From assembly GCA_017984435.1 (NCBI GenBank), contig JAGNZK010000001.1:82776-146775 (forward strand): a stretch of 64,000 nt of DNA, written 5' to 3'. This document shows, one piece after another, positions 1 through 64,000 of the stretch. Origin of the DNA: Nitrosomonas sp. (GTDB lineage: Bacteria; Pseudomonadota; Gammaproteobacteria; Burkholderiales; Nitrosomonadaceae). Numbering within the stretch: the stretch's first letter is position 1; each line of letters opens with the position of its first letter. The position numbers and the translations under genes are program-made. The notes under the pieces are model-generated. The model was given only the letters and a program-made list of their open reading frames with translations, was not told the DNA's origin and ran no database searches.

Positions 1-938
1 CAGCCGTCCACAAGCCCGCTTGCCACCAACTCGATCAATTTGCGCTTGCTCATCACGGTATACGTTAAATTGAGGCGGGCAAACTCGATTTGCTGCGGGT
101 GACATGGCACTTTGTCCACCAATTGATCCAATACCCAATCGTACAATGGCCGGTGATCTTCAAATTCCAACGTACATAAAGAGTGCGTAATCTTTTCCAA
201 TGCATCCGAAATGCAGTGCGTGTAGTCGTACATCGGATAAATGCACCATTGATCGCCGGTGCGTTGATGGTGCACATGGCGGATACGATAAATCACCGGA
301 TCGCGCATGTTGATGTTGGGCGAAGCCATATCGATCTTGGCACGCAGCACATATTGACCGTCTGGGAATTCCCCGGCTTTCATGCGCCGGAACAAATCCA
401 GGTTTTCCGCGCTCGGACGGTCGCGGTAAGGGCTGTTTTTTCCGGGGCTGGTCAGCGTCCCGCGAAATTCGCGAATCTCATCGGCGGTAAGGCTTTCGAT
501 ATAGGCTTTTCCTTGGTTGATCAGATATTCGGCAAATTCGTAGAGCTGCTCAAAATAATCGGAAGAATAATAAAGATGCTCGCCCCAATCAAAACCCAGC
601 CAGGAAACGTTGTCACAAATGGAATCCACATATTCCTGCGCTTCTTTCTCCGGATTGGTATCGTCAAAGCGTAAATGGCACACACCACCGTAATCATGCG
701 CGATGCCAAAATTCAAACAGATGCTCTTGGCATGCCCAATATGCAAATACCCATTGGGTTCAGGCGGAAAGCGCGTTTCCACACGCCCGTTCCATTTGCC
801 GTTGCGATTATCTTCGTCGATGATATTGCGAATAAAATTGGCAGGCGCTGATTCTGTAGATAGATTGGTTTCAGATTTCTCTTTCAAAGCTTGTCTCTCA
901 GCATGTGATTGATACGTTAGGATAAAATATTTATTCAT
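1..938 (-). CDS. glnS: Glutaminyl-tRNA synthetase (N-terminal part, runs off the window)
   Basis: Cytoplasmic class I aminoacyl-tRNA synthetase that charges tRNA-Gln with glutamine using ATP. The reading frame is open from the ATG at 938 down to base 1, so the C-terminal part is missing. The sequence [15 protein letters not shown], with the class I HIGH motif at about residues 66-69, is diagnostic for GlnRS. Further on, [11 protein letters not shown] and [16 protein letters not shown] fit the GluRS/GlnRS catalytic core. About 40 residues precede the conserved core and hold no other ATG. An in-frame TTG near base 884 is a weaker alternative start, so the extreme N-terminus is uncertain. The gene is divergent from rplM, and about 240 bp separate the two starts. 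Confidence 0.93.
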
Positions 939-1066
939 CAAGTCACATAACCAGAAATTCATCCGGCTAATCACCTAAGAATGTTACCTTTATATTTTTC
1001 AATAGGATTATAGCGGCGATTGACCTAAAATCCATCATTCTTAAGCAAATCGCCTTGCCACTTCCG

Positions 1067-1097
1067 TTTACAGTTACACACTTTAGTTCGGTATAAA
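1067..1097 (+). promoter_or_regulatory. Putative sigma-70 promoter of rplM-rpsI
   Basis: A TTTACA hexamer at 1067-1072 and a TATAAA hexamer at 1092-1097 are separated by 19 bp, about 80 bp upstream of the rplM start. The spacing is slightly long for sigma-70, so this is a plausible promoter only. The spacer it sits in, 939-1177, contains no other recognisable element. Confidence 0.35.
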
Positions 1098-1177
1098 ATA
1101 ACTCGCTCTAAATTTGACTTTTATCGATGTCTGACTTAGAATTCCCGGCTCTTTTTGAATACGCAGGACAGGTTTTT

Positions 1178-1612
1178 GTGAAAACATTTTCAGCCAAACC
1201 CCACGAAGTAAATCATGATTGGTTTGTCATTGATGCGACCGGTAAAGTATTAGGCCGCCTTGCTTCGCAGATTGCACACCGTTTACGTGGCAAACATAAG
1301 CCCATTTATACCCCGCACGTTGATACCGGCGACTATATTATCGTTGTCAATGTCGAGAAATTGCGTGTTACCGGCAACAAGTTGGAAGATAAAATCTATT
1401 ATCGCCACACCGGTTACCCAGGTGGAATCTATGCAACCACCCTCAAGAAAATGCAGTCGCGTTTTCCAGGGCGTCCGCTTGAGAAAGCCGTTAAAGGCAT
1501 GCTGCCCAAAGGTCCACTTGGTTACGCAATGCTAAAAAAACTAAAAGTATATGCAGGTGATGCTCATCCACATGCAGCTCAACAACCTAAGCCACTTGAA
1601 ATTAGAGCCTAA
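1178..1612 (+). CDS. rplM: 50S ribosomal protein L13
   Basis: Early-assembling large-subunit protein that binds 23S rRNA. The 144-residue product carries the typical L13 segments [16 protein letters not shown] near the N-terminus, then [10 protein letters not shown], and [20 protein letters not shown] near the C-terminus. The frame is open further upstream to an ATG at 1127, but the family normally begins with M(K)TFSAKP. Here a GTG at 1178 begins exactly there and is preceded by an AGGACAGG ribosome binding site at about 1165-1172, so I place the start at this GTG. The stop lies 3 bp before the rpsI start, the usual bacterial L13-S9 operon. L13 mRNA is autoregulated in some bacteria; no such element was identified here. 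Confidence 0.96.
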
Positions 1613-1615
1613 TCT

Positions 1616-2008
1616 ATGACCACTCAATACAATTACGGAACCGGTCGGCGTAAAAGTGCTGTTGCACGTGTTTTTATCAAACCGGGCAAAGGCGCAATCA
1701 TCATTAATGACAAACCGATCGATGATTATTTCTCCCGTAAAACGGGCCGTATGATTGTCAGACAACCATTGGAATTAACCAATAATGCCACCTCATTTGA
1801 TATTATGGTGAATATCCATGGTGGTGGTGAATCGGGTCAAGCCGGTGCAGTCCGTCACGGCATTACTCGTGCGTTGATTGATTATGATGCAACATTAAAA
1901 CCCACATTAAGCAAAGCGGGTTTGGTTACCCGTGATGCACGTGAAGTGGAGAGAAAAAAAGTGGGATTGCGTAAGGCGCGGCGACGCAAACAATTCTCTA
2001 AACGATAA
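1616..2008 (+). CDS. rpsI: 30S ribosomal protein S9
   Basis: Small-subunit protein whose C-terminal tail reaches the decoding P site. The 130 residues match the family length. [14 protein letters not shown] near the start, [15 protein letters not shown] in the middle and the basic tail [16 protein letters not shown], ending in the conserved SKR, are characteristic. It follows rplM by 3 bp, so the two are translated from one message. A rho-independent terminator lies about 25 bp after the stop codon. Confidence 0.98.
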
Positions 2009-2031
2009 TTTTTATTCGTATTGGAAATATC

Positions 2032-2061
2032 AAAAAGCCGCTTATCCAAAGCGGCTTTTTT
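2032..2061 (+). terminator. Rho-independent terminator of rplM-rpsI
   Basis: A perfect 10-bp inverted repeat, AAAAAGCCGC at 2032-2041 and GCGGCTTTTT at 2051-2060, has a 9-nt loop and ends in a run of T. It starts about 25 bp after the rpsI stop codon. Confidence 0.9.
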
Positions 2062-2086
2062 ATTGGGTAGCTGGTAAATAACACTT

Positions 2087-2227
2087 GGATATCTCTAAAA
2101 ACTCAGCGCCTTAGAAAAATCGAGGCGCGAACAAAAAATGGTAACGCAGCATATACTTAATATGTAAGGAAGCATTTTTTGTGAGTAACGAAGCGTTGTA
2201 ACAGAGTCTGTGGGTTTAGAGATATCC
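2087..2227. repeat. MITE-like palindromic element (141 bp)
   Basis: The element is bounded by a perfect 13-bp terminal inverted repeat: GGATATCTCTAAA at 2087-2099 and its reverse complement at 2215-2227. Inside are a second perfect inverted repeat, ACAAAAAATG at 2131-2140 with CATTTTTTGT at 2173-2182, and a small GCGCCT/AGGCGC hairpin near 2106-2128. It encodes no protein. It sits between the rpsI terminator and the argC ribosome binding site. I could not see a clear target-site duplication, so the mobile class is not identified. Confidence 0.65.
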
Positions 2228-2256
2228 ATCTTCTAAAAAGGACAATAGGAATCACA

Positions 2257-3285
2257 ATGATCAATGTCGGCATTGTTGGTGGAACAGGTTATACGGGCGT
2301 GGAATTACTGCGCTTATTGGCACAACACCCTAAAGTAAAAATCAAGGCGATTACATCACGTAGCGAAGCCGGCATGAATGTTGCGGAATTGTTCACTAAT
2401 TTAAGGGGACATATCGATCTCAAATTCAGCGATCCAGCCGATGCAAAACTCAACAAATGCGATCTGGTTTTCTTTGCCACGCCGAATGGCATCGCCATGC
2501 AGCAGACGGAGTCCTTGCTTAAAGCGGGTGTTAAAGTCATCGATTTGGCGGCTGATTTCCGCATCAAGAATGTCGCCGAGTGGGAGAAATGGTACGGCAT
2601 GCAACATGCCTGTCCTGATCTGATCGCGGAAGCGGTATACGGATTGCCAGAAATTAATCGTGCACAAGTCAAAGACGCACGTCTGATTGCCAATCCCGGT
2701 TGTTATCCAACAGCCGTGCAGCTCGGCTTTCTACCGTTGATCGAAGCCGGTGTTGTCGATATCGATCACCTCATCGCTGACGTTAAATCAGGCGTTTCCG
2801 GCGCGGGTCGAAAAGCCGAGGTACATACGCTGCACGCCGAAGCCTCTGATAATTTCAAGGCTTATGGCGTTCCAGGACACCGGCATCTCCCCGAGATCAG
2901 GCAAGGGCTTTCCAATGTCGCCAAGCGGTCGGTTGGTCTGACTTTTGTTCCTCATTTGGTACCAATGATCCGGGGTATTCATGCAACACTCTACGCCAGA
3001 CTGACCCAACAGATTGATTTACAAACGCTCTACGAGAAACGTTACCAAAATGAAGCTTTTGTTGACGTGCTGCCTGCCGGCAAACATCCCGAAACCCGCT
3101 CTGTGCGTGGCTCCAATATTTGCCGCATCGCTGTGCATCAACCGCAAAATAGCGATACCGTGGTCATATTGTCGGTCACCGATAATCTGGTAAAAGGTGC
3201 GGCAGGACAAGCCATACAAAATATGAATATCCTATTTGGCTTAGCTGAAACGCTCGGCATTAACCAGGTGCCACTATTGCCTTGA
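2257..3285 (+). CDS. argC: N-acetyl-gamma-glutamyl-phosphate reductase
   Basis: Catalyses the NADPH-dependent reduction of N-acetylglutamyl phosphate to the semialdehyde in arginine biosynthesis, in the cytoplasm. The 342 residues match the family length. The N-terminal Rossmann motif [18 protein letters not shown] binds NADP. The catalytic cysteine lies in ANPGCYPTA at about residue 149. [12 protein letters not shown] and [11 protein letters not shown] are conserved substrate-side segments. The ATG at 2257 follows an AAAAGGA ribosome binding site. The gene heads a co-oriented group with the coiled-coil protein, the bactofilin gene and erpA, but a spacer of about 155 bp separates it from the next gene. 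Confidence 0.96.
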
Positions 3286-3440
3286 TGTTTTCCTCATGGA
3301 TCAGAATCCATTATGAGTGTTTCTGACCCAGTGAGTACAAAATACTTACCGATACTGACAAACATTGATATGATGCCTTCAGTTGACTCAATATAAACCA
3401 TATCTGGATAGATTGGTTCCTAATCTATAGAGGACTGTAG

Positions 3441-4178
3441 TTGAACAAGTTCTTTCAGAAAAAACCCAAAATCCTATCTTCTCGCGTTGTAGTACGTCCT
3501 TATTTATCATGGCCATATCGTTTAACAACGATCGCCATTTCCTGCTTACTATTGTCGTTGTTATCTTGGGGTATGTATGAGGCGGGCAAACAGTCAACAA
3601 ATCATCAAAATGATCTGACCGAAGAAAGATTAGCGTATTTATACGATCCGGGAACTTGTAGGCAAACAAAGAAACAAAAATTATGTACGCAAATGGGTGA
3701 TTTGATCCATCAATTGCAAATCAGCGATACAGCCAATGAGGATCTTGCCAAACAAATAAAATTGCTGGCTAACGAAAATGACTATTTGAAAGAAAAACTG
3801 GTATTCTTTCAACACCTCATGTCAGGTAATACAAAAAGCGGTATTTCAATTTATCAATTCAGCTTGAAAGAAACACAAACACCGGGTGAATACCGCTATG
3901 CATTGACCTTGGTTCAAGGTGGAGAAAGACCGAGTGATTTCAAGGGAAACTTGCGTTTTCAGGTCAGACTGCTACAACATGATCAGCGCAAAACCATACC
4001 ACTCATCGGCAAAAATTCCAAACAGGATTTTCCTGTTAACTTTAAATTTCTGCATCGACTGGAAGAAAGTTTCAATGTGCCACCGAATACCACGATAGAA
4101 AGCTTGCAAGTAAAAATTTATGAAAATAATAACAGCAAAAAGGCCATAATAACCCAAACAGCACAACCGATGCCGTGA
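3441..4178 (+). CDS. Membrane-anchored coiled-coil protein (DUF6776-like)
   Basis: Protein of unknown function, 245 residues. It has one membrane segment at about residues 29-45 (LTTIAISCLLLSLLSWGMY) after a basic N-terminus. A heptad-rich, probably coiled-coil stretch follows at about 85-125, then a beta-rich C-terminal domain, so the bulk of the protein is probably periplasmic. The start is a TTG at 3441 preceded by GAGGA, since no ATG is suitably placed. It lies 12 bp upstream of the bactofilin gene, which suggests co-transcription and perhaps a shared role at the cell envelope. The family name is from memory of similar gene orders in betaproteobacteria; the topology is read from the sequence. 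Confidence 0.7.
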   Translation: MNKFFQKKPKILSSRVVVRPYLSWPYRLTTIAISCLLLSLLSWGMYEAGKQSTNHQNDLTEERLAYLYDPGTCRQTKKQKLCTQMGDLIHQLQISDTANEDLAKQIKLLANENDYLKEKLVFFQHLMSGNTKSGISIYQFSLKETQTPGEYRYALTLVQGGERPSDFKGNLRFQVRLLQHDQRKTIPLIGKNSKQDFPVNFKFLHRLEESFNVPPNTTIESLQVKIYENNNSKKAIITQTAQPMP

Positions 4179-4190
4179 AGGAGAAATAAC

Positions 4191-4658
4191 ATGTTTGGTA
4201 GAAAAAATAAGAATCGTCTTCACAATCATATTGATACATTGATTGGTGTGAGTACGAATATCATAGGGGATATCAGCTTCAGTGGCGGTCTGCGGGTGGA
4301 TGGACATATTACGGGTAATGTCATCGCTACTGACGATGAACACAGCACCTTAGTATTGAGTGACGCAGGCAGCATACAAGGCAAAATAAAAGTGGCCAAT
4401 ATCATTATCAATGGCACAGTAACCGGTCCTATTTACGCACAAGGGTATTTGGAACTACAGGCAAAAGCCAAAGTATATGGCGATGTCCATTATGGTTCTT
4501 TAGAAATCCAACTAGGTGCATCCGTTGAAGGAAAAATGATTCATCAGGACGAACCGGAATCTAAAAACAAACATCAGCCTGAGAAAATGGTAACATTAAT
4601 CCCGACAAAACCAGACAAGCAGCACCAACACATCGCCACGGAAAATGATGCGATATAG
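4191..4658 (+). CDS. Bactofilin family polymer-forming protein
   Basis: Bactofilins self-assemble without nucleotides into filaments on the inner face of the membrane. They help shape cells or position wall enzymes. The 155-residue product has the characteristic core: an N-terminal IGVSTNIIGDISFSGGLRVD, then successive short beta-helix rungs (GHITGNV, GSIQGKI, GTVTGPI, AKVYGDV, ASVEGKM) with regularly spaced glycines. The unstructured, charged C-terminal tail (about residues 120-155) is typical. It follows the coiled-coil protein gene by 12 bp, so the two are probably an operon. A nearby M23 endopeptidase gene on the other strand is consistent with the frequent bactofilin-M23 association, but it is not part of this operon. 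Confidence 0.9.
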   Translation: MFGRKNKNRLHNHIDTLIGVSTNIIGDISFSGGLRVDGHITGNVIATDDEHSTLVLSDAGSIQGKIKVANIIINGTVTGPIYAQGYLELQAKAKVYGDVHYGSLEIQLGASVEGKMIHQDEPESKNKHQPEKMVTLIPTKPDKQHQHIATENDAI

Positions 4659-4722
4659 GTGAATTTACTGCCATCTGTTCGATATTTGAAAATAACAAAT
4701 AAATACGACCATAGAGACCGAT

Positions 4723-5067
4723 ATGAGCACTGAAAATAACACTCCTCTCTTGTTTACTGATAACGCTGCTGCCAAAGTGAAACAGCTGATTGAAGAAGAA
4801 GGCAACAAAAACCTTAATCTTAGAGTTTTTGTCAGTGGCGGCGGATGTTCAGGTTTCCAGTATGGATTCACTTTTGATGAACTGGTCAACGAAGATGACA
4901 CCATCATGGAGAAAAGCGGCGTCAAACTGCTGGTCGATCCCATGAGCTTCCAGTATTTGATCGGCGCTGAAATTGATTATCAAGAAAATCTGCAAGGCGC
5001 TCAGTTCATTATCAAGAATCCTGGCGCAACCAGTACTTGCGGCTGCGGATCCTCATTTTCCGTATAA
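4723..5067 (+). CDS. erpA: Iron-sulfur cluster insertion protein ErpA
   Basis: A-type carrier that receives Fe-S clusters and hands them to apo-proteins in the cytoplasm. The 114-residue length and the three conserved cysteines match the family: one in [12 protein letters not shown] at about residue 44 and two in the C-terminal CGCGSSFSV. The motif [24 protein letters not shown], here spanning about residues 78-101, is typical. An ATG at 4723 begins the frame. The gene ends about 30 bp before the convergent anmK gene. Confidence 0.95.
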
Positions 5068-5098
5068 ACTATCACACCTTCGTGATTATATAACGCAC

Positions 5099-6172
5099 TC
5101 AGGCAGGGTAAATCGCCCCCAGAATCCTGCCACCTTTCGCGCCGGTAACAGCGGTCAGATTGCCTGTTTTACGCAATATTGTCTGCTGTGCCAGCCAGGC
5201 AAACGCAAAAGCTTCCACCCAATCTACCGCAACGCCCAATTGATCGGTCAACGCTACTTCTTTTCCTGGCATCGCATCGATCAGACGGTTCATCAGTAAT
5301 GTATTGTGCGCACCTCCACCACACACATAGACTTCTGCAGCCGCTGGACAATAGTCGTGTATTGCTTTGGCAATTGTCAGCGCGGTTAATTGCAGTAATG
5401 TCGCTTGCACATCTTCCGGTGCTTCATTCCCCAGTAATTCTTTCTCCAGCCATACGAGATTAAACAATTCTCTCCCCGTGCTCTTAGGTGGCTGAGCCGA
5501 GAAAAAATAATCAGCTAATAACGCTTCCAATAAGTCAGGAATGATTTTACCTGTCGCCGCCCACTGGCCATTGTTATCATAGGTTGTCCCAACATGACGC
5601 AAACACCAGGCATCCATCAAGATGTTTCCCGGACCGCAGTCAAAACCGATTACTTTATTATGGGGATCAAGGCTGGTGATATTGGCAATACCGCCAATAT
5701 TAACGATAATACGGTGACAAGTTGCACTGTTGAAAATGGCGGAGTGAAAAGCGGGAACCAGTGGCGCGCCTTGGCCTCCCGCCGCCATGTCACGACTTCG
5801 AAAATCCACCACGACTGTAATCCGGGTTAATTCCACCAACAGCGCTGCATTCACCAGCTGAATCGTATAACTTCTTTCCACTTCAGGACAATGCCTGACT
5901 GTCTGACCATGACATCCGATAGCGACAATCTGTTGAAATCCGATGTCGGAGTTTCTTAATAAGCCTGCGGTAGCTTCGGCATACAGACAGGATAATTGGT
6001 TACTGAGCATTGCAGCACGATGCAATTCATCAGCACCTGATTGATGCAACGATAATAATTGCGTGCGCAGTCTATCATCATAAGGACAAAAGAAAGTTTG
6101 AAGCAGAATGGGGGGAGAGGCACTGAAATCGACCAGAACAGCATCGACACCATCCAGACTCGTGCCCGACAT
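5099..6172 (-). CDS. anmK: Anhydro-N-acetylmuramic acid kinase
   Basis: Converts 1,6-anhydro-MurNAc to MurNAc-6-phosphate during peptidoglycan recycling, using ATP. The kinase fold shows MSGTSLDGVDAVLVDF at the start, GCHGQTVRH at about residue 88, NIGGIANIT, FDCGPGNILMDAW with the catalytic aspartate region, and VCGGGAHN near the C-terminus. Oddly, the conserved residues YIGI that precede MSGTS in this family are encoded in frame upstream of the first ATG. No ATG, GTG or TTG occurs between them and an upstream in-frame TGA. Either a non-standard ATT or ATA start near 6200-6215 is used, or the protein begins at the ATG reported here and lacks its first strand. The gene is followed downstream, in the convergent sense, by erpA. 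Confidence 0.93.
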   Translation of the reverse strand: MSGTSLDGVDAVLVDFSASPPILLQTFFCPYDDRLRTQLLSLHQSGADELHRAAMLSNQLSCLYAEATAGLLRNSDIGFQQIVAIGCHGQTVRHCPEVERSYTIQLVNAALLVELTRITVVVDFRSRDMAAGGQGAPLVPAFHSAIFNSATCHRIIVNIGGIANITSLDPHNKVIGFDCGPGNILMDAWCLRHVGTTYDNNGQWAATGKIIPDLLEALLADYFFSAQPPKSTGRELFNLVWLEKELLGNEAPEDVQATLLQLTALTIAKAIHDYCPAAAEVYVCGGGAHNTLLMNRLIDAMPGKEVALTDQLGVAVDWVEAFAFAWLAQQTILRKTGNLTAVTGAKGGRILGAIYPA

Positions 6173-6234
6173 GATGCCAATATAATATTGCGTGGTATCT
6201 TTAATTTTGAATTCTATTAAAAATAGAGAGGATC

Positions 6235-6300
6235 TGTAGCGACAAAGCTTTCAATCGCTACATAAATCGATGGGCGGATTGCAGTCACGCACCACCCATC
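6235..6300. other. Two hairpins in the M23-anmK spacer
   Basis: The spacer between the M23 stop and the anmK start holds an 8-bp perfect inverted repeat (TGTAGCGA at 6235-6242 with TCGCTACA at 6255-6262) and a second pair, GATGGG/CCCATC, at 6269-6274 and 6295-6300. Neither is followed by a T-run on either strand, so they are not obvious terminators. They may influence read-through from the peptidase gene into anmK. Confidence 0.4.
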
Positions 6301-6311
6301 AACCTATCATG

Positions 6312-7643
6312 CTATTCCAACACGGCGTAATGAATATTACGCATGACATTTAAACGCGCTACCAAGGATTGTGTTTCCTTCTGGAAGGCATTCAAATCCC
6401 TTTTTGCAATCGGTGGCGTTGTTGGCAGTGCAACCTTTGTCGGATCGCGCTGCAAGCCGTCAATGCGCAATTCATAATGCAAATGCGGCCCGGTTGCCAT
6501 ACCGGTCGAACCCACATAACCAATCACATCGCCCTGATTAACCCGCTTACCTTTGCCCAAACCACTCGCAAATCGTGATAAATGCCCATACGCAGTCTCA
6601 AATTTACCGTTGTGCTTGAGCACCACTAAATTTCCGTAGCCTCTTTGTGAACCGGAGAATCCAACGATCCCACTTGCTGTTGCTCTGACAGGCGTACCAG
6701 TAGGCGCTGCATAATCGATACCTCTATGTGCGCGCCATTCTCTCAGAATTGGATGAAAACGTGCATTGGTAAAACCTGAACTGATACGTGAAAAAGTAAG
6801 CGGTGAAAGTAAAAATGCTTTGCGTAAACTTTCCCCCTCAGGCGTGTAATAGCCATCTGCACCGTTAGATGCTTTAAAATAAACAGCCTGATGAGATTTT
6901 CCCTTATTGACAAACTCAACTGCTAAAACACGTCCGGTCTTAGCGCGTTTGCCATTATTCGAAAATGTCTCATAAACAATTGTAAAGCGATCACCTTGAC
7001 GTAAATCCCGATAAAAATCGATCTCCGATGCAAATATTTCAGTGAGCTGCATGGCGATATTGTTAGGTATTCCTGCGCTATCCGTTGCAGCAAACAGAGA
7101 TCTATTGATGACACCCGACTTCATATGAACTTGAGTATCCAGCGTAATCGGTTGCTCAGTCATTCTGAATTCATCATCGGTTTTTTCCATCAGAAACAGT
7201 TCTTCGTTGCCAAAGAAATAGCGCAACGTTAATAATTCGCCATCAGCCGTTGTCTGCGCGTGAATAGTCTCACCTGGTTTTAATTGGCGCATGGCCCGGC
7301 TACCGCGCGCTGCATGCAAAAAGCTGACCGAATCCTGATTACTGATATCCAGTCGAGTTAAGATCGTTGCAATGGTATCACCGCGTCGAATATTTTCCTG
7401 ATGCCAGAAAGTCTGATTGGTTTGCGCATCGGTAATCACATCCGGAATCGATAGATCAAGCACAACGTCTTCTACTTGCACGTCTTCAAATGAAACCGTA
7501 TTAGGAGCGATACCAAAGGCAGTGACGATACCGAACAGGGGGATGCTGGATAATGCAACCAGCCAGCGAATTGTTTTTTTTGTTAGTTTTGATGTTTTTT
7601 GAGCTAGAATCCTTGGTTTGCTGCTAAGTGGTCTATATAGCAT
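6312..7643 (-). CDS. M23 family peptidoglycan endopeptidase, membrane-anchored
   Basis: Zinc metallopeptidase expected to cut cross-links in periplasmic murein. The 443-residue protein begins with a basic stretch and one membrane segment at about residues 27-46. A LysM/OapA-like region follows around RRGDTIATILTRLDIS, then a linker domain, then the C-terminal lysostaphin-type domain. Its zinc ligands are visible as H-x8-D in HRGIDYAAPTGTPV and as HLHYELRIDG; a further conserved histidine is in AYGHLSRF. The motifs are intact, so it should be active. It lies upstream of anmK on the same strand with a spacer of about 140 bp. Both act on peptidoglycan, one releasing and one recycling fragments. 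Confidence 0.92.
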   Translation of the reverse strand: MLYRPLSSKPRILAQKTSKLTKKTIRWLVALSSIPLFGIVTAFGIAPNTVSFEDVQVEDVVLDLSIPDVITDAQTNQTFWHQENIRRGDTIATILTRLDISNQDSVSFLHAARGSRAMRQLKPGETIHAQTTADGELLTLRYFFGNEELFLMEKTDDEFRMTEQPITLDTQVHMKSGVINRSLFAATDSAGIPNNIAMQLTEIFASEIDFYRDLRQGDRFTIVYETFSNNGKRAKTGRVLAVEFVNKGKSHQAVYFKASNGADGYYTPEGESLRKAFLLSPLTFSRISSGFTNARFHPILREWRAHRGIDYAAPTGTPVRATASGIVGFSGSQRGYGNLVVLKHNGKFETAYGHLSRFASGLGKGKRVNQGDVIGYVGSTGMATGPHLHYELRIDGLQRDPTKVALPTTPPIAKRDLNAFQKETQSLVARLNVMRNIHYAVLE

Positions 7644-7794
7644 CTATGAAGTACCTCCAGTCATTTTTGTCATTTTCAAATAGGCGCGAGTCTAACATGA
7701 AAACAATCAAAACATGTACTAAGGTACAATTGAAAATGAAATAAAATACTCTTTCAGATAAAAAACCAATAAAAATCTTTGACTTATCTTTACC

Positions 7795-8997
7795 GTGAAT
7801 AAATCAATAAAAACTCAACTTGACATCATAAAGCGCGGCAGTCACGAACTACTCGTTGAAACAGAGCTGGAGAGCAAACTTACCTCCGGACATCCATTAC
7901 GCATCAAAGCCGGATTTGATCCAACGGCTCCGGATCTACACTTGGGCCATACCGTGTTATTAAACAAACTGCGCCAATTACAAGATATGGGGCATCACAT
8001 TCTGTTCCTGATTGGTGATTTCACCGGCATGATCGGTGATCCAAGCGGTAAAAATACTACCCGCCCGCCATTGTCACGCGAACAAGTGGCGGAAAACGCT
8101 CAATCCTATACCACGCAAGTCTTTAAAATACTCAAGCCGGAACACACGGAAGTAGTGTTTAACTCATCCTGGATGGATCAGCTCAACGCTGCGGATCTTA
8201 TCAAACTGGCAGCAACACATACCGTCGCACGTATGCTGGAGCGGGACGACTTCGATAAACGCTATCGCAGCAATCAGCCGATCGCCATTCATGAATTCCT
8301 CTACCCGCTCATTCAAGGTTATGATTCCGTTGCACTGAAAGCGGATATTGAACTCGGCGGTACCGATCAGAAATTCAATCTGTTGATGGGACGGGAACTA
8401 CAAAAGCACTTTGGGCAATCACAGCAATGCATCCTTATGATGCCCCTGCTCGAGGGATTGGATGGCGTCAATAAAATGTCCAAATCTTTGAACAACTATG
8501 TCGGTATCACGGACAGCCCCAAAGAAATTTTTGGCAAATTGATGTCGGTATCGGATCAGCTCATGTGGCGTTATCTGGAACTGTTATCTTTTGAATCGCT
8601 CAGCACCATCCAAACATGGCGCAAAGAAGTGGAAGCAGGTCGCAATCCGCGTGATATCAAAGTAATATTTGCGCAAGAGATTGTTGCTCGTTTCCATAGC
8701 CCACAAGATGCCACAGAAGCGCTTGCCGATTTTGAAGCGCGTTTCAAACATGGTGCATTGCCTGACGAAATACCCGAAATAATCATCCAAGCACCCGATG
8801 ACAAAATACCTTTGGTGCAATTACTAAAACTGGCCGGATTAACTACCAGTACCAGCGAAGCACTGCGCATGATCGATCAGGGCGCTGTCAAACTGGATGG
8901 CGAAAAAGTAGCGGACAAATCAGCCAAAATCGCACGCGGCAAATCTGTCGTCATACAGGTAGGAAAACGCAAGTTTGCTAAAACCATCATCCAGTAG
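7795..8997 (+). CDS. tyrS: Tyrosyl-tRNA synthetase
   Basis: Class I synthetase that charges tRNA-Tyr. The 400-residue protein is of the TyrRS subclass with HLGH at residues 49-52 in [20 protein letters not shown]. The KMSKS loop is at about 228-232, and a C-terminal S4 RNA-binding domain begins around residue 335 ([20 protein letters not shown]). A GTG at 7795 is the start and agrees with the family N-terminus. It is divergent from the M23 gene. The long spacer downstream, 8998-9438, separates it from the helicase gene. Confidence 0.96.
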
Positions 8998-9438
8998 CTT
9001 TTTTACTGATTATGGATACTCCATCCATAACTGTGATGAACTGTAGGCTCTCAGCAACCTAAGGAGCCTCTGAGTGACCTCGCTCGCCATTCAAAACGCA
9101 GTACAAAGTTTAGAAATCGAACAATATAGATTCTCGCTATACTCGAAACGACAGTCATTCAGAAGCTATTGAAATATCGCAAGAATAAATAAATAGATTG
9201 TAAGTTCTTAGATAATCCAGTATTATCACCGGCTAAGTTGATCGTAAGGTTTATTTTTATATCAGCTTTTTCTGGTTTCATCGTTCCTGGCCTCTCTTCA
9301 ATTTTTCAAGTTTTTCCGGAAAATGTGCAGCAATCTTGGTTAGCGGCGATGCTTTATTTAATACGCTAGCAGGATTATGCAGTATTTTGGGCAATGTTTG
9401 CCTGCGTGCGTCCAATTCTCATTTTTTAGGAAAACAAC
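8998..9438. other. Non-coding spacer with one degenerate dispersed repeat
   Basis: No convincing gene is seen in these 441 bp. Bases 9089-9154 are a degenerate copy of the palindromic repeat that recurs five more times in the window: CGCAGT, then a TAGATTCTCGC-like segment, then CTCGAAACGACAG. A hairpin AGGCTC/GAGCCT lies near 9042-9068. Bases 9255-9370 are open for about 35 codons in one frame, but I recognise no protein family there. Confidence 0.5.
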
Positions 9439-10815
9439 GTGTCTTTTGAAGCTCTGAACTTACACCTCTCTATCATTAAAGCAATACACGAAGCAGGTTA
9501 TACAACCCCCACCCCTATTCAGAAACAAGCCATACCTGAGTTATTATCCGGTCACGATATCATGGCATCCGCACAAACCGGAACAGGAAAAACAGCAGCT
9601 TTCATGCTGCCAGCACTTCATCGCTTGGCTACACCTTCGAAAGTTAACAGTCGCGGGCCACGGATTTTAGTACTTACTCCAACACGTGAACTTGCACTTC
9701 AGGTATCCGATGCGGCGAATAAATACGGCAAGTACCTGCCGCGCACCAAAGTAGTCAGCATCCTCGGCGGTATGCCTTATCCATTGCAGAACAAACTGCT
9801 ATCACAGTCGGTAGATATTCTGGTTGCCACGCCGGGACGGCTGATTGATCACATACAACGTGGTCGCATTGATTTCAAACGTCTGGAAATGCTCGTACTG
9901 GATGAAGCGGATCGCATGTTGGATATGGGTTTTATCGATGATGTCGAAACAATTGCAGCGGCCACACCCGAAACGCGGCAAACGTTGCTGTTTTCCGCCA
10001 CTTTGGATGGCGCGATCGATAAGGTTGCAGCAAGACTTTTAAAATCCCCGAAACGAATTCAAATCGCTTCTCAAAAAGCAAGACTCGATAACATTGAGCA
10101 GCGCTTACATTATGTCGATGATATGTCACATAAGAACCGTCTATTGAATCATGTCTTACGCGACGAGGCCCTCAAGCAAGCCATCGTTTTTACAGCAACC
10201 AAGCGGGATGCGGACACACTGGCCGATAATCTCTATGCGCAAGGCTACGCAGCGGCTGCGTTGCATGGCGACATGAATCAACGCGAACGTACCCGCACGC
10301 TCACCAAACTTCGCAGTGGCGGTTTACGTGTTCTAGTAGCGACGGATGTCGCCGCCAGAGGTATTGATATCGCTGACATTACGCATGTGATCAATTTTGA
10401 CTTACCAAAATTTGCGGAAGACTACGTGCACCGCATTGGCCGTACCGGCCGTGCTGGCGCAGCAGGTATTGCAGTTTCCTTTGCTTCCAACAGAGATAGC
10501 GCTCATCTGACAAAAATTGAACGCTATACCGGACAACGGATTGCATCGCATACCATTCCCGGTCTGGAACCTCGCATCAAGCCACGCCCGCAGACTAGTG
10601 GCTTTAGAGGCGCAACACCCAATGTCACGCAGAAACGTAAGCGTGCGCCATTCGCAAACGCCAGCAATGATCGTCAAAACTTCAATACGGCCCATGACGG
10701 TATTGGCAATAAAAATGGTCATCGTGGTCGCTCATTTAGTCACGATAATCGCAACAGCTCCTTCAGAAATGGCAATAGCTCCGGTTCTGGCAATCATTTC
10801 GCAAGACCCAAGTAA
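9439..10815 (+). CDS. rhlE: DEAD-box RNA helicase, RhlE type
   Basis: ATP-dependent RNA helicase of the RhlE group, used in ribosome assembly and mRNA turnover. The 458-residue protein contains the Q-motif region TTPTPIQKQAIPELL, motif I AQTGTGKTA, motif Ia PTRELALQ, motif II DEAD in VLDEADRMLDMGF, motif III SAT, ATDVAARGIDI, and HRIGRTGRAG (motif VI). After residue 375 a low-complexity basic tail rich in R, N, G and S follows, a normal RhlE feature thought to bind RNA. The start is a GTG at 9439 preceded by TTAGGA. The assignment to RhlE rather than another DEAD-box group rests on length and tail, so the symbol is probable, not proven. Confidence 0.9.
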   Translation: MSFEALNLHLSIIKAIHEAGYTTPTPIQKQAIPELLSGHDIMASAQTGTGKTAAFMLPALHRLATPSKVNSRGPRILVLTPTRELALQVSDAANKYGKYLPRTKVVSILGGMPYPLQNKLLSQSVDILVATPGRLIDHIQRGRIDFKRLEMLVLDEADRMLDMGFIDDVETIAAATPETRQTLLFSATLDGAIDKVAARLLKSPKRIQIASQKARLDNIEQRLHYVDDMSHKNRLLNHVLRDEALKQAIVFTATKRDADTLADNLYAQGYAAAALHGDMNQRERTRTLTKLRSGGLRVLVATDVAARGIDIADITHVINFDLPKFAEDYVHRIGRTGRAGAAGIAVSFASNRDSAHLTKIERYTGQRIASHTIPGLEPRIKPRPQTSGFRGATPNVTQKRKRAPFANASNDRQNFNTAHDGIGNKNGHRGRSFSHDNRNSSFRNGNSSGSGNHFARPK

Positions 10816-10828
10816 TTTTTGTTAACAC

Positions 10829-10859
10829 TGCTTTGTTTCGACTGAGTCGGAACAAAGCA
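10829..10859. terminator. Bidirectional hairpin between convergent genes
   Basis: A 14-bp stem with one G-T wobble (TGCTTTGTTTCGAC at 10829-10842, GTCGGAACAAAGCA at 10846-10859) has a 3-nt loop. It lies between the convergent helicase and ceramidase-like genes. There is no strong T-run next to it, but its position and strength fit a shared terminator. Confidence 0.6.
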
Positions 10860-10893
10860 TGTCAGTTTCCATTTTCACAAACAATCATCGGCA

Positions 10894-11676
10894 TTACAGC
10901 CTCTCTGACAAAAATTCCCTTTTTTGCAACATTTGTACAATCCAGTAAACAGCCAATGCCGCCAGCAGGTGCTTGAGGGTATGACCACTGATGAAATGAC
11001 CCGTCAGGCTATAAATCTGTACATCCAGCATCTCAGCCAATTTAGCAACAGCATAAACAGCAATCACCTGATAGATATCTTTCGCATACATATAACATGA
11101 TGGATAAAGCACGTTCAGCAAGATGATAAGCAGTATCGAATAAAACTGTGTAACGATATAAAAATTCAGATTCCCGGCACCTTGTTGCTCTGTCCAGTAC
11201 CAGTACAACACACTCAACACACCCAAAGTTACCAGACACGGCAATGACCATAAACCCAATGTCGTACTGACACGCTCAACCAACGTTGCAGCGAGCAACG
11301 CTGTGATACCCATGGCGATGGGCAACCGATCCCACAGCAGATGAGCATTATCCGGTGCCCAGTGATAAACCATCGAACCCAGTCCCGACGCAGCAACGCT
11401 CAGAAATAAAACCCCATAGGGTAAACACTCCACTTTGTTACGAAATGCTTTTTGTACAGGCGCTTGATAAACATGGAACAAAAATACCAAGCCGGCGCCA
11501 CCGCTCAGAAGAAAAGCCAGATTGGAAACGACATCGTTGAAATTGGGAATGTTCAGAAAACTGCGCTGATCGGCAAACTGATGATAATCTATGGGTTGAG
11601 AAACAGGCGGCAGTAACAGCGCTGCCATCATAACGGCGATCGACAATCCGCCAAGTATCCAAAGCCGTTGCTGCAT
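10894..11676 (-). CDS. Ceramidase-like (alkaline phytoceramidase family) membrane protein
   Basis: Integral membrane protein of 260 residues with about seven hydrophobic segments. It resembles the alkaline ceramidase family, metal-dependent hydrolases within the CREST superfamily. FNDVVSNLAFLLSGGAGL near residue 46 corresponds to the conserved P-N-x-x-S/V-N segment. YHWAPDNAHLLWDRLPIAMG at about residue 115 and GHTLKHLLAALAVYWI near the C-terminus carry the histidines and aspartates expected for the metal site. Bacterial members have no settled substrate, so lipid amide hydrolysis is an inference from the fold. It is co-oriented with radA, 40 bp downstream of it. Confidence 0.8.
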   Translation of the reverse strand: MQQRLWILGGLSIAVMMAALLLPPVSQPIDYHQFADQRSFLNIPNFNDVVSNLAFLLSGGAGLVFLFHVYQAPVQKAFRNKVECLPYGVLFLSVAASGLGSMVYHWAPDNAHLLWDRLPIAMGITALLAATLVERVSTTLGLWSLPCLVTLGVLSVLYWYWTEQQGAGNLNFYIVTQFYSILLIILLNVLYPSCYMYAKDIYQVIAVYAVAKLAEMLDVQIYSLTGHFISGHTLKHLLAALAVYWIVQMLQKREFLSERL

Positions 11677-11716
11677 CTGTTAGATCCCTTGCGTCATGAA
11701 ACAAATCCAGAAATAG

Positions 11717-13066
11717 TTAATACATTTGAGCGACCGCTTCCCCAATACGCCCAACGGCAATGATATGAATACCGGAAATCGGTTGTTTGGGTTTATTGGC
11801 GAGTGGAATAATCGCCTGCTTAAAGCCGAGTTTTGCGGCTTCTTTCAACCGCTCCTGTCCACGCTGCACGGGACGTATCTCCCCTGCCAGACCAATTTCG
11901 CCGATGACGATCATCTTTTCCGCCAACGGTTTATTCTTAAGGGAAGACACGACCGCCAGCATAATCGCCAGATCGGCGCCGGGTTCTGTAATTTTCACAC
12001 CGCCCACGGCATTGACAAATACATCCTGATCGTAGCAAGGAATACCGGCATGACGATGCAATACCGCCAACAACATGGCCAGCCTGTTTTGTTCCAACCC
12101 GACACACAACCGCCGCGGATTGGGTGCTCGCGCTTCATCAACTAAAGCTTGTATCTCCACCAGCAGTGGACGTGTACCCTCTTGCGTAACCATAATACAA
12201 GACCCCGGAACCTGTCCGTCATGATGGGAAAGAAACAATGCGGATGGATTCTTAACCTCGCGCAAACCTTTTTCACTCATCGCAAATACGCCCAGCTCAT
12301 TCACCGCGCCAAAGCGGTTCTTGAACGCACGGATCATGCGGAAACTGGAGTGCATATCGCCTTCGAAATACAACACCGTATCCACCATATGCTCCAGCAC
12401 GCGCGGCCCCGCCAGCGCACCTTCCTTAGTCACATGGCCAACCAGGATGATGCAGGTACCACTCGCCTTCGCCAATCGCGTTAACTGTGCCGCGCATTCG
12501 CGCACCTGGGCGACGGATCCCGGCGCAGACTGCAATACTTCCGAATAGATTGTTTGAATCGAATCAATCACCGCAACAGCCGGCTTACGCTCAGCAAGAA
12601 CCGACTGGATTTTCTCCAGTTGGATTTCCGCAAACAGATCCACCGCCCGCACATCCAGAGCCAAACGCTTGGCACGTAACGCCACTTGCTGCGCCGATTC
12701 TTCACCGCTCACGTACAATACAGCATGATGAGCAGACATATGGGAGAGCGCCTGCAATAACAACGTCGACTTACCAATCCCAGGATCCCCACCCAATAGC
12801 ACCACCCCGCCATGCACCAAGCCACCGCCGAGAACCCGGTCAAATTCATCCACACCGGTTGGATAACGCGGTTCTTCACGTGCTTCGATGGTACTTAAAT
12901 TTTGCACTTGCGCAACTTCTGCTACCGGACTGAAACGTGATACCGATTTCTCCGCAATCGTTTCTATCAATGTATTCCAGGACTGACAATGCGGACACTG
13001 ACCTTGCCATTTCAAGGTTTGACCGCCACATTCGGTACAGGAATAAATTGATTTCTGCTTGGCCAT
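11717..13066 (-). CDS. radA: DNA repair protein RadA
   Basis: RecA-like ATPase that drives branch migration and processing of recombination intermediates. The 449-residue protein has an N-terminal zinc finger (CTECGGQTLKWQGQCPHC, residues 10-27) and Walker A GGDPGIGKSTL at about residue 93. It also has the RadA-specific KNRFG motif and a C-terminal Lon-protease-like domain with GLAGEIRPVQRGQERLKEA. Length and motif order match the family. It precedes the ceramidase-like gene on the same strand and follows rfbC by about 50 bp. Confidence 0.96.
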   Translation of the reverse strand: MAKQKSIYSCTECGGQTLKWQGQCPHCQSWNTLIETIAEKSVSRFSPVAEVAQVQNLSTIEAREEPRYPTGVDEFDRVLGGGLVHGGVVLLGGDPGIGKSTLLLQALSHMSAHHAVLYVSGEESAQQVALRAKRLALDVRAVDLFAEIQLEKIQSVLAERKPAVAVIDSIQTIYSEVLQSAPGSVAQVRECAAQLTRLAKASGTCIILVGHVTKEGALAGPRVLEHMVDTVLYFEGDMHSSFRMIRAFKNRFGAVNELGVFAMSEKGLREVKNPSALFLSHHDGQVPGSCIMVTQEGTRPLLVEIQALVDEARAPNPRRLCVGLEQNRLAMLLAVLHRHAGIPCYDQDVFVNAVGGVKITEPGADLAIMLAVVSSLKNKPLAEKMIVIGEIGLAGEIRPVQRGQERLKEAAKLGFKQAIIPLANKPKQPISGIHIIAVGRIGEAVAQMY

Positions 13067-13115
13067 TGATCAGAGAAATTCTATTATGCTTGGCTCATGA
13101 CAAATTTACAGCCTA

Positions 13116-13661
13116 TCAATCGTAAACTTCGGCAGCATCGAGCGCGGTACCACGTGCATCCTTTTCAGAAAGGATCGGTTTGCCGTTAAGCGGCCAATCA
13201 ATCGCCAGGGTCGGATCATTCCACACAATGCAGCGCTCATGCTCAGGCGCCCAGTAATCGGTGGTGTTATACAAAAACTCGGCATCTTCGGAAAGCACGA
13301 TAAATCCGTGCGCAAAACCTGGCGGAACCCATAACTGTCTTTTATTCTCCGCGCTGAGTATCTCTCCCACCCATTGTCCAAAAGTAGGCGATGAACGACG
13401 AATATCCACCGCCACATCGAACACTTTCCCATTCACCACGCGCACCAACTTTCCCTGCGCTTGTTTGATTTGATAATGCAAACCACGCAACACGTGCCGC
13501 ATGGAACATGAATGATTGCTTTGCACAAAGTTTATGTGTTTTCCAACTATTGATTCGAATGTGCGCTGATTAAAGCTTTCATAAAAGAAACCACGCTCAT
13601 CGCCAAAAACACGTGGTTCAAGTAAAAGAACTTCCGGAATAGCCAGCCGCGTTGATTTCAT
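13116..13661 (-). CDS. rfbC: dTDP-4-dehydrorhamnose 3,5-epimerase
   Basis: RmlC-type cupin that epimerises dTDP-4-keto-6-deoxyglucose, the third step to dTDP-L-rhamnose. The 181-residue protein shows DERGFFYESFNQ near the N-terminus, the catalytic histidine in LRGLHYQ at about residue 61, WVPPGFAHGFIVLS with the second conserved histidine, and YNTTDYWAPEHE with the conserved tyrosines. It sits 31 bp after rfbA on the same strand, so the two are probably co-transcribed. The partner genes rfbB and rfbD are not in the window. Confidence 0.95.
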   Translation of the reverse strand: MKSTRLAIPEVLLLEPRVFGDERGFFYESFNQRTFESIVGKHINFVQSNHSCSMRHVLRGLHYQIKQAQGKLVRVVNGKVFDVAVDIRRSSPTFGQWVGEILSAENKRQLWVPPGFAHGFIVLSEDAEFLYNTTDYWAPEHERCIVWNDPTLAIDWPLNGKPILSEKDARGTALDAAEVYD

Positions 13662-13692
13662 AGCATGTATTTCATTATTGTTGAGGTCTCAA

Positions 13693-14625
13693 TCAAAACT
13701 CACGTTTTAACACTTGCAGCAAATATTGCCCATAACTATTCTTAGCTAAAGGCATTGCAAGCTTCTCCAATTGCGTCGCATCAATCCATCCCTGACGGAA
13801 TGCGATTTCTTCCGGGCATGCAATTTTCAATCCTTGCCGATGTTCAATCGTAGCGACAAACTGACTCGCATCCAACAGGGATTCATGCGTACCGGTATCC
13901 AGCCACGCATAACCACGCCCCATAATTTCGACGCTCAGCGCAGATCGTTCCAAGTAAATACGATTCAGATCGGTGATTTCCAGCTCATTGCGACAGGATG
14001 GTTTCAGGCTCTTGGCGTAATCCACCGCATGCTGATCATAAAAATATAAACCCGTCACCGCATAATGGGACTTCGGTTGCTCGGGTTTCTCTTCCAGATT
14101 GATCACATTTCCCTTAACATCAAACTCAACCACACCATAACGCTCCGGATCATGCACATGATAGGCGAAAACACTGGCTCCCTCGGTACGTTCCATTGCA
14201 TTGGTCAACAAATGATGAAAATCGTGTCCATAAAAAATGTTATCACCCAATACGAGGGCTGAACAATCGTTACCGATAAACGATTCACCGATGATAAATG
14301 CCTGCGCAAGACCGTCGGGAGAGGGTTGTTTGGCATACGACAGGTTCAATCCCCATTGATGACCATCGCGCAGCAGCGCTTCATAGTTGCCAACATCACG
14401 CGGTGTTGAAATCACCAGAATATCCTGAATTCCCGCCAGCATTAATGTACTGAGCGGGTAATAAATCATCGGTTTATCGAATACCGGCAGCAATTGCTTG
14501 GATACCGTTTGGGTCACCGGATAAAGCCGTGTACCGGAACCGCCCGCAAGTACAATGCCTTTGCGCCGGGGAATCGCGGGTTTTGAGAAATCTTTGGTTG
14601 TTAATGGAATATTCGATGTTGGCAT
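13693..14625 (-). CDS. rfbA: Glucose-1-phosphate thymidylyltransferase
   Basis: Makes dTDP-glucose from glucose-1-phosphate and dTTP, the first step to dTDP-rhamnose for surface polysaccharide. The nucleotidyltransferase signature [17 protein letters not shown] starts about 22 residues into the protein. [34 protein letters not shown] and [15 protein letters not shown] are also typical. The frame is open to a GTG at 14646. I prefer the ATG at 14625 because GGGA lies 8 nt before it, while the GTG has no good ribosome binding site. Even so, the N-terminus is some 20 residues longer than usual. It is followed directly by rfbC. Confidence 0.94.
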
Positions 14626-14751
14626 AAATAAAATCCCGATGTTCACAAACGCATCAATGCATCACTTTCACTTGGATCCATGCAGTGGAAATGAGTGGCG
14701 ATTGTACTATATCTGTTCCATGTTTCAGATAATTACGCGGGACGATAATAG

Positions 14752-16437
14752 TTGAATGTTCATGTAGAATTACGCATTATGATTCGCCCGCAACTCTACT
14801 TCCGCTTACTCAGAAGGTTTATTCCTTACTGGAAATTACTCTTGTTGGCATTATTTGCCACGCTGATCATGGCAGCCAGCCTGGCCGCATTGCCCATATT
14901 CATTCAACAAATGCTGGATAGCGCATTTATCCTGAAAGATCCATCACTGTTACAAACAACATCGCTGGCGATCATTGCATTATTTATCGTGCGTGGAGTA
15001 GCAGGGTATGTCAGCACCACTGCTGTCAATAAAGCCAGCAGTCAAGTCGGTATTGATTTACGTACGGATACTTTTAACAAACTGCTGGCACTACCAACGA
15101 GTTATTACACCGCTCTCAATAAAAATAATGAAATCAACGCACTGATATCCAATATCAATCGGATCACTCACTTCACCGCTCGTCATATTACTATTCTGGC
15201 TCAGGATTGCTTGACGATCATGGGATTGATCATTTGCATCCTGTATCTCGATCAGGAATTCTCAGTATTACTGCTGCTCGTTTCACCCTTGGTAATACTG
15301 ATTATTCAAATAACGCACGATCATTTAAACAAGCTTGACCAAAAAACCCGATTGGCATCCAACCATCTGATCCAGCAATTACTGCAATCGATCCAACATT
15401 ACCGGGAAATCCGCTTGAATGGCGGCCAAATGCATGAATGTCAGCGTCTCGGCAAGATTGCGGAGCCGGTTTATCACGCCGAAATGCAACATGCAATGAT
15501 TAGAGCGACCATCATTCCTATCAGAGAAGCAGTCACTGCATTGATTTTAATAGCCATTATTTACTTGATCATGCAACAAACGTTGAATCATGGTTTAAGC
15601 CTGGACGAAGTCGGGGCACTCATTGCAGCGACATTACTGCTCATCAACCCCATACAACGCATCGCGGGCATCCCCAAGCAATTGCAACATGAGCAAAAAA
15701 GAATAGCAGCGCTATTTTCATTTCTTGATCAAGTACCCGAGCAAGATACAGGCACTCAAAACATCCCGCATGTTCACGGAAAATTAGCCTTTGAACACAT
15801 CCGCTTTTTCAATGCCACGCAAACAAAACCCATATTGAATCACATCAGCTTCACCATCAAACCCGGCGAAACGATCGTTTTCACCGGTTATACCGAAGAT
15901 GAAAAAAATGCATTCATTGATCTGATACTGCGTTTCCAGCAACCAACCAGTGGAAAAATACTGCTGGACGATTACCCGCTTGCTGACATTGAAATCAATA
16001 ACTTACATAGCAATATCGCCCTCGTGGCGGAAAACAGCGTCTTACTGGATGACAAAGTTGCCGACAATATCGCTTATGGCGCCATGAGATGTGCCAACGA
16101 AGCCAAGATAACCGGCGCCGCACAAGCTTCGCACGCAATGGAATTTATCCGCGAACTGCCCGAAGGCTTACAAACCAAAATCGGTGAAGAAGAAATAACA
16201 ATAAGTCAAAAACAGTGCCAGCAAATCGCCATTGCACGCGCCTTGCTAAAGGATTCACCCATCCTCATTTTGGATGGAATACCCTCAGCCAATGAATCTG
16301 ATCTTTCAGTCCTGGAGAAACTGATACAAAATCGCACCACACTCATTTTCAACCCGCACATTCCCAACTTCAAGAAAATTGACCGAATTGTTGTTTTGGA
16401 AAATGGCTGTATCACAGAAAACCTGACAAATATCTGA
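14752..16437 (+). CDS. MsbA-like ABC exporter half-transporter with degenerate ATPase
   Basis: The 561-residue protein has the layout of a fused ABC exporter. Six membrane segments lie at about residues 20-310 in an MsbA/lipid-exporter-like transmembrane domain, and a nucleotide-binding domain follows from about 345. The key ATPase motifs are eroded. The Walker A region reads TGYTEDEKNAF near residue 380, without the GKS/T. The signature is ISQKQCQQIAIARALL near 484, where LSGGQ is expected. Walker B reads PILILDGIP near 503, without the catalytic Glu. The H-loop region reads FNPHIP. The reading frame is nevertheless intact. It may work as a non-hydrolysing partner or an inactive paralog. An internal ATG at 14779 fits the usual MsbA N-terminus; neither start has a strong ribosome binding site. 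Confidence 0.85.
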   Translation: MNVHVELRIMIRPQLYFRLLRRFIPYWKLLLLALFATLIMAASLAALPIFIQQMLDSAFILKDPSLLQTTSLAIIALFIVRGVAGYVSTTAVNKASSQVGIDLRTDTFNKLLALPTSYYTALNKNNEINALISNINRITHFTARHITILAQDCLTIMGLIICILYLDQEFSVLLLLVSPLVILIIQITHDHLNKLDQKTRLASNHLIQQLLQSIQHYREIRLNGGQMHECQRLGKIAEPVYHAEMQHAMIRATIIPIREAVTALILIAIIYLIMQQTLNHGLSLDEVGALIAATLLLINPIQRIAGIPKQLQHEQKRIAALFSFLDQVPEQDTGTQNIPHVHGKLAFEHIRFFNATQTKPILNHISFTIKPGETIVFTGYTEDEKNAFIDLILRFQQPTSGKILLDDYPLADIEINNLHSNIALVAENSVLLDDKVADNIAYGAMRCANEAKITGAAQASHAMEFIRELPEGLQTKIGEEEITISQKQCQQIAIARALLKDSPILILDGIPSANESDLSVLEKLIQNRTTLIFNPHIPNFKKIDRIVVLENGCITENLTNI

Positions 16438-16476
16438 CACTCGACGTAACAAGCCAGGTAAAACCGACTTTCCGGA

Positions 16477-16836
16477 TTATGACTTATTCTTTAACCGGTC
16501 TTTAAGATCGGCAAACGGATTGAACGTAGCCATCGTTTCAGTTTTTCCGCCATCAACACGACCCATCGCATCTTTCAGCTTGGAGTGCTCGTTTTCATGG
16601 CAATAAGTACAGAGCAGTTCCCAATTACTGCCATCGGGCGGATTATCATCGTGATTGCTGTTCTTGTGATGTACTTCCAGCAGCTGCAGGTTTTTGTGAT
16701 CGAATGTGCGCGCGCAACGGCCACATACCCACGGGAATAGTTTGAGTGCTTGTTCCCGGTAACCCTGAGCGCGTTTTTCTGCATTCCGCCGTGCTTCCAG
16801 AACTATTTTGTCCAATTTGCTGGTATCTTTTACCAT
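16477..16836 (-). CDS. yajD: HNH nuclease family protein, YajD-like
   Basis: Small predicted metal-binding HNH-fold protein of 119 residues. The two CxxC knuckles are CGRC (residues 37-40) and CTYC. LEVHHKNSNHDDNP between them carries the HNH histidines and asparagine, ending in CHENEH. This arrangement and the C-terminal ATFNPFADL segment match the YajD group. The biochemical role of YajD is not established; HNH proteins of this size are often nucleases. It is convergent with the ABC gene and lies just downstream of the first FG-GAP giant gene on the same strand. Confidence 0.85.
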   Translation of the reverse strand: MVKDTSKLDKIVLEARRNAEKRAQGYREQALKLFPWVCGRCARTFDHKNLQLLEVHHKNSNHDDNPPDGSNWELLCTYCHENEHSKLKDAMGRVDGGKTETMATFNPFADLKDRLKNKS

Positions 16837-16890
16837 TAATTTGCATTCTCCATAGCGAAGGTTAAGTTAAGGAATTTCCCTGAATAACTC

Positions 16891-16966
16891 GTATTTGTCA
16901 TTCTCAACACAGTAAGAAATATTATAAATCAACACTAATGATTTCTCGCTGTGCTCGAAATAACAG
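16891..16966. repeat. Dispersed palindromic repeat, copy 2
   Basis: A degenerate copy of a roughly 70-bp repeat whose best copies read TGTCATTTCGAGC at one end and GGAATGACAAAT at the other, so the ends are inverted. This copy contains GATTTCTCGCTGTGCTCGAAA. Other copies are at 9089-9154, 21007-21077, 33546-33612, 57496-57567 and 61743-61819. It lies in the spacer behind a FG-GAP gene. Confidence 0.6.
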
Positions 16967-16981
16967 CTATTCAGCGTTTCC

Positions 16982-19900
16982 CTAAGCGAAATCCGCCGTC
17001 AAATTAATCCCGACCAACAAAACTGCTGCCTCAGGAGAAGCCGCTGCATCACTGGTGTAGGTATGAAAACCGCCTTGGATCCCACCATCCGCCCAGTCAC
17101 CCTGGAGAATCACTCGATCACCCTCATTACCGTTTACTTTCAGGGTATTGCTGGTATCCGATAGATTGAGCACATCGGTTGCATTTAACGTCAATGTTTT
17201 GTCGCCGCTACCGCCATGCAGGTAAATGATTTCGATGCCACTGATCTTGCCGCGCGCATCGGCCAAATCCAGATTCAGGTTGCCGCCCCCGCCCAAACTC
17301 AGGACATCGTTGTTCCCACTCCCACCGTCCACTAACTGGAAGCCAAGATCGGATACCCTAATCCTGTCATTACCCGCGCCGCCATGGAACACATCCGCCC
17401 CACCATGGCCGATCATCCTGTCATTGCCATCGCCCCCCTCGAAGCGCTCTGCCGCCAAGGTGCCCGTGAGATTATCGTCGCCGGGTGTACCCGCGATTTC
17501 AGGTATCCCACTGCCAGAGTCATTGTGCCCAAAGATAATATAACTCGAACCCTTTTCAGGATCACCGACAATCAAATCATCAAAACCATCGCCATTGACA
17601 TCCCCTGCACCGCTAACTGAAGTTTTTGGGAATGGGCCTCCCACTACCCCATCCAGGCGAAAACCATTGCTGCCATCCAAATTAGACAATGACAGTGTAG
17701 CGCTGAACCCTGAAGCCTTACCATACACCACGTAACTAACATCAGAGTACTTTACTTCTGGAAGGTTAAAAGATGAGGTTCTGCCGACAATTAAATCGTC
17801 AAATCCGTCCCCGTTGAAATCTCCGGCGTTGCTAACCAACATTCCAGCCTCAAGATTTTTCGACGCGCCATCCAAGCGGAAACCATTATGGCCGTCGAGG
17901 CTCGATAAATCTATGGCAGCATCAAACCCCGATGCCTTGCCAAACACCACATAACTAAAGCCAGTAGTGCGACCTGGAGCAGCGATAAACACATCATCAA
18001 AACCATCGCCATTGACATCTCCCGCATCGCTGACCGATCCACCTGAAGAATCATTTGCAATGCCATCCAGGCGAAAACCGTTATTGCCGTCGAGGCTGGA
18101 TAAATCCATCGCAGCATCAAAACCCGATGCCTTGCCAAACACCACGTAACTGGCACCGGCATATCTACCGTTCGAGTCGACACCATGAGCACCGATAAGC
18201 ACATCATCAAAACCATCGCCATTCACGTCTCCGGCACCACTGACAGAAAAACCCGACTTATCACCTTGCTCTGCGCCATCCAGACGAAAACCGTTACTAC
18301 CATTAAGACTGGATAATTCCATAGCGGCATCAAACCCCGATACCTTGCCAAACACCACATAACTGCTACCAGATGAGGATCCGTTTGGATTAGCACCGTT
18401 AGCACCGACAATCACATCATCAAACCCGTCACCGTTGATGTCCCCTGCACCACTAACCGAAAATCCCGCAGCGTCACGCTTCGCCACTTCAATCAAACTG
18501 AAGCCAATGTGGCCATCCAAGCTGGAAAGTTGCAATGAGGCATCAAAACCGGAAGCCTTGCCAAAAACCACGTAGGTCTTGCTCACGGAAAAATCGTTAT
18601 AAGTACCAATAATTACATCGTCAAAACCATCGCCATTCACATCTCCGGCACTACTGACTGATCGACCCGACCGATCAGACACCGCTTCACCATCCAGACG
18701 GAAACCGTTACTGCCATCAAGATTGGCCAAATCCGTCGTAGCGTCAAAACCGGCGGCTTTGCCAAACACCACGTAGCTGGAGCCGGATGCAAAGATACCG
18801 TTCGAGGTGGCTCCCTGAGCCCCGACAATCACATCGTCAAAACCGTCGCCGTTCACGTCTCCGGCATCACTGACTGAACTACCGTAACCGCCTCCGTTGA
18901 GGCGAAAACCGTTACTACCGTTGAGACTGGACAGGCTCATGACGCCAGGTGGCGGTGGATTGGCGCTTACAGCCGTATCGATCCGAACTATCGTCCCTCG
19001 ATTAGTATAGATATGATAATTCCCATCAATACCCCCGTCCCCCCAGCCCTTACTATTCACCCCGACGACACGATCTCCTGAATCGCCGTCGATAGTAAAT
19101 GTATGCGTAGTGTCTGATAAGGTTAACAAATCTGAAAACGAGAATTTCAATGTGTTGTTTCCACTACCCGTCAGATCAATGGTCTCGATGCCCGTGATCT
19201 TGTCGTGGAAATCAGCCAAATCCAGATGAACACCGCTGCCAGCTAATTCCAAAGTATCGATGCCGGTACCGCCCTCCACCGATTGAAAGTCAAGATCAGG
19301 TAATGAAATGACATCGTCGCCGGCACCGCCCTGAAATATATCCGCCCCGCCGCCGCCAATCAGCGTATCGTTGCCGCCATTGCCCTCGAATCGCTCAGCT
19401 GCCGTGGTACCTGTAAATGTGTCATCCTCGTCTGAGCCCGTAAAAGACACTATGCCGCCGCTAAAGTTGCTGCTGCCAAATAGCACGTAGCTTGCGCCTG
19501 AGTTGTAGCCATTGACATCCGCTGTAGGAGCACCAACAAGCAAATCATCAAAACCATCGCCATTAATGTCCCCTGCGCCGCTGACCGATGTACCCGAAGC
19601 ATCACCTGCAGCTACACCATCCAACCGGACGCCGGTGTCACTATCCAGACTGGATAGGTTAATCACCGCACCGAAACCCGCAGCCCTGCCAAACACCAAG
19701 TAACTGGAGCCGGAGTTCTCGCCGTTCGGATCAGTATAGGGAGCACCGACAAGCAGATCATCAAAACCATCGCCATTGACATCTCCGGCGTTGCTAACCG
19801 AAGCGCCCGAAAAGTCATCCGCCGCTACACCATCCAGGCGGAAACCGTTATTACCATCGAGACTGGATAGATTCATGGAGGCACTAAAACCTGAAGCCTT

Positions 19901-20842
19901 GCCAAACACTACATAGCTGGAACCGGAGTTCTCACCATTTGGATCGGCTCCTTGGGATCCGATAATCAAATCATCAAAACCATCATCGTTGACATCTCCG
20001 GCACTACTAACCGAAGCACCCAACCGATCATCCGCCGCCACACCATCGAGGCGAAAGCCGTTATTGCCATCGATGCTGGCTAGATCCGTAGTAAACCCCG
20101 AAGCCTTGCCAAACACTACATAGCTGGTGCCGGAGTTATCACCGTTCCGATCGGCACGCGGCCCACCGACAATCACATCATCAAAACCATCACTGTTGAC
20201 GTCACCTGCACCACTGACCGAAGCACCAATATAATCACCAAATACTTCGTCCAAATTGAAGTCACCATCCACGTGGGCGTCAAACCCGGAAGCTTTACCG
20301 AACACCACATAGCTGACACCCCCGTAGGAACCACTAGCACCACCGGCAATAACATCGTCAAAACCATCGCCGTTAATATCTCCCGCGCTGCTGACTGAGA
20401 AAGAAGCCGAACCAAGAGAACCAGGACTCCCATCCAGAATGAAACCATTACTACCATCCAGGCTGGATAAATCCAGAGAAGCATTAAAACCTGATGCCTT
20501 ACCAAACACCACATAACCGGCAATACCGGTGTAATAACTATTAGCGCCGACAATCACATCATCAAAACCATCGCCATTAACGTCTCCAGCACTGCTGACG
20601 GCCCTCGCTGACCCATTCAAACTGAAACCATTGCTGCCATCGAGGCTGGATAAATCCAGCGTGGCATTAAACCCGGACACTTTGCCAAATACCACGTAAC
20701 TGGCGCCGGAACCATCGACAATAAAGTCATCAAAGCCGTCGCCATTAACATCCCCCGCATTGCTGACCGGTCCGCCCGCACCATCCACGCGGAAACCATT
20801 GCTGCCATCGAGGCTGGATAAATTAATTGTTGTTATTGCCAT
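16982..20842 (-). CDS. FG-GAP/RTX giant protein A (two seven-bladed propellers)
   Basis: Predicted secreted calcium-binding repeat protein of 1286 residues; function unknown. Seven repeats of about 65 residues each carry a calcium loop of the DVNGDGFDD type and an SSYVVFGK strand, as in integrin-alpha beta-propellers. An RTX-like module (GGNDTLIGGGGADIF) and a beta-rich linker ending in PPPPGVMSL follow. Seven more repeats and a C-terminal RTX-like module come next, ending in VLLVGINLTADFA. There is no Sec signal peptide; the RTX tail suggests type I secretion. The frame is open to an ATG at 20860, but MAITTI at 20842 aligns with the family start and is preceded by AAGGA. The C-terminal 130 or so residues are nearly identical to those of proteins B, E and F. 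Confidence 0.88.
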   Translation of the reverse strand: MAITTINLSSLDGSNGFRVDGAGGPVSNAGDVNGDGFDDFIVDGSGASYVVFGKVSGFNATLDLSSLDGSNGFSLNGSARAVSSAGDVNGDGFDDVIVGANSYYTGIAGYVVFGKASGFNASLDLSSLDGSNGFILDGSPGSLGSASFSVSSAGDINGDGFDDVIAGGASGSYGGVSYVVFGKASGFDAHVDGDFNLDEVFGDYIGASVSGAGDVNSDGFDDVIVGGPRADRNGDNSGTSYVVFGKASGFTTDLASIDGNNGFRLDGVAADDRLGASVSSAGDVNDDGFDDLIIGSQGADPNGENSGSSYVVFGKASGFSASMNLSSLDGNNGFRLDGVAADDFSGASVSNAGDVNGDGFDDLLVGAPYTDPNGENSGSSYLVFGRAAGFGAVINLSSLDSDTGVRLDGVAAGDASGTSVSGAGDINGDGFDDLLVGAPTADVNGYNSGASYVLFGSSNFSGGIVSFTGSDEDDTFTGTTAAERFEGNGGNDTLIGGGGADIFQGGAGDDVISLPDLDFQSVEGGTGIDTLELAGSGVHLDLADFHDKITGIETIDLTGSGNNTLKFSFSDLLTLSDTTHTFTIDGDSGDRVVGVNSKGWGDGGIDGNYHIYTNRGTIVRIDTAVSANPPPPGVMSLSSLNGSNGFRLNGGGYGSSVSDAGDVNGDGFDDVIVGAQGATSNGIFASGSSYVVFGKAAGFDATTDLANLDGSNGFRLDGEAVSDRSGRSVSSAGDVNGDGFDDVIIGTYNDFSVSKTYVVFGKASGFDASLQLSSLDGHIGFSLIEVAKRDAAGFSVSGAGDINGDGFDDVIVGANGANPNGSSSGSSYVVFGKVSGFDAAMELSSLNGSNGFRLDGAEQGDKSGFSVSGAGDVNGDGFDDVLIGAHGVDSNGRYAGASYVVFGKASGFDAAMDLSSLDGNNGFRLDGIANDSSGGSVSDAGDVNGDGFDDVFIAAPGRTTGFSYVVFGKASGFDAAIDLSSLDGHNGFRLDGASKNLEAGMLVSNAGDFNGDGFDDLIVGRTSSFNLPEVKYSDVSYVVYGKASGFSATLSLSNLDGSNGFRLDGVVGGPFPKTSVSGAGDVNGDGFDDLIVGDPEKGSSYIIFGHNDSGSGIPEIAGTPGDDNLTGTLAAERFEGGDGNDRMIGHGGADVFHGGAGNDRIRVSDLGFQLVDGGSGNNDVLSLGGGGNLNLDLADARGKISGIEIIYLHGGSGDKTLTLNATDVLNLSDTSNTLKVNGNEGDRVILQGDWADGGIQGGFHTYTSDAAASPEAAVLLVGINLTADFA

Positions 20843-20861
20843 GATCATGGGTCCTTGCAAA

Positions 20862-21107
20862 ATAATTGATCAATCAACCTGCTGGAAAAAGTAGCAGAAA
20901 TAGCACACGCTATTTCATAAACTAATACCGTCAGATATTACGCCAGAAAAATCCTACCTACAACCGGGTAGTTTTTTATTGAGGGGCTTCTGAAGAACCC
21001 GTATTTGTCATTCCAAACGCAGTGAGGAATCTTAGGGAATCAACAGCATAGATTTCTCGCGATGCTCGAAATGACAGTTATTAAGGCCTGCGGTAGACTC
21101 GAGGGAA
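20862..21107. repeat. Intergenic block identical to 61716-61961 (inverted)
   Basis: The A-B spacer (20843-21161) contains no gene. From 20862 to 21107 it is, by eye, the reverse complement of 61716-61961 with only one difference near the ribosome binding site. It includes a copy of the dispersed palindromic repeat at 21007-21077 and the upstream element at 20941-20971. The remainder of the spacer towards gene B is more diverged. Confidence 0.85.
20941..20971 (-). promoter_or_regulatory. Conserved upstream element of FG-GAP gene A
   Basis: On the minus strand this reads CTACCCGGTTGTAGGTAGG followed by ATTTTTCTGGCG. It contains the dyad CTACC-N8-GGTAG and ends 99 bp before the start codon. Matching elements end 99-100 bp before genes E, F and G. 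A TATGAAAT box lies about 22 bp further downstream. The dyad could bind a LuxR/NarL-type regulator; that is inference. Confidence 0.55.
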
Positions 21108-21161
21108 CAGCGAGATGCTGATTATGTTTGAGATGAACTTGTCGACCATAACCAACGTTCC

Positions 21162-24100
21162 CTAAGCGAAATCCGCCGTCAAATTAATCCCGACCAACAA
21201 AACTGCTGCCTCAGGAGAAGCCGCTGCATCACTGGTGTAGGTATGAAAACCGCCTTGGATCCCACCATCCGCCCAGTCACCCTGGAGAATCACTCGATCA
21301 CCCTCATTACCGTTTACTTTCAGGGTATTGCTGGTATCCGACAAATTGAGCACATCGGTTGCATTTAACGTCAATGTTTTGTCACCGCTACCACCGTGCA
21401 GGTAAATGATTTCGATGCCACTGATCTTGCCGCGCGCATCGGCCAAATCCAGATTCAGGTTGCCGCCCCCGCCCAAACTCAGGACGTCGCTGTTACCACT
21501 CCCACCGTCCGCCAACTGGAAGCCAAGATCGGATACCCGGATCCTGTCATTACCCGCGCCGCCATGAAACACATCTGCGCCGCCATGACCGATCATCCTG
21601 TCATTGCCATCGCCGGCGTCGAAAATATCCGCGGTTTGGGTGCCGATCAGATGATCGTTTCCAGGGGTGCCAGGATGGGTCACGGTACCGCCAGAGCCGA
21701 TTCTACCAAACACCACGTAGCTGGAATCGGATTCCGGATTACCAACCATCAAATCATCCAAACCATCGCCATTCACATCTCCAGCGCTGCTGATCGAGGT
21801 TTTTGAAAATGAAACCACGATGCCATCCAGGCGGAAACCATTACTACCATCCAAATCGGATAAAGACAGCGTAGCGCTGAACCCTGAAGCCTTACCATAC
21901 ACGACGTAACTGACATCAGAATATTGTTGTGTTGCGGTAAAGTTTGTAGGTGCGGTTCTACCGACAATCAAATCGTCAAACCCGTCCCCGTTGAAATCTC
22001 CGGCATCGCTAACCCACATGCCATCCTCAAATTTTCCGATCATGCCATCCAGACGGAAACCGTTATTGCCGTCGAGGCTCGATAGATCCATCGCGGCACC
22101 AAAACCCGATGCCTTGCCAAACACCACATAACTGGAACCGGAATGATGACCTTTTAAACCAGCGCCTTGAGCACCAATAATCACATCATCAAAACCATCG
22201 CCATTCACATCTCCCGCATTGCTGACGGATCGACCCAAGATATCACCCTGTGCAATGCCATCCAGGCGGAAACCATTATTGCCGTCAAGGCTGGATAAAT
22301 TCATGGCAGCATCAAATCCGGATGCCTTACCAAACAACACATAACTGGCACCGGAATAATTACCGTTCGAGTCGACACCATAAGCACCGATCAGCACATC
22401 ATCAAAACCGTCGCCATTGACATCCCCGGCACCGCTGACTGAAAAGCCCGACTGATCACCTTGCTCTGCGCCATCCAGGCGGAAACCGTTACTACCATTA
22501 AGGCTGGATAAATTCATTTCAGCATCAAAACCGGAAGCCTTGCCAAACACCACGTAACTCGAACCGGATTGACTACTGCCATTCGCATCGGCATGAAAAG
22601 CGCCCACAATCACGTCATCAAAACCATCACCGTTGACATCCCCCGCACCGCTAACCGAAAGTCCTGCAGAATCACGCATCTCCACTTCATTCAAGCCGAA
22701 GCCGTTACTACCATCGAGACTGGATAAATCCATCGCAGCGTCAAAACCTGAAGACTTGCCAAACACCACGTAGGTGGTATTCACGGAAAAATCGTTATAA
22801 GAACCGATAATTACATCGCCAAAACCATCGCCATTCATATCCCCTGCACTGCTGACTGATCTACCCGACCGATCGTATCCCACCACGCCATCCAGACGGA
22901 AACCGTTACTACCATCGAGGCTGGATAAATCCATCGCAGCGTCGAAACCGGTAGCCTTGCCAAACACCACGTAGCTGGAGCCAGCGCCGGAAATAGTATT
23001 CGGATTACTGAAGGGAGCGCCGATAATCACATCATCGAAACCGTCACCATTCATATCCCCTGCACTGCTGACTGATCTGCCCGAATAATCCCCTGCTCCA
23101 TCCAGGCGGAAACCGTTACTGCCGTTGAGACTGGTCACGCTCATGACGCCAGGTGGCGGTGGATTGGCGCTTACAGCCGTATCGATCCGAACTATCGTCC
23201 CTCGATTAGTATAGATATGATAATTCCCATCGATACCGCCATCCCCCCAGCCCTTACTATTCACGCCAACGACCCTGTCGCCTGCATTGCCGTGGATCGT
23301 AAACGTGTGCGTAGTGTCCGATAGGGTGAGCAAATCTGAAAACGAGAATGTCAGCGTATTGTCTCCACTGCCCGTCAGATCAATGGTCTCGATGCCGACG
23401 ATTGTGTCGTGAAAACCAGCCAGATTTAAATGGACACCGCCACCGGTCACTGCCAAAGTATCAATACCGGTACCGCCATCCACCGATTGGAAGCCAAGTC
23501 CAGACAAGGAAATGACATCATCACCGGCACCGCCCTGAAATACATCCGCCCCGCCGCCGCCAATCAGGGTATCGTTGCCGCCATTACCCTCGAAGCGCTC
23601 CGCTGCCGTGATGCCGGTAAACGTGTCATCCCCGTCCGTACCTATAAAAGTCACTGTGCCACTAAAGTTGCTGCTGCCGAATATCACGTAACTGGCACCG
23701 GAATTATTACCGTTCGAACCGGCATAAAGTGACCCAATAAACAAATCGTCAAAACCATCGCCATTGACGTCTCCTGCGGTGCTGACTGAATATCCCGATC
23801 GGTTATTCGCCGCCACACCATCCAGGCGGACGCCCATATTGCTGTCCAGACTGGAAAGGTTAATCGTGGCACCAAAACCCGAAGCCTTACCAAACACCAC
23901 GTAACTGGATCCGGAGTTTTCACCGTTCGGATCAGCCAAAGCAACACCGATAAGTAAATCAGCAAAACCGTCACCGTTGACATCACCGGCATTGCTCACC
24001 GAACCGCCCGAAGAATCATTCTCCGCGACTCCATCCAGACGAAAACCATTATTGCCGTCGAGGCTGGATAAATCCATCGCAGCACTAAAACCGGAAGCCT

Positions 24101-25175
24101 TGCCGAATACCACATAACTCGAACCGGATTTCTCGCCATTCGAATCAGCTTCCGAAGCACCAATAATCACATCATCAAAACCATCGCCGTTGACATCCCC
24201 GGCATTACTAACTGATAAACCTGAACGATCATTTATAGTCTCACCATCCAGGCGAAACCCGTTACTGCCATCCAAGTTAGAAAGATCAAGCGTGGCATCA
24301 AAGCCCCCTGACTTTCCGAAAACCACATAACTGGAGCCATATCCAAAACCATTTGGATTTGCGTGAGGCGCTCCAACAATCACATCATCAAAACCATCGC
24401 CGTTGATGTCGCCCGCGCTGCTGACTGAAGTACCCAAGTCGCTATACGTCGCCCCTCCAATCAATTGAAAACCATTGGTGCCATCCAAATCAGACACATT
24501 CATCTGAGCATTAAATCCTCCAGCCTTGCCAAATACGACATAGCTGTCATCTATGTCGTTAAAAGTAAAGGAAGTGGGTGCACCAAGAATTAAATCATCG
24601 AAACCATCGCCATTCATGTCTCCGGCGCTACTAACATGACTGCCATCCGATCTAAACTGTGTCACACGAAAGCCATTACTTCCATCCAAACTCGATAGGT
24701 CCATCGTAGGACTAAAGCCCGAAGACTTACCAAATACCACATAACTGTAACCAATATCAAAAGGATAGAGCGCGGAGGTAGAGTCACGTAAATGCGCCCC
24801 AACCAGCACATCATCAAAACCATCGCCGTTGATATCCCCAGCATTGCTGATCGAATCCATTTGTATCGAATAATTACTATAGCTGTACAAAATGGCTTCT
24901 CCATCCAGGCGAAAGCCGTCAGTACCATCGAGACTGGATAAATCCATCGCAGCATCGAAACCGGCAGCCTTGCCGAATACCACGTAACTGGAACCGGAAT
25001 TGCTACCGTTCGGATCAGCGCCAAAGGCCCCTATAATCACATCATCAAAACCATCGCCATTGACATCCCCGGCATTACTGACCGATTTTCCCGAAAAATC
25101 ATCTTCTGCTACGCCATCTAAACGGAAACCGTTACCGCCATTGAGACTGGATAAATCAATTGTTGTTAGTGCCAT
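21162..25175 (-). CDS. FG-GAP/RTX giant protein B (two seven-bladed propellers)
   Basis: Predicted secreted repeat protein of 1337 residues, built like protein A. I count seven DxNxDG calcium loops before the central RTX-like module (GGNDTLIGGGGADVFQ), then the linker with GDRVVGVNSKGWGDGG, then seven more loops and the C-terminal RTX-like module. The start is the ATG at 25175, giving MALTTIDLSSLNG. Some loops have GDMNGDGF or GDFNGDGF variants but keep the acidic ligands. The C-terminal tail is nearly identical at the DNA level to those of A, E and F. The 133-bp spacer upstream shares a segment with the spacer upstream of gene C, TTTCATTCCCTCATT. Confidence 0.88.
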   Translation of the reverse strand: MALTTIDLSSLNGGNGFRLDGVAEDDFSGKSVSNAGDVNGDGFDDVIIGAFGADPNGSNSGSSYVVFGKAAGFDAAMDLSSLDGTDGFRLDGEAILYSYSNYSIQMDSISNAGDINGDGFDDVLVGAHLRDSTSALYPFDIGYSYVVFGKSSGFSPTMDLSSLDGSNGFRVTQFRSDGSHVSSAGDMNGDGFDDLILGAPTSFTFNDIDDSYVVFGKAGGFNAQMNVSDLDGTNGFQLIGGATYSDLGTSVSSAGDINGDGFDDVIVGAPHANPNGFGYGSSYVVFGKSGGFDATLDLSNLDGSNGFRLDGETINDRSGLSVSNAGDVNGDGFDDVIIGASEADSNGEKSGSSYVVFGKASGFSAAMDLSSLDGNNGFRLDGVAENDSSGGSVSNAGDVNGDGFADLLIGVALADPNGENSGSSYVVFGKASGFGATINLSSLDSNMGVRLDGVAANNRSGYSVSTAGDVNGDGFDDLFIGSLYAGSNGNNSGASYVIFGSSNFSGTVTFIGTDGDDTFTGITAAERFEGNGGNDTLIGGGGADVFQGGAGDDVISLSGLGFQSVDGGTGIDTLAVTGGGVHLNLAGFHDTIVGIETIDLTGSGDNTLTFSFSDLLTLSDTTHTFTIHGNAGDRVVGVNSKGWGDGGIDGNYHIYTNRGTIVRIDTAVSANPPPPGVMSVTSLNGSNGFRLDGAGDYSGRSVSSAGDMNGDGFDDVIIGAPFSNPNTISGAGSSYVVFGKATGFDAAMDLSSLDGSNGFRLDGVVGYDRSGRSVSSAGDMNGDGFGDVIIGSYNDFSVNTTYVVFGKSSGFDAAMDLSSLDGSNGFGLNEVEMRDSAGLSVSGAGDVNGDGFDDVIVGAFHADANGSSQSGSSYVVFGKASGFDAEMNLSSLNGSNGFRLDGAEQGDQSGFSVSGAGDVNGDGFDDVLIGAYGVDSNGNYSGASYVLFGKASGFDAAMNLSSLDGNNGFRLDGIAQGDILGRSVSNAGDVNGDGFDDVIIGAQGAGLKGHHSGSSYVVFGKASGFGAAMDLSSLDGNNGFRLDGMIGKFEDGMWVSDAGDFNGDGFDDLIVGRTAPTNFTATQQYSDVSYVVYGKASGFSATLSLSDLDGSNGFRLDGIVVSFSKTSISSAGDVNGDGLDDLMVGNPESDSSYVVFGRIGSGGTVTHPGTPGNDHLIGTQTADIFDAGDGNDRMIGHGGADVFHGGAGNDRIRVSDLGFQLADGGSGNSDVLSLGGGGNLNLDLADARGKISGIEIIYLHGGSGDKTLTLNATDVLNLSDTSNTLKVNGNEGDRVILQGDWADGGIQGGFHTYTSDAAASPEAAVLLVGINLTADFA

Positions 25176-25308
25176 AATTTATGTTCCTAAAATGTAAATT
25201 CCCATCCATTCTCTCCTAATTTAGGAATTATTTCATTCCCTCATTGCATCATGATAACCATTTGATTCTTTGCAAAAACGATATCGATTGAAAACAAGTA
25301 GCATGGCA

Positions 25309-28300
25309 TCAAACCACCGGAAAATCCGTTGTCACGTTCGCGCCCACCAACAGCACCGCGTCGCCCTGCGTATAAGCGTGGAAATAACCATCGCCGCGCG
25401 CGCCTTCGTCCGCCCAGCCGCTGCTCAGCCCGATGATATGATCGCCGGCATTCCCGTTGACTTTCAGGGTATTCGTACTATCCGACAGGTTGATCAATCC
25501 CGCTGCGGTTAACGTTACCGCATTGTCGCCGTTGCCGTACAGGCAAATGGTCTCAATGCCGATGATGTTGCCGCCCAGGCTGTTTAAATCCAGGTTCAAA
25601 TCCTTGCCGGTCAGATGCAGGGCATCGTTGCCGGCGCCACCTTCGACCAACTGGAAATTCAGATCGGACACACGAATATTGTCGTCGCCCGCACCGGCAC
25701 CAAACACATCCGCGCCACCGCGACCGATTATGTTGTCGTTGCCGTCGCCGGCGTCGAAAATATCCGCCGCCGAGCTGCCAATCAGATTATCGTTGCCGGG
25801 GGTGCCGGGGTGGGTAACATTTGTACCGCCAAAATCGCTGCGGCCAAAGATGATATAGCTGGAGCCAGAATCACGTCCGTTCGGATCAGCGCCAGGAGCA
25901 CCAATGATCAAATCATCAAAACCATCGCCATTAATGTCTCCCGCACCGCTCACCGAATTCCCTGCCATATCATAACGATCCACGCCTCTTATTAGGAGAC
26001 CATTATTGTCAATTAGACTGGATAAACTCACTATGGCATCAAATCCCGAGGCCTTTCCGAACATCACGTAACTAGCGCCTGACCTATCGCCAGTTCCATC
26101 GTATGATGAAGCTTCAGGTAAACCAATAATCAAATCATCGAAGCCATCGCCATTGACATCGCCGGCAGAACTAAACGCTACGCTTGGGAAACCTGAAGTG
26201 GCACTATTCAATTGGAAACCGTTGCTGCCATCTAGATTAGCTAAATCCATCGCAGCATCAAAATCCGTTGCTTTGCCAAATACCACATAGCTACCGCCGT
26301 TATAACCTTCCTGGTTAACGCCGCTAGACCCGACAATTAAATCATTAAAACCATCACCATTCACATCGCCGGCAGAACTGACTGATGCGTTCAAATAACT
26401 ATGTTTTTCTACACCATTAATAAGACGAAAACCGTTGCTACCATCCAAAGTAGATAAATCCATCGCAGCATCGAAACCGGAGGCTTTACCAAATACCACA
26501 TAATCGGAGCTAGGAGCAGCACGTCCATTCGAATCAGTTCCAAATGCACCGACAATCAAGTCGTCAAACCCATCACCATTGACATCACCCGCATTACTAA
26601 CGGATCTGCCTGCCCCATCATATTTTGACGCACCATCTAAACGAAAACCGTTATTACCGTTGAGGCTGGCTAAATCCAGCGTAGCATTAAAACCAAATGC
26701 ACTACCGAATACAACATAACTAGAACCGGAAGCATTGCCATTAAAATCAGCAGATGGATTACCTACAATCAGATCATCAAAACCATCACCATTGACATCA
26801 CCCGCATTACTCGAGTTGATAAACCCATCCAGCTTAAATCCATTATTTCCATCCAGATTGGATAAATTCATCGCGGCATCAAAATTTGATGCTTTACCAA
26901 ATACCACATAATCGGTCCCCCATGCACCAACGATCAAATCATCAAAACCATCGCCATTCACGTCACCTGCATCACTCACCGATCTGCCTGAGCTATCAAA
27001 TTCTGGTAAGCCATCCAATCGGAAACCGTTATTACCGTCAAGGCTGGCTAAATCCAACGTAGCATTAAAACTAGATGCTTTACCGAATACGACATAACTA
27101 GAACCCGATCTATTGCCGCCAAAATCAGTATAAGGGGCCCCAATAATCACATCATCAAACCCATCGCCATTAACGTCTCCCGCATTGCTGACTGAATAGC
27201 CTGATTCATCATCATTAGATACCCCATCCAGGCGGAAGCCGTTGTCACCATTCAGCTCGCTTAAGCTGATCACGCCGCGAACCGGCAAGTCTGTGGTAAT
27301 AGATGAAAATACCCGTAGCACCGTGCCGGAATTCGTATAAATATGATAATTGCCTTCCATACCTTCATCCAGCCAGCCGTCTTTGAGCCCCACCACTTGA
27401 CCACCGCCATCAATAGTAAAGATATTGGTCGTATCAGATAAACTCAGCAAGTCTTGCAAGGTTAATGTCAATGTATTAGAGCCGAACCTGTCCAGATCAA
27501 TCGTTTCAATGCCATGGATCGTCTCGCGAAAATTGGCCAGATCCAGATTCAAATCAATAGCGCCTGACAGTTCCAGGATGTCAGTGCCGGTTCCGCCGTC
27601 CAGCGACTGGAAATCAAGATCCGGCACGTTGATGATATCGTCGCCGTCCTCTCCCTGAAACACATCCCTGCCGCCACGACCGATCATGATGTCATTGCCG
27701 TTGCCGGCTTCAAAACGTTCCGCCGTCGTCGTGCCCGTCAGAACATCATCTCCGGGCGTCCCCGAAAAAACCGCCTCGCCGGCAAAGTTCTTTTTGCCGA
27801 ATATGACATAACTGGCGCCGGATCTTTCGTCGGCATAGGGAGCACCCACAATCAAATCATCAAAACCATCGTTGTTGACATCCCCTGCAGTGCTGACGGA
27901 TGTACCTGCACGATCACCGGAAACGCCTTCGAGGCGAAAACCGTTATTGTCCACGATGCTGGATAAATTCATCACCGCATCGAAACCGGATGCCTTGCCG
28001 AATACGACATAACTGGCTGGATTATCATAAAAACGTCCGGGCGCACCGACAATCAAATCATCAAAACCATCGCCATTCACATCCCCAGCCGTGCTGGCCG
28101 ATTTACCTGAAAAAGCCTCTCGTGCCGCGCCATCCAAACGAAAACCATTATTACCATCAAGATTCGATAAGTTCATGGCAGCATCAAAACCGGACGCCTT
28201 GCCAAATACCACATAGCTGGAACCTGAGTTCTCTCCATTCGGATCGGCATCAGAAGCACCGATAATCACATCGTCAAAACCGTCTCCGTTGACATCTCCC

Positions 28301-31206
28301 GCAGCGCTGAAGATCGCACTCATCGCAAAAGGAGAATGCGTTACCGCACCATCCAATCTGAAACCGTTATTGCCATCAATGGCGGATAAATTCATCGCAG
28401 CATCAAAACCGGCCGCCTTACCGAACACGATATAACCACCAGTGGAAGTACCCATGATGGCATCATCAAAACCATCGCCATTGACATCTCCAGCACTACT
28501 GACCGATGCACCCGCATAATTTCGCTTCCCTGCTCCGTCCAAACGAAAACCATTGGTACCGTCAAGGCTGGCTAAATCCAACACATCGCTGAAAGCGGAA
28601 GCTTTTCCAAACACCACGTAGCCGGCTCCGTAACCGTAGGAGTAATAGTTATACTCAGAGCTATATCTTGGGCCAGCGCTAGGGGAGCCGACGATCACAT
28701 CATCAAAGCCATCACCGTTGATATCTCCGGCATCGCTGATAACCGCTCCGTGCGAACCAAAATGAGGATCCGCACCTTCCAGACGAAACCCGTCATTGCC
28801 ATCAATGTCAGATAAATTCATCGTGGCATCAAAACCGGATGCCTTGCCGAATACCACGTAGCCGCCATCGGGCGCACCGATAATTACATCATCAAAACCA
28901 TCGCCATTCAAATCTCCCGCGCTGCTAACCGCTGCATAAGTGTATACGCCACCCAATCGGAAACCGTCACGACCATCAAGATCGACTAGATTCATCGAGG
29001 CATCAAAAGCGGATGCCTTGCCGAATACCACATAACTGACGCCGGAGTATCCACCATTCAGCTTAACTCTGGGAGCACCGACAATCACATCATCAAATCC
29101 ATCGCCATTCACATCTCCCGCATTGCTGACCAATTTTCCCGAATCCAGACGGAAACCATTATCCCCGTTGATGTTAGCAAGACTGAGCACACCGCGTGTC
29201 GGCAGATCCGTATTCACGTCCGAATCCACACGCAGCGTCGTTCCGTCATTGGTATAAATATGATAATTGCCGTCCATGCCCTCGTCCGTCCAACCATCAT
29301 CGGCGAGTCCGATAACATGGTCATTCGTATTGCCGTTCACGGTAAAAACAGACGTAGTCTCTGACAGGCTGAGCAAATCCGCTAAAGTCAAGGTCAATGA
29401 ATTCATGCTTAATTGATTGCCAGCGAAACCCTCCAAGCCGATCAAATCAATCGTCTCGATTCCTGTGATCCTGCCTTTAAAATCGCCGAGGTCCAAATCC
29501 AGATTACTATACCCCGTTAATTCCAGGATATCGGCCCCCGTTCCGCCGTCGAGGGATTGAAAAGCAAGGTCAGGCACCAGAATTGTGTCGTCACCAGCGT
29601 CTCCCTGAAACACATCCGCGCCGCCACGGCCCAACAGGATGTCGTTGCCATCACCTGCTTCGAAGCGCTCCCCGGTTGCGGTGCCCGTCAGCGTGTCGTC
29701 TCCCGATGTGCCCAGATATAGCGCCTCACTGGCAATAAAATTGCCGCCGAAGATCACATACCCGGCACCGATTGCCCCAACAATCAAATCGTCAAAACCA
29801 TCGGCATTGACATCGCCGGCCGTGCTGACCGATTTTCCGGAATGATCATTCGCCGCCACGCCATCGAGACGAAAACCGTTACCGCCGTTGAGGCTGGATA
29901 GATTGATCGCCGCAGCAAAACCGGATGCCTTGCCAAACATCACATAACTGGCGCCGGGAGCGGAAGAATTATAGTTACTACTAGCATTCGGATCGGCATC
30001 CGCAGCACCGATAATCAAGTCATCGAAACCATCGCCGTTGACATCCCCGGCCGTGCTAACTGATTTCCCCGAAAGATCATACTCTGCCACGCCATCCAGA
30101 CGAAAACCGTTACTGCCGTTAAGGCTGGATAAAGTGATCGCGGCATCAAAACCGGATGCCTTGCCAAACACCACGTAACTGGCGCCGGGACCGGCGAAAT
30201 TGAGAAAACTGCTATCGTTGGGGTCAGCGAAGGCAGCACCAACGATTACATCATCGAAACCATCGCCATTGACATCCCCGGCAGTACTCACCGATAAGCC
30301 CGATCGATCGCCTTCTGCAACGCCATCCAGGCGAAAACCGTCGCTGCCATCAAGACCGGATAGATTCATCGCGGCATCGAACCCCGATGCCTTGCCAAAC
30401 ACCACGTAACTGGCGCCACTACCGTCACCGTTGCCGTCGGCATAAGTAGCACCCACGATCAAATCATCAAAGCCATCGCCATTGACGTCCCCGGCATCGC
30501 TAACCGAAGTGCCCGCACGATCATATGGCGTCGCCCCATCCAGACGGAAACCGTTATTGCCATCAAGATTGGATAAATTCACCACGGCATTAAAATCCGA
30601 TGCCTTGCCAAAGACTACGAAGCTGGCACCGGCTTGGGTACCGTTCAAATTGGCATACGAAGCCCCCACAATCAAATCATCGAAGTCATCGCCATTGACG
30701 TCTCCGGCAGTGCTGACCGAACCACGTGTAAAGCCATCCACCGCCGTACCATTCAAACGGAAACCGCTTTTACCATCCAGATCGGATAAGCTCAATGTAG
30801 CATCAAACCCCGATGCCTTGCCAAAAACCACGTAATCATTATCTAAAGCGCCGACGATCACATCGTCAAACCCATCGCCATTGACATCGCCGGCGTTACT
30901 TACAGAGATCCCGGCGCTGGAATACTTATCTCCATTCAATCGAAATCCGTTATCGCCATCAAGGCTGGATAAGTTGATCCCCGCATCAAACCCGGCCGCC
31001 TTGCCGAACACCACATAACTGGAACCGGAGTACCTGCCGTTCGGATCGGCTTTATAAGCACCGACAATCACATCATCAAAACCATCGCCATTGACGTCCC
31101 CGGCATTACTGACCGAGCCACGAGAAGCATTATCCGCTGCGAATCCCTCCATGCGAAAACCGTTACCGCCATTCAGAATGGATAAATTAATGATCGGTAT
31201 GGCCAT
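25309..31206 (-). CDS. FG-GAP/RTX giant protein C (three seven-bladed propellers)
   Basis: The largest gene of the family, 1965 residues. Calcium loops count 7 + 7 + 7, each block closed by an RTX-like module: GDGNDILLGRGGADVFQG, GNGNDIMIGRGGRDVFQG and, at the end, GDGNDNIIGRGGADVFGA. Linkers between blocks share YHIYTN and a LLSLSDTT segment. The start ATG at 31206 gives MAIPIINLSILNG. No signal peptide is present. Bases 25309-25727, the 3' end of the gene, match 31342-31760 of gene D almost base for base. The ending VLLVGANVTTDFPVV differs from that of A, B, E and F, so C and D form a second C-terminal subgroup. Role unknown; an adhesin or surface-layer component would fit the architecture. 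Confidence 0.88.
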   Translation of the reverse strand: MAIPIINLSILNGGNGFRMEGFAADNASRGSVSNAGDVNGDGFDDVIVGAYKADPNGRYSGSSYVVFGKAAGFDAGINLSSLDGDNGFRLNGDKYSSAGISVSNAGDVNGDGFDDVIVGALDNDYVVFGKASGFDATLSLSDLDGKSGFRLNGTAVDGFTRGSVSTAGDVNGDDFDDLIVGASYANLNGTQAGASFVVFGKASDFNAVVNLSNLDGNNGFRLDGATPYDRAGTSVSDAGDVNGDGFDDLIVGATYADGNGDGSGASYVVFGKASGFDAAMNLSGLDGSDGFRLDGVAEGDRSGLSVSTAGDVNGDGFDDVIVGAAFADPNDSSFLNFAGPGASYVVFGKASGFDAAITLSSLNGSNGFRLDGVAEYDLSGKSVSTAGDVNGDGFDDLIIGAADADPNASSNYNSSAPGASYVMFGKASGFAAAINLSSLNGGNGFRLDGVAANDHSGKSVSTAGDVNADGFDDLIVGAIGAGYVIFGGNFIASEALYLGTSGDDTLTGTATGERFEAGDGNDILLGRGGADVFQGDAGDDTILVPDLAFQSLDGGTGADILELTGYSNLDLDLGDFKGRITGIETIDLIGLEGFAGNQLSMNSLTLTLADLLSLSETTSVFTVNGNTNDHVIGLADDGWTDEGMDGNYHIYTNDGTTLRVDSDVNTDLPTRGVLSLANINGDNGFRLDSGKLVSNAGDVNGDGFDDVIVGAPRVKLNGGYSGVSYVVFGKASAFDASMNLVDLDGRDGFRLGGVYTYAAVSSAGDLNGDGFDDVIIGAPDGGYVVFGKASGFDATMNLSDIDGNDGFRLEGADPHFGSHGAVISDAGDINGDGFDDVIVGSPSAGPRYSSEYNYYSYGYGAGYVVFGKASAFSDVLDLASLDGTNGFRLDGAGKRNYAGASVSSAGDVNGDGFDDAIMGTSTGGYIVFGKAAGFDAAMNLSAIDGNNGFRLDGAVTHSPFAMSAIFSAAGDVNGDGFDDVIIGASDADPNGENSGSSYVVFGKASGFDAAMNLSNLDGNNGFRLDGAAREAFSGKSASTAGDVNGDGFDDLIVGAPGRFYDNPASYVVFGKASGFDAVMNLSSIVDNNGFRLEGVSGDRAGTSVSTAGDVNNDGFDDLIVGAPYADERSGASYVIFGKKNFAGEAVFSGTPGDDVLTGTTTAERFEAGNGNDIMIGRGGRDVFQGEDGDDIINVPDLDFQSLDGGTGTDILELSGAIDLNLDLANFRETIHGIETIDLDRFGSNTLTLTLQDLLSLSDTTNIFTIDGGGQVVGLKDGWLDEGMEGNYHIYTNSGTVLRVFSSITTDLPVRGVISLSELNGDNGFRLDGVSNDDESGYSVSNAGDVNGDGFDDVIIGAPYTDFGGNRSGSSYVVFGKASSFNATLDLASLDGNNGFRLDGLPEFDSSGRSVSDAGDVNGDGFDDLIVGAWGTDYVVFGKASNFDAAMNLSNLDGNNGFKLDGFINSSNAGDVNGDGFDDLIVGNPSADFNGNASGSSYVVFGSAFGFNATLDLASLNGNNGFRLDGASKYDGAGRSVSNAGDVNGDGFDDLIVGAFGTDSNGRAAPSSDYVVFGKASGFDAAMDLSTLDGSNGFRLINGVEKHSYLNASVSSAGDVNGDGFNDLIVGSSGVNQEGYNGGSYVVFGKATDFDAAMDLANLDGSNGFQLNSATSGFPSVAFSSAGDVNGDGFDDLIIGLPEASSYDGTGDRSGASYVMFGKASGFDAIVSLSSLIDNNGLLIRGVDRYDMAGNSVSGAGDINGDGFDDLIIGAPGADPNGRDSGSSYIIFGRSDFGGTNVTHPGTPGNDNLIGSSAADIFDAGDGNDNIIGRGGADVFGAGAGDDNIRVSDLNFQLVEGGAGNDALHLTGKDLNLDLNSLGGNIIGIETICLYGNGDNAVTLTAAGLINLSDSTNTLKVNGNAGDHIIGLSSGWADEGARGDGYFHAYTQGDAVLLVGANVTTDFPVV

Positions 31207-31341
31207 GATCGATACTCCTTAAAAATAATTTTCGATAAGTTCCTGCATCATTCAGAAATTGTTTCATTCCCTCATTTCATTGTTCCATGGTGATCCGGTG
31301 CTTTTCCGCAGCGGTATCGACAGAAAACCGTCCGCGTGAAA

Positions 31342-33363
31342 TCAAACCAGCGGAAAATCCGTTGTCACGTTCGCGCCCACCAACAGCACCGCGTCGCCCT
31401 GCGTATAAGCGTGGAAATAACCATCGCCGCGCGCGCCTTCGTCCGCCCAGCCGCTGCTCAGCCCGATGATATGATCGCCGGCATTCCCGTTGACTTTCAG
31501 GGTATTCGTACTATCCGACAGGTTGATCAATCCCGCTGCGGTTAACGTTACCGCATTGTCGCCGTTGCCGTACAGGCAAATGGTCTCAATGCCGATGATG
31601 TTGCCGCCCAGGCTGTTTAAATCCAGGTTCAAATCCTTGCCGGTCAGATGCAGGGCATCGTTGCCGGCGCCACCTTCGACCAACTGGAAATTCAGATCGG
31701 ACACACGAATATTGTCGTCGCCCGCACCGGCACCAAACACATCCGCGCCACCGCGGCCGATCAGGTTGTCGTTGCCGTCGCCGGCGTCGAAAATATCTGC
31801 CGCGGATGTGCCGATCAGATTATCGTTACCAGGAGTGCCAGGGTGAGTAACATCTGGATAGCTAAAGTCACTTCTGCCGAATATTATGTAACTGGAGCCG
31901 GAAGAATAGCCGTTCGGATCAGCTTGAGGCGCACCGACGATCAAATCATCAAACCCGTCACCGTTGACATCTCCGGCGCCGCTAACCGATGCGCCAAAAG
32001 CATCGCTTCCCACTACCCCATCCAAGCGAAAACCATTTTTACCATCCAGACTGGCTAAATCCATCGCCGCTTCAAAACCGGATGCCTGGCCAAACACCAC
32101 ATAACTGGAACCGGTGCCGCTCGAGTTATTGCCATTCGAAGCAGCATTGGGAGCACCGATAATCAAATCATCAAACCCGTCACCATTCACATCTCCTGCA
32201 CTACTGACCGAACTGCCCGATTCGTCATATGGTGCCGCCCCATCCAGCCGGAAACCATTATTGCCATCCAAACTGGACAAACTTATCGCGGCGTCAAACC
32301 CTAAAGCTTTACCAAATACCACGTAACTGGCGCCGGTGTGGTATCCATTCGAGGTAGCACCTTCGGCACCAACAATCACATCATCAAAACCGTCGCCGTT
32401 AATGTCTCCTGCATTGCTGACTGGAGTGAGGAAAAAGCCTGTCTCGACTCCATCCAGACGGAATCCATTACTACCATTGAGATTGGATAAATCCAAGGCA
32501 GCTTTAAAACCGGCAGCCTGGCCAAACACCACGTAACTGGAACCGGAATTTTCGTCATTTGGGTCAGCCCTCGAAGCGCCGATAATCACATCATCAAAAC
32601 CATCGCCGTTGACATCCCCGGCATCGCTCACCAAACTGCCCGAATAATCAGATACTGCCACTCCATCCAAACGAAACCCATTACTGCCATCGAGACTAGA
32701 TATATCCAGTGCAGCTTCAAAACCGTTCGCTTTGCCGAACACCACGTAGCTGGAACCGGCGTTGTAGTTGCCGTTCGGACTAGCAAAGAGAGCCCCGATA
32801 ATCACATCATCAAAACCATCTCCATTGATGTCTCCTGCATTGCTGACAGAGCCACCAAATAGATCATACGCCTTCACCCCATCGAGACGAAATCCATTGC
32901 TGCCATTGAGGCTGGATAAATCCATCGCTGCGCTAAAACCGGCAGCCTGGCCAAACACCACATAACTGGAACCGGACTCCAAGCCGTTCGCGGCAGCTCC
33001 AGGAGCGCCGATAATCAAATCATCATTTCCATCACCATTCACGTCTCCTGCATTGCTAACCATAAGACCTGATTGTTCATGAGTTTTCCCATCCAGACGA
33101 AATCCATTACTACCATCGAGACTGGATAAATTCATTGCTGCGCTAAAACCGACAGCCTGGCCAAACACCACATAACTGGAACCGGAATTTTCGTCATTTG
33201 GGTCAGCCCTCGAAGCGCCGATAATCACATCATCAAAACCATCACCATTTACATCCCCAGCATTGCTCACCGAACTACCCGAGAAATTAAATACTGCCGT
33301 TCCATCCATGCGAAAACCATTATTGCCGTTGAGATTGGATAAGTGAATACTGGTAATTGCCAT
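31342..33363 (-). CDS. FG-GAP/RTX protein D (single seven-bladed propeller)
   Basis: The shortest intact member, 673 residues, showing the minimal unit: seven FG-GAP repeats with calcium loops (DVNGDGFDD and one DVNGDGNDD variant), then one RTX-like module and the beta-rich tail ending in VLLVGANVTTDFPLV. The start is the ATG at 33363, giving MAITSIHLSNLNG. Its blades 1 and 4 carry the same segment (ASRADPNDENSGSSYVVFG); the DNA around 32541-32606 and 33185-33250 is nearly identical. The C-terminal 140 residues match protein C. It is the first gene of the minus-strand array in transcription order. Two FG-GAP subtypes, defined by tail, thus sit side by side here. Confidence 0.88.
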   Translation of the reverse strand: MAITSIHLSNLNGNNGFRMDGTAVFNFSGSSVSNAGDVNGDGFDDVIIGASRADPNDENSGSSYVVFGQAVGFSAAMNLSSLDGSNGFRLDGKTHEQSGLMVSNAGDVNGDGNDDLIIGAPGAAANGLESGSSYVVFGQAAGFSAAMDLSSLNGSNGFRLDGVKAYDLFGGSVSNAGDINGDGFDDVIIGALFASPNGNYNAGSSYVVFGKANGFEAALDISSLDGSNGFRLDGVAVSDYSGSLVSDAGDVNGDGFDDVIIGASRADPNDENSGSSYVVFGQAAGFKAALDLSNLNGSNGFRLDGVETGFFLTPVSNAGDINGDGFDDVIVGAEGATSNGYHTGASYVVFGKALGFDAAISLSSLDGNNGFRLDGAAPYDESGSSVSSAGDVNGDGFDDLIIGAPNAASNGNNSSGTGSSYVVFGQASGFEAAMDLASLDGKNGFRLDGVVGSDAFGASVSGAGDVNGDGFDDLIVGAPQADPNGYSSGSSYIIFGRSDFSYPDVTHPGTPGNDNLIGTSAADIFDAGDGNDNLIGRGGADVFGAGAGDDNIRVSDLNFQLVEGGAGNDALHLTGKDLNLDLNSLGGNIIGIETICLYGNGDNAVTLTAAGLINLSDSTNTLKVNGNAGDHIIGLSSGWADEGARGDGYFHAYTQGDAVLLVGANVTTDFPLV

Positions 33364-33622
33364 GATCAGAGCTCCTTCAAAAAAGATTCATCAGAAATAA
33401 CCGATACGAAAAATATCTACTTTTCTGACATTTTTACCAACGAAAAGAAGCAATGCTACGACGGAAAGGTTCCGATGACAATCTCGAAGGTTTTGATATT
33501 AATATGATTCATATGATTCAGAAAACTACTGGAAACAACTATGATTCCGAGCACAGCGAAAAATCTACAGATTGATTCCCGAAGATCCCTCACTTCGTTT
33601 CGAATAACAAATGGGGGAAAAC
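33364..33622. other. Spacer with dispersed repeat, copy 4
   Basis: Bases 33546-33612 are a degenerate copy of the dispersed palindromic repeat (CGAGCACAGCGAAAAATCT, then GATCCCTCACTTCG). The rest is AT-rich upstream sequence of gene D; the 99-100 bp upstream element seen for A, E, F and G is not clearly present. Confidence 0.5.
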
Positions 33623-35449
33623 TTAGTGTCCTGCATACAGCCTGTCGACTTCCGCCTTATATTTCTCCAGCACTTTTGTGCGCTTCAGCTTCATCGTCGG
33701 CGTCAGCAAACCGTTTTCTACATTCCACGGCTCCGGAATGATTGCGACTCGGCGTATTTTGGCATAGCCCGGAAACTCACTCGTTTGGTGAGTGATTTTA
33801 TCCAACAAAATTTCCTCAATTTGCTGTCTTTGTTGCTCATTATTCAAATGATCCTTCAGGCCATATTGTGCGACGAACTCTTGCCCACGAGCCGGATTCA
33901 GAACCACCAGAACACTGAGATAAGAGCGCATCTCACCGATCAGCATCACCTGTTCAAATAACGGATCGCGCAAAATCGCTGCTTCCATATCCGCCGGCGG
34001 TACTTTTTCACCCGTAGACAACACAATGATTTCTTTCAGCCGCCCGGTGATGGTGACATGGCCTTGTGCATCAATGGTTGCGATATCGCCGGAATTGAGC
34101 CAACCATCCGGTGAGATGACTGCTTTCGTCGCTTCCTCATTATTCCAATAACCCAGCATCACATTCGGCCCACGGATCAGCAACGCATTATTCTCGCCCA
34201 GTTTGACCTCCACGCCGGGAATCGGCAAACCGACACTGGCTGGTACATTATCTTCCAGCCGGTTGGCACAAGCGACCGGACTGCTTTCCGTCATGCCATA
34301 ACCTTGCAGAATCGGCAATCCCAGACCGATGAAAATACGTGAAACTTCCGGCGATAACGCTGCACCGCCACTCATCACAAAACGTAGCCGACCGCCCAAC
34401 TTACTCATCACTTTATCCGCCACCAATTTTTCCAATAGTGGCCACAGCACATGCGACAGTTTCTGATAGCCCCTTCCCTGCTGACACTCAAAACGAGTAT
34501 AGCCCACGTCTACCGCAAAATTAAATAACCAGCGCGCAAAACCGGAGCCTTCGGCAAGTTTTGCGCGGATGCCTGCATACACTCGTTCATAGATGCGCGG
34601 CACTGAGATTAGCAATGTCGGTTGGATAGTCAGCAGGTCTTCCTGCAATTGCGGAATCGAGCGTGCATAAGCAATGGTGGCGCCGCACATCATCGGCACA
34701 TAGCAGCCCGCGGTACGTTCAAAGGTATGTGACAGCGGCAAAAAGGACAGCAACAAATCCTCGGGCACGACCGGGACCACTTGTAAGCAGCTAAAAGCGT
34801 TGCTCAGTATATTATGATGACTCAGCATAACGCCTTTAGGGCGACCTGATGTACCCGAAGTATAAATAATTGTCGCAAGGCTCTGCGGATCACTGTTGAT
34901 ATGTTGGACTTCGTTAGCGTGAGTCGGCAGCCAATCCCAGGCTGATACCACCGCACCGTCACGTAAATTCATGTCGCTTTGCTCAAACGACTTCAGCAGA
35001 ACAATCCGCTGCAATCCTTTTATTTGATCAGGTATCGCCAGGAACGCCTGCCATTGCTCCGAGTGTTCCAGCAACAATAGCTTCACATTCGCATCATTAA
35101 TGACATAAGCCGCATTTTCAACCCGATCATCCGTGTATAAAGGAATAACCACCAATCCAAGACCCAGCGCCGCCTGCTCGAACATCACCCATTCCGGGCA
35201 ATTTCTCATCATCACCGCCACCCGGTCACCCGGCACGAGCGATTCTTTCGTGAGTGCTAACTGCCAACGGGCAACGAACTGGTTCATCTGTTCCCAGGTG
35301 TAATCGCTCCATTCCTCGCAAACCGGATTGAAATAGCGATAAGCCACTTTCTGCGGTGAACGTTGTACACGTTCTTTAAAAAGCCCATCCAGTGTTTTTG
35401 CTTGCTCTACCGGAATGATGCTCGCCATCCTGTCTTGCTCAACTTGCAT
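33623..35449 (-). CDS. fadD: Long-chain acyl-CoA synthetase
   Basis: AMP-forming ligase that activates fatty acids to acyl-CoA with ATP. The 608-residue protein carries the adenylate-forming signature TIIYTSGTSGRPKGVMLSH at about residue 190, YGMTESSPVA, LNSGDIATIDAQGHVTITGR and the KEIIVLSTGEKVPP region with the hinge. The size and sequence resemble the larger FadD15-type long-chain ligases. The frame extends to 35542, but the ATG at 35449 has an AAGGGA ribosome binding site 6 nt before it and gives MQVEQDRMASIIPVEQ. It starts 22 bp after the fadE stop, so the two form an operon. Whether they serve degradation or recycling of fatty acids is unclear; the symbol reflects family only. Confidence 0.9.
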   Translation of the reverse strand: MQVEQDRMASIIPVEQAKTLDGLFKERVQRSPQKVAYRYFNPVCEEWSDYTWEQMNQFVARWQLALTKESLVPGDRVAVMMRNCPEWVMFEQAALGLGLVVIPLYTDDRVENAAYVINDANVKLLLLEHSEQWQAFLAIPDQIKGLQRIVLLKSFEQSDMNLRDGAVVSAWDWLPTHANEVQHINSDPQSLATIIYTSGTSGRPKGVMLSHHNILSNAFSCLQVVPVVPEDLLLSFLPLSHTFERTAGCYVPMMCGATIAYARSIPQLQEDLLTIQPTLLISVPRIYERVYAGIRAKLAEGSGFARWLFNFAVDVGYTRFECQQGRGYQKLSHVLWPLLEKLVADKVMSKLGGRLRFVMSGGAALSPEVSRIFIGLGLPILQGYGMTESSPVACANRLEDNVPASVGLPIPGVEVKLGENNALLIRGPNVMLGYWNNEEATKAVISPDGWLNSGDIATIDAQGHVTITGRLKEIIVLSTGEKVPPADMEAAILRDPLFEQVMLIGEMRSYLSVLVVLNPARGQEFVAQYGLKDHLNNEQQRQQIEEILLDKITHQTSEFPGYAKIRRVAIIPEPWNVENGLLTPTMKLKRTKVLEKYKAEVDRLYAGH

Positions 35450-35471
35450 AGCTTTTCCCTTTATCGAAATC

Positions 35472-37823
35472 TCAGTCAATAGTGCCAGCTCGAACGCCAT
35501 GTGGATCTTCTGCTTCCTTACCAAAATCAGCAGGAAAATCATCCACCTTCACCACCCGGCTACGCAGATCTTTCAGTTTATTCAACAAATCGGCTTCTGC
35601 CGCAGTAATGACCTTCAATTGCAATGCTTGTGCAATTTTTTCATCGCCTCTGGCAGTAATTTGACGCAATTTAGTCGCTTCTCGCAGTTTGGCTTCAGCC
35701 GCACCGCACTCGATAACACATTGCAAGGCTTGTTCCAGATCCGCCATCGGCTCGCTACCTGCCACAGGCACATAAACACCCGCCGTCAATCGATCACGCG
35801 TAACACCCGGTTCCATCATGAGTCTGGCAATGTCATGCGCCAGCGCATCGGTGGGTGGTTTGCAGCGTTTACCGAGGGGAAAAACCAATGCGCGTAGCAA
35901 GCAAATCCACGCAATATGTGCCGGGAAATTCGCCAGAAATTCATCCAATGCCTGTTGCAAGCGATAAATGGCATCCTGCATCGACCAGTGCAGCAACGGC
36001 AAATCCGTATTGGGCCGACCATCGTCTTCAAAGCGTTTCAATGTCGCCGAGCACAAATATAGCATGCTCAGCATATCGCCCAGCCGAGCGGATAATCTTT
36101 CTCTACGTTTGAGCGAACCGCCCAAGCGCATCAATCCGATATCGGCGATACAGGCAAAGCTGGCGGAGAAACGTGCCAATTGGCGATAATAAACCGCCGT
36201 TTCCGGCGCACTGTTTTCCGGCACAATGTCTTTAATATAATTGCCGAACAACGCGTAAATTAAACTGTTCGCCGTATTACGCAACGTAAACTTCGCATGC
36301 CCGATCAAGGCTTCATCAAACGCCCGCGATGCACGATCGGGATTGTTATCATGCGTTGCATTGACTTCTTTCAACAGATAAGGATGACAGCGAATCGCGC
36401 CCTGACCAAAAATAATCATGTTGCGCGTCAGAATATTGGCGCCTTCCACCGTGATACTCACGGGAATTTGTTGATAAGTGCGCCCCAGATAGTTTCTCGG
36501 ACCGATGCAAATGCCCTTGCCACCATGGATATCCATCGCATCACTAATCGCCTGACGTCCGCGCTCGGTCAGATGATATTTGACGATCGCCGAAGCCACT
36601 GAAGGTTTTTCACCCAGATCGACCGCACCAGCGGTCATCACCCGCGCGGCATCCATCATGTACGTATTGCCGCCGATACGCGCCAAGGCTTCCTCAATGC
36701 CTTCAAAATAACCGATCGGTGTCTTGAATTGCGTACGCACCCGGCTATAAGCACCGCTGGTGCGAGCCGCCAATTTTGCCGCACCGACACTGGTAGCCGG
36801 CAATGAAATAGCACGCCCTGCCGCCAGACAATTCATCAGCATGCGCCATCCTTGCCCAACCCCCTCCTGCCCACCAATGATCCAATCCATGGGAATGAAA
36901 ACTTCTTTTCCTGAATTGGGACCATTCTGAAATACGCCATTGAGCGGATAATGACGCCGTCCGATATTCACGCCTGGCGTTTTAGTCGGGATTAATGCCA
37001 GGGTGATGCCTAAATTCTCTTCGCCACCCAGTAATCGATCCGGGTCATATAATTTGAAGGCGAGCCCTAATAGTGTCGCGATCGGCCCCAGCGTGATATA
37101 GCGTTTCTCCCAGGTCACGCGCATACCCAAGACATCCTGTTTACCGTCATACTCGCCACGGCACACAATGCCAAAATCCGGCATCGCACCGGCATCGGAT
37201 CCGGCTTCCGGTGAAGTCAATGCAAAACAAGGTACTTCCAGGCCCTTGGCAAGACGCGGCAAATAATATTCTTTCTGTTTCTCAGTACCATAATGCAACA
37301 ACAATTCCGCCGGTCCGAGCGAGTTCGGCACCATCACCGTCACTGCCGCCGTGCCGCTTCGAGAGCCAATTTTCATCACGACTTCAGAATGCGCCAATGC
37401 TGAAAAACCGTAGCCGCCATATTGCTTGGGGATAATCAAGCCAAAGAAGCCATTTTCCTTGATAAATTGCCACACTTCCGGCGGCAGATCTTTCAACTCA
37501 TGCGTAATCTGCCATTCATCCAGCATCGCGCATAACTGCTCCACCGGACCATTGAGAAAAGCTTGTTCCTCCGAAGTTAGCTGCGGCTTAGGGTATGCCA
37601 GCATTTTTTTCCAGTCCGGTTTTCCACTGAATAAATCGCCTTCCCACCAAACCGTACCGGCATCCAATGCTTCCTGTTCCGTTTGAGATATCTGCGGAAG
37701 CATTTTACGAAAAATTTTCAATATCTGATTGCTAACCAGCAAACGACGTATCGTAGGAACCGCTAAAATCAAACTGGCGACTGCAACCAACAACAAGATG
37801 ACATAGAAGAGAAACAGGAGCAT
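35472..37823 (-). CDS. fadE: Acyl-CoA dehydrogenase, FadE type
   Basis: FAD-dependent dehydrogenase for the first step of fatty-acid beta-oxidation. The 783-residue protein is close to the length of E. coli FadE. It begins with a hydrophobic segment (residues 1-22), a feature of this membrane-associated type. FGLIIPKQYGGYGFSALAHSEV, FALTSPEAGSDAGAMPD and GGKGICIGPRNYLGR are acyl-CoA dehydrogenase landmarks, and the C-terminal third is the FadE-specific extension. The frame is open to 37868, but the ATG at 37823 follows GGGGA at the right distance and gives MLLFLFYVILLLV. It is upstream of fadD in the same operon. Confidence 0.92.
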   Translation of the reverse strand: MLLFLFYVILLLVAVASLILAVPTIRRLLVSNQILKIFRKMLPQISQTEQEALDAGTVWWEGDLFSGKPDWKKMLAYPKPQLTSEEQAFLNGPVEQLCAMLDEWQITHELKDLPPEVWQFIKENGFFGLIIPKQYGGYGFSALAHSEVVMKIGSRSGTAAVTVMVPNSLGPAELLLHYGTEKQKEYYLPRLAKGLEVPCFALTSPEAGSDAGAMPDFGIVCRGEYDGKQDVLGMRVTWEKRYITLGPIATLLGLAFKLYDPDRLLGGEENLGITLALIPTKTPGVNIGRRHYPLNGVFQNGPNSGKEVFIPMDWIIGGQEGVGQGWRMLMNCLAAGRAISLPATSVGAAKLAARTSGAYSRVRTQFKTPIGYFEGIEEALARIGGNTYMMDAARVMTAGAVDLGEKPSVASAIVKYHLTERGRQAISDAMDIHGGKGICIGPRNYLGRTYQQIPVSITVEGANILTRNMIIFGQGAIRCHPYLLKEVNATHDNNPDRASRAFDEALIGHAKFTLRNTANSLIYALFGNYIKDIVPENSAPETAVYYRQLARFSASFACIADIGLMRLGGSLKRRERLSARLGDMLSMLYLCSATLKRFEDDGRPNTDLPLLHWSMQDAIYRLQQALDEFLANFPAHIAWICLLRALVFPLGKRCKPPTDALAHDIARLMMEPGVTRDRLTAGVYVPVAGSEPMADLEQALQCVIECGAAEAKLREATKLRQITARGDEKIAQALQLKVITAAEADLLNKLKDLRSRVVKVDDFPADFGKEAEDPHGVRAGTID

Positions 37824-37919
37824 GGTATTTTCCCCATAATGAGTGAAGCCCGATCCAGTGACGCACATAACACCGATTGTGCAAAACCTGAATCAGACGT
37901 ATAAAATTCAGCATCCGTT

Positions 37920-38162
37920 TTAACCTAGAAACCTCAGTTGGACCAGGTAAAGTGTATGGTTCTGAGGGTACAGGGCAAGATGCAACGACGCGAAATGGTC
38001 ATTCCATTTCAAGAAGTTGCAACGCTGCAATGTATTCTCAAAACCATGCAATTCGCCTCGTAGCAAACTCACTCAACAGGTGGAATAGTAAGCTATTGAA
38101 AAAATTAATAATTCACAATGCTCAATATCCATTCGAGCGACCAACTGAGGTTCCTAGGTTTA
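37920..38162. repeat. MITE-like element with 22-bp inverted ends (243 bp)
   Basis: The left end TTAACCTAGAAACCTCAGTTGG (given here as position 37920-37941) matches the reverse complement of 38141-38162 at 20 of 22 bases. The inner core CCTCAGTTGG is perfect. The interior encodes no recognisable protein. The flanks contain runs of T and A that obscure any target duplication. The remaining spacer up to 38301 shows no gene. Confidence 0.65.
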
Positions 38163-38301
38163 AAAGCCTACAGTCTCAAATTTACAGGATAATCGTTCAA
38201 ATCCCTACTTTAACACTGAAGTTTTGTAAAAATATTGTTGTGTAATTCATACACTCATTTTCCAGTACCCTACTTCTTTTCTGATTCTAACCATTGTTTT
38301 A

Positions 38302-39924
38302 ATGAATGCAGGTGAAAAATTGAATGATTCAGTCAACACGACGTCTGCGTGGTCTCCACTCAGGATTCCCGTTTTTCGTATGCTATGGATGGCAACCCTG
38401 GCATCAAACATCGGGACCTGGATGCATGATATCGGTGCCAGCTGGTTAATGACCTCGCTGTCACCCACACCCGTGATGGTGGCGCTGATCCAAACTGCCA
38501 CTACTTTACCCATTTTCCTATTGGCCATGCCGGCGGGTGCCTTGGCCGACATCATCGATCGGCGCCGCTATCTGATCGTGGTGCAGCTATGGCTGGCGCT
38601 GGTTGCCGGACTACTGGGATTTCTGACACTGACTGGGATTACCTCGGCATGGAGCCTGATCGCGTTGACGTTTGCGATGGGGATTGGGTCAGCGATGATG
38701 ATGCCAGCGTGGGCGGCGATAACACCGGAGCTGGTACCACGCGCCGAGTTACAGTCCGCGATTGCGTTGAACGGACTCGGGATCAACGTGGCACGTGCAA
38801 TTGGTCCGGCACTGGCCGGGGTGATTATCTCCTTTTCCGGGCCTGGTGCGGTATTTGTTCTGAACGCGCTGTCGTATCTCCTGGTCATTATCGCTTTGAT
38901 ACGTTGGCAACGCGAAGCACCGATCAGTGAGTTACCGAGTGAACGATTCTTTAGTGCACTACGCTCCGGCTTTCGTTTCGCGCGCCACGCGCCCGACCTC
39001 CAGGCCGCAGTCATGCGTGGGCTGGGATTTTTTCTATTTGCAAGTGCTTCCTGGGCTTTATTGCCCATGCTGGTCAAAAGCTTGGCCAATGGCGGGCCGC
39101 AAACATTCGGTATCTTAGTAGGCTGTATCGGTGCCGGTGCAGTCATCGGCGCACTCATATTACCGAAGCTTCGTGAAAAAATTTCACGCGATCGGTTGGT
39201 CGCATTGGCAACCGTCGTATACGCAAGCGCCATGGCTGCATTGGCGACCTTCAATCAACTGATTCTCTTGTGTTTGGCGATGGCCGTGAGCGGTATTGCA
39301 TGGATCACTGTCTTGTCGTCGCTCCAGGTGGCAGCGCAAATGGCACTCCCTAATTGGGTGCGGTCACGCGGACTCGCCGTCTTTATGGCGGTCATGATGG
39401 GCTCCATGGCACTCGGCAGTCTGTTGTGGGGCAAAGTCGCGGAAATAACAAGTATTTCAGAAGCGCTGATCATCGCAGCGATGGGTGCGGTGGTAGCCGT
39501 AGCGCTCACCTGGCGCTGGCGCATCGGCGGTATCGAGAAAATCAATCTCACCCCTTCGATGCATTGGCCCGCACCAATGGTACATGACGCAGTGACACAT
39601 GATCGCGGCCCTGTTCTGGTGACGATTCAGTACCAAGTTCGAAGCGACAGAACGGGTGAATTTCTAACGACGATTCGCGAACTCGGCAAACGCCGTTGCC
39701 GGAACGGTGCTTACGCTTGGGGTGTATTTGAACATACCGAGCATCCCAATCACTTCATTGAATTCTTCAGCATCGAATTCTGGCTCGAACACTTGCGTCA
39801 GCATGAACGCGTAACCGATGCGGATCGCGTTTTACAGACAGAACTTCACGCTTTACTCGTCGCCGGGAGTAAACCCGTAGTCACGCATTATGTGGCACCC
39901 AAATTTCCCATTGGAAAACAATAA
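38302..39924 (+). CDS. MFS transporter (MFS_3/EntS-like) with C-terminal ABM-like domain
   Basis: Major facilitator protein of 540 residues with about ten to twelve membrane helices in residues 25-410, resembling the PF05977 group that includes enterobactin exporter EntS. GALADIIDRRRYLIVVQLW at about residue 75 is the MFS loop 2-3 motif. After residue 430 comes a soluble domain (VTIQYQVRSDRTGEFLTTIR, then GAYAWGVFEHTEHPNHFIE) that looks like a dimeric alpha/beta barrel of the antibiotic-biosynthesis-monooxygenase type. Such fusions recur in this MFS group. Substrate unknown. The ATG at 38302 is the first reasonable start. The gene is convergent with the FMN reductase gene. Confidence 0.85.
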   Translation: MNAGEKLNDSVNTTSAWSPLRIPVFRMLWMATLASNIGTWMHDIGASWLMTSLSPTPVMVALIQTATTLPIFLLAMPAGALADIIDRRRYLIVVQLWLALVAGLLGFLTLTGITSAWSLIALTFAMGIGSAMMMPAWAAITPELVPRAELQSAIALNGLGINVARAIGPALAGVIISFSGPGAVFVLNALSYLLVIIALIRWQREAPISELPSERFFSALRSGFRFARHAPDLQAAVMRGLGFFLFASASWALLPMLVKSLANGGPQTFGILVGCIGAGAVIGALILPKLREKISRDRLVALATVVYASAMAALATFNQLILLCLAMAVSGIAWITVLSSLQVAAQMALPNWVRSRGLAVFMAVMMGSMALGSLLWGKVAEITSISEALIIAAMGAVVAVALTWRWRIGGIEKINLTPSMHWPAPMVHDAVTHDRGPVLVTIQYQVRSDRTGEFLTTIRELGKRRCRNGAYAWGVFEHTEHPNHFIEFFSIEFWLEHLRQHERVTDADRVLQTELHALLVAGSKPVVTHYVAPKFPIGKQ

Positions 39925-39964
39925 AATGAAAATCGCACGGTCTCATCAGAACAATTACGTAGCG

Positions 39965-40528
39965 CTATGATTTGTTATTGATTTGAATGAACTCGACAAA
40001 TCCGGCCAAAAAATCCTCAAGCTGCTTACGCACCGCTGCATCCGTCATTTCACCGGATTCATTGAAGATTTGATGCGCCCGGGATACCAATAACCGTCCA
40101 CCGAACCATGGCCGCGTACCCAATGTCCGCAACACCGGCAACCAGGCGTTCTGGGATAATACCGTACCGAATCCACCGGGCGTCGCACCGATCACCACAA
40201 CCGGGCGATTTCCGAAAATCCGTGCAGTTTCGCCGGGTGGCCGCGACAGCCAATCTAACGCATTTTTGAATACCCCCGGCATGGAATTGTTGTATTCCGG
40301 CGTAGCCATCAATAATCCATCAGCAGCAGCAATTTGTTCTTGCAGCGTAATGACTGCCGACGGGATTCCTTCGATAGTCTCCAGATCACCGTCATAAAGC
40401 GGGATGCCTTTGAGTGTAGCAATTTCAAGCGCAACACCCTGAGGTGCTAGTTCGCTAGCAGCGCGTAACAATGCACTATTGTAAGAATTGTTCCGTAGGC
40501 TTCCCGCAATCCCGATGATTTTTGTCAT
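39965..40528 (-). CDS. NAD(P)H-dependent FMN reductase
   Basis: Flavodoxin-fold reductase of 187 residues, similar to the ChrR/SsuE/YieF group of quinone, chromate or azo reductases. GIAGSLRNNSYNSALLRAA at the N-terminus is the FMN-phosphate loop. MATPEYNNSMPGVFKNALDW at about residue 75 is the family signature, and GATPGGFGTVLSQN follows. It likely works in the cytoplasm against oxidants or xenobiotics. The ATG at 40528 has an AGAGAGGA ribosome binding site and overlaps the end of a 57-codon ORF just upstream. Confidence 0.9.
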   Translation of the reverse strand: MTKIIGIAGSLRNNSYNSALLRAASELAPQGVALEIATLKGIPLYDGDLETIEGIPSAVITLQEQIAAADGLLMATPEYNNSMPGVFKNALDWLSRPPGETARIFGNRPVVVIGATPGGFGTVLSQNAWLPVLRTLGTRPWFGGRLLVSRAHQIFNESGEMTDAAVRKQLEDFLAGFVEFIQINNKS

Positions 40529-40698
40529 AGCATTCCTCTCTTATTGTATTGAAATATTTGATTGTTTATGAACAGCTTGACACCTAAAAATACAATTTCT
40601 CCCAAGATGATCTCCACGCAATGCGGCATAACCACACGCATGTTGCCAGCTGCCACTGCCTGGAGAAAGGCCCGCATGTCTTCAAATCGATGTTCCAT
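40525..40698 (-). CDS. Possible small ORF coupled to the FMN reductase gene
   Basis: A 57-codon frame begins at ATG 40698 with GGGAA about 8 nt upstream. Its TGA overlaps the ATG of the FMN reductase in an ATGA arrangement. The product starts MEHRFEDMRAFLQAVAAG and has a hydrophobic middle (VEIILGEIVFLGVKLFI). I recognise no family. The overlap suggests translational coupling, but the reductase has its own strong ribosome binding site, so this may be a chance frame or a gene remnant. Confidence 0.3.
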   Translation of the reverse strand: MEHRFEDMRAFLQAVAAGNMRVVMPHCVEIILGEIVFLGVKLFINNQIFQYNKRGML

Positions 40699-40951
40699 TG
40701 TTCTGTATTCCCGAACACTGATTTCGAGAAATATGGGTTCTCAATTCATGTAGGAAAGTATAACCTTAACGCGCTGGATCAAAATAGGCACCCGTAAGAA
40801 TATTGGTATTGAGATTGTCATTTCTTATCAAGCTCGGTTAGAAAATTGATGGAGCATACGTCATCTTGATCTATTCACCAGTATATTGCTCCCGGTAAAT
40901 AAATTTTGTGTAACGCAGCTTTTTTATTGTCATCAAATCCAAGGAGAAATT

Positions 40952-41584
40952 ATGAGCCACATCAACCCAGACGAAACTACCATGCTGCTAATTGATCATC
41001 AGAGTGGTCTGTTCCAATTAGTCAAGGATATCCCTGTACCAGACTTGCGCCGCAACGCCATTGCACTCGCTAAAGTGGCTACGCTGTTGAAAATGCCGGT
41101 CATTACCTCGGCTTCAGTTCCTGACGGCCCGAACGGTCCGCTGATTCCGGAAATTCACCAAGCTGCCCCGCATGCCCAATACGTCGGGCGCAAAGGTGAG
41201 ATCAATGTCTGGGATAGCCCAGGTTTTGTAAAAGCAGTCGAAGCGACGGGTCGCAAAACACTCATTTTAGCCGGTACGCTCACCAGCGTGTGCATGGCTT
41301 TCCCCTCTATCAGCGCGGTGGCTAACGGTTACAAGGTATATGCCGTGGTAGATGCCTCGGGCAACTGGAGCAAAATGAGTACGGACCTGACTATTGCCCG
41401 CATTGTACAAGCAGGTGTCATTCCGATTGATACCGTTGCGGTTATTTCGGAACTGCAGAAAACCTGGAATAGACCGGATGCAATGCAATTCGCCGATCTC
41501 TATGCAGATCATGCCATGCCGCATTACCGGCTGCTGATTGAAAGCTATGACAAGGCGCAGACGGTACAGCAGGCAAAAAATTGA
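40952..41584 (+). CDS. Isochorismatase family cysteine hydrolase (first paralog)
   Basis: Cysteine hydrolase of the isochorismatase/YcaC fold, 210 residues. The catalytic triad candidates are the aspartate in [11 protein letters not shown], the lysine in [11 protein letters not shown] and the cysteine in [11 protein letters not shown] at about residue 113. The frame is open to 40886, but ATG 40952 has an AAGGAG ribosome binding site and yields [11 protein letters not shown]. The substrate is unknown; YcaC-like members act on amides or are of unknown function. It forms a cluster with the SnoaL-like gene and a second paralog. Confidence 0.9.
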
Positions 41585-41639
41585 ATCCCGTATTTATTTG
41601 CAGTTTATTCTACAAATATAGTTCAAAAAGGAGTAACTA

Positions 41640-41990
41640 ATGACTTTGGAAGAGAAACTAAATGACTTGAACAACATGATTCTAAAAGGCGAAATACTGG
41701 AATCGATGGATAAATACTACCACACCGATTGTGTCGTCATTGAAAAAAATGAGGTGATGGCAAAAGGTTTACAGCAAGCCAAAGATCGGGAATCATCCGT
41801 ATTCGAAGGCGTCGAGGCATGGCTCAAGTCAGAGATTAAATCGACCGCCGTGGGTGAGAACGTAACGATGACCGAATGGCATTTCGAGTACAAGCACAAA
41901 GATTTTGGACACAAAAAATTTGATCAGGTAGCGGTCCAACACTGGCAGAATGGAAAGATCATCAGCGACCGATTCTATGCGCTATATTGA
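41640..41990 (+). CDS. SnoaL/NTF2-like small protein
   Basis: 116-residue protein with the alpha+beta cone of the NTF2-like superfamily. An N-terminal helix (EEKLNDLNNMILKGEILE) is followed by a DKYYHTDCVVIE strand, and a C-terminal set of strands ends in WQNGKIISDRFYALY. Many SnoaL-like proteins are small isomerases or hydrolases, while others only bind ligands. It lies between two isochorismatase-like genes with spacers of about 55 and 75 bp, all on the plus strand, so a shared pathway is likely but unidentified. Confidence 0.85.
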   Translation: MTLEEKLNDLNNMILKGEILESMDKYYHTDCVVIEKNEVMAKGLQQAKDRESSVFEGVEAWLKSEIKSTAVGENVTMTEWHFEYKHKDFGHKKFDQVAVQHWQNGKIISDRFYALY

Positions 41991-42065
41991 ACCATCCTCT
42001 TACCTTAGAACATTAATATCATTTGAATAGATATCTAATCATCACCAACCATCAGGAGCATAACA

Positions 42066-42695
42066 ATGAACAAGGGTTTTAAATACAATCGACTTTCCAA
42101 AGATGATGCGGTTTTATTGCTGGTAGACCATCAAGCCGGTTTGATCTCACTGGTACAGGATTTTTCACCGAACGAATTCAAGAACAACGTGTTGGCTCTG
42201 ACAGCTTGCGGCAAGTATTTCAAGCTGCCGACAATCCTGACCACCAGTTTTGAAGATGGCCCAAACGGACCATTGGTTCCGGAAATCAAGGAAATGCACC
42301 CCACCGCGCCTTATGTCGCACGTCCAGGCAATATCAATGCCTGGGACAATGAAGACTTCGTGAATGCCATCAAAAAAACCGGCCGCAAACAACTCATTAT
42401 CGCTGGCGTGGTCACTGAAGTCTGCGTAGCCTTTCCAGCGTTATCCGCAATCGAAGAAGGTTATGAGGTTTTCGTCGTCACGGATGCTTCCGGCACATTT
42501 AATGAGGTGACTCGTGATGCGGCCTGGGCGCGCATGCAGTCAGCCGGTGTACAAATGATGAGCTGGTTCGGCGTGGCATGCGAATTGCACCGTGACTGGC
42601 GCAACGATGTCGAAGGCCTGGGTGCCTTGTTCTCCAGTTACCTTCCGAACTACCGCAATCTGATGACGAGCTACTTCGCCATCAGCAAAAAATAG
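42066..42695 (+). CDS. Isochorismatase family cysteine hydrolase (second paralog, YcaC-like)
   Basis: 209-residue paralog of the hydrolase at 40952. LLLVDHQAGLISLVQ, the FEDGPNGPLVPEI block, and the catalytic cysteine in GVVTEVCVAFPALSA at about residue 120 match YcaC-type members. A region near the C-terminus (WFGVACELHRDW) differs from the first paralog, so substrate preference may differ. The ATG follows a CAGGAG ribosome binding site. A terminator stands 50 bp downstream, ending this three-gene unit. Confidence 0.9.
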   Translation: MNKGFKYNRLSKDDAVLLLVDHQAGLISLVQDFSPNEFKNNVLALTACGKYFKLPTILTTSFEDGPNGPLVPEIKEMHPTAPYVARPGNINAWDNEDFVNAIKKTGRKQLIIAGVVTEVCVAFPALSAIEEGYEVFVVTDASGTFNEVTRDAAWARMQSAGVQMMSWFGVACELHRDWRNDVEGLGALFSSYLPNYRNLMTSYFAISKK

Positions 42696-42747
42696 GGAGA
42701 AATCCGAGATAACAACAGCTGCATCTAGTTTGCATGCTTCAATAAAT

Positions 42748-42807
42748 AAAAACAGGCAAGAAACCGCAATTGATACGTCATCAATGCGTATCTGAGCCTG
42801 TTTTTTT
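42748..42807 (+). terminator. Terminator after the hydrolase operon
   Basis: AAAAACAGGC at 42748-42757 pairs with GCCTGTTTTT at 42796-42805, followed by more T. A second stem, GATACG/CGTATC, lies inside at about 42772-42792. The stem and T-run fit a rho-independent terminator; the spacer up to dapE is otherwise featureless. Confidence 0.8.
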
Positions 42808-42961
42808 ATCACCGCACAGGCGATACAGATAGTTCTTCAACGGTTTGTTAGTACATCATTTGGCCTTGTCGTCAGATATAATCAGTTTTTTTCGCGGACA
42901 AAGCTAGTCTCTAGTTAGTATCATCATTGATGAAAGTTCTAAGTCTAAGCAGGTCATTTAA

Positions 42962-44188
<1,227 letters not shown>

Positions 44189-44482
44189 GATAAAAATTAC
44201 CTGCTTACCTAAACCGGCACCACGGCTCGGGCTTCTATACGAGTTCCCTTCTGTGGCGTTGCAATAGTTTTATGGCTTCAATTTAGGATCTCCTGTTGGC
44301 CTTTAATTTCATACCTTCAATGGAATCTATGATTGTGATTTGAATCAACTGGAGATTCATCAAAAATTCTTCCTGATGTAAGTACTCATAACAATCTCCA
44401 CCTAGTAAAAATTTTTTCTGCTATTCTAAATGGGCAAAAAAGAGTTTTTTGCTTGTCAATCGAAAAAGAAAAGGAGAAAAAT
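44189..44482. other. Spacer without recognisable gene
   Basis: About 290 bp with no convincing coding region on either strand and no terminator-like hairpin found behind dapE. The end near the small cysteine-rich gene carries its ribosome binding site. Confidence 0.4.
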
Positions 44483-44761
44483 ATGTTCAAAAAATCAATG
44501 AGTGCATTAATATTAGTTATTGCAATGGTTTTTGCCTCGAGTCATGTTTTCGCAGCCTGTAGTTTGGAATCCGAGAAAGATGGAAAAAGCGCCTGTGGCG
44601 CTAACCAGGTCTGTTATTTGGTTGAAGGAGCCTGTATTGATAAAAAAAGCCTTCCAGCCGGAAAAGCATGTAAAAAATCGGGTGTTTGCCAGAATTCATG
44701 TGTGACAGCGGATGGCAAAGAAACCAAGGAAGATGGTTCCGAGACAGGAATGTGTAATTAG
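44483..44761 (+). CDS. Small cysteine-rich secreted protein
   Basis: Unrecognised 92-residue protein. A Sec signal peptide is clear: MFKKSMSALILVIAMVFASS, then HVFA and a likely cut before ACSLES. The mature part of about 65 residues holds eight cysteines, enough for four disulfides, spaced through SACGAN, QVCYL, GACID, KACKKSGVCQNSC and a final GMCN. It is rich in K, G and D. The frame opens at 44453, but the ATG at 44483 has AAGGAG 7-8 nt before it. It is probably periplasmic or extracellular. No function can be assigned. Confidence 0.75.
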   Translation: MFKKSMSALILVIAMVFASSHVFAACSLESEKDGKSACGANQVCYLVEGACIDKKSLPAGKACKKSGVCQNSCVTADGKETKEDGSETGMCN

Positions 44762-44875
44762 TCTCTAAAAAATCACTACTGTCTCGTTGACGGGAAAGTA
44801 CTCGTGGCCCGATTCAGACCTGATTGGTATAATAAGCTGTTTTACATAACTTGTTAAATCAGCTAGGAGAATCAG

Positions 44876-45165
44876 GCCATATCTCATTGTAATGCCATAT
44901 TCTCCCAAATACTAAACTTGTACCGAACCATGAATTTGAGATGCTTGCAAAGCAACATGATTCAGGCCGTTCTGTTTTAAGAATTCGTTTTATTCCCTAG
45001 AGGCATCTACCCATAGACCTTTGTCTATCCGTTTTTCCATAGATAGCTTTCGTTCAACAAAAGCGCCATCAAACTTTATGCCGGATTGAACCACGATGGC
45101 TATCTTCCTGAGTTTTTTTACCATTACAGGAGATCAGTTCTTTTGTTGATTTACATCAAGTAAAA
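44876..45165 (+). pseudogene. Decayed IS4-family transposase remnant
   Basis: Pieces of an IS4-type DDE transposase follow each other in changing frames: NAIFSQILNL, then VPNHEFEMLAKQHDSGR, then KNSFYSLEAST, LCLSVFP, SFRSTK and SAIKLYAGLNHDGYLPE. The order matches the N-terminus and the first part of the catalytic domain of such enzymes. At least three frame changes, a stop and an apparent internal deletion after GRSV show it is dead. The coordinates are approximate. The flanking spacer, 44762-45277, otherwise carries no gene. Confidence 0.7.
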
Positions 45166-45277
45166 TCGCAGAAAATTATTTCAGAATCAAGAAATAACAG
45201 ATTAATTAAATCGATAATGATATGAAGTGGATAATCAAGTAATGGCAAATCATCTTAAATTTCTTCTAGAGGCTTCC

Positions 45278-46588
45278 ATGAAACGATTCAAAAATAAAAT
45301 ACGGATTTTACTTTTCGGTTTACTAGGATTAATACCATTCACTTTGGCATTCTCACAAACAGTGATTGATGGCGGGAATTGGAAAACAGGTGTCCCGATG
45401 AACAGTCTTCGGGCTTCTCCGACTGTAGCAAGCGTTGGTGGCAAGATCTATGCCATTGGTGGCATGTTTGATTGGGATCAAGCGGTACAGAATATCGAAG
45501 TTTTCGATCCGGCTACAAAAAAATGGACGGTTAAGAGTGCGATGTTAAAACCTCGATGGGGTCATGCCGGAGCAGTGCTTAACGGTAAAATTTATACTAT
45601 CGGTGGTTATTTTGGGAGTGGTCATTACGCCAGCGAGGTCGAAGAATATGATCCGATTAACGACACATGGCGAGTCCGGGCTTCTTTGCCTGTGGCACAA
45701 GTCCAACCAGCCGCGGCGGCACTGAATGGCAAGATCTATGCGTTTGGCGGTAATACTGATCGTCAAGGTCTCTACGAATATGATCCCGCCACTAATAAAT
45801 GGACACCGCGAGCCCACATGATAGAACGCCGCTACGGTCATGCCGGGGTAGCATTAGGTGGAAAGCTCTATGCGATTGGAGGGTATGATCACATCGATGA
45901 CGCCATGATGGCAACGGTTGAGGAATATAACCCGGCGACCAATACGTGGAGAATGGTTGCACCAATGTCCATACCACGAATCTTTCATGCGGCTACGGTT
46001 TTCAATAGGAAAATCTATGTGTTTGGTGGGAGTCCTACTCTAGACTTGAGAGGTCAACTTTCAAATGTCGAGGAGTATGATCCTGTCACCAACACGTGGC
46101 GCACAATGGCCTCTATGCCAACTGCACGTTCCGGCATAGCGGCTACATTGTTAAATAACAAAATTCATGTCATAGGCGGCGCAACCAATGGCGGCGAATT
46201 TCTCAATAATGTAGAGGAATTTCAACCGCCCCAGGATTGTTCATTGACTCCCCCAATATTATCCGCATTAATCAGCAGCAAAACCGGTATTCAAAGTGCG
46301 CGACAGTGGACGATCACATTAACAAGCACTTGCTTTGCAGACGAGGCGCAAATTGATGGATTGACGTTGACTCAAACTTTTGGCGCGGCTTGTACGCCGA
46401 TAATCACCAGTCCACTCAAATTTCCATTAAAAGTGGGTGATATCGAAGCGCCTGGTGAAGCTAGCGGTGTGGTAACCATCAATTTCACAGGGTGTGCCAA
46501 TAACGCGCGGTTTGGCGCCAAAGTCACATACAGTACCAATGATGGAACAGTGCACGGCTCCAAAACATTGAATAACCAGTACCGCTAA
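45278..46588 (+). CDS. Secreted Kelch-repeat protein
   Basis: 436-residue exported protein. A signal peptide (MKRFKNKIRILLFGLLGLIP, then FTLAFSQ) precedes six Kelch repeats marked by GGKIYAIGG, NGKIYTIGG, NGKIYAFGG, GGKLYAIGG, NRKIYVFGG and NNKIHVIGG, each with an EEYDP-x-TNTW type strand. Six repeats fit a six-bladed beta-propeller. The last 110 residues form a separate beta-rich domain with four cysteines and no PEP-CTERM tag. The frame opens at 45227, but the ATG at 45278 has GAGG 6 nt upstream and begins the signal peptide. It stands 20 bp ahead of the first PEP-CTERM gene and may share its transcript. Confidence 0.88.
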   Translation: MKRFKNKIRILLFGLLGLIPFTLAFSQTVIDGGNWKTGVPMNSLRASPTVASVGGKIYAIGGMFDWDQAVQNIEVFDPATKKWTVKSAMLKPRWGHAGAVLNGKIYTIGGYFGSGHYASEVEEYDPINDTWRVRASLPVAQVQPAAAALNGKIYAFGGNTDRQGLYEYDPATNKWTPRAHMIERRYGHAGVALGGKLYAIGGYDHIDDAMMATVEEYNPATNTWRMVAPMSIPRIFHAATVFNRKIYVFGGSPTLDLRGQLSNVEEYDPVTNTWRTMASMPTARSGIAATLLNNKIHVIGGATNGGEFLNNVEEFQPPQDCSLTPPILSALISSKTGIQSARQWTITLTSTCFADEAQIDGLTLTQTFGAACTPIITSPLKFPLKVGDIEAPGEASGVVTINFTGCANNARFGAKVTYSTNDGTVHGSKTLNNQYR

Positions 46589-46608
46589 TTTATCGGGGAA
46601 AATCAATC

Positions 46609-47190
46609 ATGTTGAAACGATTACTACTTCTGGGCGCTTTCTTAGGCACGCTTTCTTGTACCTCGCTGCAGGCCACCACGACATTCCAGCTTAATCCGTT
46701 GGATGGGGCAATTTCCGGGAAGCCCGGATCCACTATCGGCTGGGGATTTAACCTCAGCAATGACGAAAACTTTCTCGTCGTCACCAGTGTATTGTTTGAA
46801 CCGGATACTGCGTTGGGAACATTCACCGATTTTATCAGCGCAGCCAATTTTTTTGTCGTCGGCCCCGCAAACAGTGGTAGCACCGTGTGGGCGCAAACCT
46901 TCAACGCCGGCCTGCAAACTGGTGTTGGTAGCTTCTTCATTACTCCCGATACAGCAATCGGCAGTGTCGCCAATGGCGATATGGTGTTGACCTACGACCT
47001 GTTCTCGCGCAGTCCACTGGATGTTAATTTCAATCCCGATACCGATACGCTTTCGAATGGCAATGTGTTGACCGCAACTGCATCAGTGACAGTTTCTCCA
47101 GTCCCGGAGCCTCAAACCTACGCGATGCTGCTTGCAGGACTTGGTTTGCTGGGTTTTGTAATACATCGTAGAAAAGACACCACGCTGTAA
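46609..47190 (+). CDS. PEP-CTERM sorting domain protein 1
   Basis: 193-residue exported protein. An N-terminal signal peptide (MLKRLLLLGAFLGTLSCTSL) precedes a beta-rich body of unknown fold. The C-terminus is a PEP-CTERM tag: VPEPQTYAMLLAGLGLLGFV followed by an HRRK basic tail. Proteins with this tag are handled by exosortase (EpsH/XrtA-type) and often relate to the biofilm matrix; no exosortase gene is in the window. It follows the Kelch gene by 20 bp. Confidence 0.9.
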   Translation: MLKRLLLLGAFLGTLSCTSLQATTTFQLNPLDGAISGKPGSTIGWGFNLSNDENFLVVTSVLFEPDTALGTFTDFISAANFFVVGPANSGSTVWAQTFNAGLQTGVGSFFITPDTAIGSVANGDMVLTYDLFSRSPLDVNFNPDTDTLSNGNVLTATASVTVSPVPEPQTYAMLLAGLGLLGFVIHRRKDTTL

Positions 47191-47230
47191 ATCAGATTTA
47201 CATTTTTAGCTATAAATTTTTTTGGAGGAA

Positions 47231-47885
47231 ATGAGCATGACAGAAAATCTTTCTTTTGGTATGAAACTAAAATTGTTGGTACCTCTATGTGGCTGATGGC
47301 AGCGCCAACGTGTTTCGCTTCGATGGAAATACCGGGGCATCAATGGGCATCTTTGCCAGCGGAGATGCGGGGGATACTTATCGGGGGATGGCGTGGGGCC
47401 CTGACGGAAACCTGTATGTTGGGACGGTATCGGATCATTTCGATCGCTTCGATGGTGCGACGGGTGTTTCACTGGGAATCCTACCAACACCCCAGGCAAG
47501 CTCGATACATAACGTCGCGTTTGGTCCTGATGGATTGTTGTATGGCGGAGATTATTTTGGCAACAGCGTCTATGCCTATAACTTCGTTACTGGAGAACTC
47601 GTGAAATCGTTTGATGGACTGAGCGGCGCTAATGGTCTGAAATTTGATAACAATGGTGATCTTTTAGTGTCAAGCTATTTCCAAAACCGGATTGTCAGAT
47701 TCGATACTGATTCAGGTGCTCCGGGAACTGTATTGACAAGCGGCCATCCGCTTAACGGCCCGCTTGACTTGGTGGTGTTAGCGGTGCCTGAACCAGAAAC
47801 CTATGCCATGCTGCTCGCAGGACTTGGTTTGCTGGGATTCGTTGTGCGTCGTAAAGATAGGAGAAATAATCACTCTTTTTCATAA
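47231..47885 (+). pseudogene. Broken PEP-CTERM / beta-propeller gene
   Basis: A GGAGG ribosome binding site and ATGs at 47231 and 47237 open a frame, MTENLSFGMKLKLLVPLCG, that stops at 47296. A second frame, readable from a GTG at 47289, encodes 198 residues of NHL/SMP-30-like repeats (VADGSANVFRFDG, AWGPDGNLYVGT, AFGPDGLLYGGD) ending in VPEPETYAMLLAGLGLLGFV, a PEP-CTERM tag. The second frame lacks a signal peptide, which PEP-CTERM proteins require. MKLKLLV looks like the start of one, so a deletion has probably removed its core and shifted the frame. Translational coupling through the GTG/TGA overlap is a less likely alternative. Confidence 0.6.
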
Positions 47886-48017
47886 GAGATAAATGTATTG
47901 AAAGTCAGATTGACTGTTAAGTACATGGGTAATCGATAAAAAATACTTAACTACACAATCCGTGACTCTTTAAAAGGTTTTCAATCGAATCCACAGACAT
48001 CAATAAAAGAAAACATC

Positions 48018-49283
48018 ATGCGCATAACAAAGATTTCTACGCTATTGTTCAGTATCGCTCTCGCAAGCACAGCCACCTTTGCGCAAGCCTATCTGATCAC
48101 TCCGAATCCGAATCCAGTTGGTAATACAATAAATGTGGTGGATAGCGATGCCGAAGCTTCCAATTTCATTAATTTGGGGGTTCTACATATAGGAAATAAA
48201 GGTGTCCTAGATATAGATAGATCGGACCATTCATTTCCAGAGATTGGATTGGACAATCAACTAGGCGGCACTTTAAATGTTGATATCGGCGGCACCTTAA
48301 CAGGCACCAATATCGCTCTATACAACAACGGTACACTAAACAATAGTGGCGCTCTCACCCTCAGAAGTAGTGAACTTCAAAACAAGTCTGATGGCATTCT
48401 AAACAACAGCGGAACTATGGATATTGCTGTTAGCTTAATGAATTACGGCACATTGAACAACAACCTGGGTGGCACCCTCAACTTTAATGGGTATGTTGGT
48501 ATAAGTAATTATGGCACCCTAAATAATTACGACACATTATCGGTTAATGGCGATTTATATAACACTGCGGGTGCAACCTTTGTCAACCACGGCATTATGA
48601 AAGATGCGGGCAACATAATTAATGAATTGGATGGCACTGTGACCAATAATGGCACAATCGATCTTATATTTTTGACTAATTTTGGAACTATCAATGGATC
48701 CGGCAATATTCATCTAGGTTGGCCTGGTTTTTGGAATTTCAATTATGGCAATATCAATCAGGCATCATTCCATTTCACAAAGGGAAGTTTAGGTGGAAAC
48801 GGCTCATTTACAGGCAGCACAACTATCGACAGCGAAGCAACTATCTCCCCTACCGAGGTTTCCTCTCCTATTTCAACGCTAACTTTTAACGGTGAATTCC
48901 ATAGTAGCGGTGACTTACTAATTGATATTTCTGGATTGGAAGTCGGGCAATATGATGCTCTCGTCATCAACGGAAGCGCTGACTTTACCGGGGGCAATAT
49001 ATTATTTAACTTCTCGAACGGTTTCCGTCCCTCAGTAGGGGATCATTGGAATTTCTTGCTTGCTGATAACATCACTGGACTGGATAGTTTGCATGTCGGT
49101 TTTAGCGGTTTGCATTACAGCGAAATTAAAGGAGACCTCACAATTGATAGTCTAGGTGGCCATTTGGAAATTACAACCGCCGTGCCTGAACCCGAAATAT
49201 ACGCCATGTTGCTCACAGGGCTTGGTTTGTTAGGATTTGTAGTGCGTCGTAAAAAAGAAGCTAAAACGACGAATGAACATTAA
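48018..49283 (+). CDS. PEP-CTERM protein with NNGTLNN-type repeats
   Basis: 421-residue exported protein. A signal peptide (MRITKISTLLFSIALASTAT) precedes a long stretch, about residues 60-230, of short repeats such as NNGTLNNSGALTL, NYGTLNNNLGGTL, NYGTLNNYDTL. They are rich in N, G, T and L, of the kind that fold as a right-handed beta-helix. The C-terminal domain resembles the G-x-Y-D-A-L-x-V-x-G segment of autotransporter-associated beta-helices (VGQYDALVINGSADF). It ends in VPEPEIYAMLLTGLGLLGFV plus a basic tail, a PEP-CTERM tag. It is probably matrix- or surface-linked. Confidence 0.88.
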   Translation: MRITKISTLLFSIALASTATFAQAYLITPNPNPVGNTINVVDSDAEASNFINLGVLHIGNKGVLDIDRSDHSFPEIGLDNQLGGTLNVDIGGTLTGTNIALYNNGTLNNSGALTLRSSELQNKSDGILNNSGTMDIAVSLMNYGTLNNNLGGTLNFNGYVGISNYGTLNNYDTLSVNGDLYNTAGATFVNHGIMKDAGNIINELDGTVTNNGTIDLIFLTNFGTINGSGNIHLGWPGFWNFNYGNINQASFHFTKGSLGGNGSFTGSTTIDSEATISPTEVSSPISTLTFNGEFHSSGDLLIDISGLEVGQYDALVINGSADFTGGNILFNFSNGFRPSVGDHWNFLLADNITGLDSLHVGFSGLHYSEIKGDLTIDSLGGHLEITTAVPEPEIYAMLLTGLGLLGFVVRRKKEAKTTNEH

Positions 49284-49314
49284 TTTGTTATCTATCTTAT
49301 AAGGAGATCAACCA

Positions 49315-50064
49315 ATGAATACAAATCGAATGAGCAGTTTCATTGTGTTATCGGCTTTAGGTTTGGTTTTTACCTCGCAATCCCAGGGTGCGGCTATTAT
49401 TAATCCTAACGCAACAATACCTTTACAAAATGCGACGGCAACGTTTAGTCAGCATTTAACGGCGAATTTCACTCCCGACAAAACGATCGACGGCATCATT
49501 TCCGGTACGGATTGGACTTCATGGGCCGTCTTCCCAGAGCAATTCCATACGCAAACGATTGTTTGGGAAACGAAGAACGATCTGACATTGAATCATAGCA
49601 CTGTGAATTTCTTGCTATTTCATCAAGAATTGCTGGCTGAACCAGGACACAGTTTGGGGCATTTTCGTCTTTCGTATACCACTGATAATCGTGATCAATT
49701 TGCCGATGGACGCGCAGACGGCGGTGATGTAACCGCTAATTGGATACCGATTGATCCTACATCGATGTCATCCACTGAAGGGGAAAATTTTACGCAGCAG
49801 TCTGATTTTTCGATAGTGGTATCCGGTGGAGCGAATCAGTATCCAATTTATACCATAGGCAGTGACCTTACTGCGGATGGCATTACCGGATTCCGGCTTG
49901 AAGCGATATCGGGCCGACAACCGCTTAACGGCAACTTTTCTCTGTCCGAGTTCGTAGTCTCGACCTCACCAATACCGGAACCGGAAACCTATGCGATGCT
50001 GCTCGCAGGGCTTGGTTTACTGGGTTTTGTAGTCGTACGCCGTAAAAAAGATACCGTCGTGTAA
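49315..50064 (+). CDS. PEP-CTERM sorting domain protein 4
   Basis: 249-residue exported protein with a signal peptide (MNTNRMSSFIVLSALGLVFT, cut probably after SQSQGA). The discoidin-like body is beta-rich (TIVWETKNDLTL, ITGFRLEAISG). The C-terminal tag is IPEPETYAMLLAGLGLLGFV with an RRKK tail. It starts 31 bp after the repeat-type PEP-CTERM gene with an AAGGAG ribosome binding site, so the two are probably co-transcribed. The tag DNA is close to that of its neighbours, which suggests local duplication. The body family is uncertain. Confidence 0.87.
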   Translation: MNTNRMSSFIVLSALGLVFTSQSQGAAIINPNATIPLQNATATFSQHLTANFTPDKTIDGIISGTDWTSWAVFPEQFHTQTIVWETKNDLTLNHSTVNFLLFHQELLAEPGHSLGHFRLSYTTDNRDQFADGRADGGDVTANWIPIDPTSMSSTEGENFTQQSDFSIVVSGGANQYPIYTIGSDLTADGITGFRLEAISGRQPLNGNFSLSEFVVSTSPIPEPETYAMLLAGLGLLGFVVVRRKKDTVV

Positions 50065-50101
50065 GCCAGACTTACATTGAATCCGAAATGCGGAATCTTG
50101 C

Positions 50102-50734
50102 TTACTTCTCGGATTCGATTGTTTTTATCTCACCCAGCATGGTTCGATGATCCAGATAATCGATAGCTATCGGAAACACGCTATTGTTATGCGCCAGCCG
50201 TAAAGACGGATAGGAATAAACAGCCATGCTTCTCGCCCGTTGAATTTGATGCTGTAATTCACTTTCTATCGCCGGACTTTTCAGATCTTCGATAAAGGTT
50301 TCCGCATCCAATCCAATTTCGTGAGCGCATGCTTGCAAGGTTTCCGGTAGTGATGGATTCTTCGCTTGTTGATAATAAGCGATCTGTATGGCACGTATCA
50401 TTTCCACCTCAGCATCCACGCGTTGCTTTTTGGCTGCCAGAACGGCCCGGCATGCCGGATAAGTCGCACGGATCGGTGTATTGCGTGACCAGAAGTCCCA
50501 GTTAAAATGAACGCCGGGAACCGTTTGCTCGATGCGCTGCCATGCCTGCTGCACCATTTTCTGCGTCGCGAGCGGCATTGGTTCCATGGTATCCGGTGCC
50601 AAACCGCCAACGAAATAAACAATCTCAATATCTCGAGACAAATCCTGTTGCAACGCAGTCCAGCTTTGGTTAAACGCATAACACCAGCTACACATCGGAT
50701 CGTGAACATAAAAAAGTCGAATCATGGGTTTCAC
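50102..50734 (-). CDS. DsbA family thioredoxin-fold protein
   Basis: 210-residue protein with a CxxC redox site in FYVHDPMCSWCYAFNQSW near residue 15 and the thioredoxin cis-proline likely in YSYPSLRL near residue 172. There is no signal peptide, so it is cytoplasmic, unlike true DsbA; it resembles the 2-hydroxychromene isomerase/FrnE-like DsbA relatives. Substrate unknown. It is convergent with the PEP-CTERM gene at 49315 and divergent from the lipoprotein gene. Confidence 0.87.
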   Translation of the reverse strand: MKPMIRLFYVHDPMCSWCYAFNQSWTALQQDLSRDIEIVYFVGGLAPDTMEPMPLATQKMVQQAWQRIEQTVPGVHFNWDFWSRNTPIRATYPACRAVLAAKKQRVDAEVEMIRAIQIAYYQQAKNPSLPETLQACAHEIGLDAETFIEDLKSPAIESELQHQIQRARSMAVYSYPSLRLAHNNSVFPIAIDYLDHRTMLGEIKTIESEK

Positions 50735-50934
50735 GGTAAAAATGAATGCTCAAATGATGGAAACATCTATAATCTTATCGCTGAACATGAAATTAATCCT
50801 AAAAATTTATATATCACAATAATTAATATCAGTTTTAATCTATATGCAAGAAATCTGTTAGGCATTTTTATTCCGTGAACATCGAGACGTATGATTGTAA
50901 AACTCGCTTTTATTCATTTTCTGATTCGCAACCA

Positions 50935-51822
50935 ATGATGACAATGTGGAATACCCTGCGAACATCTCTTGCGCGAGGCGTAATTATCGGTTTGCTGTTG
51001 CTGCTCGGTGGTTGCAGCATGTTGCGCCTGGGTTACAATCAAGGGCCGCAATTGGTCTGGTGGTGGCTTGACGGCTACGTCGACTTCAGCAACGAGCAAG
51101 CGCCACATGCCAAAGAAGCGATTCGGCAGTGGTTTGACTGGCATCGCACCACCCAGCTCCCGGAATATGCAACTTGGCTGTCCACGCTGCGCAGCCAAGT
51201 CGGCGATCCGGTTACACCTGCACAGGTGTGCCGCTGGTCTGAGGAATTGCGAGACATCGTCGCACCGGCTCTCGATCATGCACTGCAACTCAGCGCACCG
51301 TTGGTGCCGGGCTTGGGAAAGGCGCAGTGGCGCCACATTGAGCAACATTATGCCAAAGGCAACGAGGAGTTCCGTCGCGACTACCTGCAACCGCACGCCG
51401 AGGAACGACTGGAAGCATCGATCAAGCGGACTGTCAAACGCACCGAGAATATTTATGGCAACATTGACGAAGCGCAACGGCGCTTGATCGCCACCGGCCT
51501 GGCAACATCACCTTTCGATCCCGAAGCCTGGTTAGTCGAACGCCAACGCCGACAGCACGACACCCTGCTGACACTGCGACGACTAGCCACCACACCAGTC
51601 GAAGCCGACCAAGTCACCGCTGCGTTACGTATGCTGGTCGGGTATGTCGAGCGCTCCGCCGATGCCGATTATCGCGACTATCAAGAAAAATTGACGGAAT
51701 ACAACTGCGCCTTTGTAGCACGTGTACACAACAGCACGAGTCCCATGCAACGCCAGCATGCTCATGACAAGCTAAAGGATTGGGAGGCCGATCTGCGTAA
51801 ACTGACCACTCACAATCGATAG
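50935..51822 (+). CDS. DUF6279-like lipoprotein
   Basis: Lipoprotein of about 295 residues. After MMTMWNTLRTSLARGVIIG a lipobox LLGGCS marks signal peptidase II cleavage at the cysteine. The mature part is helical and rich in charged residues and tryptophans (QLVWWWLDGYVDFSNEQ, AIRQWFDWHRTTQLPEY). This pattern matches the DUF6279 family, of unknown role. The frame opens with a GTG at 50875, which would place 20 polar residues before the signal peptide. The ATGs at 50935-50944 fit a lipoprotein better, although none has a clear ribosome binding site. Confidence 0.8.
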   Translation: MMTMWNTLRTSLARGVIIGLLLLLGGCSMLRLGYNQGPQLVWWWLDGYVDFSNEQAPHAKEAIRQWFDWHRTTQLPEYATWLSTLRSQVGDPVTPAQVCRWSEELRDIVAPALDHALQLSAPLVPGLGKAQWRHIEQHYAKGNEEFRRDYLQPHAEERLEASIKRTVKRTENIYGNIDEAQRRLIATGLATSPFDPEAWLVERQRRQHDTLLTLRRLATTPVEADQVTAALRMLVGYVERSADADYRDYQEKLTEYNCAFVARVHNSTSPMQRQHAHDKLKDWEADLRKLTTHNR

Positions 51823-51848
51823 CGTTGTATCCAATACAGCACCGAAAA

Positions 51849-53096
51849 TCACTCGGCTGCGTTGGAAGCTGTGTCAGGTTCTAACCGACGCTCATCCCAC
51901 AATGGGACACCAAACACCTCATGAATAAAGTAATAGGCGACCGGAACACCCAATATCATGCCCCACAAACCAAAACTATGATAAGCAACTAACAGGATAA
52001 TCAGCACCAGCACCGGATTAAGCTTCAAATGTTTACCATAGATCAGGGGATTGAGACCATACGCTTCGATAATATGGATGACGGTAATCATTCCCACAAT
52101 GGCAATCGCCAGCATCAATCCACCGGTATTCAACGCAACCAGCACCATCGGTGCTGTGGAAATGATCACGCCCAGTACCGGAATAAAGCTGCACACGAAA
52201 ACGATCAGCGATAACAGCGTCACGGATGGGATGCCTAAAATGATCAACCCTATCAAAGTGAGGAAGGTATTCACGCACGCAATCATTGCCTGCGCCTGGA
52301 TGGCACGGCCAACCACATAGCCAAAACGGATAACCGGTTGCGCAGTTTCCTGATAAAAATCCTTCAGCCGTGAATTATGCAGGCTTTTCATCAGGTCACT
52401 CAAACGGACACTGTCGAACAGAATCAGAAAACTGAACAACAAAGCGAGCAACATAGTGCCGGTAGCTTGATAGAGAGAATTGATAAGCTTGGGCAATTCC
52501 TCCCCGGCTTTGGCCATTTGCTTCGTCATCAGGGAATTCACCAGCAGTTCTGTTTCCTTATCGTAATATTTCCTCAGATTCTCCCGCGTGCTTTCGGTAA
52601 CCATATGGTTATCATCTGCCTGCTCAAGCTGCGCTTTAGCAGGAAAATCGATTGTTAATCGGAACATATTCAATTCTCGGTCAATAGCCTTCAGATTGTC
52701 TTCATCCAGAATGCTACGCACGTAGCCGTGCAGGGAACGCTCCAAGCCCGGATACTTGCTGCTGATATCCCGCTCCAACTCTATCAGTTTCAACTGTACC
52801 TCACTGAAGTTACTCATAAAACGAGTGGCTTCTCCGATCACACTCGGGGTGACATAGCGAAAAAAGCTTCCCAACATCACGAGAAAGAGGATATACACCA
52901 GCACCAGAGACACGCGGTGAGGCAGCTTCCATTTATCCCGCCCGAGACGAACCAGCGGTGTCGCAATAAAAATCAGCACGAATGTGATAAAGATCAGTCC
53001 AAAAAAATCACGCAATAGCCATAGCAGACCGATCAGGATCAGCCAGATCAGTATGCGGCGATTAACTTCATAAAAATTTACCAGATTGAATGTCAT
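51849..53096 (-). CDS. AI-2E family (PerM-like) transporter
   Basis: 415-residue membrane protein of the PerM/AI-2E exporter family, which includes TqsA and sodium/proton antiporter-like members. About eight membrane helices are visible: two closely spaced pairs at the N-terminus (LLWLLRDFFGLIFITFVLI), a long charged loop at about residues 85-210, and four or more helices at the C-terminus with VCSFIPVLGVIISTAPMV and LILLVAYHSFGLWGMILGVP. These last two are family landmarks. The substrate cannot be inferred. The ATG at 53096 is the start. Confidence 0.87.
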   Translation of the reverse strand: MTFNLVNFYEVNRRILIWLILIGLLWLLRDFFGLIFITFVLIFIATPLVRLGRDKWKLPHRVSLVLVYILFLVMLGSFFRYVTPSVIGEATRFMSNFSEVQLKLIELERDISSKYPGLERSLHGYVRSILDEDNLKAIDRELNMFRLTIDFPAKAQLEQADDNHMVTESTRENLRKYYDKETELLVNSLMTKQMAKAGEELPKLINSLYQATGTMLLALLFSFLILFDSVRLSDLMKSLHNSRLKDFYQETAQPVIRFGYVVGRAIQAQAMIACVNTFLTLIGLIILGIPSVTLLSLIVFVCSFIPVLGVIISTAPMVLVALNTGGLMLAIAIVGMITVIHIIEAYGLNPLIYGKHLKLNPVLVLIILLVAYHSFGLWGMILGVPVAYYFIHEVFGVPLWDERRLEPDTASNAAE

Positions 53097-53508
53097 GATT
53101 TAAACTCTTTGAACAGTTAATAGTCAGGAAAAACTTGATTAAGGATTCCTTGATGAAACTTCATAGCAAGGATAGTGATTAATTTGTCTGCAAGTATAAT
53201 AAATAATGCTTCCGCAAGATACTCTCGGTAAGCACCTTCTTGCTATTAGGAATCGAAAAACAAACCGCACAGTTAGCAGGCCAATGGAATGAGTGAAATA
53301 CGACTGTTTCAGAGCTTGCACGGGCAGTTGTATTTTCTGAGCAGCTTCAGCATAGCCTTTTGTTGTCACTTTCTTCCAAGCGCTTTTGTTGTAAACCATC
53401 GCTATCGGGATCTCCATTAGGCTGATGCGACTAGAAATTTCAATCGTCACGGATCCTTTTATTTTTTTAATTCCTGGTTGGATTTAATTCATATCAACCG
53501 CAAAATTC
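53097..53508. other. Spacer with a possible gene remnant
   Basis: No convincing gene. A minus-strand frame at about 53139-53450 contains GYAEAAQKIQLPVQALKQS, which loosely resembles a segment of FAD-binding fumarate-reductase-like proteins, but the rest of the frame is not recognisable and no ribosome binding site is seen. It may be a decayed fragment. Confidence 0.3.
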
Positions 53509-53563
53509 ACCCGGTTGTAAGTAGGATTTTTCTGGCGTATCATCAAGAAATTATTTCTATAAA
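53509..53563 (+). promoter_or_regulatory. Conserved upstream element and -10-like box of gene E
   Basis: CACCCGGTTGTAAGTAGG, then ATTTTTCTGGCG, ending at 53537, exactly 100 bp before the start codon. A TATAAA box follows at 53558-53563, 21 bp on. The same arrangement stands before genes A, F and G. The whole stretch from here to the start codon is almost identical to that of gene F. Confidence 0.6.
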
Positions 53564-53636
53564 ATAATGCGATAGCTGCCTCTGCCACTTTTCCCAATGA
53601 ATATATTAAGCAATTATCTTACAAGGAGCCTTGATC

Positions 53637-56600
53637 ATGGCAGTACCAATAATTAACGTGTCCATTCTTAATGGCAGCAATGGTTTTCGCTTGGATGGAG
53701 CAAAGGGGTCCAGTAGTTTTGGTCGTTCGGTCAGTACTGCAGGAGATGTCAATGGGGATGGTTTTGATGATGTAATTATCGGTTCGTCTGACACCAGTTA
53801 TGTAGTGTTTGGCAAAGCTTCTGGTTTTGATGCCACGTTGGGCCTATCCAGTCTTGACGGCAGTAACGGTTTTCGTCTGGATGGGGCAGGCCATTCGGTT
53901 AGTGGTGCGGAGGATGTCAATGGCGACGGTTTTGACGATTTGATAATTGGTTCGCCCAGTTCTGATCTGAACGGAGATTTTTCCGGCTCCAGTTATGTCG
54001 TGTTTGGCAAAAATTCGGGGTTTGATGCCACAATGAATTTATCCAGTTTGGACGGAAATAACGGTTTCCGCCTGGATGGCGCAGAGCAAGGTGATCAGTC
54101 GGGTACATCGGTTAGCAATGCGGGAGACATCAACGGCGACGGTTTTGATGATTTGATTGTTAATGCTTCCAGATCTACGAACAAACCTCTTTCCGACTCC
54201 AGTTATATCGTGTTTGGCAAAAATTCGGGGTTTGATGCCACGATGAATTTATCCAGTTTGGACGGAAATAACGGTTTCCGCCTGGATGGGCGACAGGGAG
54301 GTGATCGTACGCTAACATCACTGGTGAGCAATGCGGGAGACATCAACGGCGATGGTTTTGATGATTTAATTATCGGGGATCCTTTTACTAATATCGATTT
54401 CGACAGCTATTACAGCCATTACTCTTATTTCAGCGGCACTAGTTATGTGGTATTTGGCAAGGCTTCCGGTTTTAACGCTGCAATGAATTTATCCAGTCTC
54501 GAGGACAGCGATGGTTTCTCGCTGACTAGCGAACGCTTGTCGGATTATGTCGGCAAATCAGTCAGTAGCGCAGGTGATTTAAACAACGATGGTTTTTCTG
54601 ATGTGATTATTAGTGCTGATGATCGAGTCTACGTGGTATTTGGTAAGGCCTCCGGTTTTACAACGGATTTATCAAGTCTTGACGGCATTAACGGTTTTCG
54701 CCTGGATGGGAGAGGCTTTTCGGTTAGTGGTGCGGGAGATGTCAATGGCGACGGTTTTGATGATGTAATTATCGGTTCGTCTGACACCAGTTATGTAGTG
54801 TTTGGCAAAGCTTCTGGTTTTGATGCCACGTTGGGCCTATCCAGTCTTGACGGCAGTAACGGTTTTCGTCTGGATGGGGCAGGCCATTCGGTTAGTGGTG
54901 CGGGGGATGTCAATGGCGACGGTTTTGACGATTTGATAATTGGTTCGCCCGGTTCTTATCCGAACGGCATTAACTCCGGCTCCAGTTACGTGATATTTGG
55001 CGGCGATTTTATCAATGAGACGGTTTATCTGGGCACACCTGGAGAGGATAACCTTATAGGTACTCCAGTGGCAGAGCGCTTCGAAGCCGGTGACGGCAAT
55101 GATCGCATGACCGGCCTTGGCGGGGCAGATGTATTCCATGGCGGTGCCGGTAACGATACGATCGTAATAGGAACTAATTTTGACTTCCAATCGATCGATG
55201 GCGGAACTGGCGCCGACACATTGGAATTTGCAGGCAATCTGAATCTGGCCGACTTCCGCGATACGACCAAAAGCATCGAAACGCTTAAACTGACGGGAAG
55301 TGGTCAAGATATACTAAAACTCACATTGCCGGACTTACTCAGTTTGTCAGACACTACCACTACTTTTACAGTCAATGGCAATGGAGGGGATCGTGTAATC
55401 GGACTCAAAAGTGGCTGGAAGGATGGCGGCATCGATGGTAATTATCACATTTATACCAATCAGGGAACGGTGCTGCGAGTAAATAAGTTTGTGAATACGG
55501 ATCTACCGGAGGCTGGCGTAATCAATCTGGCCGATCTCAATGGTGAAAATGGTTTTCGCCTGGATGGGGCAAATTATGATCATTCGGGTTTCTCAGTGAG
55601 TGGTGCCGGAGACATCAATGGCGATGGTTTTGATGATGTGATCATTGGTTCACGTAATCACCCCACTTATGTGGTGTTTGGTCAGGCTTCCGGTTTTGAA
55701 TCTACAATGAATTTATCCAGCCTCCATGGCAGCAACGGTTTTCGCTTGAATGGGGATGGGCATTCTGGTTGGTCAGTCAGCAGTGCTGGAGATATCAATG
55801 CTGACGGTTTTGATGATTTGATAATTGGTGTGTCCGATCCTCATCTGAACGAAAATTTTTCCGGCTCCAGTTATGTAGTATTTGGCAAAAATTCGGGGTT
55901 TGATGCCACGATGGATTTATCCAGTTTGGATGGAAACAACGGTTTCCGCCTGGATGGAGTAGATCAATTTGATCGTTCTGGAGATTCAGTCAGCGGTGCC
56001 GGAGACGTCAATGGCGACGGGTTTGATGATGTGCTTATCGGTGCTTATAGTGCCGACCCGAATGGCGATTATTCCGGTTCCAGTTATGTGGTATTTGGCA
56101 AGGCTTCCGGTTTTGATGCCACGATGGATTTATCCAGCCTTGATGGCAGCAATGGTTTCCGCTTGGATGGAGCGAAGAGTGAGCATTCCGGCAGCTCGGT
56201 CAGCAATGCAGGTGATGTCAATGGCGACGGTTTTGATGATGTAATTGTTAATGCTCCTCATGCTGCACTGAATAACCATTATTCCAGTTCCAGTTACGTG
56301 ATATTTGGGAAGGCTTCCGGTTTTGATGCCACGATGAACTTATCCAGTCTCGACGGCAAAAACGGTTTCCGCCTGGATGTGGCTTGGAACAGATCCGTCA
56401 ATAGCGCCGCCGGGGATGTCAACGGTGATGGCTTTGATGATGTGATTATCGGTGTCCCTCCTTCCGGACTTAACGGCCGTAGCTCAGGTTCCAGTTATGT
56501 GGTTTTTGGTAAGGATTCAGGTTTTGATGCCACGATGGATTTATCCAGCCTTGATGGCAGCAATGGTTTCCGCTTGGATGGGGTGGCGGTAGGTGATTTT

Positions 56601-57479
56601 TCGGGTAGATCGGTCAGCAGTGCTGGGGATGTCAACGGTGACGGTTTTGATGATGTGATTATCGGCGCTGACGGTGCTGATCCGTTCGGCAACAATTCCG
56701 GCTCCAGTTATGTGTTGTTTGGAAAAACCTCCGGTTTTGATGCTGTAATTAATTTATCTAATTTAGATGGGACTAACGGCATTCGCCTGGATGGAGCGGC
56801 AAAGGATGATAATTCGGGTAGATCTGTGAGCAGCGCCGGAGACGTTAATGGCGATGGATTTGATGATTTGCTTGTTGGAGCTCCAGAAGCTGATCAGAAC
56901 GGTAGTTCTTCCGGCTCCAGCTACGTGATCTTTGGCCGCAGCAGCTTTGTTGATGACATAGATTTCCCCGGTACACCGGGTGATGATATTTTCACCGGCA
57001 CTTCCGCTGCAGAGATCTTCGAGGCGGGTGATGGCAATGACAGGATGATCGGCCATGGCGGCGCAGATGTGTTTCATGGTGGCGCGGGTAATGACAGGAT
57101 CCGGGTATCCGATCTTAGCTTCCAATTGGCGGACGGTGGGAGTGGTAACAGCGACGTCCTGAGTTTGGGCGGGGGTGGCAACCTGAATTTGGATTTGGCC
57201 GATGCGCGCGGCAAGATCAGTGGCATCGAAATCATTTACCTGCACGGTGGTAGCGGTGACAAAACATTGACGTTAAATGCAACCGATGTGCTCAATCTAT
57301 CGGATACCAGCAATACCCTGAAAGTAAACGGTAATGAGGGTGATCGAGTGATTCTCCAGGGTGACTGGGCGGATGGCGGCATTCAAGGCGGTTTTCACAT
57401 CTACACCAGTGATGCAGCGGCTTCTCCTGAGGCAGCAGTTTTGTTGGTCGGGATTAATTTGACGGCGGATTTCGCTTAG
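53637..57479 (+). CDS. FG-GAP/RTX giant protein E (two seven-bladed propellers)
   Basis: 1280-residue predicted secreted protein, organised as 7 FG-GAP repeats, an RTX-like module (GDGNDRMTGLGGADVFHG), a linker with GGIDGNYHIYTNQGTVLRV, 7 more repeats and a C-terminal RTX-like tail ending in VLLVGINLTADFA. ATG 53637 has an AAGGAG ribosome binding site 8 nt upstream; a TTG at 53631 is in frame but misaligned with the family. Blades 1-2 and 6-7 of the first propeller are nearly the same: bases 53744-53957 repeat as 54738-54951 with very few changes. One loop reads EDVNGDGFDD, and one calcium loop is GDLNNDGFSD. No signal peptide is present, so type I export is the likely route. Confidence 0.88.
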   Translation: MAVPIINVSILNGSNGFRLDGAKGSSSFGRSVSTAGDVNGDGFDDVIIGSSDTSYVVFGKASGFDATLGLSSLDGSNGFRLDGAGHSVSGAEDVNGDGFDDLIIGSPSSDLNGDFSGSSYVVFGKNSGFDATMNLSSLDGNNGFRLDGAEQGDQSGTSVSNAGDINGDGFDDLIVNASRSTNKPLSDSSYIVFGKNSGFDATMNLSSLDGNNGFRLDGRQGGDRTLTSLVSNAGDINGDGFDDLIIGDPFTNIDFDSYYSHYSYFSGTSYVVFGKASGFNAAMNLSSLEDSDGFSLTSERLSDYVGKSVSSAGDLNNDGFSDVIISADDRVYVVFGKASGFTTDLSSLDGINGFRLDGRGFSVSGAGDVNGDGFDDVIIGSSDTSYVVFGKASGFDATLGLSSLDGSNGFRLDGAGHSVSGAGDVNGDGFDDLIIGSPGSYPNGINSGSSYVIFGGDFINETVYLGTPGEDNLIGTPVAERFEAGDGNDRMTGLGGADVFHGGAGNDTIVIGTNFDFQSIDGGTGADTLEFAGNLNLADFRDTTKSIETLKLTGSGQDILKLTLPDLLSLSDTTTTFTVNGNGGDRVIGLKSGWKDGGIDGNYHIYTNQGTVLRVNKFVNTDLPEAGVINLADLNGENGFRLDGANYDHSGFSVSGAGDINGDGFDDVIIGSRNHPTYVVFGQASGFESTMNLSSLHGSNGFRLNGDGHSGWSVSSAGDINADGFDDLIIGVSDPHLNENFSGSSYVVFGKNSGFDATMDLSSLDGNNGFRLDGVDQFDRSGDSVSGAGDVNGDGFDDVLIGAYSADPNGDYSGSSYVVFGKASGFDATMDLSSLDGSNGFRLDGAKSEHSGSSVSNAGDVNGDGFDDVIVNAPHAALNNHYSSSSYVIFGKASGFDATMNLSSLDGKNGFRLDVAWNRSVNSAAGDVNGDGFDDVIIGVPPSGLNGRSSGSSYVVFGKDSGFDATMDLSSLDGSNGFRLDGVAVGDFSGRSVSSAGDVNGDGFDDVIIGADGADPFGNNSGSSYVLFGKTSGFDAVINLSNLDGTNGIRLDGAAKDDNSGRSVSSAGDVNGDGFDDLLVGAPEADQNGSSSGSSYVIFGRSSFVDDIDFPGTPGDDIFTGTSAAEIFEAGDGNDRMIGHGGADVFHGGAGNDRIRVSDLSFQLADGGSGNSDVLSLGGGGNLNLDLADARGKISGIEIIYLHGGSGDKTLTLNATDVLNLSDTSNTLKVNGNEGDRVILQGDWADGGIQGGFHIYTSDAAASPEAAVLLVGINLTADFA

Positions 57480-57728
57480 GGAAACGCTGAATAGCTGTTA
57501 TTTCGAGCATGGCAAGAAATCAATAGGGTTACCCCAAAGATTCCTCACGATGTTTAGAATGCAAATAGAATGATTCAAAAGTCCCTTAATTGCAAAATCC
57601 ATCTTGTTGTTAGTAGGACTTTTCTGGCGTATCATCAAGAAATTATTTCTATAAAATAATGCGATAGCTACCTCTGCCACTTTTCCCAATGAATATATTA
57701 AGCAATTATCTTACAAGGAGCCTTGATC
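57480..57728. other. E-F spacer: dispersed repeat copy 5 and promoter region of F
   Basis: Bases 57496-57567 are a degenerate copy of the dispersed palindromic repeat. The first 50 bp after gene E match the sequence behind gene A in inverted orientation. Bases 57599-57629 carry the upstream element (TTGTTGTTAGTAGGACTTT, then TCTGGCG), ending 100 bp before gene F. The region from 57622 on is nearly the same as upstream of gene E. Confidence 0.6.
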
Positions 57729-60700
57729 ATGGCAGTACCAATTTTCAGCGTATCCGATCTTAATGGCAGCAACGGCTTCCGTCTGGATAGAACGGGAGCT
57801 TCGGGTAGTTCAATCAGTAATGCAGGAGATATCAACGGCGACGGCTTTGATGATGTGATTGTTGGTGCTCCCGGTGCTGATCCGAACGGCCCTAGCTCCG
57901 GCTCCAGTTACGTGGTTTTTGGCAAATCTGCCGGCTTTAGCGCCGCGATGAATTTATCAAATCTTGATGGTAACAACGGTTTTCGTCTTGATGGGGTAGT
58001 AGCGGATGATAGATCGGGGAGATCGATTAGCAATGCAGGAGACGTTAACGGCGACGGTTTTGATGATTTGATTATTGGTGCCATAGGTACTGACTCCAAC
58101 GGCAATTTTTCTGGCTCCAGTTACGTTGTGTTTGGCAAAACCTCCGGTTTTAGTGCTGCGATGAATTTATCCAATTTGGATGGCAGCAACGGTTTCCGTT
58201 TGGATGGCGCGGCGGTATATGATTTTTCGGGCAGTTCAGTCAGCAGTGCAGGAGACATCAACGGTGATGGTTTTGATGATTTGATTATTGGTGCCATAGG
58301 TACTGACTCCAACGGCAATTTTTCCGGCTCCAGCTATGTGGTATTTGGCAAGGCTTCCGGTTTTAGTGCTGCGATGAATTTATCCAATTTAGATGGCAAT
58401 AACGGTTTTCGTTTGGATGGCGCGCCGAATTTTTCTACAAGCAGTACTGTGAGTGGTGCCGGCGACATCAACGGAGATGGTTTTTTTGATGTAATTATTG
58501 GGGGAGCCAGTTCCAGTTACGTGGTATTTGGCAAAGCTTCCGGTTTTGATGCTACGTTGGATTTGTCCACGCTAAATGGGAGTAATGGTTTTTACCTGGA
58601 TGTGAGGGAGCAGAACATTTCAGTCAGCAATGCAGGGGATATCAACGGTGATGGGCTTGATGATCTGATCGTCGGTAGCGTTGTTGGTTATGGCTATGGC
58701 TATGGCGGTTATGCTTACTTCAGTTCTAGTTACGTGGTATTTGGTAAGACTTCCGGTTTTTCTGCCACGCTGGATGTATCCAGTCTTGACGGTAGCAATG
58801 GCTTTCTGTTGAGAGGACCGGGAACTGGGTCTTACGGCAGTCCTTCGGTCAGTAATGCAGGAGACGTCAATGGTGATGGGTTTGATGATGTAATTGTTGG
58901 TGCTGCAAATCAAAGTTACGTGGTGTTTGGCAAGGATTCCGGTTTCAGTGCTGTGTTGGTTTTATCCAGTCTGGATGGTATTAACGGTTTCCGTCTGACT
59001 GGAGGTGGGTCTACGGTTAGCAGCGCGGGGGATGTTAACGGTGATGGTTTTGATGATCTGCTTGTCTGTAATGAGCAAGCCAATTCGAGTTTCGTGGTGT
59101 TTGGCGGCGATTTTATTGGTACAAGTCTATTACCGGGTACGGTCGGAGATGATAACCTCACCGGCACTTCAGCAGCAGAACGTTTCGAAGCAGATGACGG
59201 CAATGATCGTATGAATGGTCTTGGCGGGTCAGATGTGTTTCATGGGGGTGACGGTAACGATACCATCATCGTGCCTGATCTTCACTTCCAGCGGATTGAT
59301 GGCGGGACTGGTACCGACACGTTGGAATTAGCAGGTGATAATATTAATCTGAATCTGGCTGATTTTCACGACACAATCAAAGGCATCGAAACGATTGTTC
59401 TGAAGGGCCCCTCTTCAAGTGACAGTACATTAACTTTATCCGCATTGGATTTACTTAATCTGTCGGATAGCAGCAATACCCTGACGATAGACGGCAATAA
59501 AGGTGATCGTATTTTTGGACTCGCTGAAGGCTGGGCGGATGGTGGTGTCGAAGGTAACTATCACATTTACACCAATCAGGGAGCGGTGCTGCGGGTAGAC
59601 ACGGATATGAGCACGGATCGGCCGACGCTTGGCGTTTTTAGCTTGGCTGATCTCGATGGCGGCAACGGTTTTCGTCTGGATGGAGAGGGGCATTCTGGTT
59701 GGTCAGTCAGCAATGCAGGAGATGTCAATGGCGATGGTTTTGACGATTTGATAATTGGTGCTTTTTTTGCTGACCTGAACGGCAATTTTTCCGGCTCAAG
59801 CTATGTAGTGTTCGGCCAAGCTGCCGGTTTTAGTGCTGCTTTGAATTTATCCAGCCTAGATGGCAATAACGGGTTTCGCTTGGATGGGGCCGCAACCTAT
59901 GATCGCTCGGGCATATCGGTCAGCGATGCAGGAGACGTCAATGGCGACGGTTTTGCTGATGTGATTGTGGGTGCTGCTGGTCCGAACGGTAATTATTCTG
60001 GTTCTAGTTACGTGGTATTTGGCAAGGCTTCCAGTTTTGATGCAACAATTGATTTATCCATCCTCGATGGCAGCAACGGTTTCCGCTTGGATGGGGTAGC
60101 GGAGCTTGATCAGTTGGGTACATCAGTTAGCAGCGCGGGAGATGTCAACGGCGATGGTTTTGGTGATGTGATTGTTGGGGCGAAGGGTGCTGACCCTAAC
60201 GGACTGAGCTCCGGTTCCAGTTACGTAGTGTTTGGTAAGGCGGCTGGCTTTAATGCGGCGCTGAATTTATCCAGTCTGGATGGCAATAACGGTTTCCGTC
60301 TGGATGGAGTAGCGGCGGATGATGCTTCGGGTGGATCGGTCAGCAATGCAGGTGATGTCAATGGCGACGGCTTTAATGATTTACTTATAGGCGCCTCTCA
60401 AGCTGACCCGAACGGCAGCAGATCCGGTTCCAGTTACGTGGTGTTTGGTAAGGCCTCAGGGTTTGGTGCCACGCTGGATTTGTCTAGCCTCGACGGCACG
60501 AATGGTTTCCGTTTGGATGGGGAAGAGAATCATGATTTTTCGGGTAGTTCAGTCAGCAGTGCGGGGGACATCAACGGTGATGGTTTTGCTGATTTGATTG
60601 TTGGTGCTCCTGCAGCTGACCCGAATGGCTTTGGTTCCGGCTCCAGTTATGTGGTGTTTGGCAAGGCTACCGGTTTCAGTGCCACAATAAATTTATCCAT

Positions 60701-61646
60701 CCTTGATGGTAGCAATGGTTTCCGCCTGGATGGGGTGGCGGTAGGTGATTTTTCGGGTAGATCGGTCAGCAGTGCTGGGGATGTCAACGGTGACGGTTTT
60801 GACGATCTGATTGTTGGGGCTCACCGTGCTAGCCCGAACGGCAGTCACTCCGGCTCCAGCTATGTGGTGTTTGGCAAAGCTGCCGGTTTTAGTGCTACGA
60901 CGAACTTATCCAGCCTGGATGGCAATAGCGGTTTCCGCCTAGATGGGGAAAAAGAACTTGATTATTCAGGCACTTCGGTTAGTGGCGCCGGGGATGTCAA
61001 TGGCGACGGTTTTGATGATTTAATTATTGGCGCCGATGGAGCTGATAATCCAAGCGGTAACCACACCCCCTCCGGCTTCGGCTCCAGTTACGTGATATTT
61101 GGCAGAAGCGACTTTGGCGGCAGCAATGTGATTGCGGGCACACCCGACGACGATAATCTCACGGGCACCTCGGCGGCAGAACGCTTCGAGGCGGGTGATG
61201 GCAATGACAGAATGATCGGCCATGGCGGCGCAGATGTGTTTCATGGCGGCGCGGGTAATGACAGGATCCGGGTATCCGATCTTAGCTTCCAATTGGCGGA
61301 CGGCGGTAGTGGTAACAGCGACGTCCTGAGTTTGGGTGGGGGCGGCAACCTGAATCTGGATTTGGCCGATGCGCGCGGCAAGATCAGTGGCATCGAAATC
61401 ATTTACTTGCATGGCGGTAGCGGTGACAAAACATTGACGTTAAATGCAACCGATGTGCTCAATCTATCGGATACCAGCAATACCCTGAAAGTAAACGGCA
61501 ACGAGGGCGATCGAGTGATTCTCCAGGGTGACTGGGCGGATGGTGGGATCCAAGGCGGTTTTCATACTTACACCAGTGATGCAGCGACTTCTCCTGAGGC
61601 AGCAGTTTTGTTGGTCGGGATTAATTTGACGGCGGATTTCGCTTAG
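57729..61646 (+). CDS. FG-GAP/RTX giant protein F (two seven-bladed propellers)
   Basis: 1305-residue predicted secreted protein with the same plan: seven calcium loops, an RTX-like module (DDGNDRMNGLGGSDVFHG), a linker, seven loops, and the C-terminal RTX-like tail shared with A, B and E. The start is ATG 57729 (MAVPIFSVSDLNG), preceded by AAGGAG. Blades 2 and 3 are tandem copies: 58061-58212 repeats at 58274-58425, an offset of 213 bp, equal to 71 residues or one blade. One blade has GDINGDGFFD, which keeps the loop ligands. Blade 5 of the first propeller contains a run of YGYGYGGYAYF. Role unknown. Confidence 0.88.
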   Translation: MAVPIFSVSDLNGSNGFRLDRTGASGSSISNAGDINGDGFDDVIVGAPGADPNGPSSGSSYVVFGKSAGFSAAMNLSNLDGNNGFRLDGVVADDRSGRSISNAGDVNGDGFDDLIIGAIGTDSNGNFSGSSYVVFGKTSGFSAAMNLSNLDGSNGFRLDGAAVYDFSGSSVSSAGDINGDGFDDLIIGAIGTDSNGNFSGSSYVVFGKASGFSAAMNLSNLDGNNGFRLDGAPNFSTSSTVSGAGDINGDGFFDVIIGGASSSYVVFGKASGFDATLDLSTLNGSNGFYLDVREQNISVSNAGDINGDGLDDLIVGSVVGYGYGYGGYAYFSSSYVVFGKTSGFSATLDVSSLDGSNGFLLRGPGTGSYGSPSVSNAGDVNGDGFDDVIVGAANQSYVVFGKDSGFSAVLVLSSLDGINGFRLTGGGSTVSSAGDVNGDGFDDLLVCNEQANSSFVVFGGDFIGTSLLPGTVGDDNLTGTSAAERFEADDGNDRMNGLGGSDVFHGGDGNDTIIVPDLHFQRIDGGTGTDTLELAGDNINLNLADFHDTIKGIETIVLKGPSSSDSTLTLSALDLLNLSDSSNTLTIDGNKGDRIFGLAEGWADGGVEGNYHIYTNQGAVLRVDTDMSTDRPTLGVFSLADLDGGNGFRLDGEGHSGWSVSNAGDVNGDGFDDLIIGAFFADLNGNFSGSSYVVFGQAAGFSAALNLSSLDGNNGFRLDGAATYDRSGISVSDAGDVNGDGFADVIVGAAGPNGNYSGSSYVVFGKASSFDATIDLSILDGSNGFRLDGVAELDQLGTSVSSAGDVNGDGFGDVIVGAKGADPNGLSSGSSYVVFGKAAGFNAALNLSSLDGNNGFRLDGVAADDASGGSVSNAGDVNGDGFNDLLIGASQADPNGSRSGSSYVVFGKASGFGATLDLSSLDGTNGFRLDGEENHDFSGSSVSSAGDINGDGFADLIVGAPAADPNGFGSGSSYVVFGKATGFSATINLSILDGSNGFRLDGVAVGDFSGRSVSSAGDVNGDGFDDLIVGAHRASPNGSHSGSSYVVFGKAAGFSATTNLSSLDGNSGFRLDGEKELDYSGTSVSGAGDVNGDGFDDLIIGADGADNPSGNHTPSGFGSSYVIFGRSDFGGSNVIAGTPDDDNLTGTSAAERFEAGDGNDRMIGHGGADVFHGGAGNDRIRVSDLSFQLADGGSGNSDVLSLGGGGNLNLDLADARGKISGIEIIYLHGGSGDKTLTLNATDVLNLSDTSNTLKVNGNEGDRVILQGDWADGGIQGGFHTYTSDAATSPEAAVLLVGINLTADFA

Positions 61647-61715
61647 GGAACGTTGAATCCGTTGATTACATCAGAAGTTCGAAAGCTCACTTCGAACATA
61701 CTCAGCATCCCGCTA

Positions 61716-61961
61716 TTCCCTCGAGTCTACCGCAGGCCTTAATAACTGTCATTTCGAGCATCGCGAGAAATCTATGCTGTTGATTCCCTAAGATTCCTCA
61801 CTGCGTTTGGAATGACAAATACGGGTTCTTCAGAAGCCCCTCAATAAAAAACTACCCGGTTGTAGGTAGGATTTTTCTGGCGTAATATCTGACGGTATTA
61901 GTTTATGAAATAGCGTGTGCTATTTCTGCTACTTTTTCCAGCAGGTTGATTGATCAACTAT
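61716..61961. repeat. Intergenic block identical to 20862-21107 (inverted)
   Basis: In the F-G spacer (61647-61980) this block is the reverse complement of the A-B spacer block and differs by only one base by eye. It contains the best copy of the dispersed palindromic repeat (61743-61819) and the upstream element of gene G. The first 65 bp after gene F diverge from the A-B spacer. Confidence 0.85.
61852..61909 (+). promoter_or_regulatory. Conserved upstream element and -10-like box of gene G
   Basis: The dyad CTACC-N8-GGTAG at 61852-61869 is followed by ATTTTTCTGGCG, ending at 61882, 99 bp before the start codon. A TATGAA box is at 61904-61909. The layout equals that of genes A, E and F. Confidence 0.6.
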
Positions 61962-61980
61962 TTTGCAAGGAGTCTTGATC

Positions 61981-63918
61981 ATGGCAATACCCATAATAAA
62001 TTTATCGATTCTTAATGGTGACAATGGTTTCCAATTGAATGAGGGGGAGGATGGTCATTTAGGGATTTCAGTAAGTAACGCAGGCGATATCAATGGGGAT
62101 GGTTTTGATGATGTGATTGCCAACGCAGAATTTAAAAAATATGTAGTATTTGGAAAGGCTTCTGGTTTTGATGCCATGTTTGATCTATCCACTCTCAATG
62201 GAAATAACGGTTTTCGCATAGATAGCAAAACGATTGGAAGATCAGTTAGCAACGCAGGAGATGTGAATGGAGACGGTTTTGATGATGTAATTATCAGTGC
62301 CTTTGAATCTAGTTATGTGATATTTGGCAAGGCTTCTGGTTTTGACAGTGCGATAAGTTTATCAAATCTCGATGGTACGAACGGCTTCAGGCTGAATGGG
62401 ATAAGCGGGTCGGTGAGTACTGCTGGAGACGTCAATGGTGATAGTCTTGATGATCTGATTGTCAATGGCAATAACGGTAGTTATGTCATTTTTGGCAAGA
62501 CTTCGGATTTTGATGCCGCGATGAGCTTAGCTAGCATTGATGGCAGTAACGGTTTTCGCGTAGAAAGTGATGGCAGTAGTATTGTTAGTAACGCTGGAGA
62601 TGTGAATGGCGATGGTTTTGATGATGTGATTGTGGGGATCCCTAATGCTGATCCGAATGGCAATTACAATTCCGGCTCCAGTTACGTGGTGTTTGGTAAG
62701 AACTCAGGTTTTAAAGCCATCCTTAAGTTGTCTAATATTGACGGCAGCAATGGCTTTCGTTTGGATGGCGCAACCAAAAATGATTATTCAGGTACTTCGG
62801 TCAGCTCCGCCGGTGATCTAAATGGTGATGGTTTTTCTGATCTGATTATTGGTGCTCGTGAAGCTAGAAATGCCTTGGGTGCCAGTTATGTGGTATTCGG
62901 CAAGGCATCCGGATTTAGTGCTGCAATTAATTTGTCCAGTATGAATGGTAATAATGGTTTTCGTTTGGAAGCTAATTCAGTCAATGGTTACGATGCAATC
63001 GGATCGGTCAGTAATGCAGGAGATGTCAATGGTGATGGGCTTGATGATTTGATTGTGGGTGCTTACAAGGCTGATCTAAATTTCGGGTTTAATTCAGCTG
63101 GGGCAAGCTACGTAGTATTTGGCAAAACTTCTGCCTTTGATGCCACATTGGATTTATCCAGCCTTAACGGCAATGATGGTTTTCGTTTGGAAGGAATATC
63201 ACAATCTGACTATTCGGGCAAATCAGTGAGCACCGCCGGGGATATCAATGGTGACGGCTTTTCTGATTTGATGATCGGTGCTCCGAATGCTCATGACCGC
63301 TCTGGTGCAAGTTATGCAATATTTGGCGGTGACTTTTTGGATGAGGGGATATATCGTGGCACCAGCGCGGATGATACGCTCACTGGCACTACGACGGTGG
63401 AACAATTTGAAGCGGGTGATGGCAATGACATCATGATCGGACGCGGTGGTGCGGATGTATTTCAAGGGGGAGCCGGCAACGATAGATCATTGACAGCAGA
63501 TCTTAACTTTCAATCCGTGGATGGTGGGAGCGGCGATGATACTTTGGAGTTGACGGAAGGCAATCTGGATCTTGATTTATCCAACTTTCGCGGCATGATC
63601 AATGGAATTGAAACAATTGATCTGGGGATGTATTTCAACGACGGCAATACGTTGACATTTACTTTATCAGACTTGATCGGTCTATCAGGCACTACCGATA
63701 CATTTACGATTAATGGCAATAAATCTGATCATGTGGTAGGACTTGTCGATGGCTGGACGGATGAGGGTGTTGAAGGGGATTATCACATTTATACAAATTC
63801 CGGTACGGTACTACGGATAAATTCGGCAGTAGGTACGGATTTACCTGTCGGCGGTATTATCAGTTTGGCTAACATAAAGAACTCGGCCGCAAGCGACCGA
63901 GTTTTAGAAGAGGGGTAG
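61981..63918 (+). pseudogene. FG-GAP/RTX gene G, truncated by an IS200/IS605-like element
   Basis: First part of a family member: MAIPIINLSILNGDNGF, seven FG-GAP repeats with calcium loops (one variant DVNGDSLDD), an RTX-like module (GDGNDIMIGRGGADVFQG) and the linker up to GGIISLANI at about 63876. In the paralogs a second propeller follows (GVLSLANINGDNGFRLD in gene C). Here the frame instead runs through foreign DNA for about 14 codons (NSAASDRVLEEG) to a stop at 63916-63918. The lost C-terminal RTX tail would carry the expected secretion signal, so the product is probably not exported. The sequence is closest to gene C, while its promoter region is like that of gene A. Confidence 0.8.
63880..63903. 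repeat. Terminal hairpin of the IS200/IS605-like element
   Basis: AACTCGGCCGC at 63880-63890 and GCGACCGAGTT at 63893-63903 form an 11-bp stem with one wobble pair and a 2-nt loop. It lies directly beside the transposase stop codon. Subterminal hairpins of this type are recognised by single-strand transposases of the IS200/IS605 family, without target duplication. Confidence 0.6.
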
Positions 63919-64000
63919 TTGCCCAAACCTCTCTTCCATTTCATCCATCACTTTGAGTTGATTTTGTACATACTGACGAATAACCTCCTCGTTAGCATTA
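63904..64000 (-). mobile_element. C-terminal end of an IS200/IS605-like transposase (partial)
   Basis: Minus-strand coding sequence entering from beyond the window: 31 residues and a stop, NANEEVIRQYVQNQLKVMDE, then MEERFGQLPLF. EEVIRQYVQNQ resembles the conserved C-terminal end of Y1 (TnpA, IS200-like) transposases. With the adjoining hairpin it suggests the right end of an IS200/IS605 element that inserted into gene G. Only the tail is visible, so the family call is tentative. Confidence 0.55.

Follow-up and report, generated by a model that had tools for sequence, protein, structure and literature searches.

Seven-bladed FG-GAP/RTX proteins of Nitrosomonas with terminal tails alike within a genome and diverse propellers

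Results

Two arrays of FG-GAP/RTX genes

The window analyzed here, a 64,000-nt stretch of Nitrosomonas sp. DNA, is part of contig C79 of a 2.8-Mb genome. It carries seven FG-GAP/RTX genes in two arrays separated by about 20 kb of other genes: a minus-strand array of four (16982-33363) and a plus-strand array of three (53637-63918). In the minus-strand array, gene 1 (16982..20842) and gene 2 (21162..25175) each encode two seven-blade blocks, gene 3 (25309..31206; 1965 aa) encodes three, and gene 4 (31342..33363) encodes one. On the plus strand, gene 5 (53637..57479) and gene 6 (57729..61646) have two blocks each, and gene 7 (61981..63918) has the first block only, its frame entering a repeated element at 63874. 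The seven open reading frames (ORFs) lie where a sequence-only reading had placed them. Judged by ribosome site and ATG, the starts of genes 1, 5, 6, and 7 are at 20842, 53637, 57729, and 61981, respectively, and not at TTG codons further upstream. AAGGA or a site close to it precedes all seven genes, and every protein begins with MA(I/L/V) followed directly by blade 1, so that a signal peptide would not fit. The sequence upstream of gene 1 is nearly that of gene 7, and gene 5 matches gene 6 in the same way; genes 2, 3, and 4 differ in this region.

An AMP-binding gene (33623-35542) adjoins gene 4. It also stands beside FG-GAP genes in three of ten relatives (G052, G007, and G013), so the site of the FG-GAP cluster is partly conserved.

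Blocks of seven blades

Calcium loops were counted with the strict pattern [DE][VILMF]NxDxxxD. Genes 1-7 had 14, 14, 21, 7, 14, 14, and 7 matches, grouped as 7+7, 7+7, 7+7+7, 7, 7+7, 7+7, and 7, that is, 13 blocks of exactly seven. All 91 matches in the window (six frames) were in the seven genes, and 200 shuffles of the seven proteins gave a mean of 0.32 matches in all and a maximum of 3. Five proteins (genes 1-4 and 7) were scanned with Pfam, and FG-GAP (PF01839) stretches numbered 14, 14, 21, 7, and 7, respectively. The count of seven per block reported by the sequence-only reading was thus correct in all genes, by the loop pattern in the seven genes and independently by PF01839 in the five proteins. 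Each blade carries a loop of the DxDxDG type, a putative ion-binding site.

An AlphaFold2 model of the gene 4 block (pLDDT 90.9) has a ring matching the integrin-alpha propeller. This model supports the earlier proposal that a block is a closed seven-bladed propeller of the integrin-alpha type; the fold is predicted for this block and inferred for the rest. A two-block model (57729-61127 of the window) had a pLDDT of 36, with fair confidence in the inner module only. In a complete integrin alpha subunit, the propeller is followed by further integrin alpha domains. The Pfam scan of the five proteins (E <= 0.01) gave no match to such domains. Compared with an integrin alpha subunit such as alpha-V, the present proteins differ in having calcium loops in all seven blades and an RTX stretch and tail in place of those domains.

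RTX modules and the duplicated unit

All 13 blocks are followed by an RTX-type module of RTX repeats and a conserved tail, 168-187 residues long (197 in gene 7, where the module runs into the repeated element). The RTX family PF00353 was over the Pfam cut-off in four of the five scanned proteins, and gene 7 reached 21.5 bits against a cut-off of 23. The closing of each block by an RTX-like module, as read from the sequence before, was confirmed by alignment of all 13 blocks with one, the gene 7 match being below the cut-off.

The inner modules are full-length homologues of the terminal modules (43-60% identity), and a new block starts at the point that corresponds to the end of another gene's terminal tail. 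The simplest reading is therefore a fusion of whole tandem genes, and the repeated unit is probably propeller, RTX, and tail together, a whole ancestral gene. It had been suggested that a whole folded propeller was duplicated. Growth by whole blocks is upheld by this homology and by the block-wise length of the proteins here and in relatives; a bare propeller as the unit is not.

An alternative is that single blades were amplified inside genes, with selection for closed rings keeping multiples of seven and whole-gene duplication or fusion playing a minor part. Blade identity is compatible with this, because blades within a block are about as alike (62.2%) as blades of the same index in another block (63.4%) or other blades (61.1%). 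Only 26 of the 91 blades had their nearest relative at the same index in a different block (for 17 it was in their own block and for 48 elsewhere), so single blades have been exchanged or copied too. Gene 5 repeats a 284-bp stretch at 93.3% identity, and one relative has 6+7+7 blades, counted by eye, where another has 7+7+7. Single-blade amplification across propeller lineages is also described in the part of Pereira and Lupas 2022 consulted (PMC9218822). On the other side, blades that share an index across blocks show an excess similarity of 0.023, against a maximum of 0.0068 in 1000 permutations, although this excess comes mainly from blades 1 and 7, which are possibly distinct for structural reasons. 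The full-length homology of inner and terminal modules is what duplication or fusion of whole units gives. We regard single-blade amplification as the rather unlikely main route and prefer the fusion of whole genes; the blades alone do not settle which unit was duplicated.

Distribution of the design

The same genome encodes another complete member on contig C24 (L002:3007-6798), with 7+7 blades. Two more FG-GAP proteins, on contigs C65 (L006:1124-3472) and C14 (L008:2515-4137), have a different N-terminal region of more than 200 residues. This region of L006 had no Pfam match; the protein has no RTX match, yet its end, ATDFL, resembles the others.

The sequence-only reading had proposed a search for the same domain order in other Nitrosomonadaceae, and whole-block growth was indeed found there. 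Ten relatives contributed 20 cluster regions with 55 distinct complete ORFs, of which 46 had 7, 14, or 21 blades (28, 14, and 4 ORFs, respectively). The other nine had 4, 4, 4, 9, 11, 12, 15, 15, and 20 blades, and at least one of them (L132), read by eye, apparently begins out of frame. A set of 79 named loci, drawn from many phyla and partly overlapping with these Nitrosomonas contigs, gave 71 complete ORFs; 47 of them had multiples of seven (34, 10, and 3), and the remaining 24 had 3, 4, 5, 6, 8, 10, 11, 13, 15, or 38 blades. The blade profile for these counts outside the window was built from the window's own blades and may miss diverged ones. Two related three-propeller proteins from two genomes, L126:7800-13070 (21 blades, 7+7+7) and L130:5143-10200 (20 blades, 6+7+7 by eye), have no RTX module between the first two propellers.

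Block-profile matches at E <= 0.001 were present in 64 of the 101 genomes searched. Three blocks of seven were also found in Kiloniellales, Sulfuricaulis, and Aquabacter records, and a 3558-residue protein of a Ponticaulis MAG (L023:3891-14564) reaches five blocks of seven plus part of a sixth. These multi-block proteins indicate that the design is not peculiar to Nitrosomonadaceae.

Gene 7 and a repeated element

Gene 7 is broken by one end of a repeated element (63874..64000, plus strand), and the assembly contig ends at window position 64000. The full element is about 345 bp (L158:995-1339, contig C32) and has palindrome-like ends. Its end occurs in eight copies in the genome, including that in gene 7, at 99-100% identity, and seven of the eight are at contig ends. 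The gene 7 module is nearest to the inner modules of gene 3 (0.66 and 0.63), and its mean identity to terminal modules (0.486) and inner modules (0.497) is near equal. At the end of contig C78, the other end of the element, in matching orientation, adjoins a seven-blade FG-GAP block with a terminal tail like those of genes 1, 2, 5, and 6. This suggests that gene 7 was probably a two-block gene, the second block of which would be the one on C78.

Proposed export and surface function

Most C-terminal ends of the family (50 of 57) fit the pattern [DE]F plus 0-3 residues. One common C-terminal pattern was found in 46 of 57 terminal modules versus 5 of 31 inner modules, after three of 34 inner modules without an anchor were dropped. 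The portion of PMC2642768 consulted describes an acidic-hydrophobic C-terminal end in AprA-like proteins, with export impaired by one extra residue after it; the same portion cites another study in which the motif is not essential, so its role is disputed.

A single PrtD scored above the cut-off in this genome; it is encoded on contig C11, outside the window, next to HlyD and an outer membrane efflux protein. We compared PrtD and family membership in the 61 Nitrosomonas genomes common to both searches, with genome G101 excluded and a strong member set by us at E <= 1e-100. Strong members were present in 27 of 51 genomes with PrtD and in 0 of 10 without it, in counts uncorrected for kinship. 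Weak matches occurred in three of the ten PrtD-negative genomes, and strong members were absent from 24 of the 51 PrtD-positive ones. These results point to export of the FG-GAP/RTX proteins by PrtD-type type I secretion, via the last tail. An HlyB-like transporter on contig C80 (421 bits, below the cut-off of 725.55) may also act as their exporter. Another candidate, the ABC transporter encoded next to gene 1 (14752-16437), was rejected, its best NCBIfam match being MsbA at 415.9 bits, under the cut-off of 602.

Once outside, the proteins would serve as calcium-dependent adhesins or matrix proteins. They might instead be S-layer, motility, or carrier proteins in which propellers are structural spacers. 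Type I-secreted RTX proteins do include S-layer and motility proteins, according to excerpts of PMC3034196, and no binding site was identified in the present proteins. Against this, a passage of PMC9620832 terms two Nostoc FG-GAP proteins cell-adhesion proteins and cites FG-GAP proteins in contacts with a moss partner, although these are distant relatives. In addition, no catalytic domain was over the Pfam cut-off in the five proteins scanned. This alternative seems to us improbable, if not strongly so, and we retain the adhesin or matrix reading.

Terminal tails are alike and propellers are diverse

Terminal modules of different genes are similar in DNA, also between the arrays. The terminal module of gene 1 (16969..17497, minus strand) is 93.8% identical to that of gene 6, and the terminal module of gene 5 (57018..57483, plus strand) is 96.6% identical to that of gene 2. 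The stretch covering the gene 2 terminal module, the intergenic region, and the start of gene 1 (20791..21623, minus strand) is 92.9% identical over 849 columns to the corresponding stretch from the gene 6 terminal module to the start of gene 7 (61185..62032, plus strand). DNA identity drops on both flanks of the terminal module. At the protein level, the terminal modules fall into two groups, genes 1, 2, 5, and 6 (89-93% identity) and genes 3 and 4 (96%). Identity between the groups is 59-63%, and two tail groups in one genome mean that homogenization is incomplete. For the last propellers of these genes, pairwise identity is 61-69%, apart from the pair of genes 1 and 2 (78%). Between genes 3 and 4, fourfold sites match at 78 of 84 positions in the tail versus 47 of 152 in the last propeller, a contrast that constraint at the protein level cannot explain.

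The same comparison was extended to 11 genomes, with 92 modules of 110-240 residues and 76 propellers with at least seven strict motifs from 119 proteins; these limits excluded fragments, and some of the 119 are ORFs outside the FG-GAP/RTX family. Terminal modules had an identity of 0.738 within a genome versus 0.600 between genomes, with the nearest relative in the same genome for 42 of 57. For propellers these values were 0.624 versus 0.611 and 11 of 76. Inner modules were intermediate, with 0.582 versus 0.488 and 13 of 34. In a tree of tails from 49 proteins, the genome label changed 17 times (shuffled mean 34.5, minimum 29). In the propeller tree of the same proteins it changed 33 times (shuffled mean 34.6, minimum 28). 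Both were quick trees without a mixture model, and with a repetitive propeller alignment the missing genome signal in propellers may be partly noise.

Genes beside the same AMP-binding gene were compared in four genomes. The tail was closer to the best paralogue of its own genome (0.77-0.96) than to its positional counterparts (0.55-0.65) in all four. Three positional-counterpart propellers were 0.62-0.66 identical to each other and 0.62-0.69 to the best paralogue; the G052 propeller, with fewer than seven strict motifs, is absent from this set. Being no closer than paralogues, these propellers give no sign that position reflects orthology for propellers either.

We infer that recombination homogenizes terminal tails within a genome; the propellers, as compared by sequence, stay diverse. 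Strong purifying selection or recent whole-gene duplication, with no recombination between genes, might also make tails alike, and some constraint is expected on tails that would bear the export signal, but the fourfold sites, the fall of DNA identity on both sides of the module, and the closeness to own-genome paralogues in four of four cases make this account very improbable.

Discussion

On balance, we think it fairly probable that the whole family is explained as calcium-dependent adhesin or matrix propellers that are exported by type I secretion, enlarged by gene fusion, and kept compatible by tail recombination. Each block would form a closed seven-bladed integrin-alpha-type propeller with one calcium loop per blade, and is followed, as the sequence shows, by a short RTX stretch and tail. 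The free acidic-Phe-hydrophobic motif of the last tail would be read by the PrtD-type system of the genome. The chain would exit unfolded, and calcium outside would fold the RTX stretches and propellers, as in RTX biology generally. Fusion of whole tandem genes would give two- and three-propeller proteins with buried inner tails, and more propellers may mean more binding sites per molecule. Recombination would hold the terminal tails of a genome alike and leave the propellers, likely the binding parts, diverse. Ligand binding, secretion, and surface location are putative in this scheme.

A further reading, which we put forward tentatively and with some doubt, is a cassette system. Shared tails, and some shared 5' ends, would flank variable propellers, and recombination, including exchange between the inverted arrays, which lie some 35-45 kb from each other, would duplicate, fuse, and swap whole propellers. 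One type I exporter would then serve a changing set of multi-propeller surface receptors.

Part of this design is known from other bacteria. The sequence-only reading knew of no described system organized this way, and this claim of novelty is withdrawn, because Chouhan et al. 2011 (PMC3192720, consulted in part) describe bacterial integrin-type propellers in which each of the seven blades has a calcium loop, as well as four proteins of a single strain with tandem seven-blade sets (14 repeats). Their examples are from other bacteria, such as Rhodobacterales HTCC 2654, N. oceani, and S. elongatus. RTX has no occurrence in their main text, whereas RTX modules are present here, and the three-propeller proteins and export tail found here are absent from the portions consulted. 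The VCBS/FG-GAP repetitive propellers of Pereira and Lupas (2021, 2022; PMC8023676 and PMC9218822, in the parts consulted) share high blade identity with the present proteins (about 62% here), which differ in a constant seven blades per ring and growth by whole blocks. PrtD-exported RTX proteins (AprA or lipase-like) share PF00353, the acidic-hydrophobic C-terminus, and PrtD, HlyD, and an outer membrane efflux protein in the genome; the present family differs in carrying one or more propellers as passenger and in having additional RTX-tail modules within the chain.

In the openly accessible literature, FG-GAP, RTX, and type I secretion were not found treated together. Searches of it gave only anammox-enzyme work for Nitrosomonas FG-GAP proteins, and only other subjects for gene conversion or concerted evolution of type I-secreted RTX proteins. 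A paper on large repetitive DDxP proteins (PMC7730722) reportedly names Nitrosomonas. The seven-blade rule was thus already known, and for a homogenized export tail with diverse propeller heads no earlier account was found in the literature searched.

The main interest of the family lies in this contrast, with export tails evolving in concert inside a genome and propellers not doing so. It offers a testable case of how one secretion system may stay compatible with diverse large surface proteins, and a case for the origin of multi-propeller proteins by gene fusion. It also points to large, probably extracellular proteins of ammonia oxidizers, for which the literature searched gave no study. The region between the two FG-GAP arrays (45227-50064) encodes a kelch-repeat propeller protein and then four proteins with PEP-CTERM motifs, that is, another kind of propeller and another surface-sorting signal.
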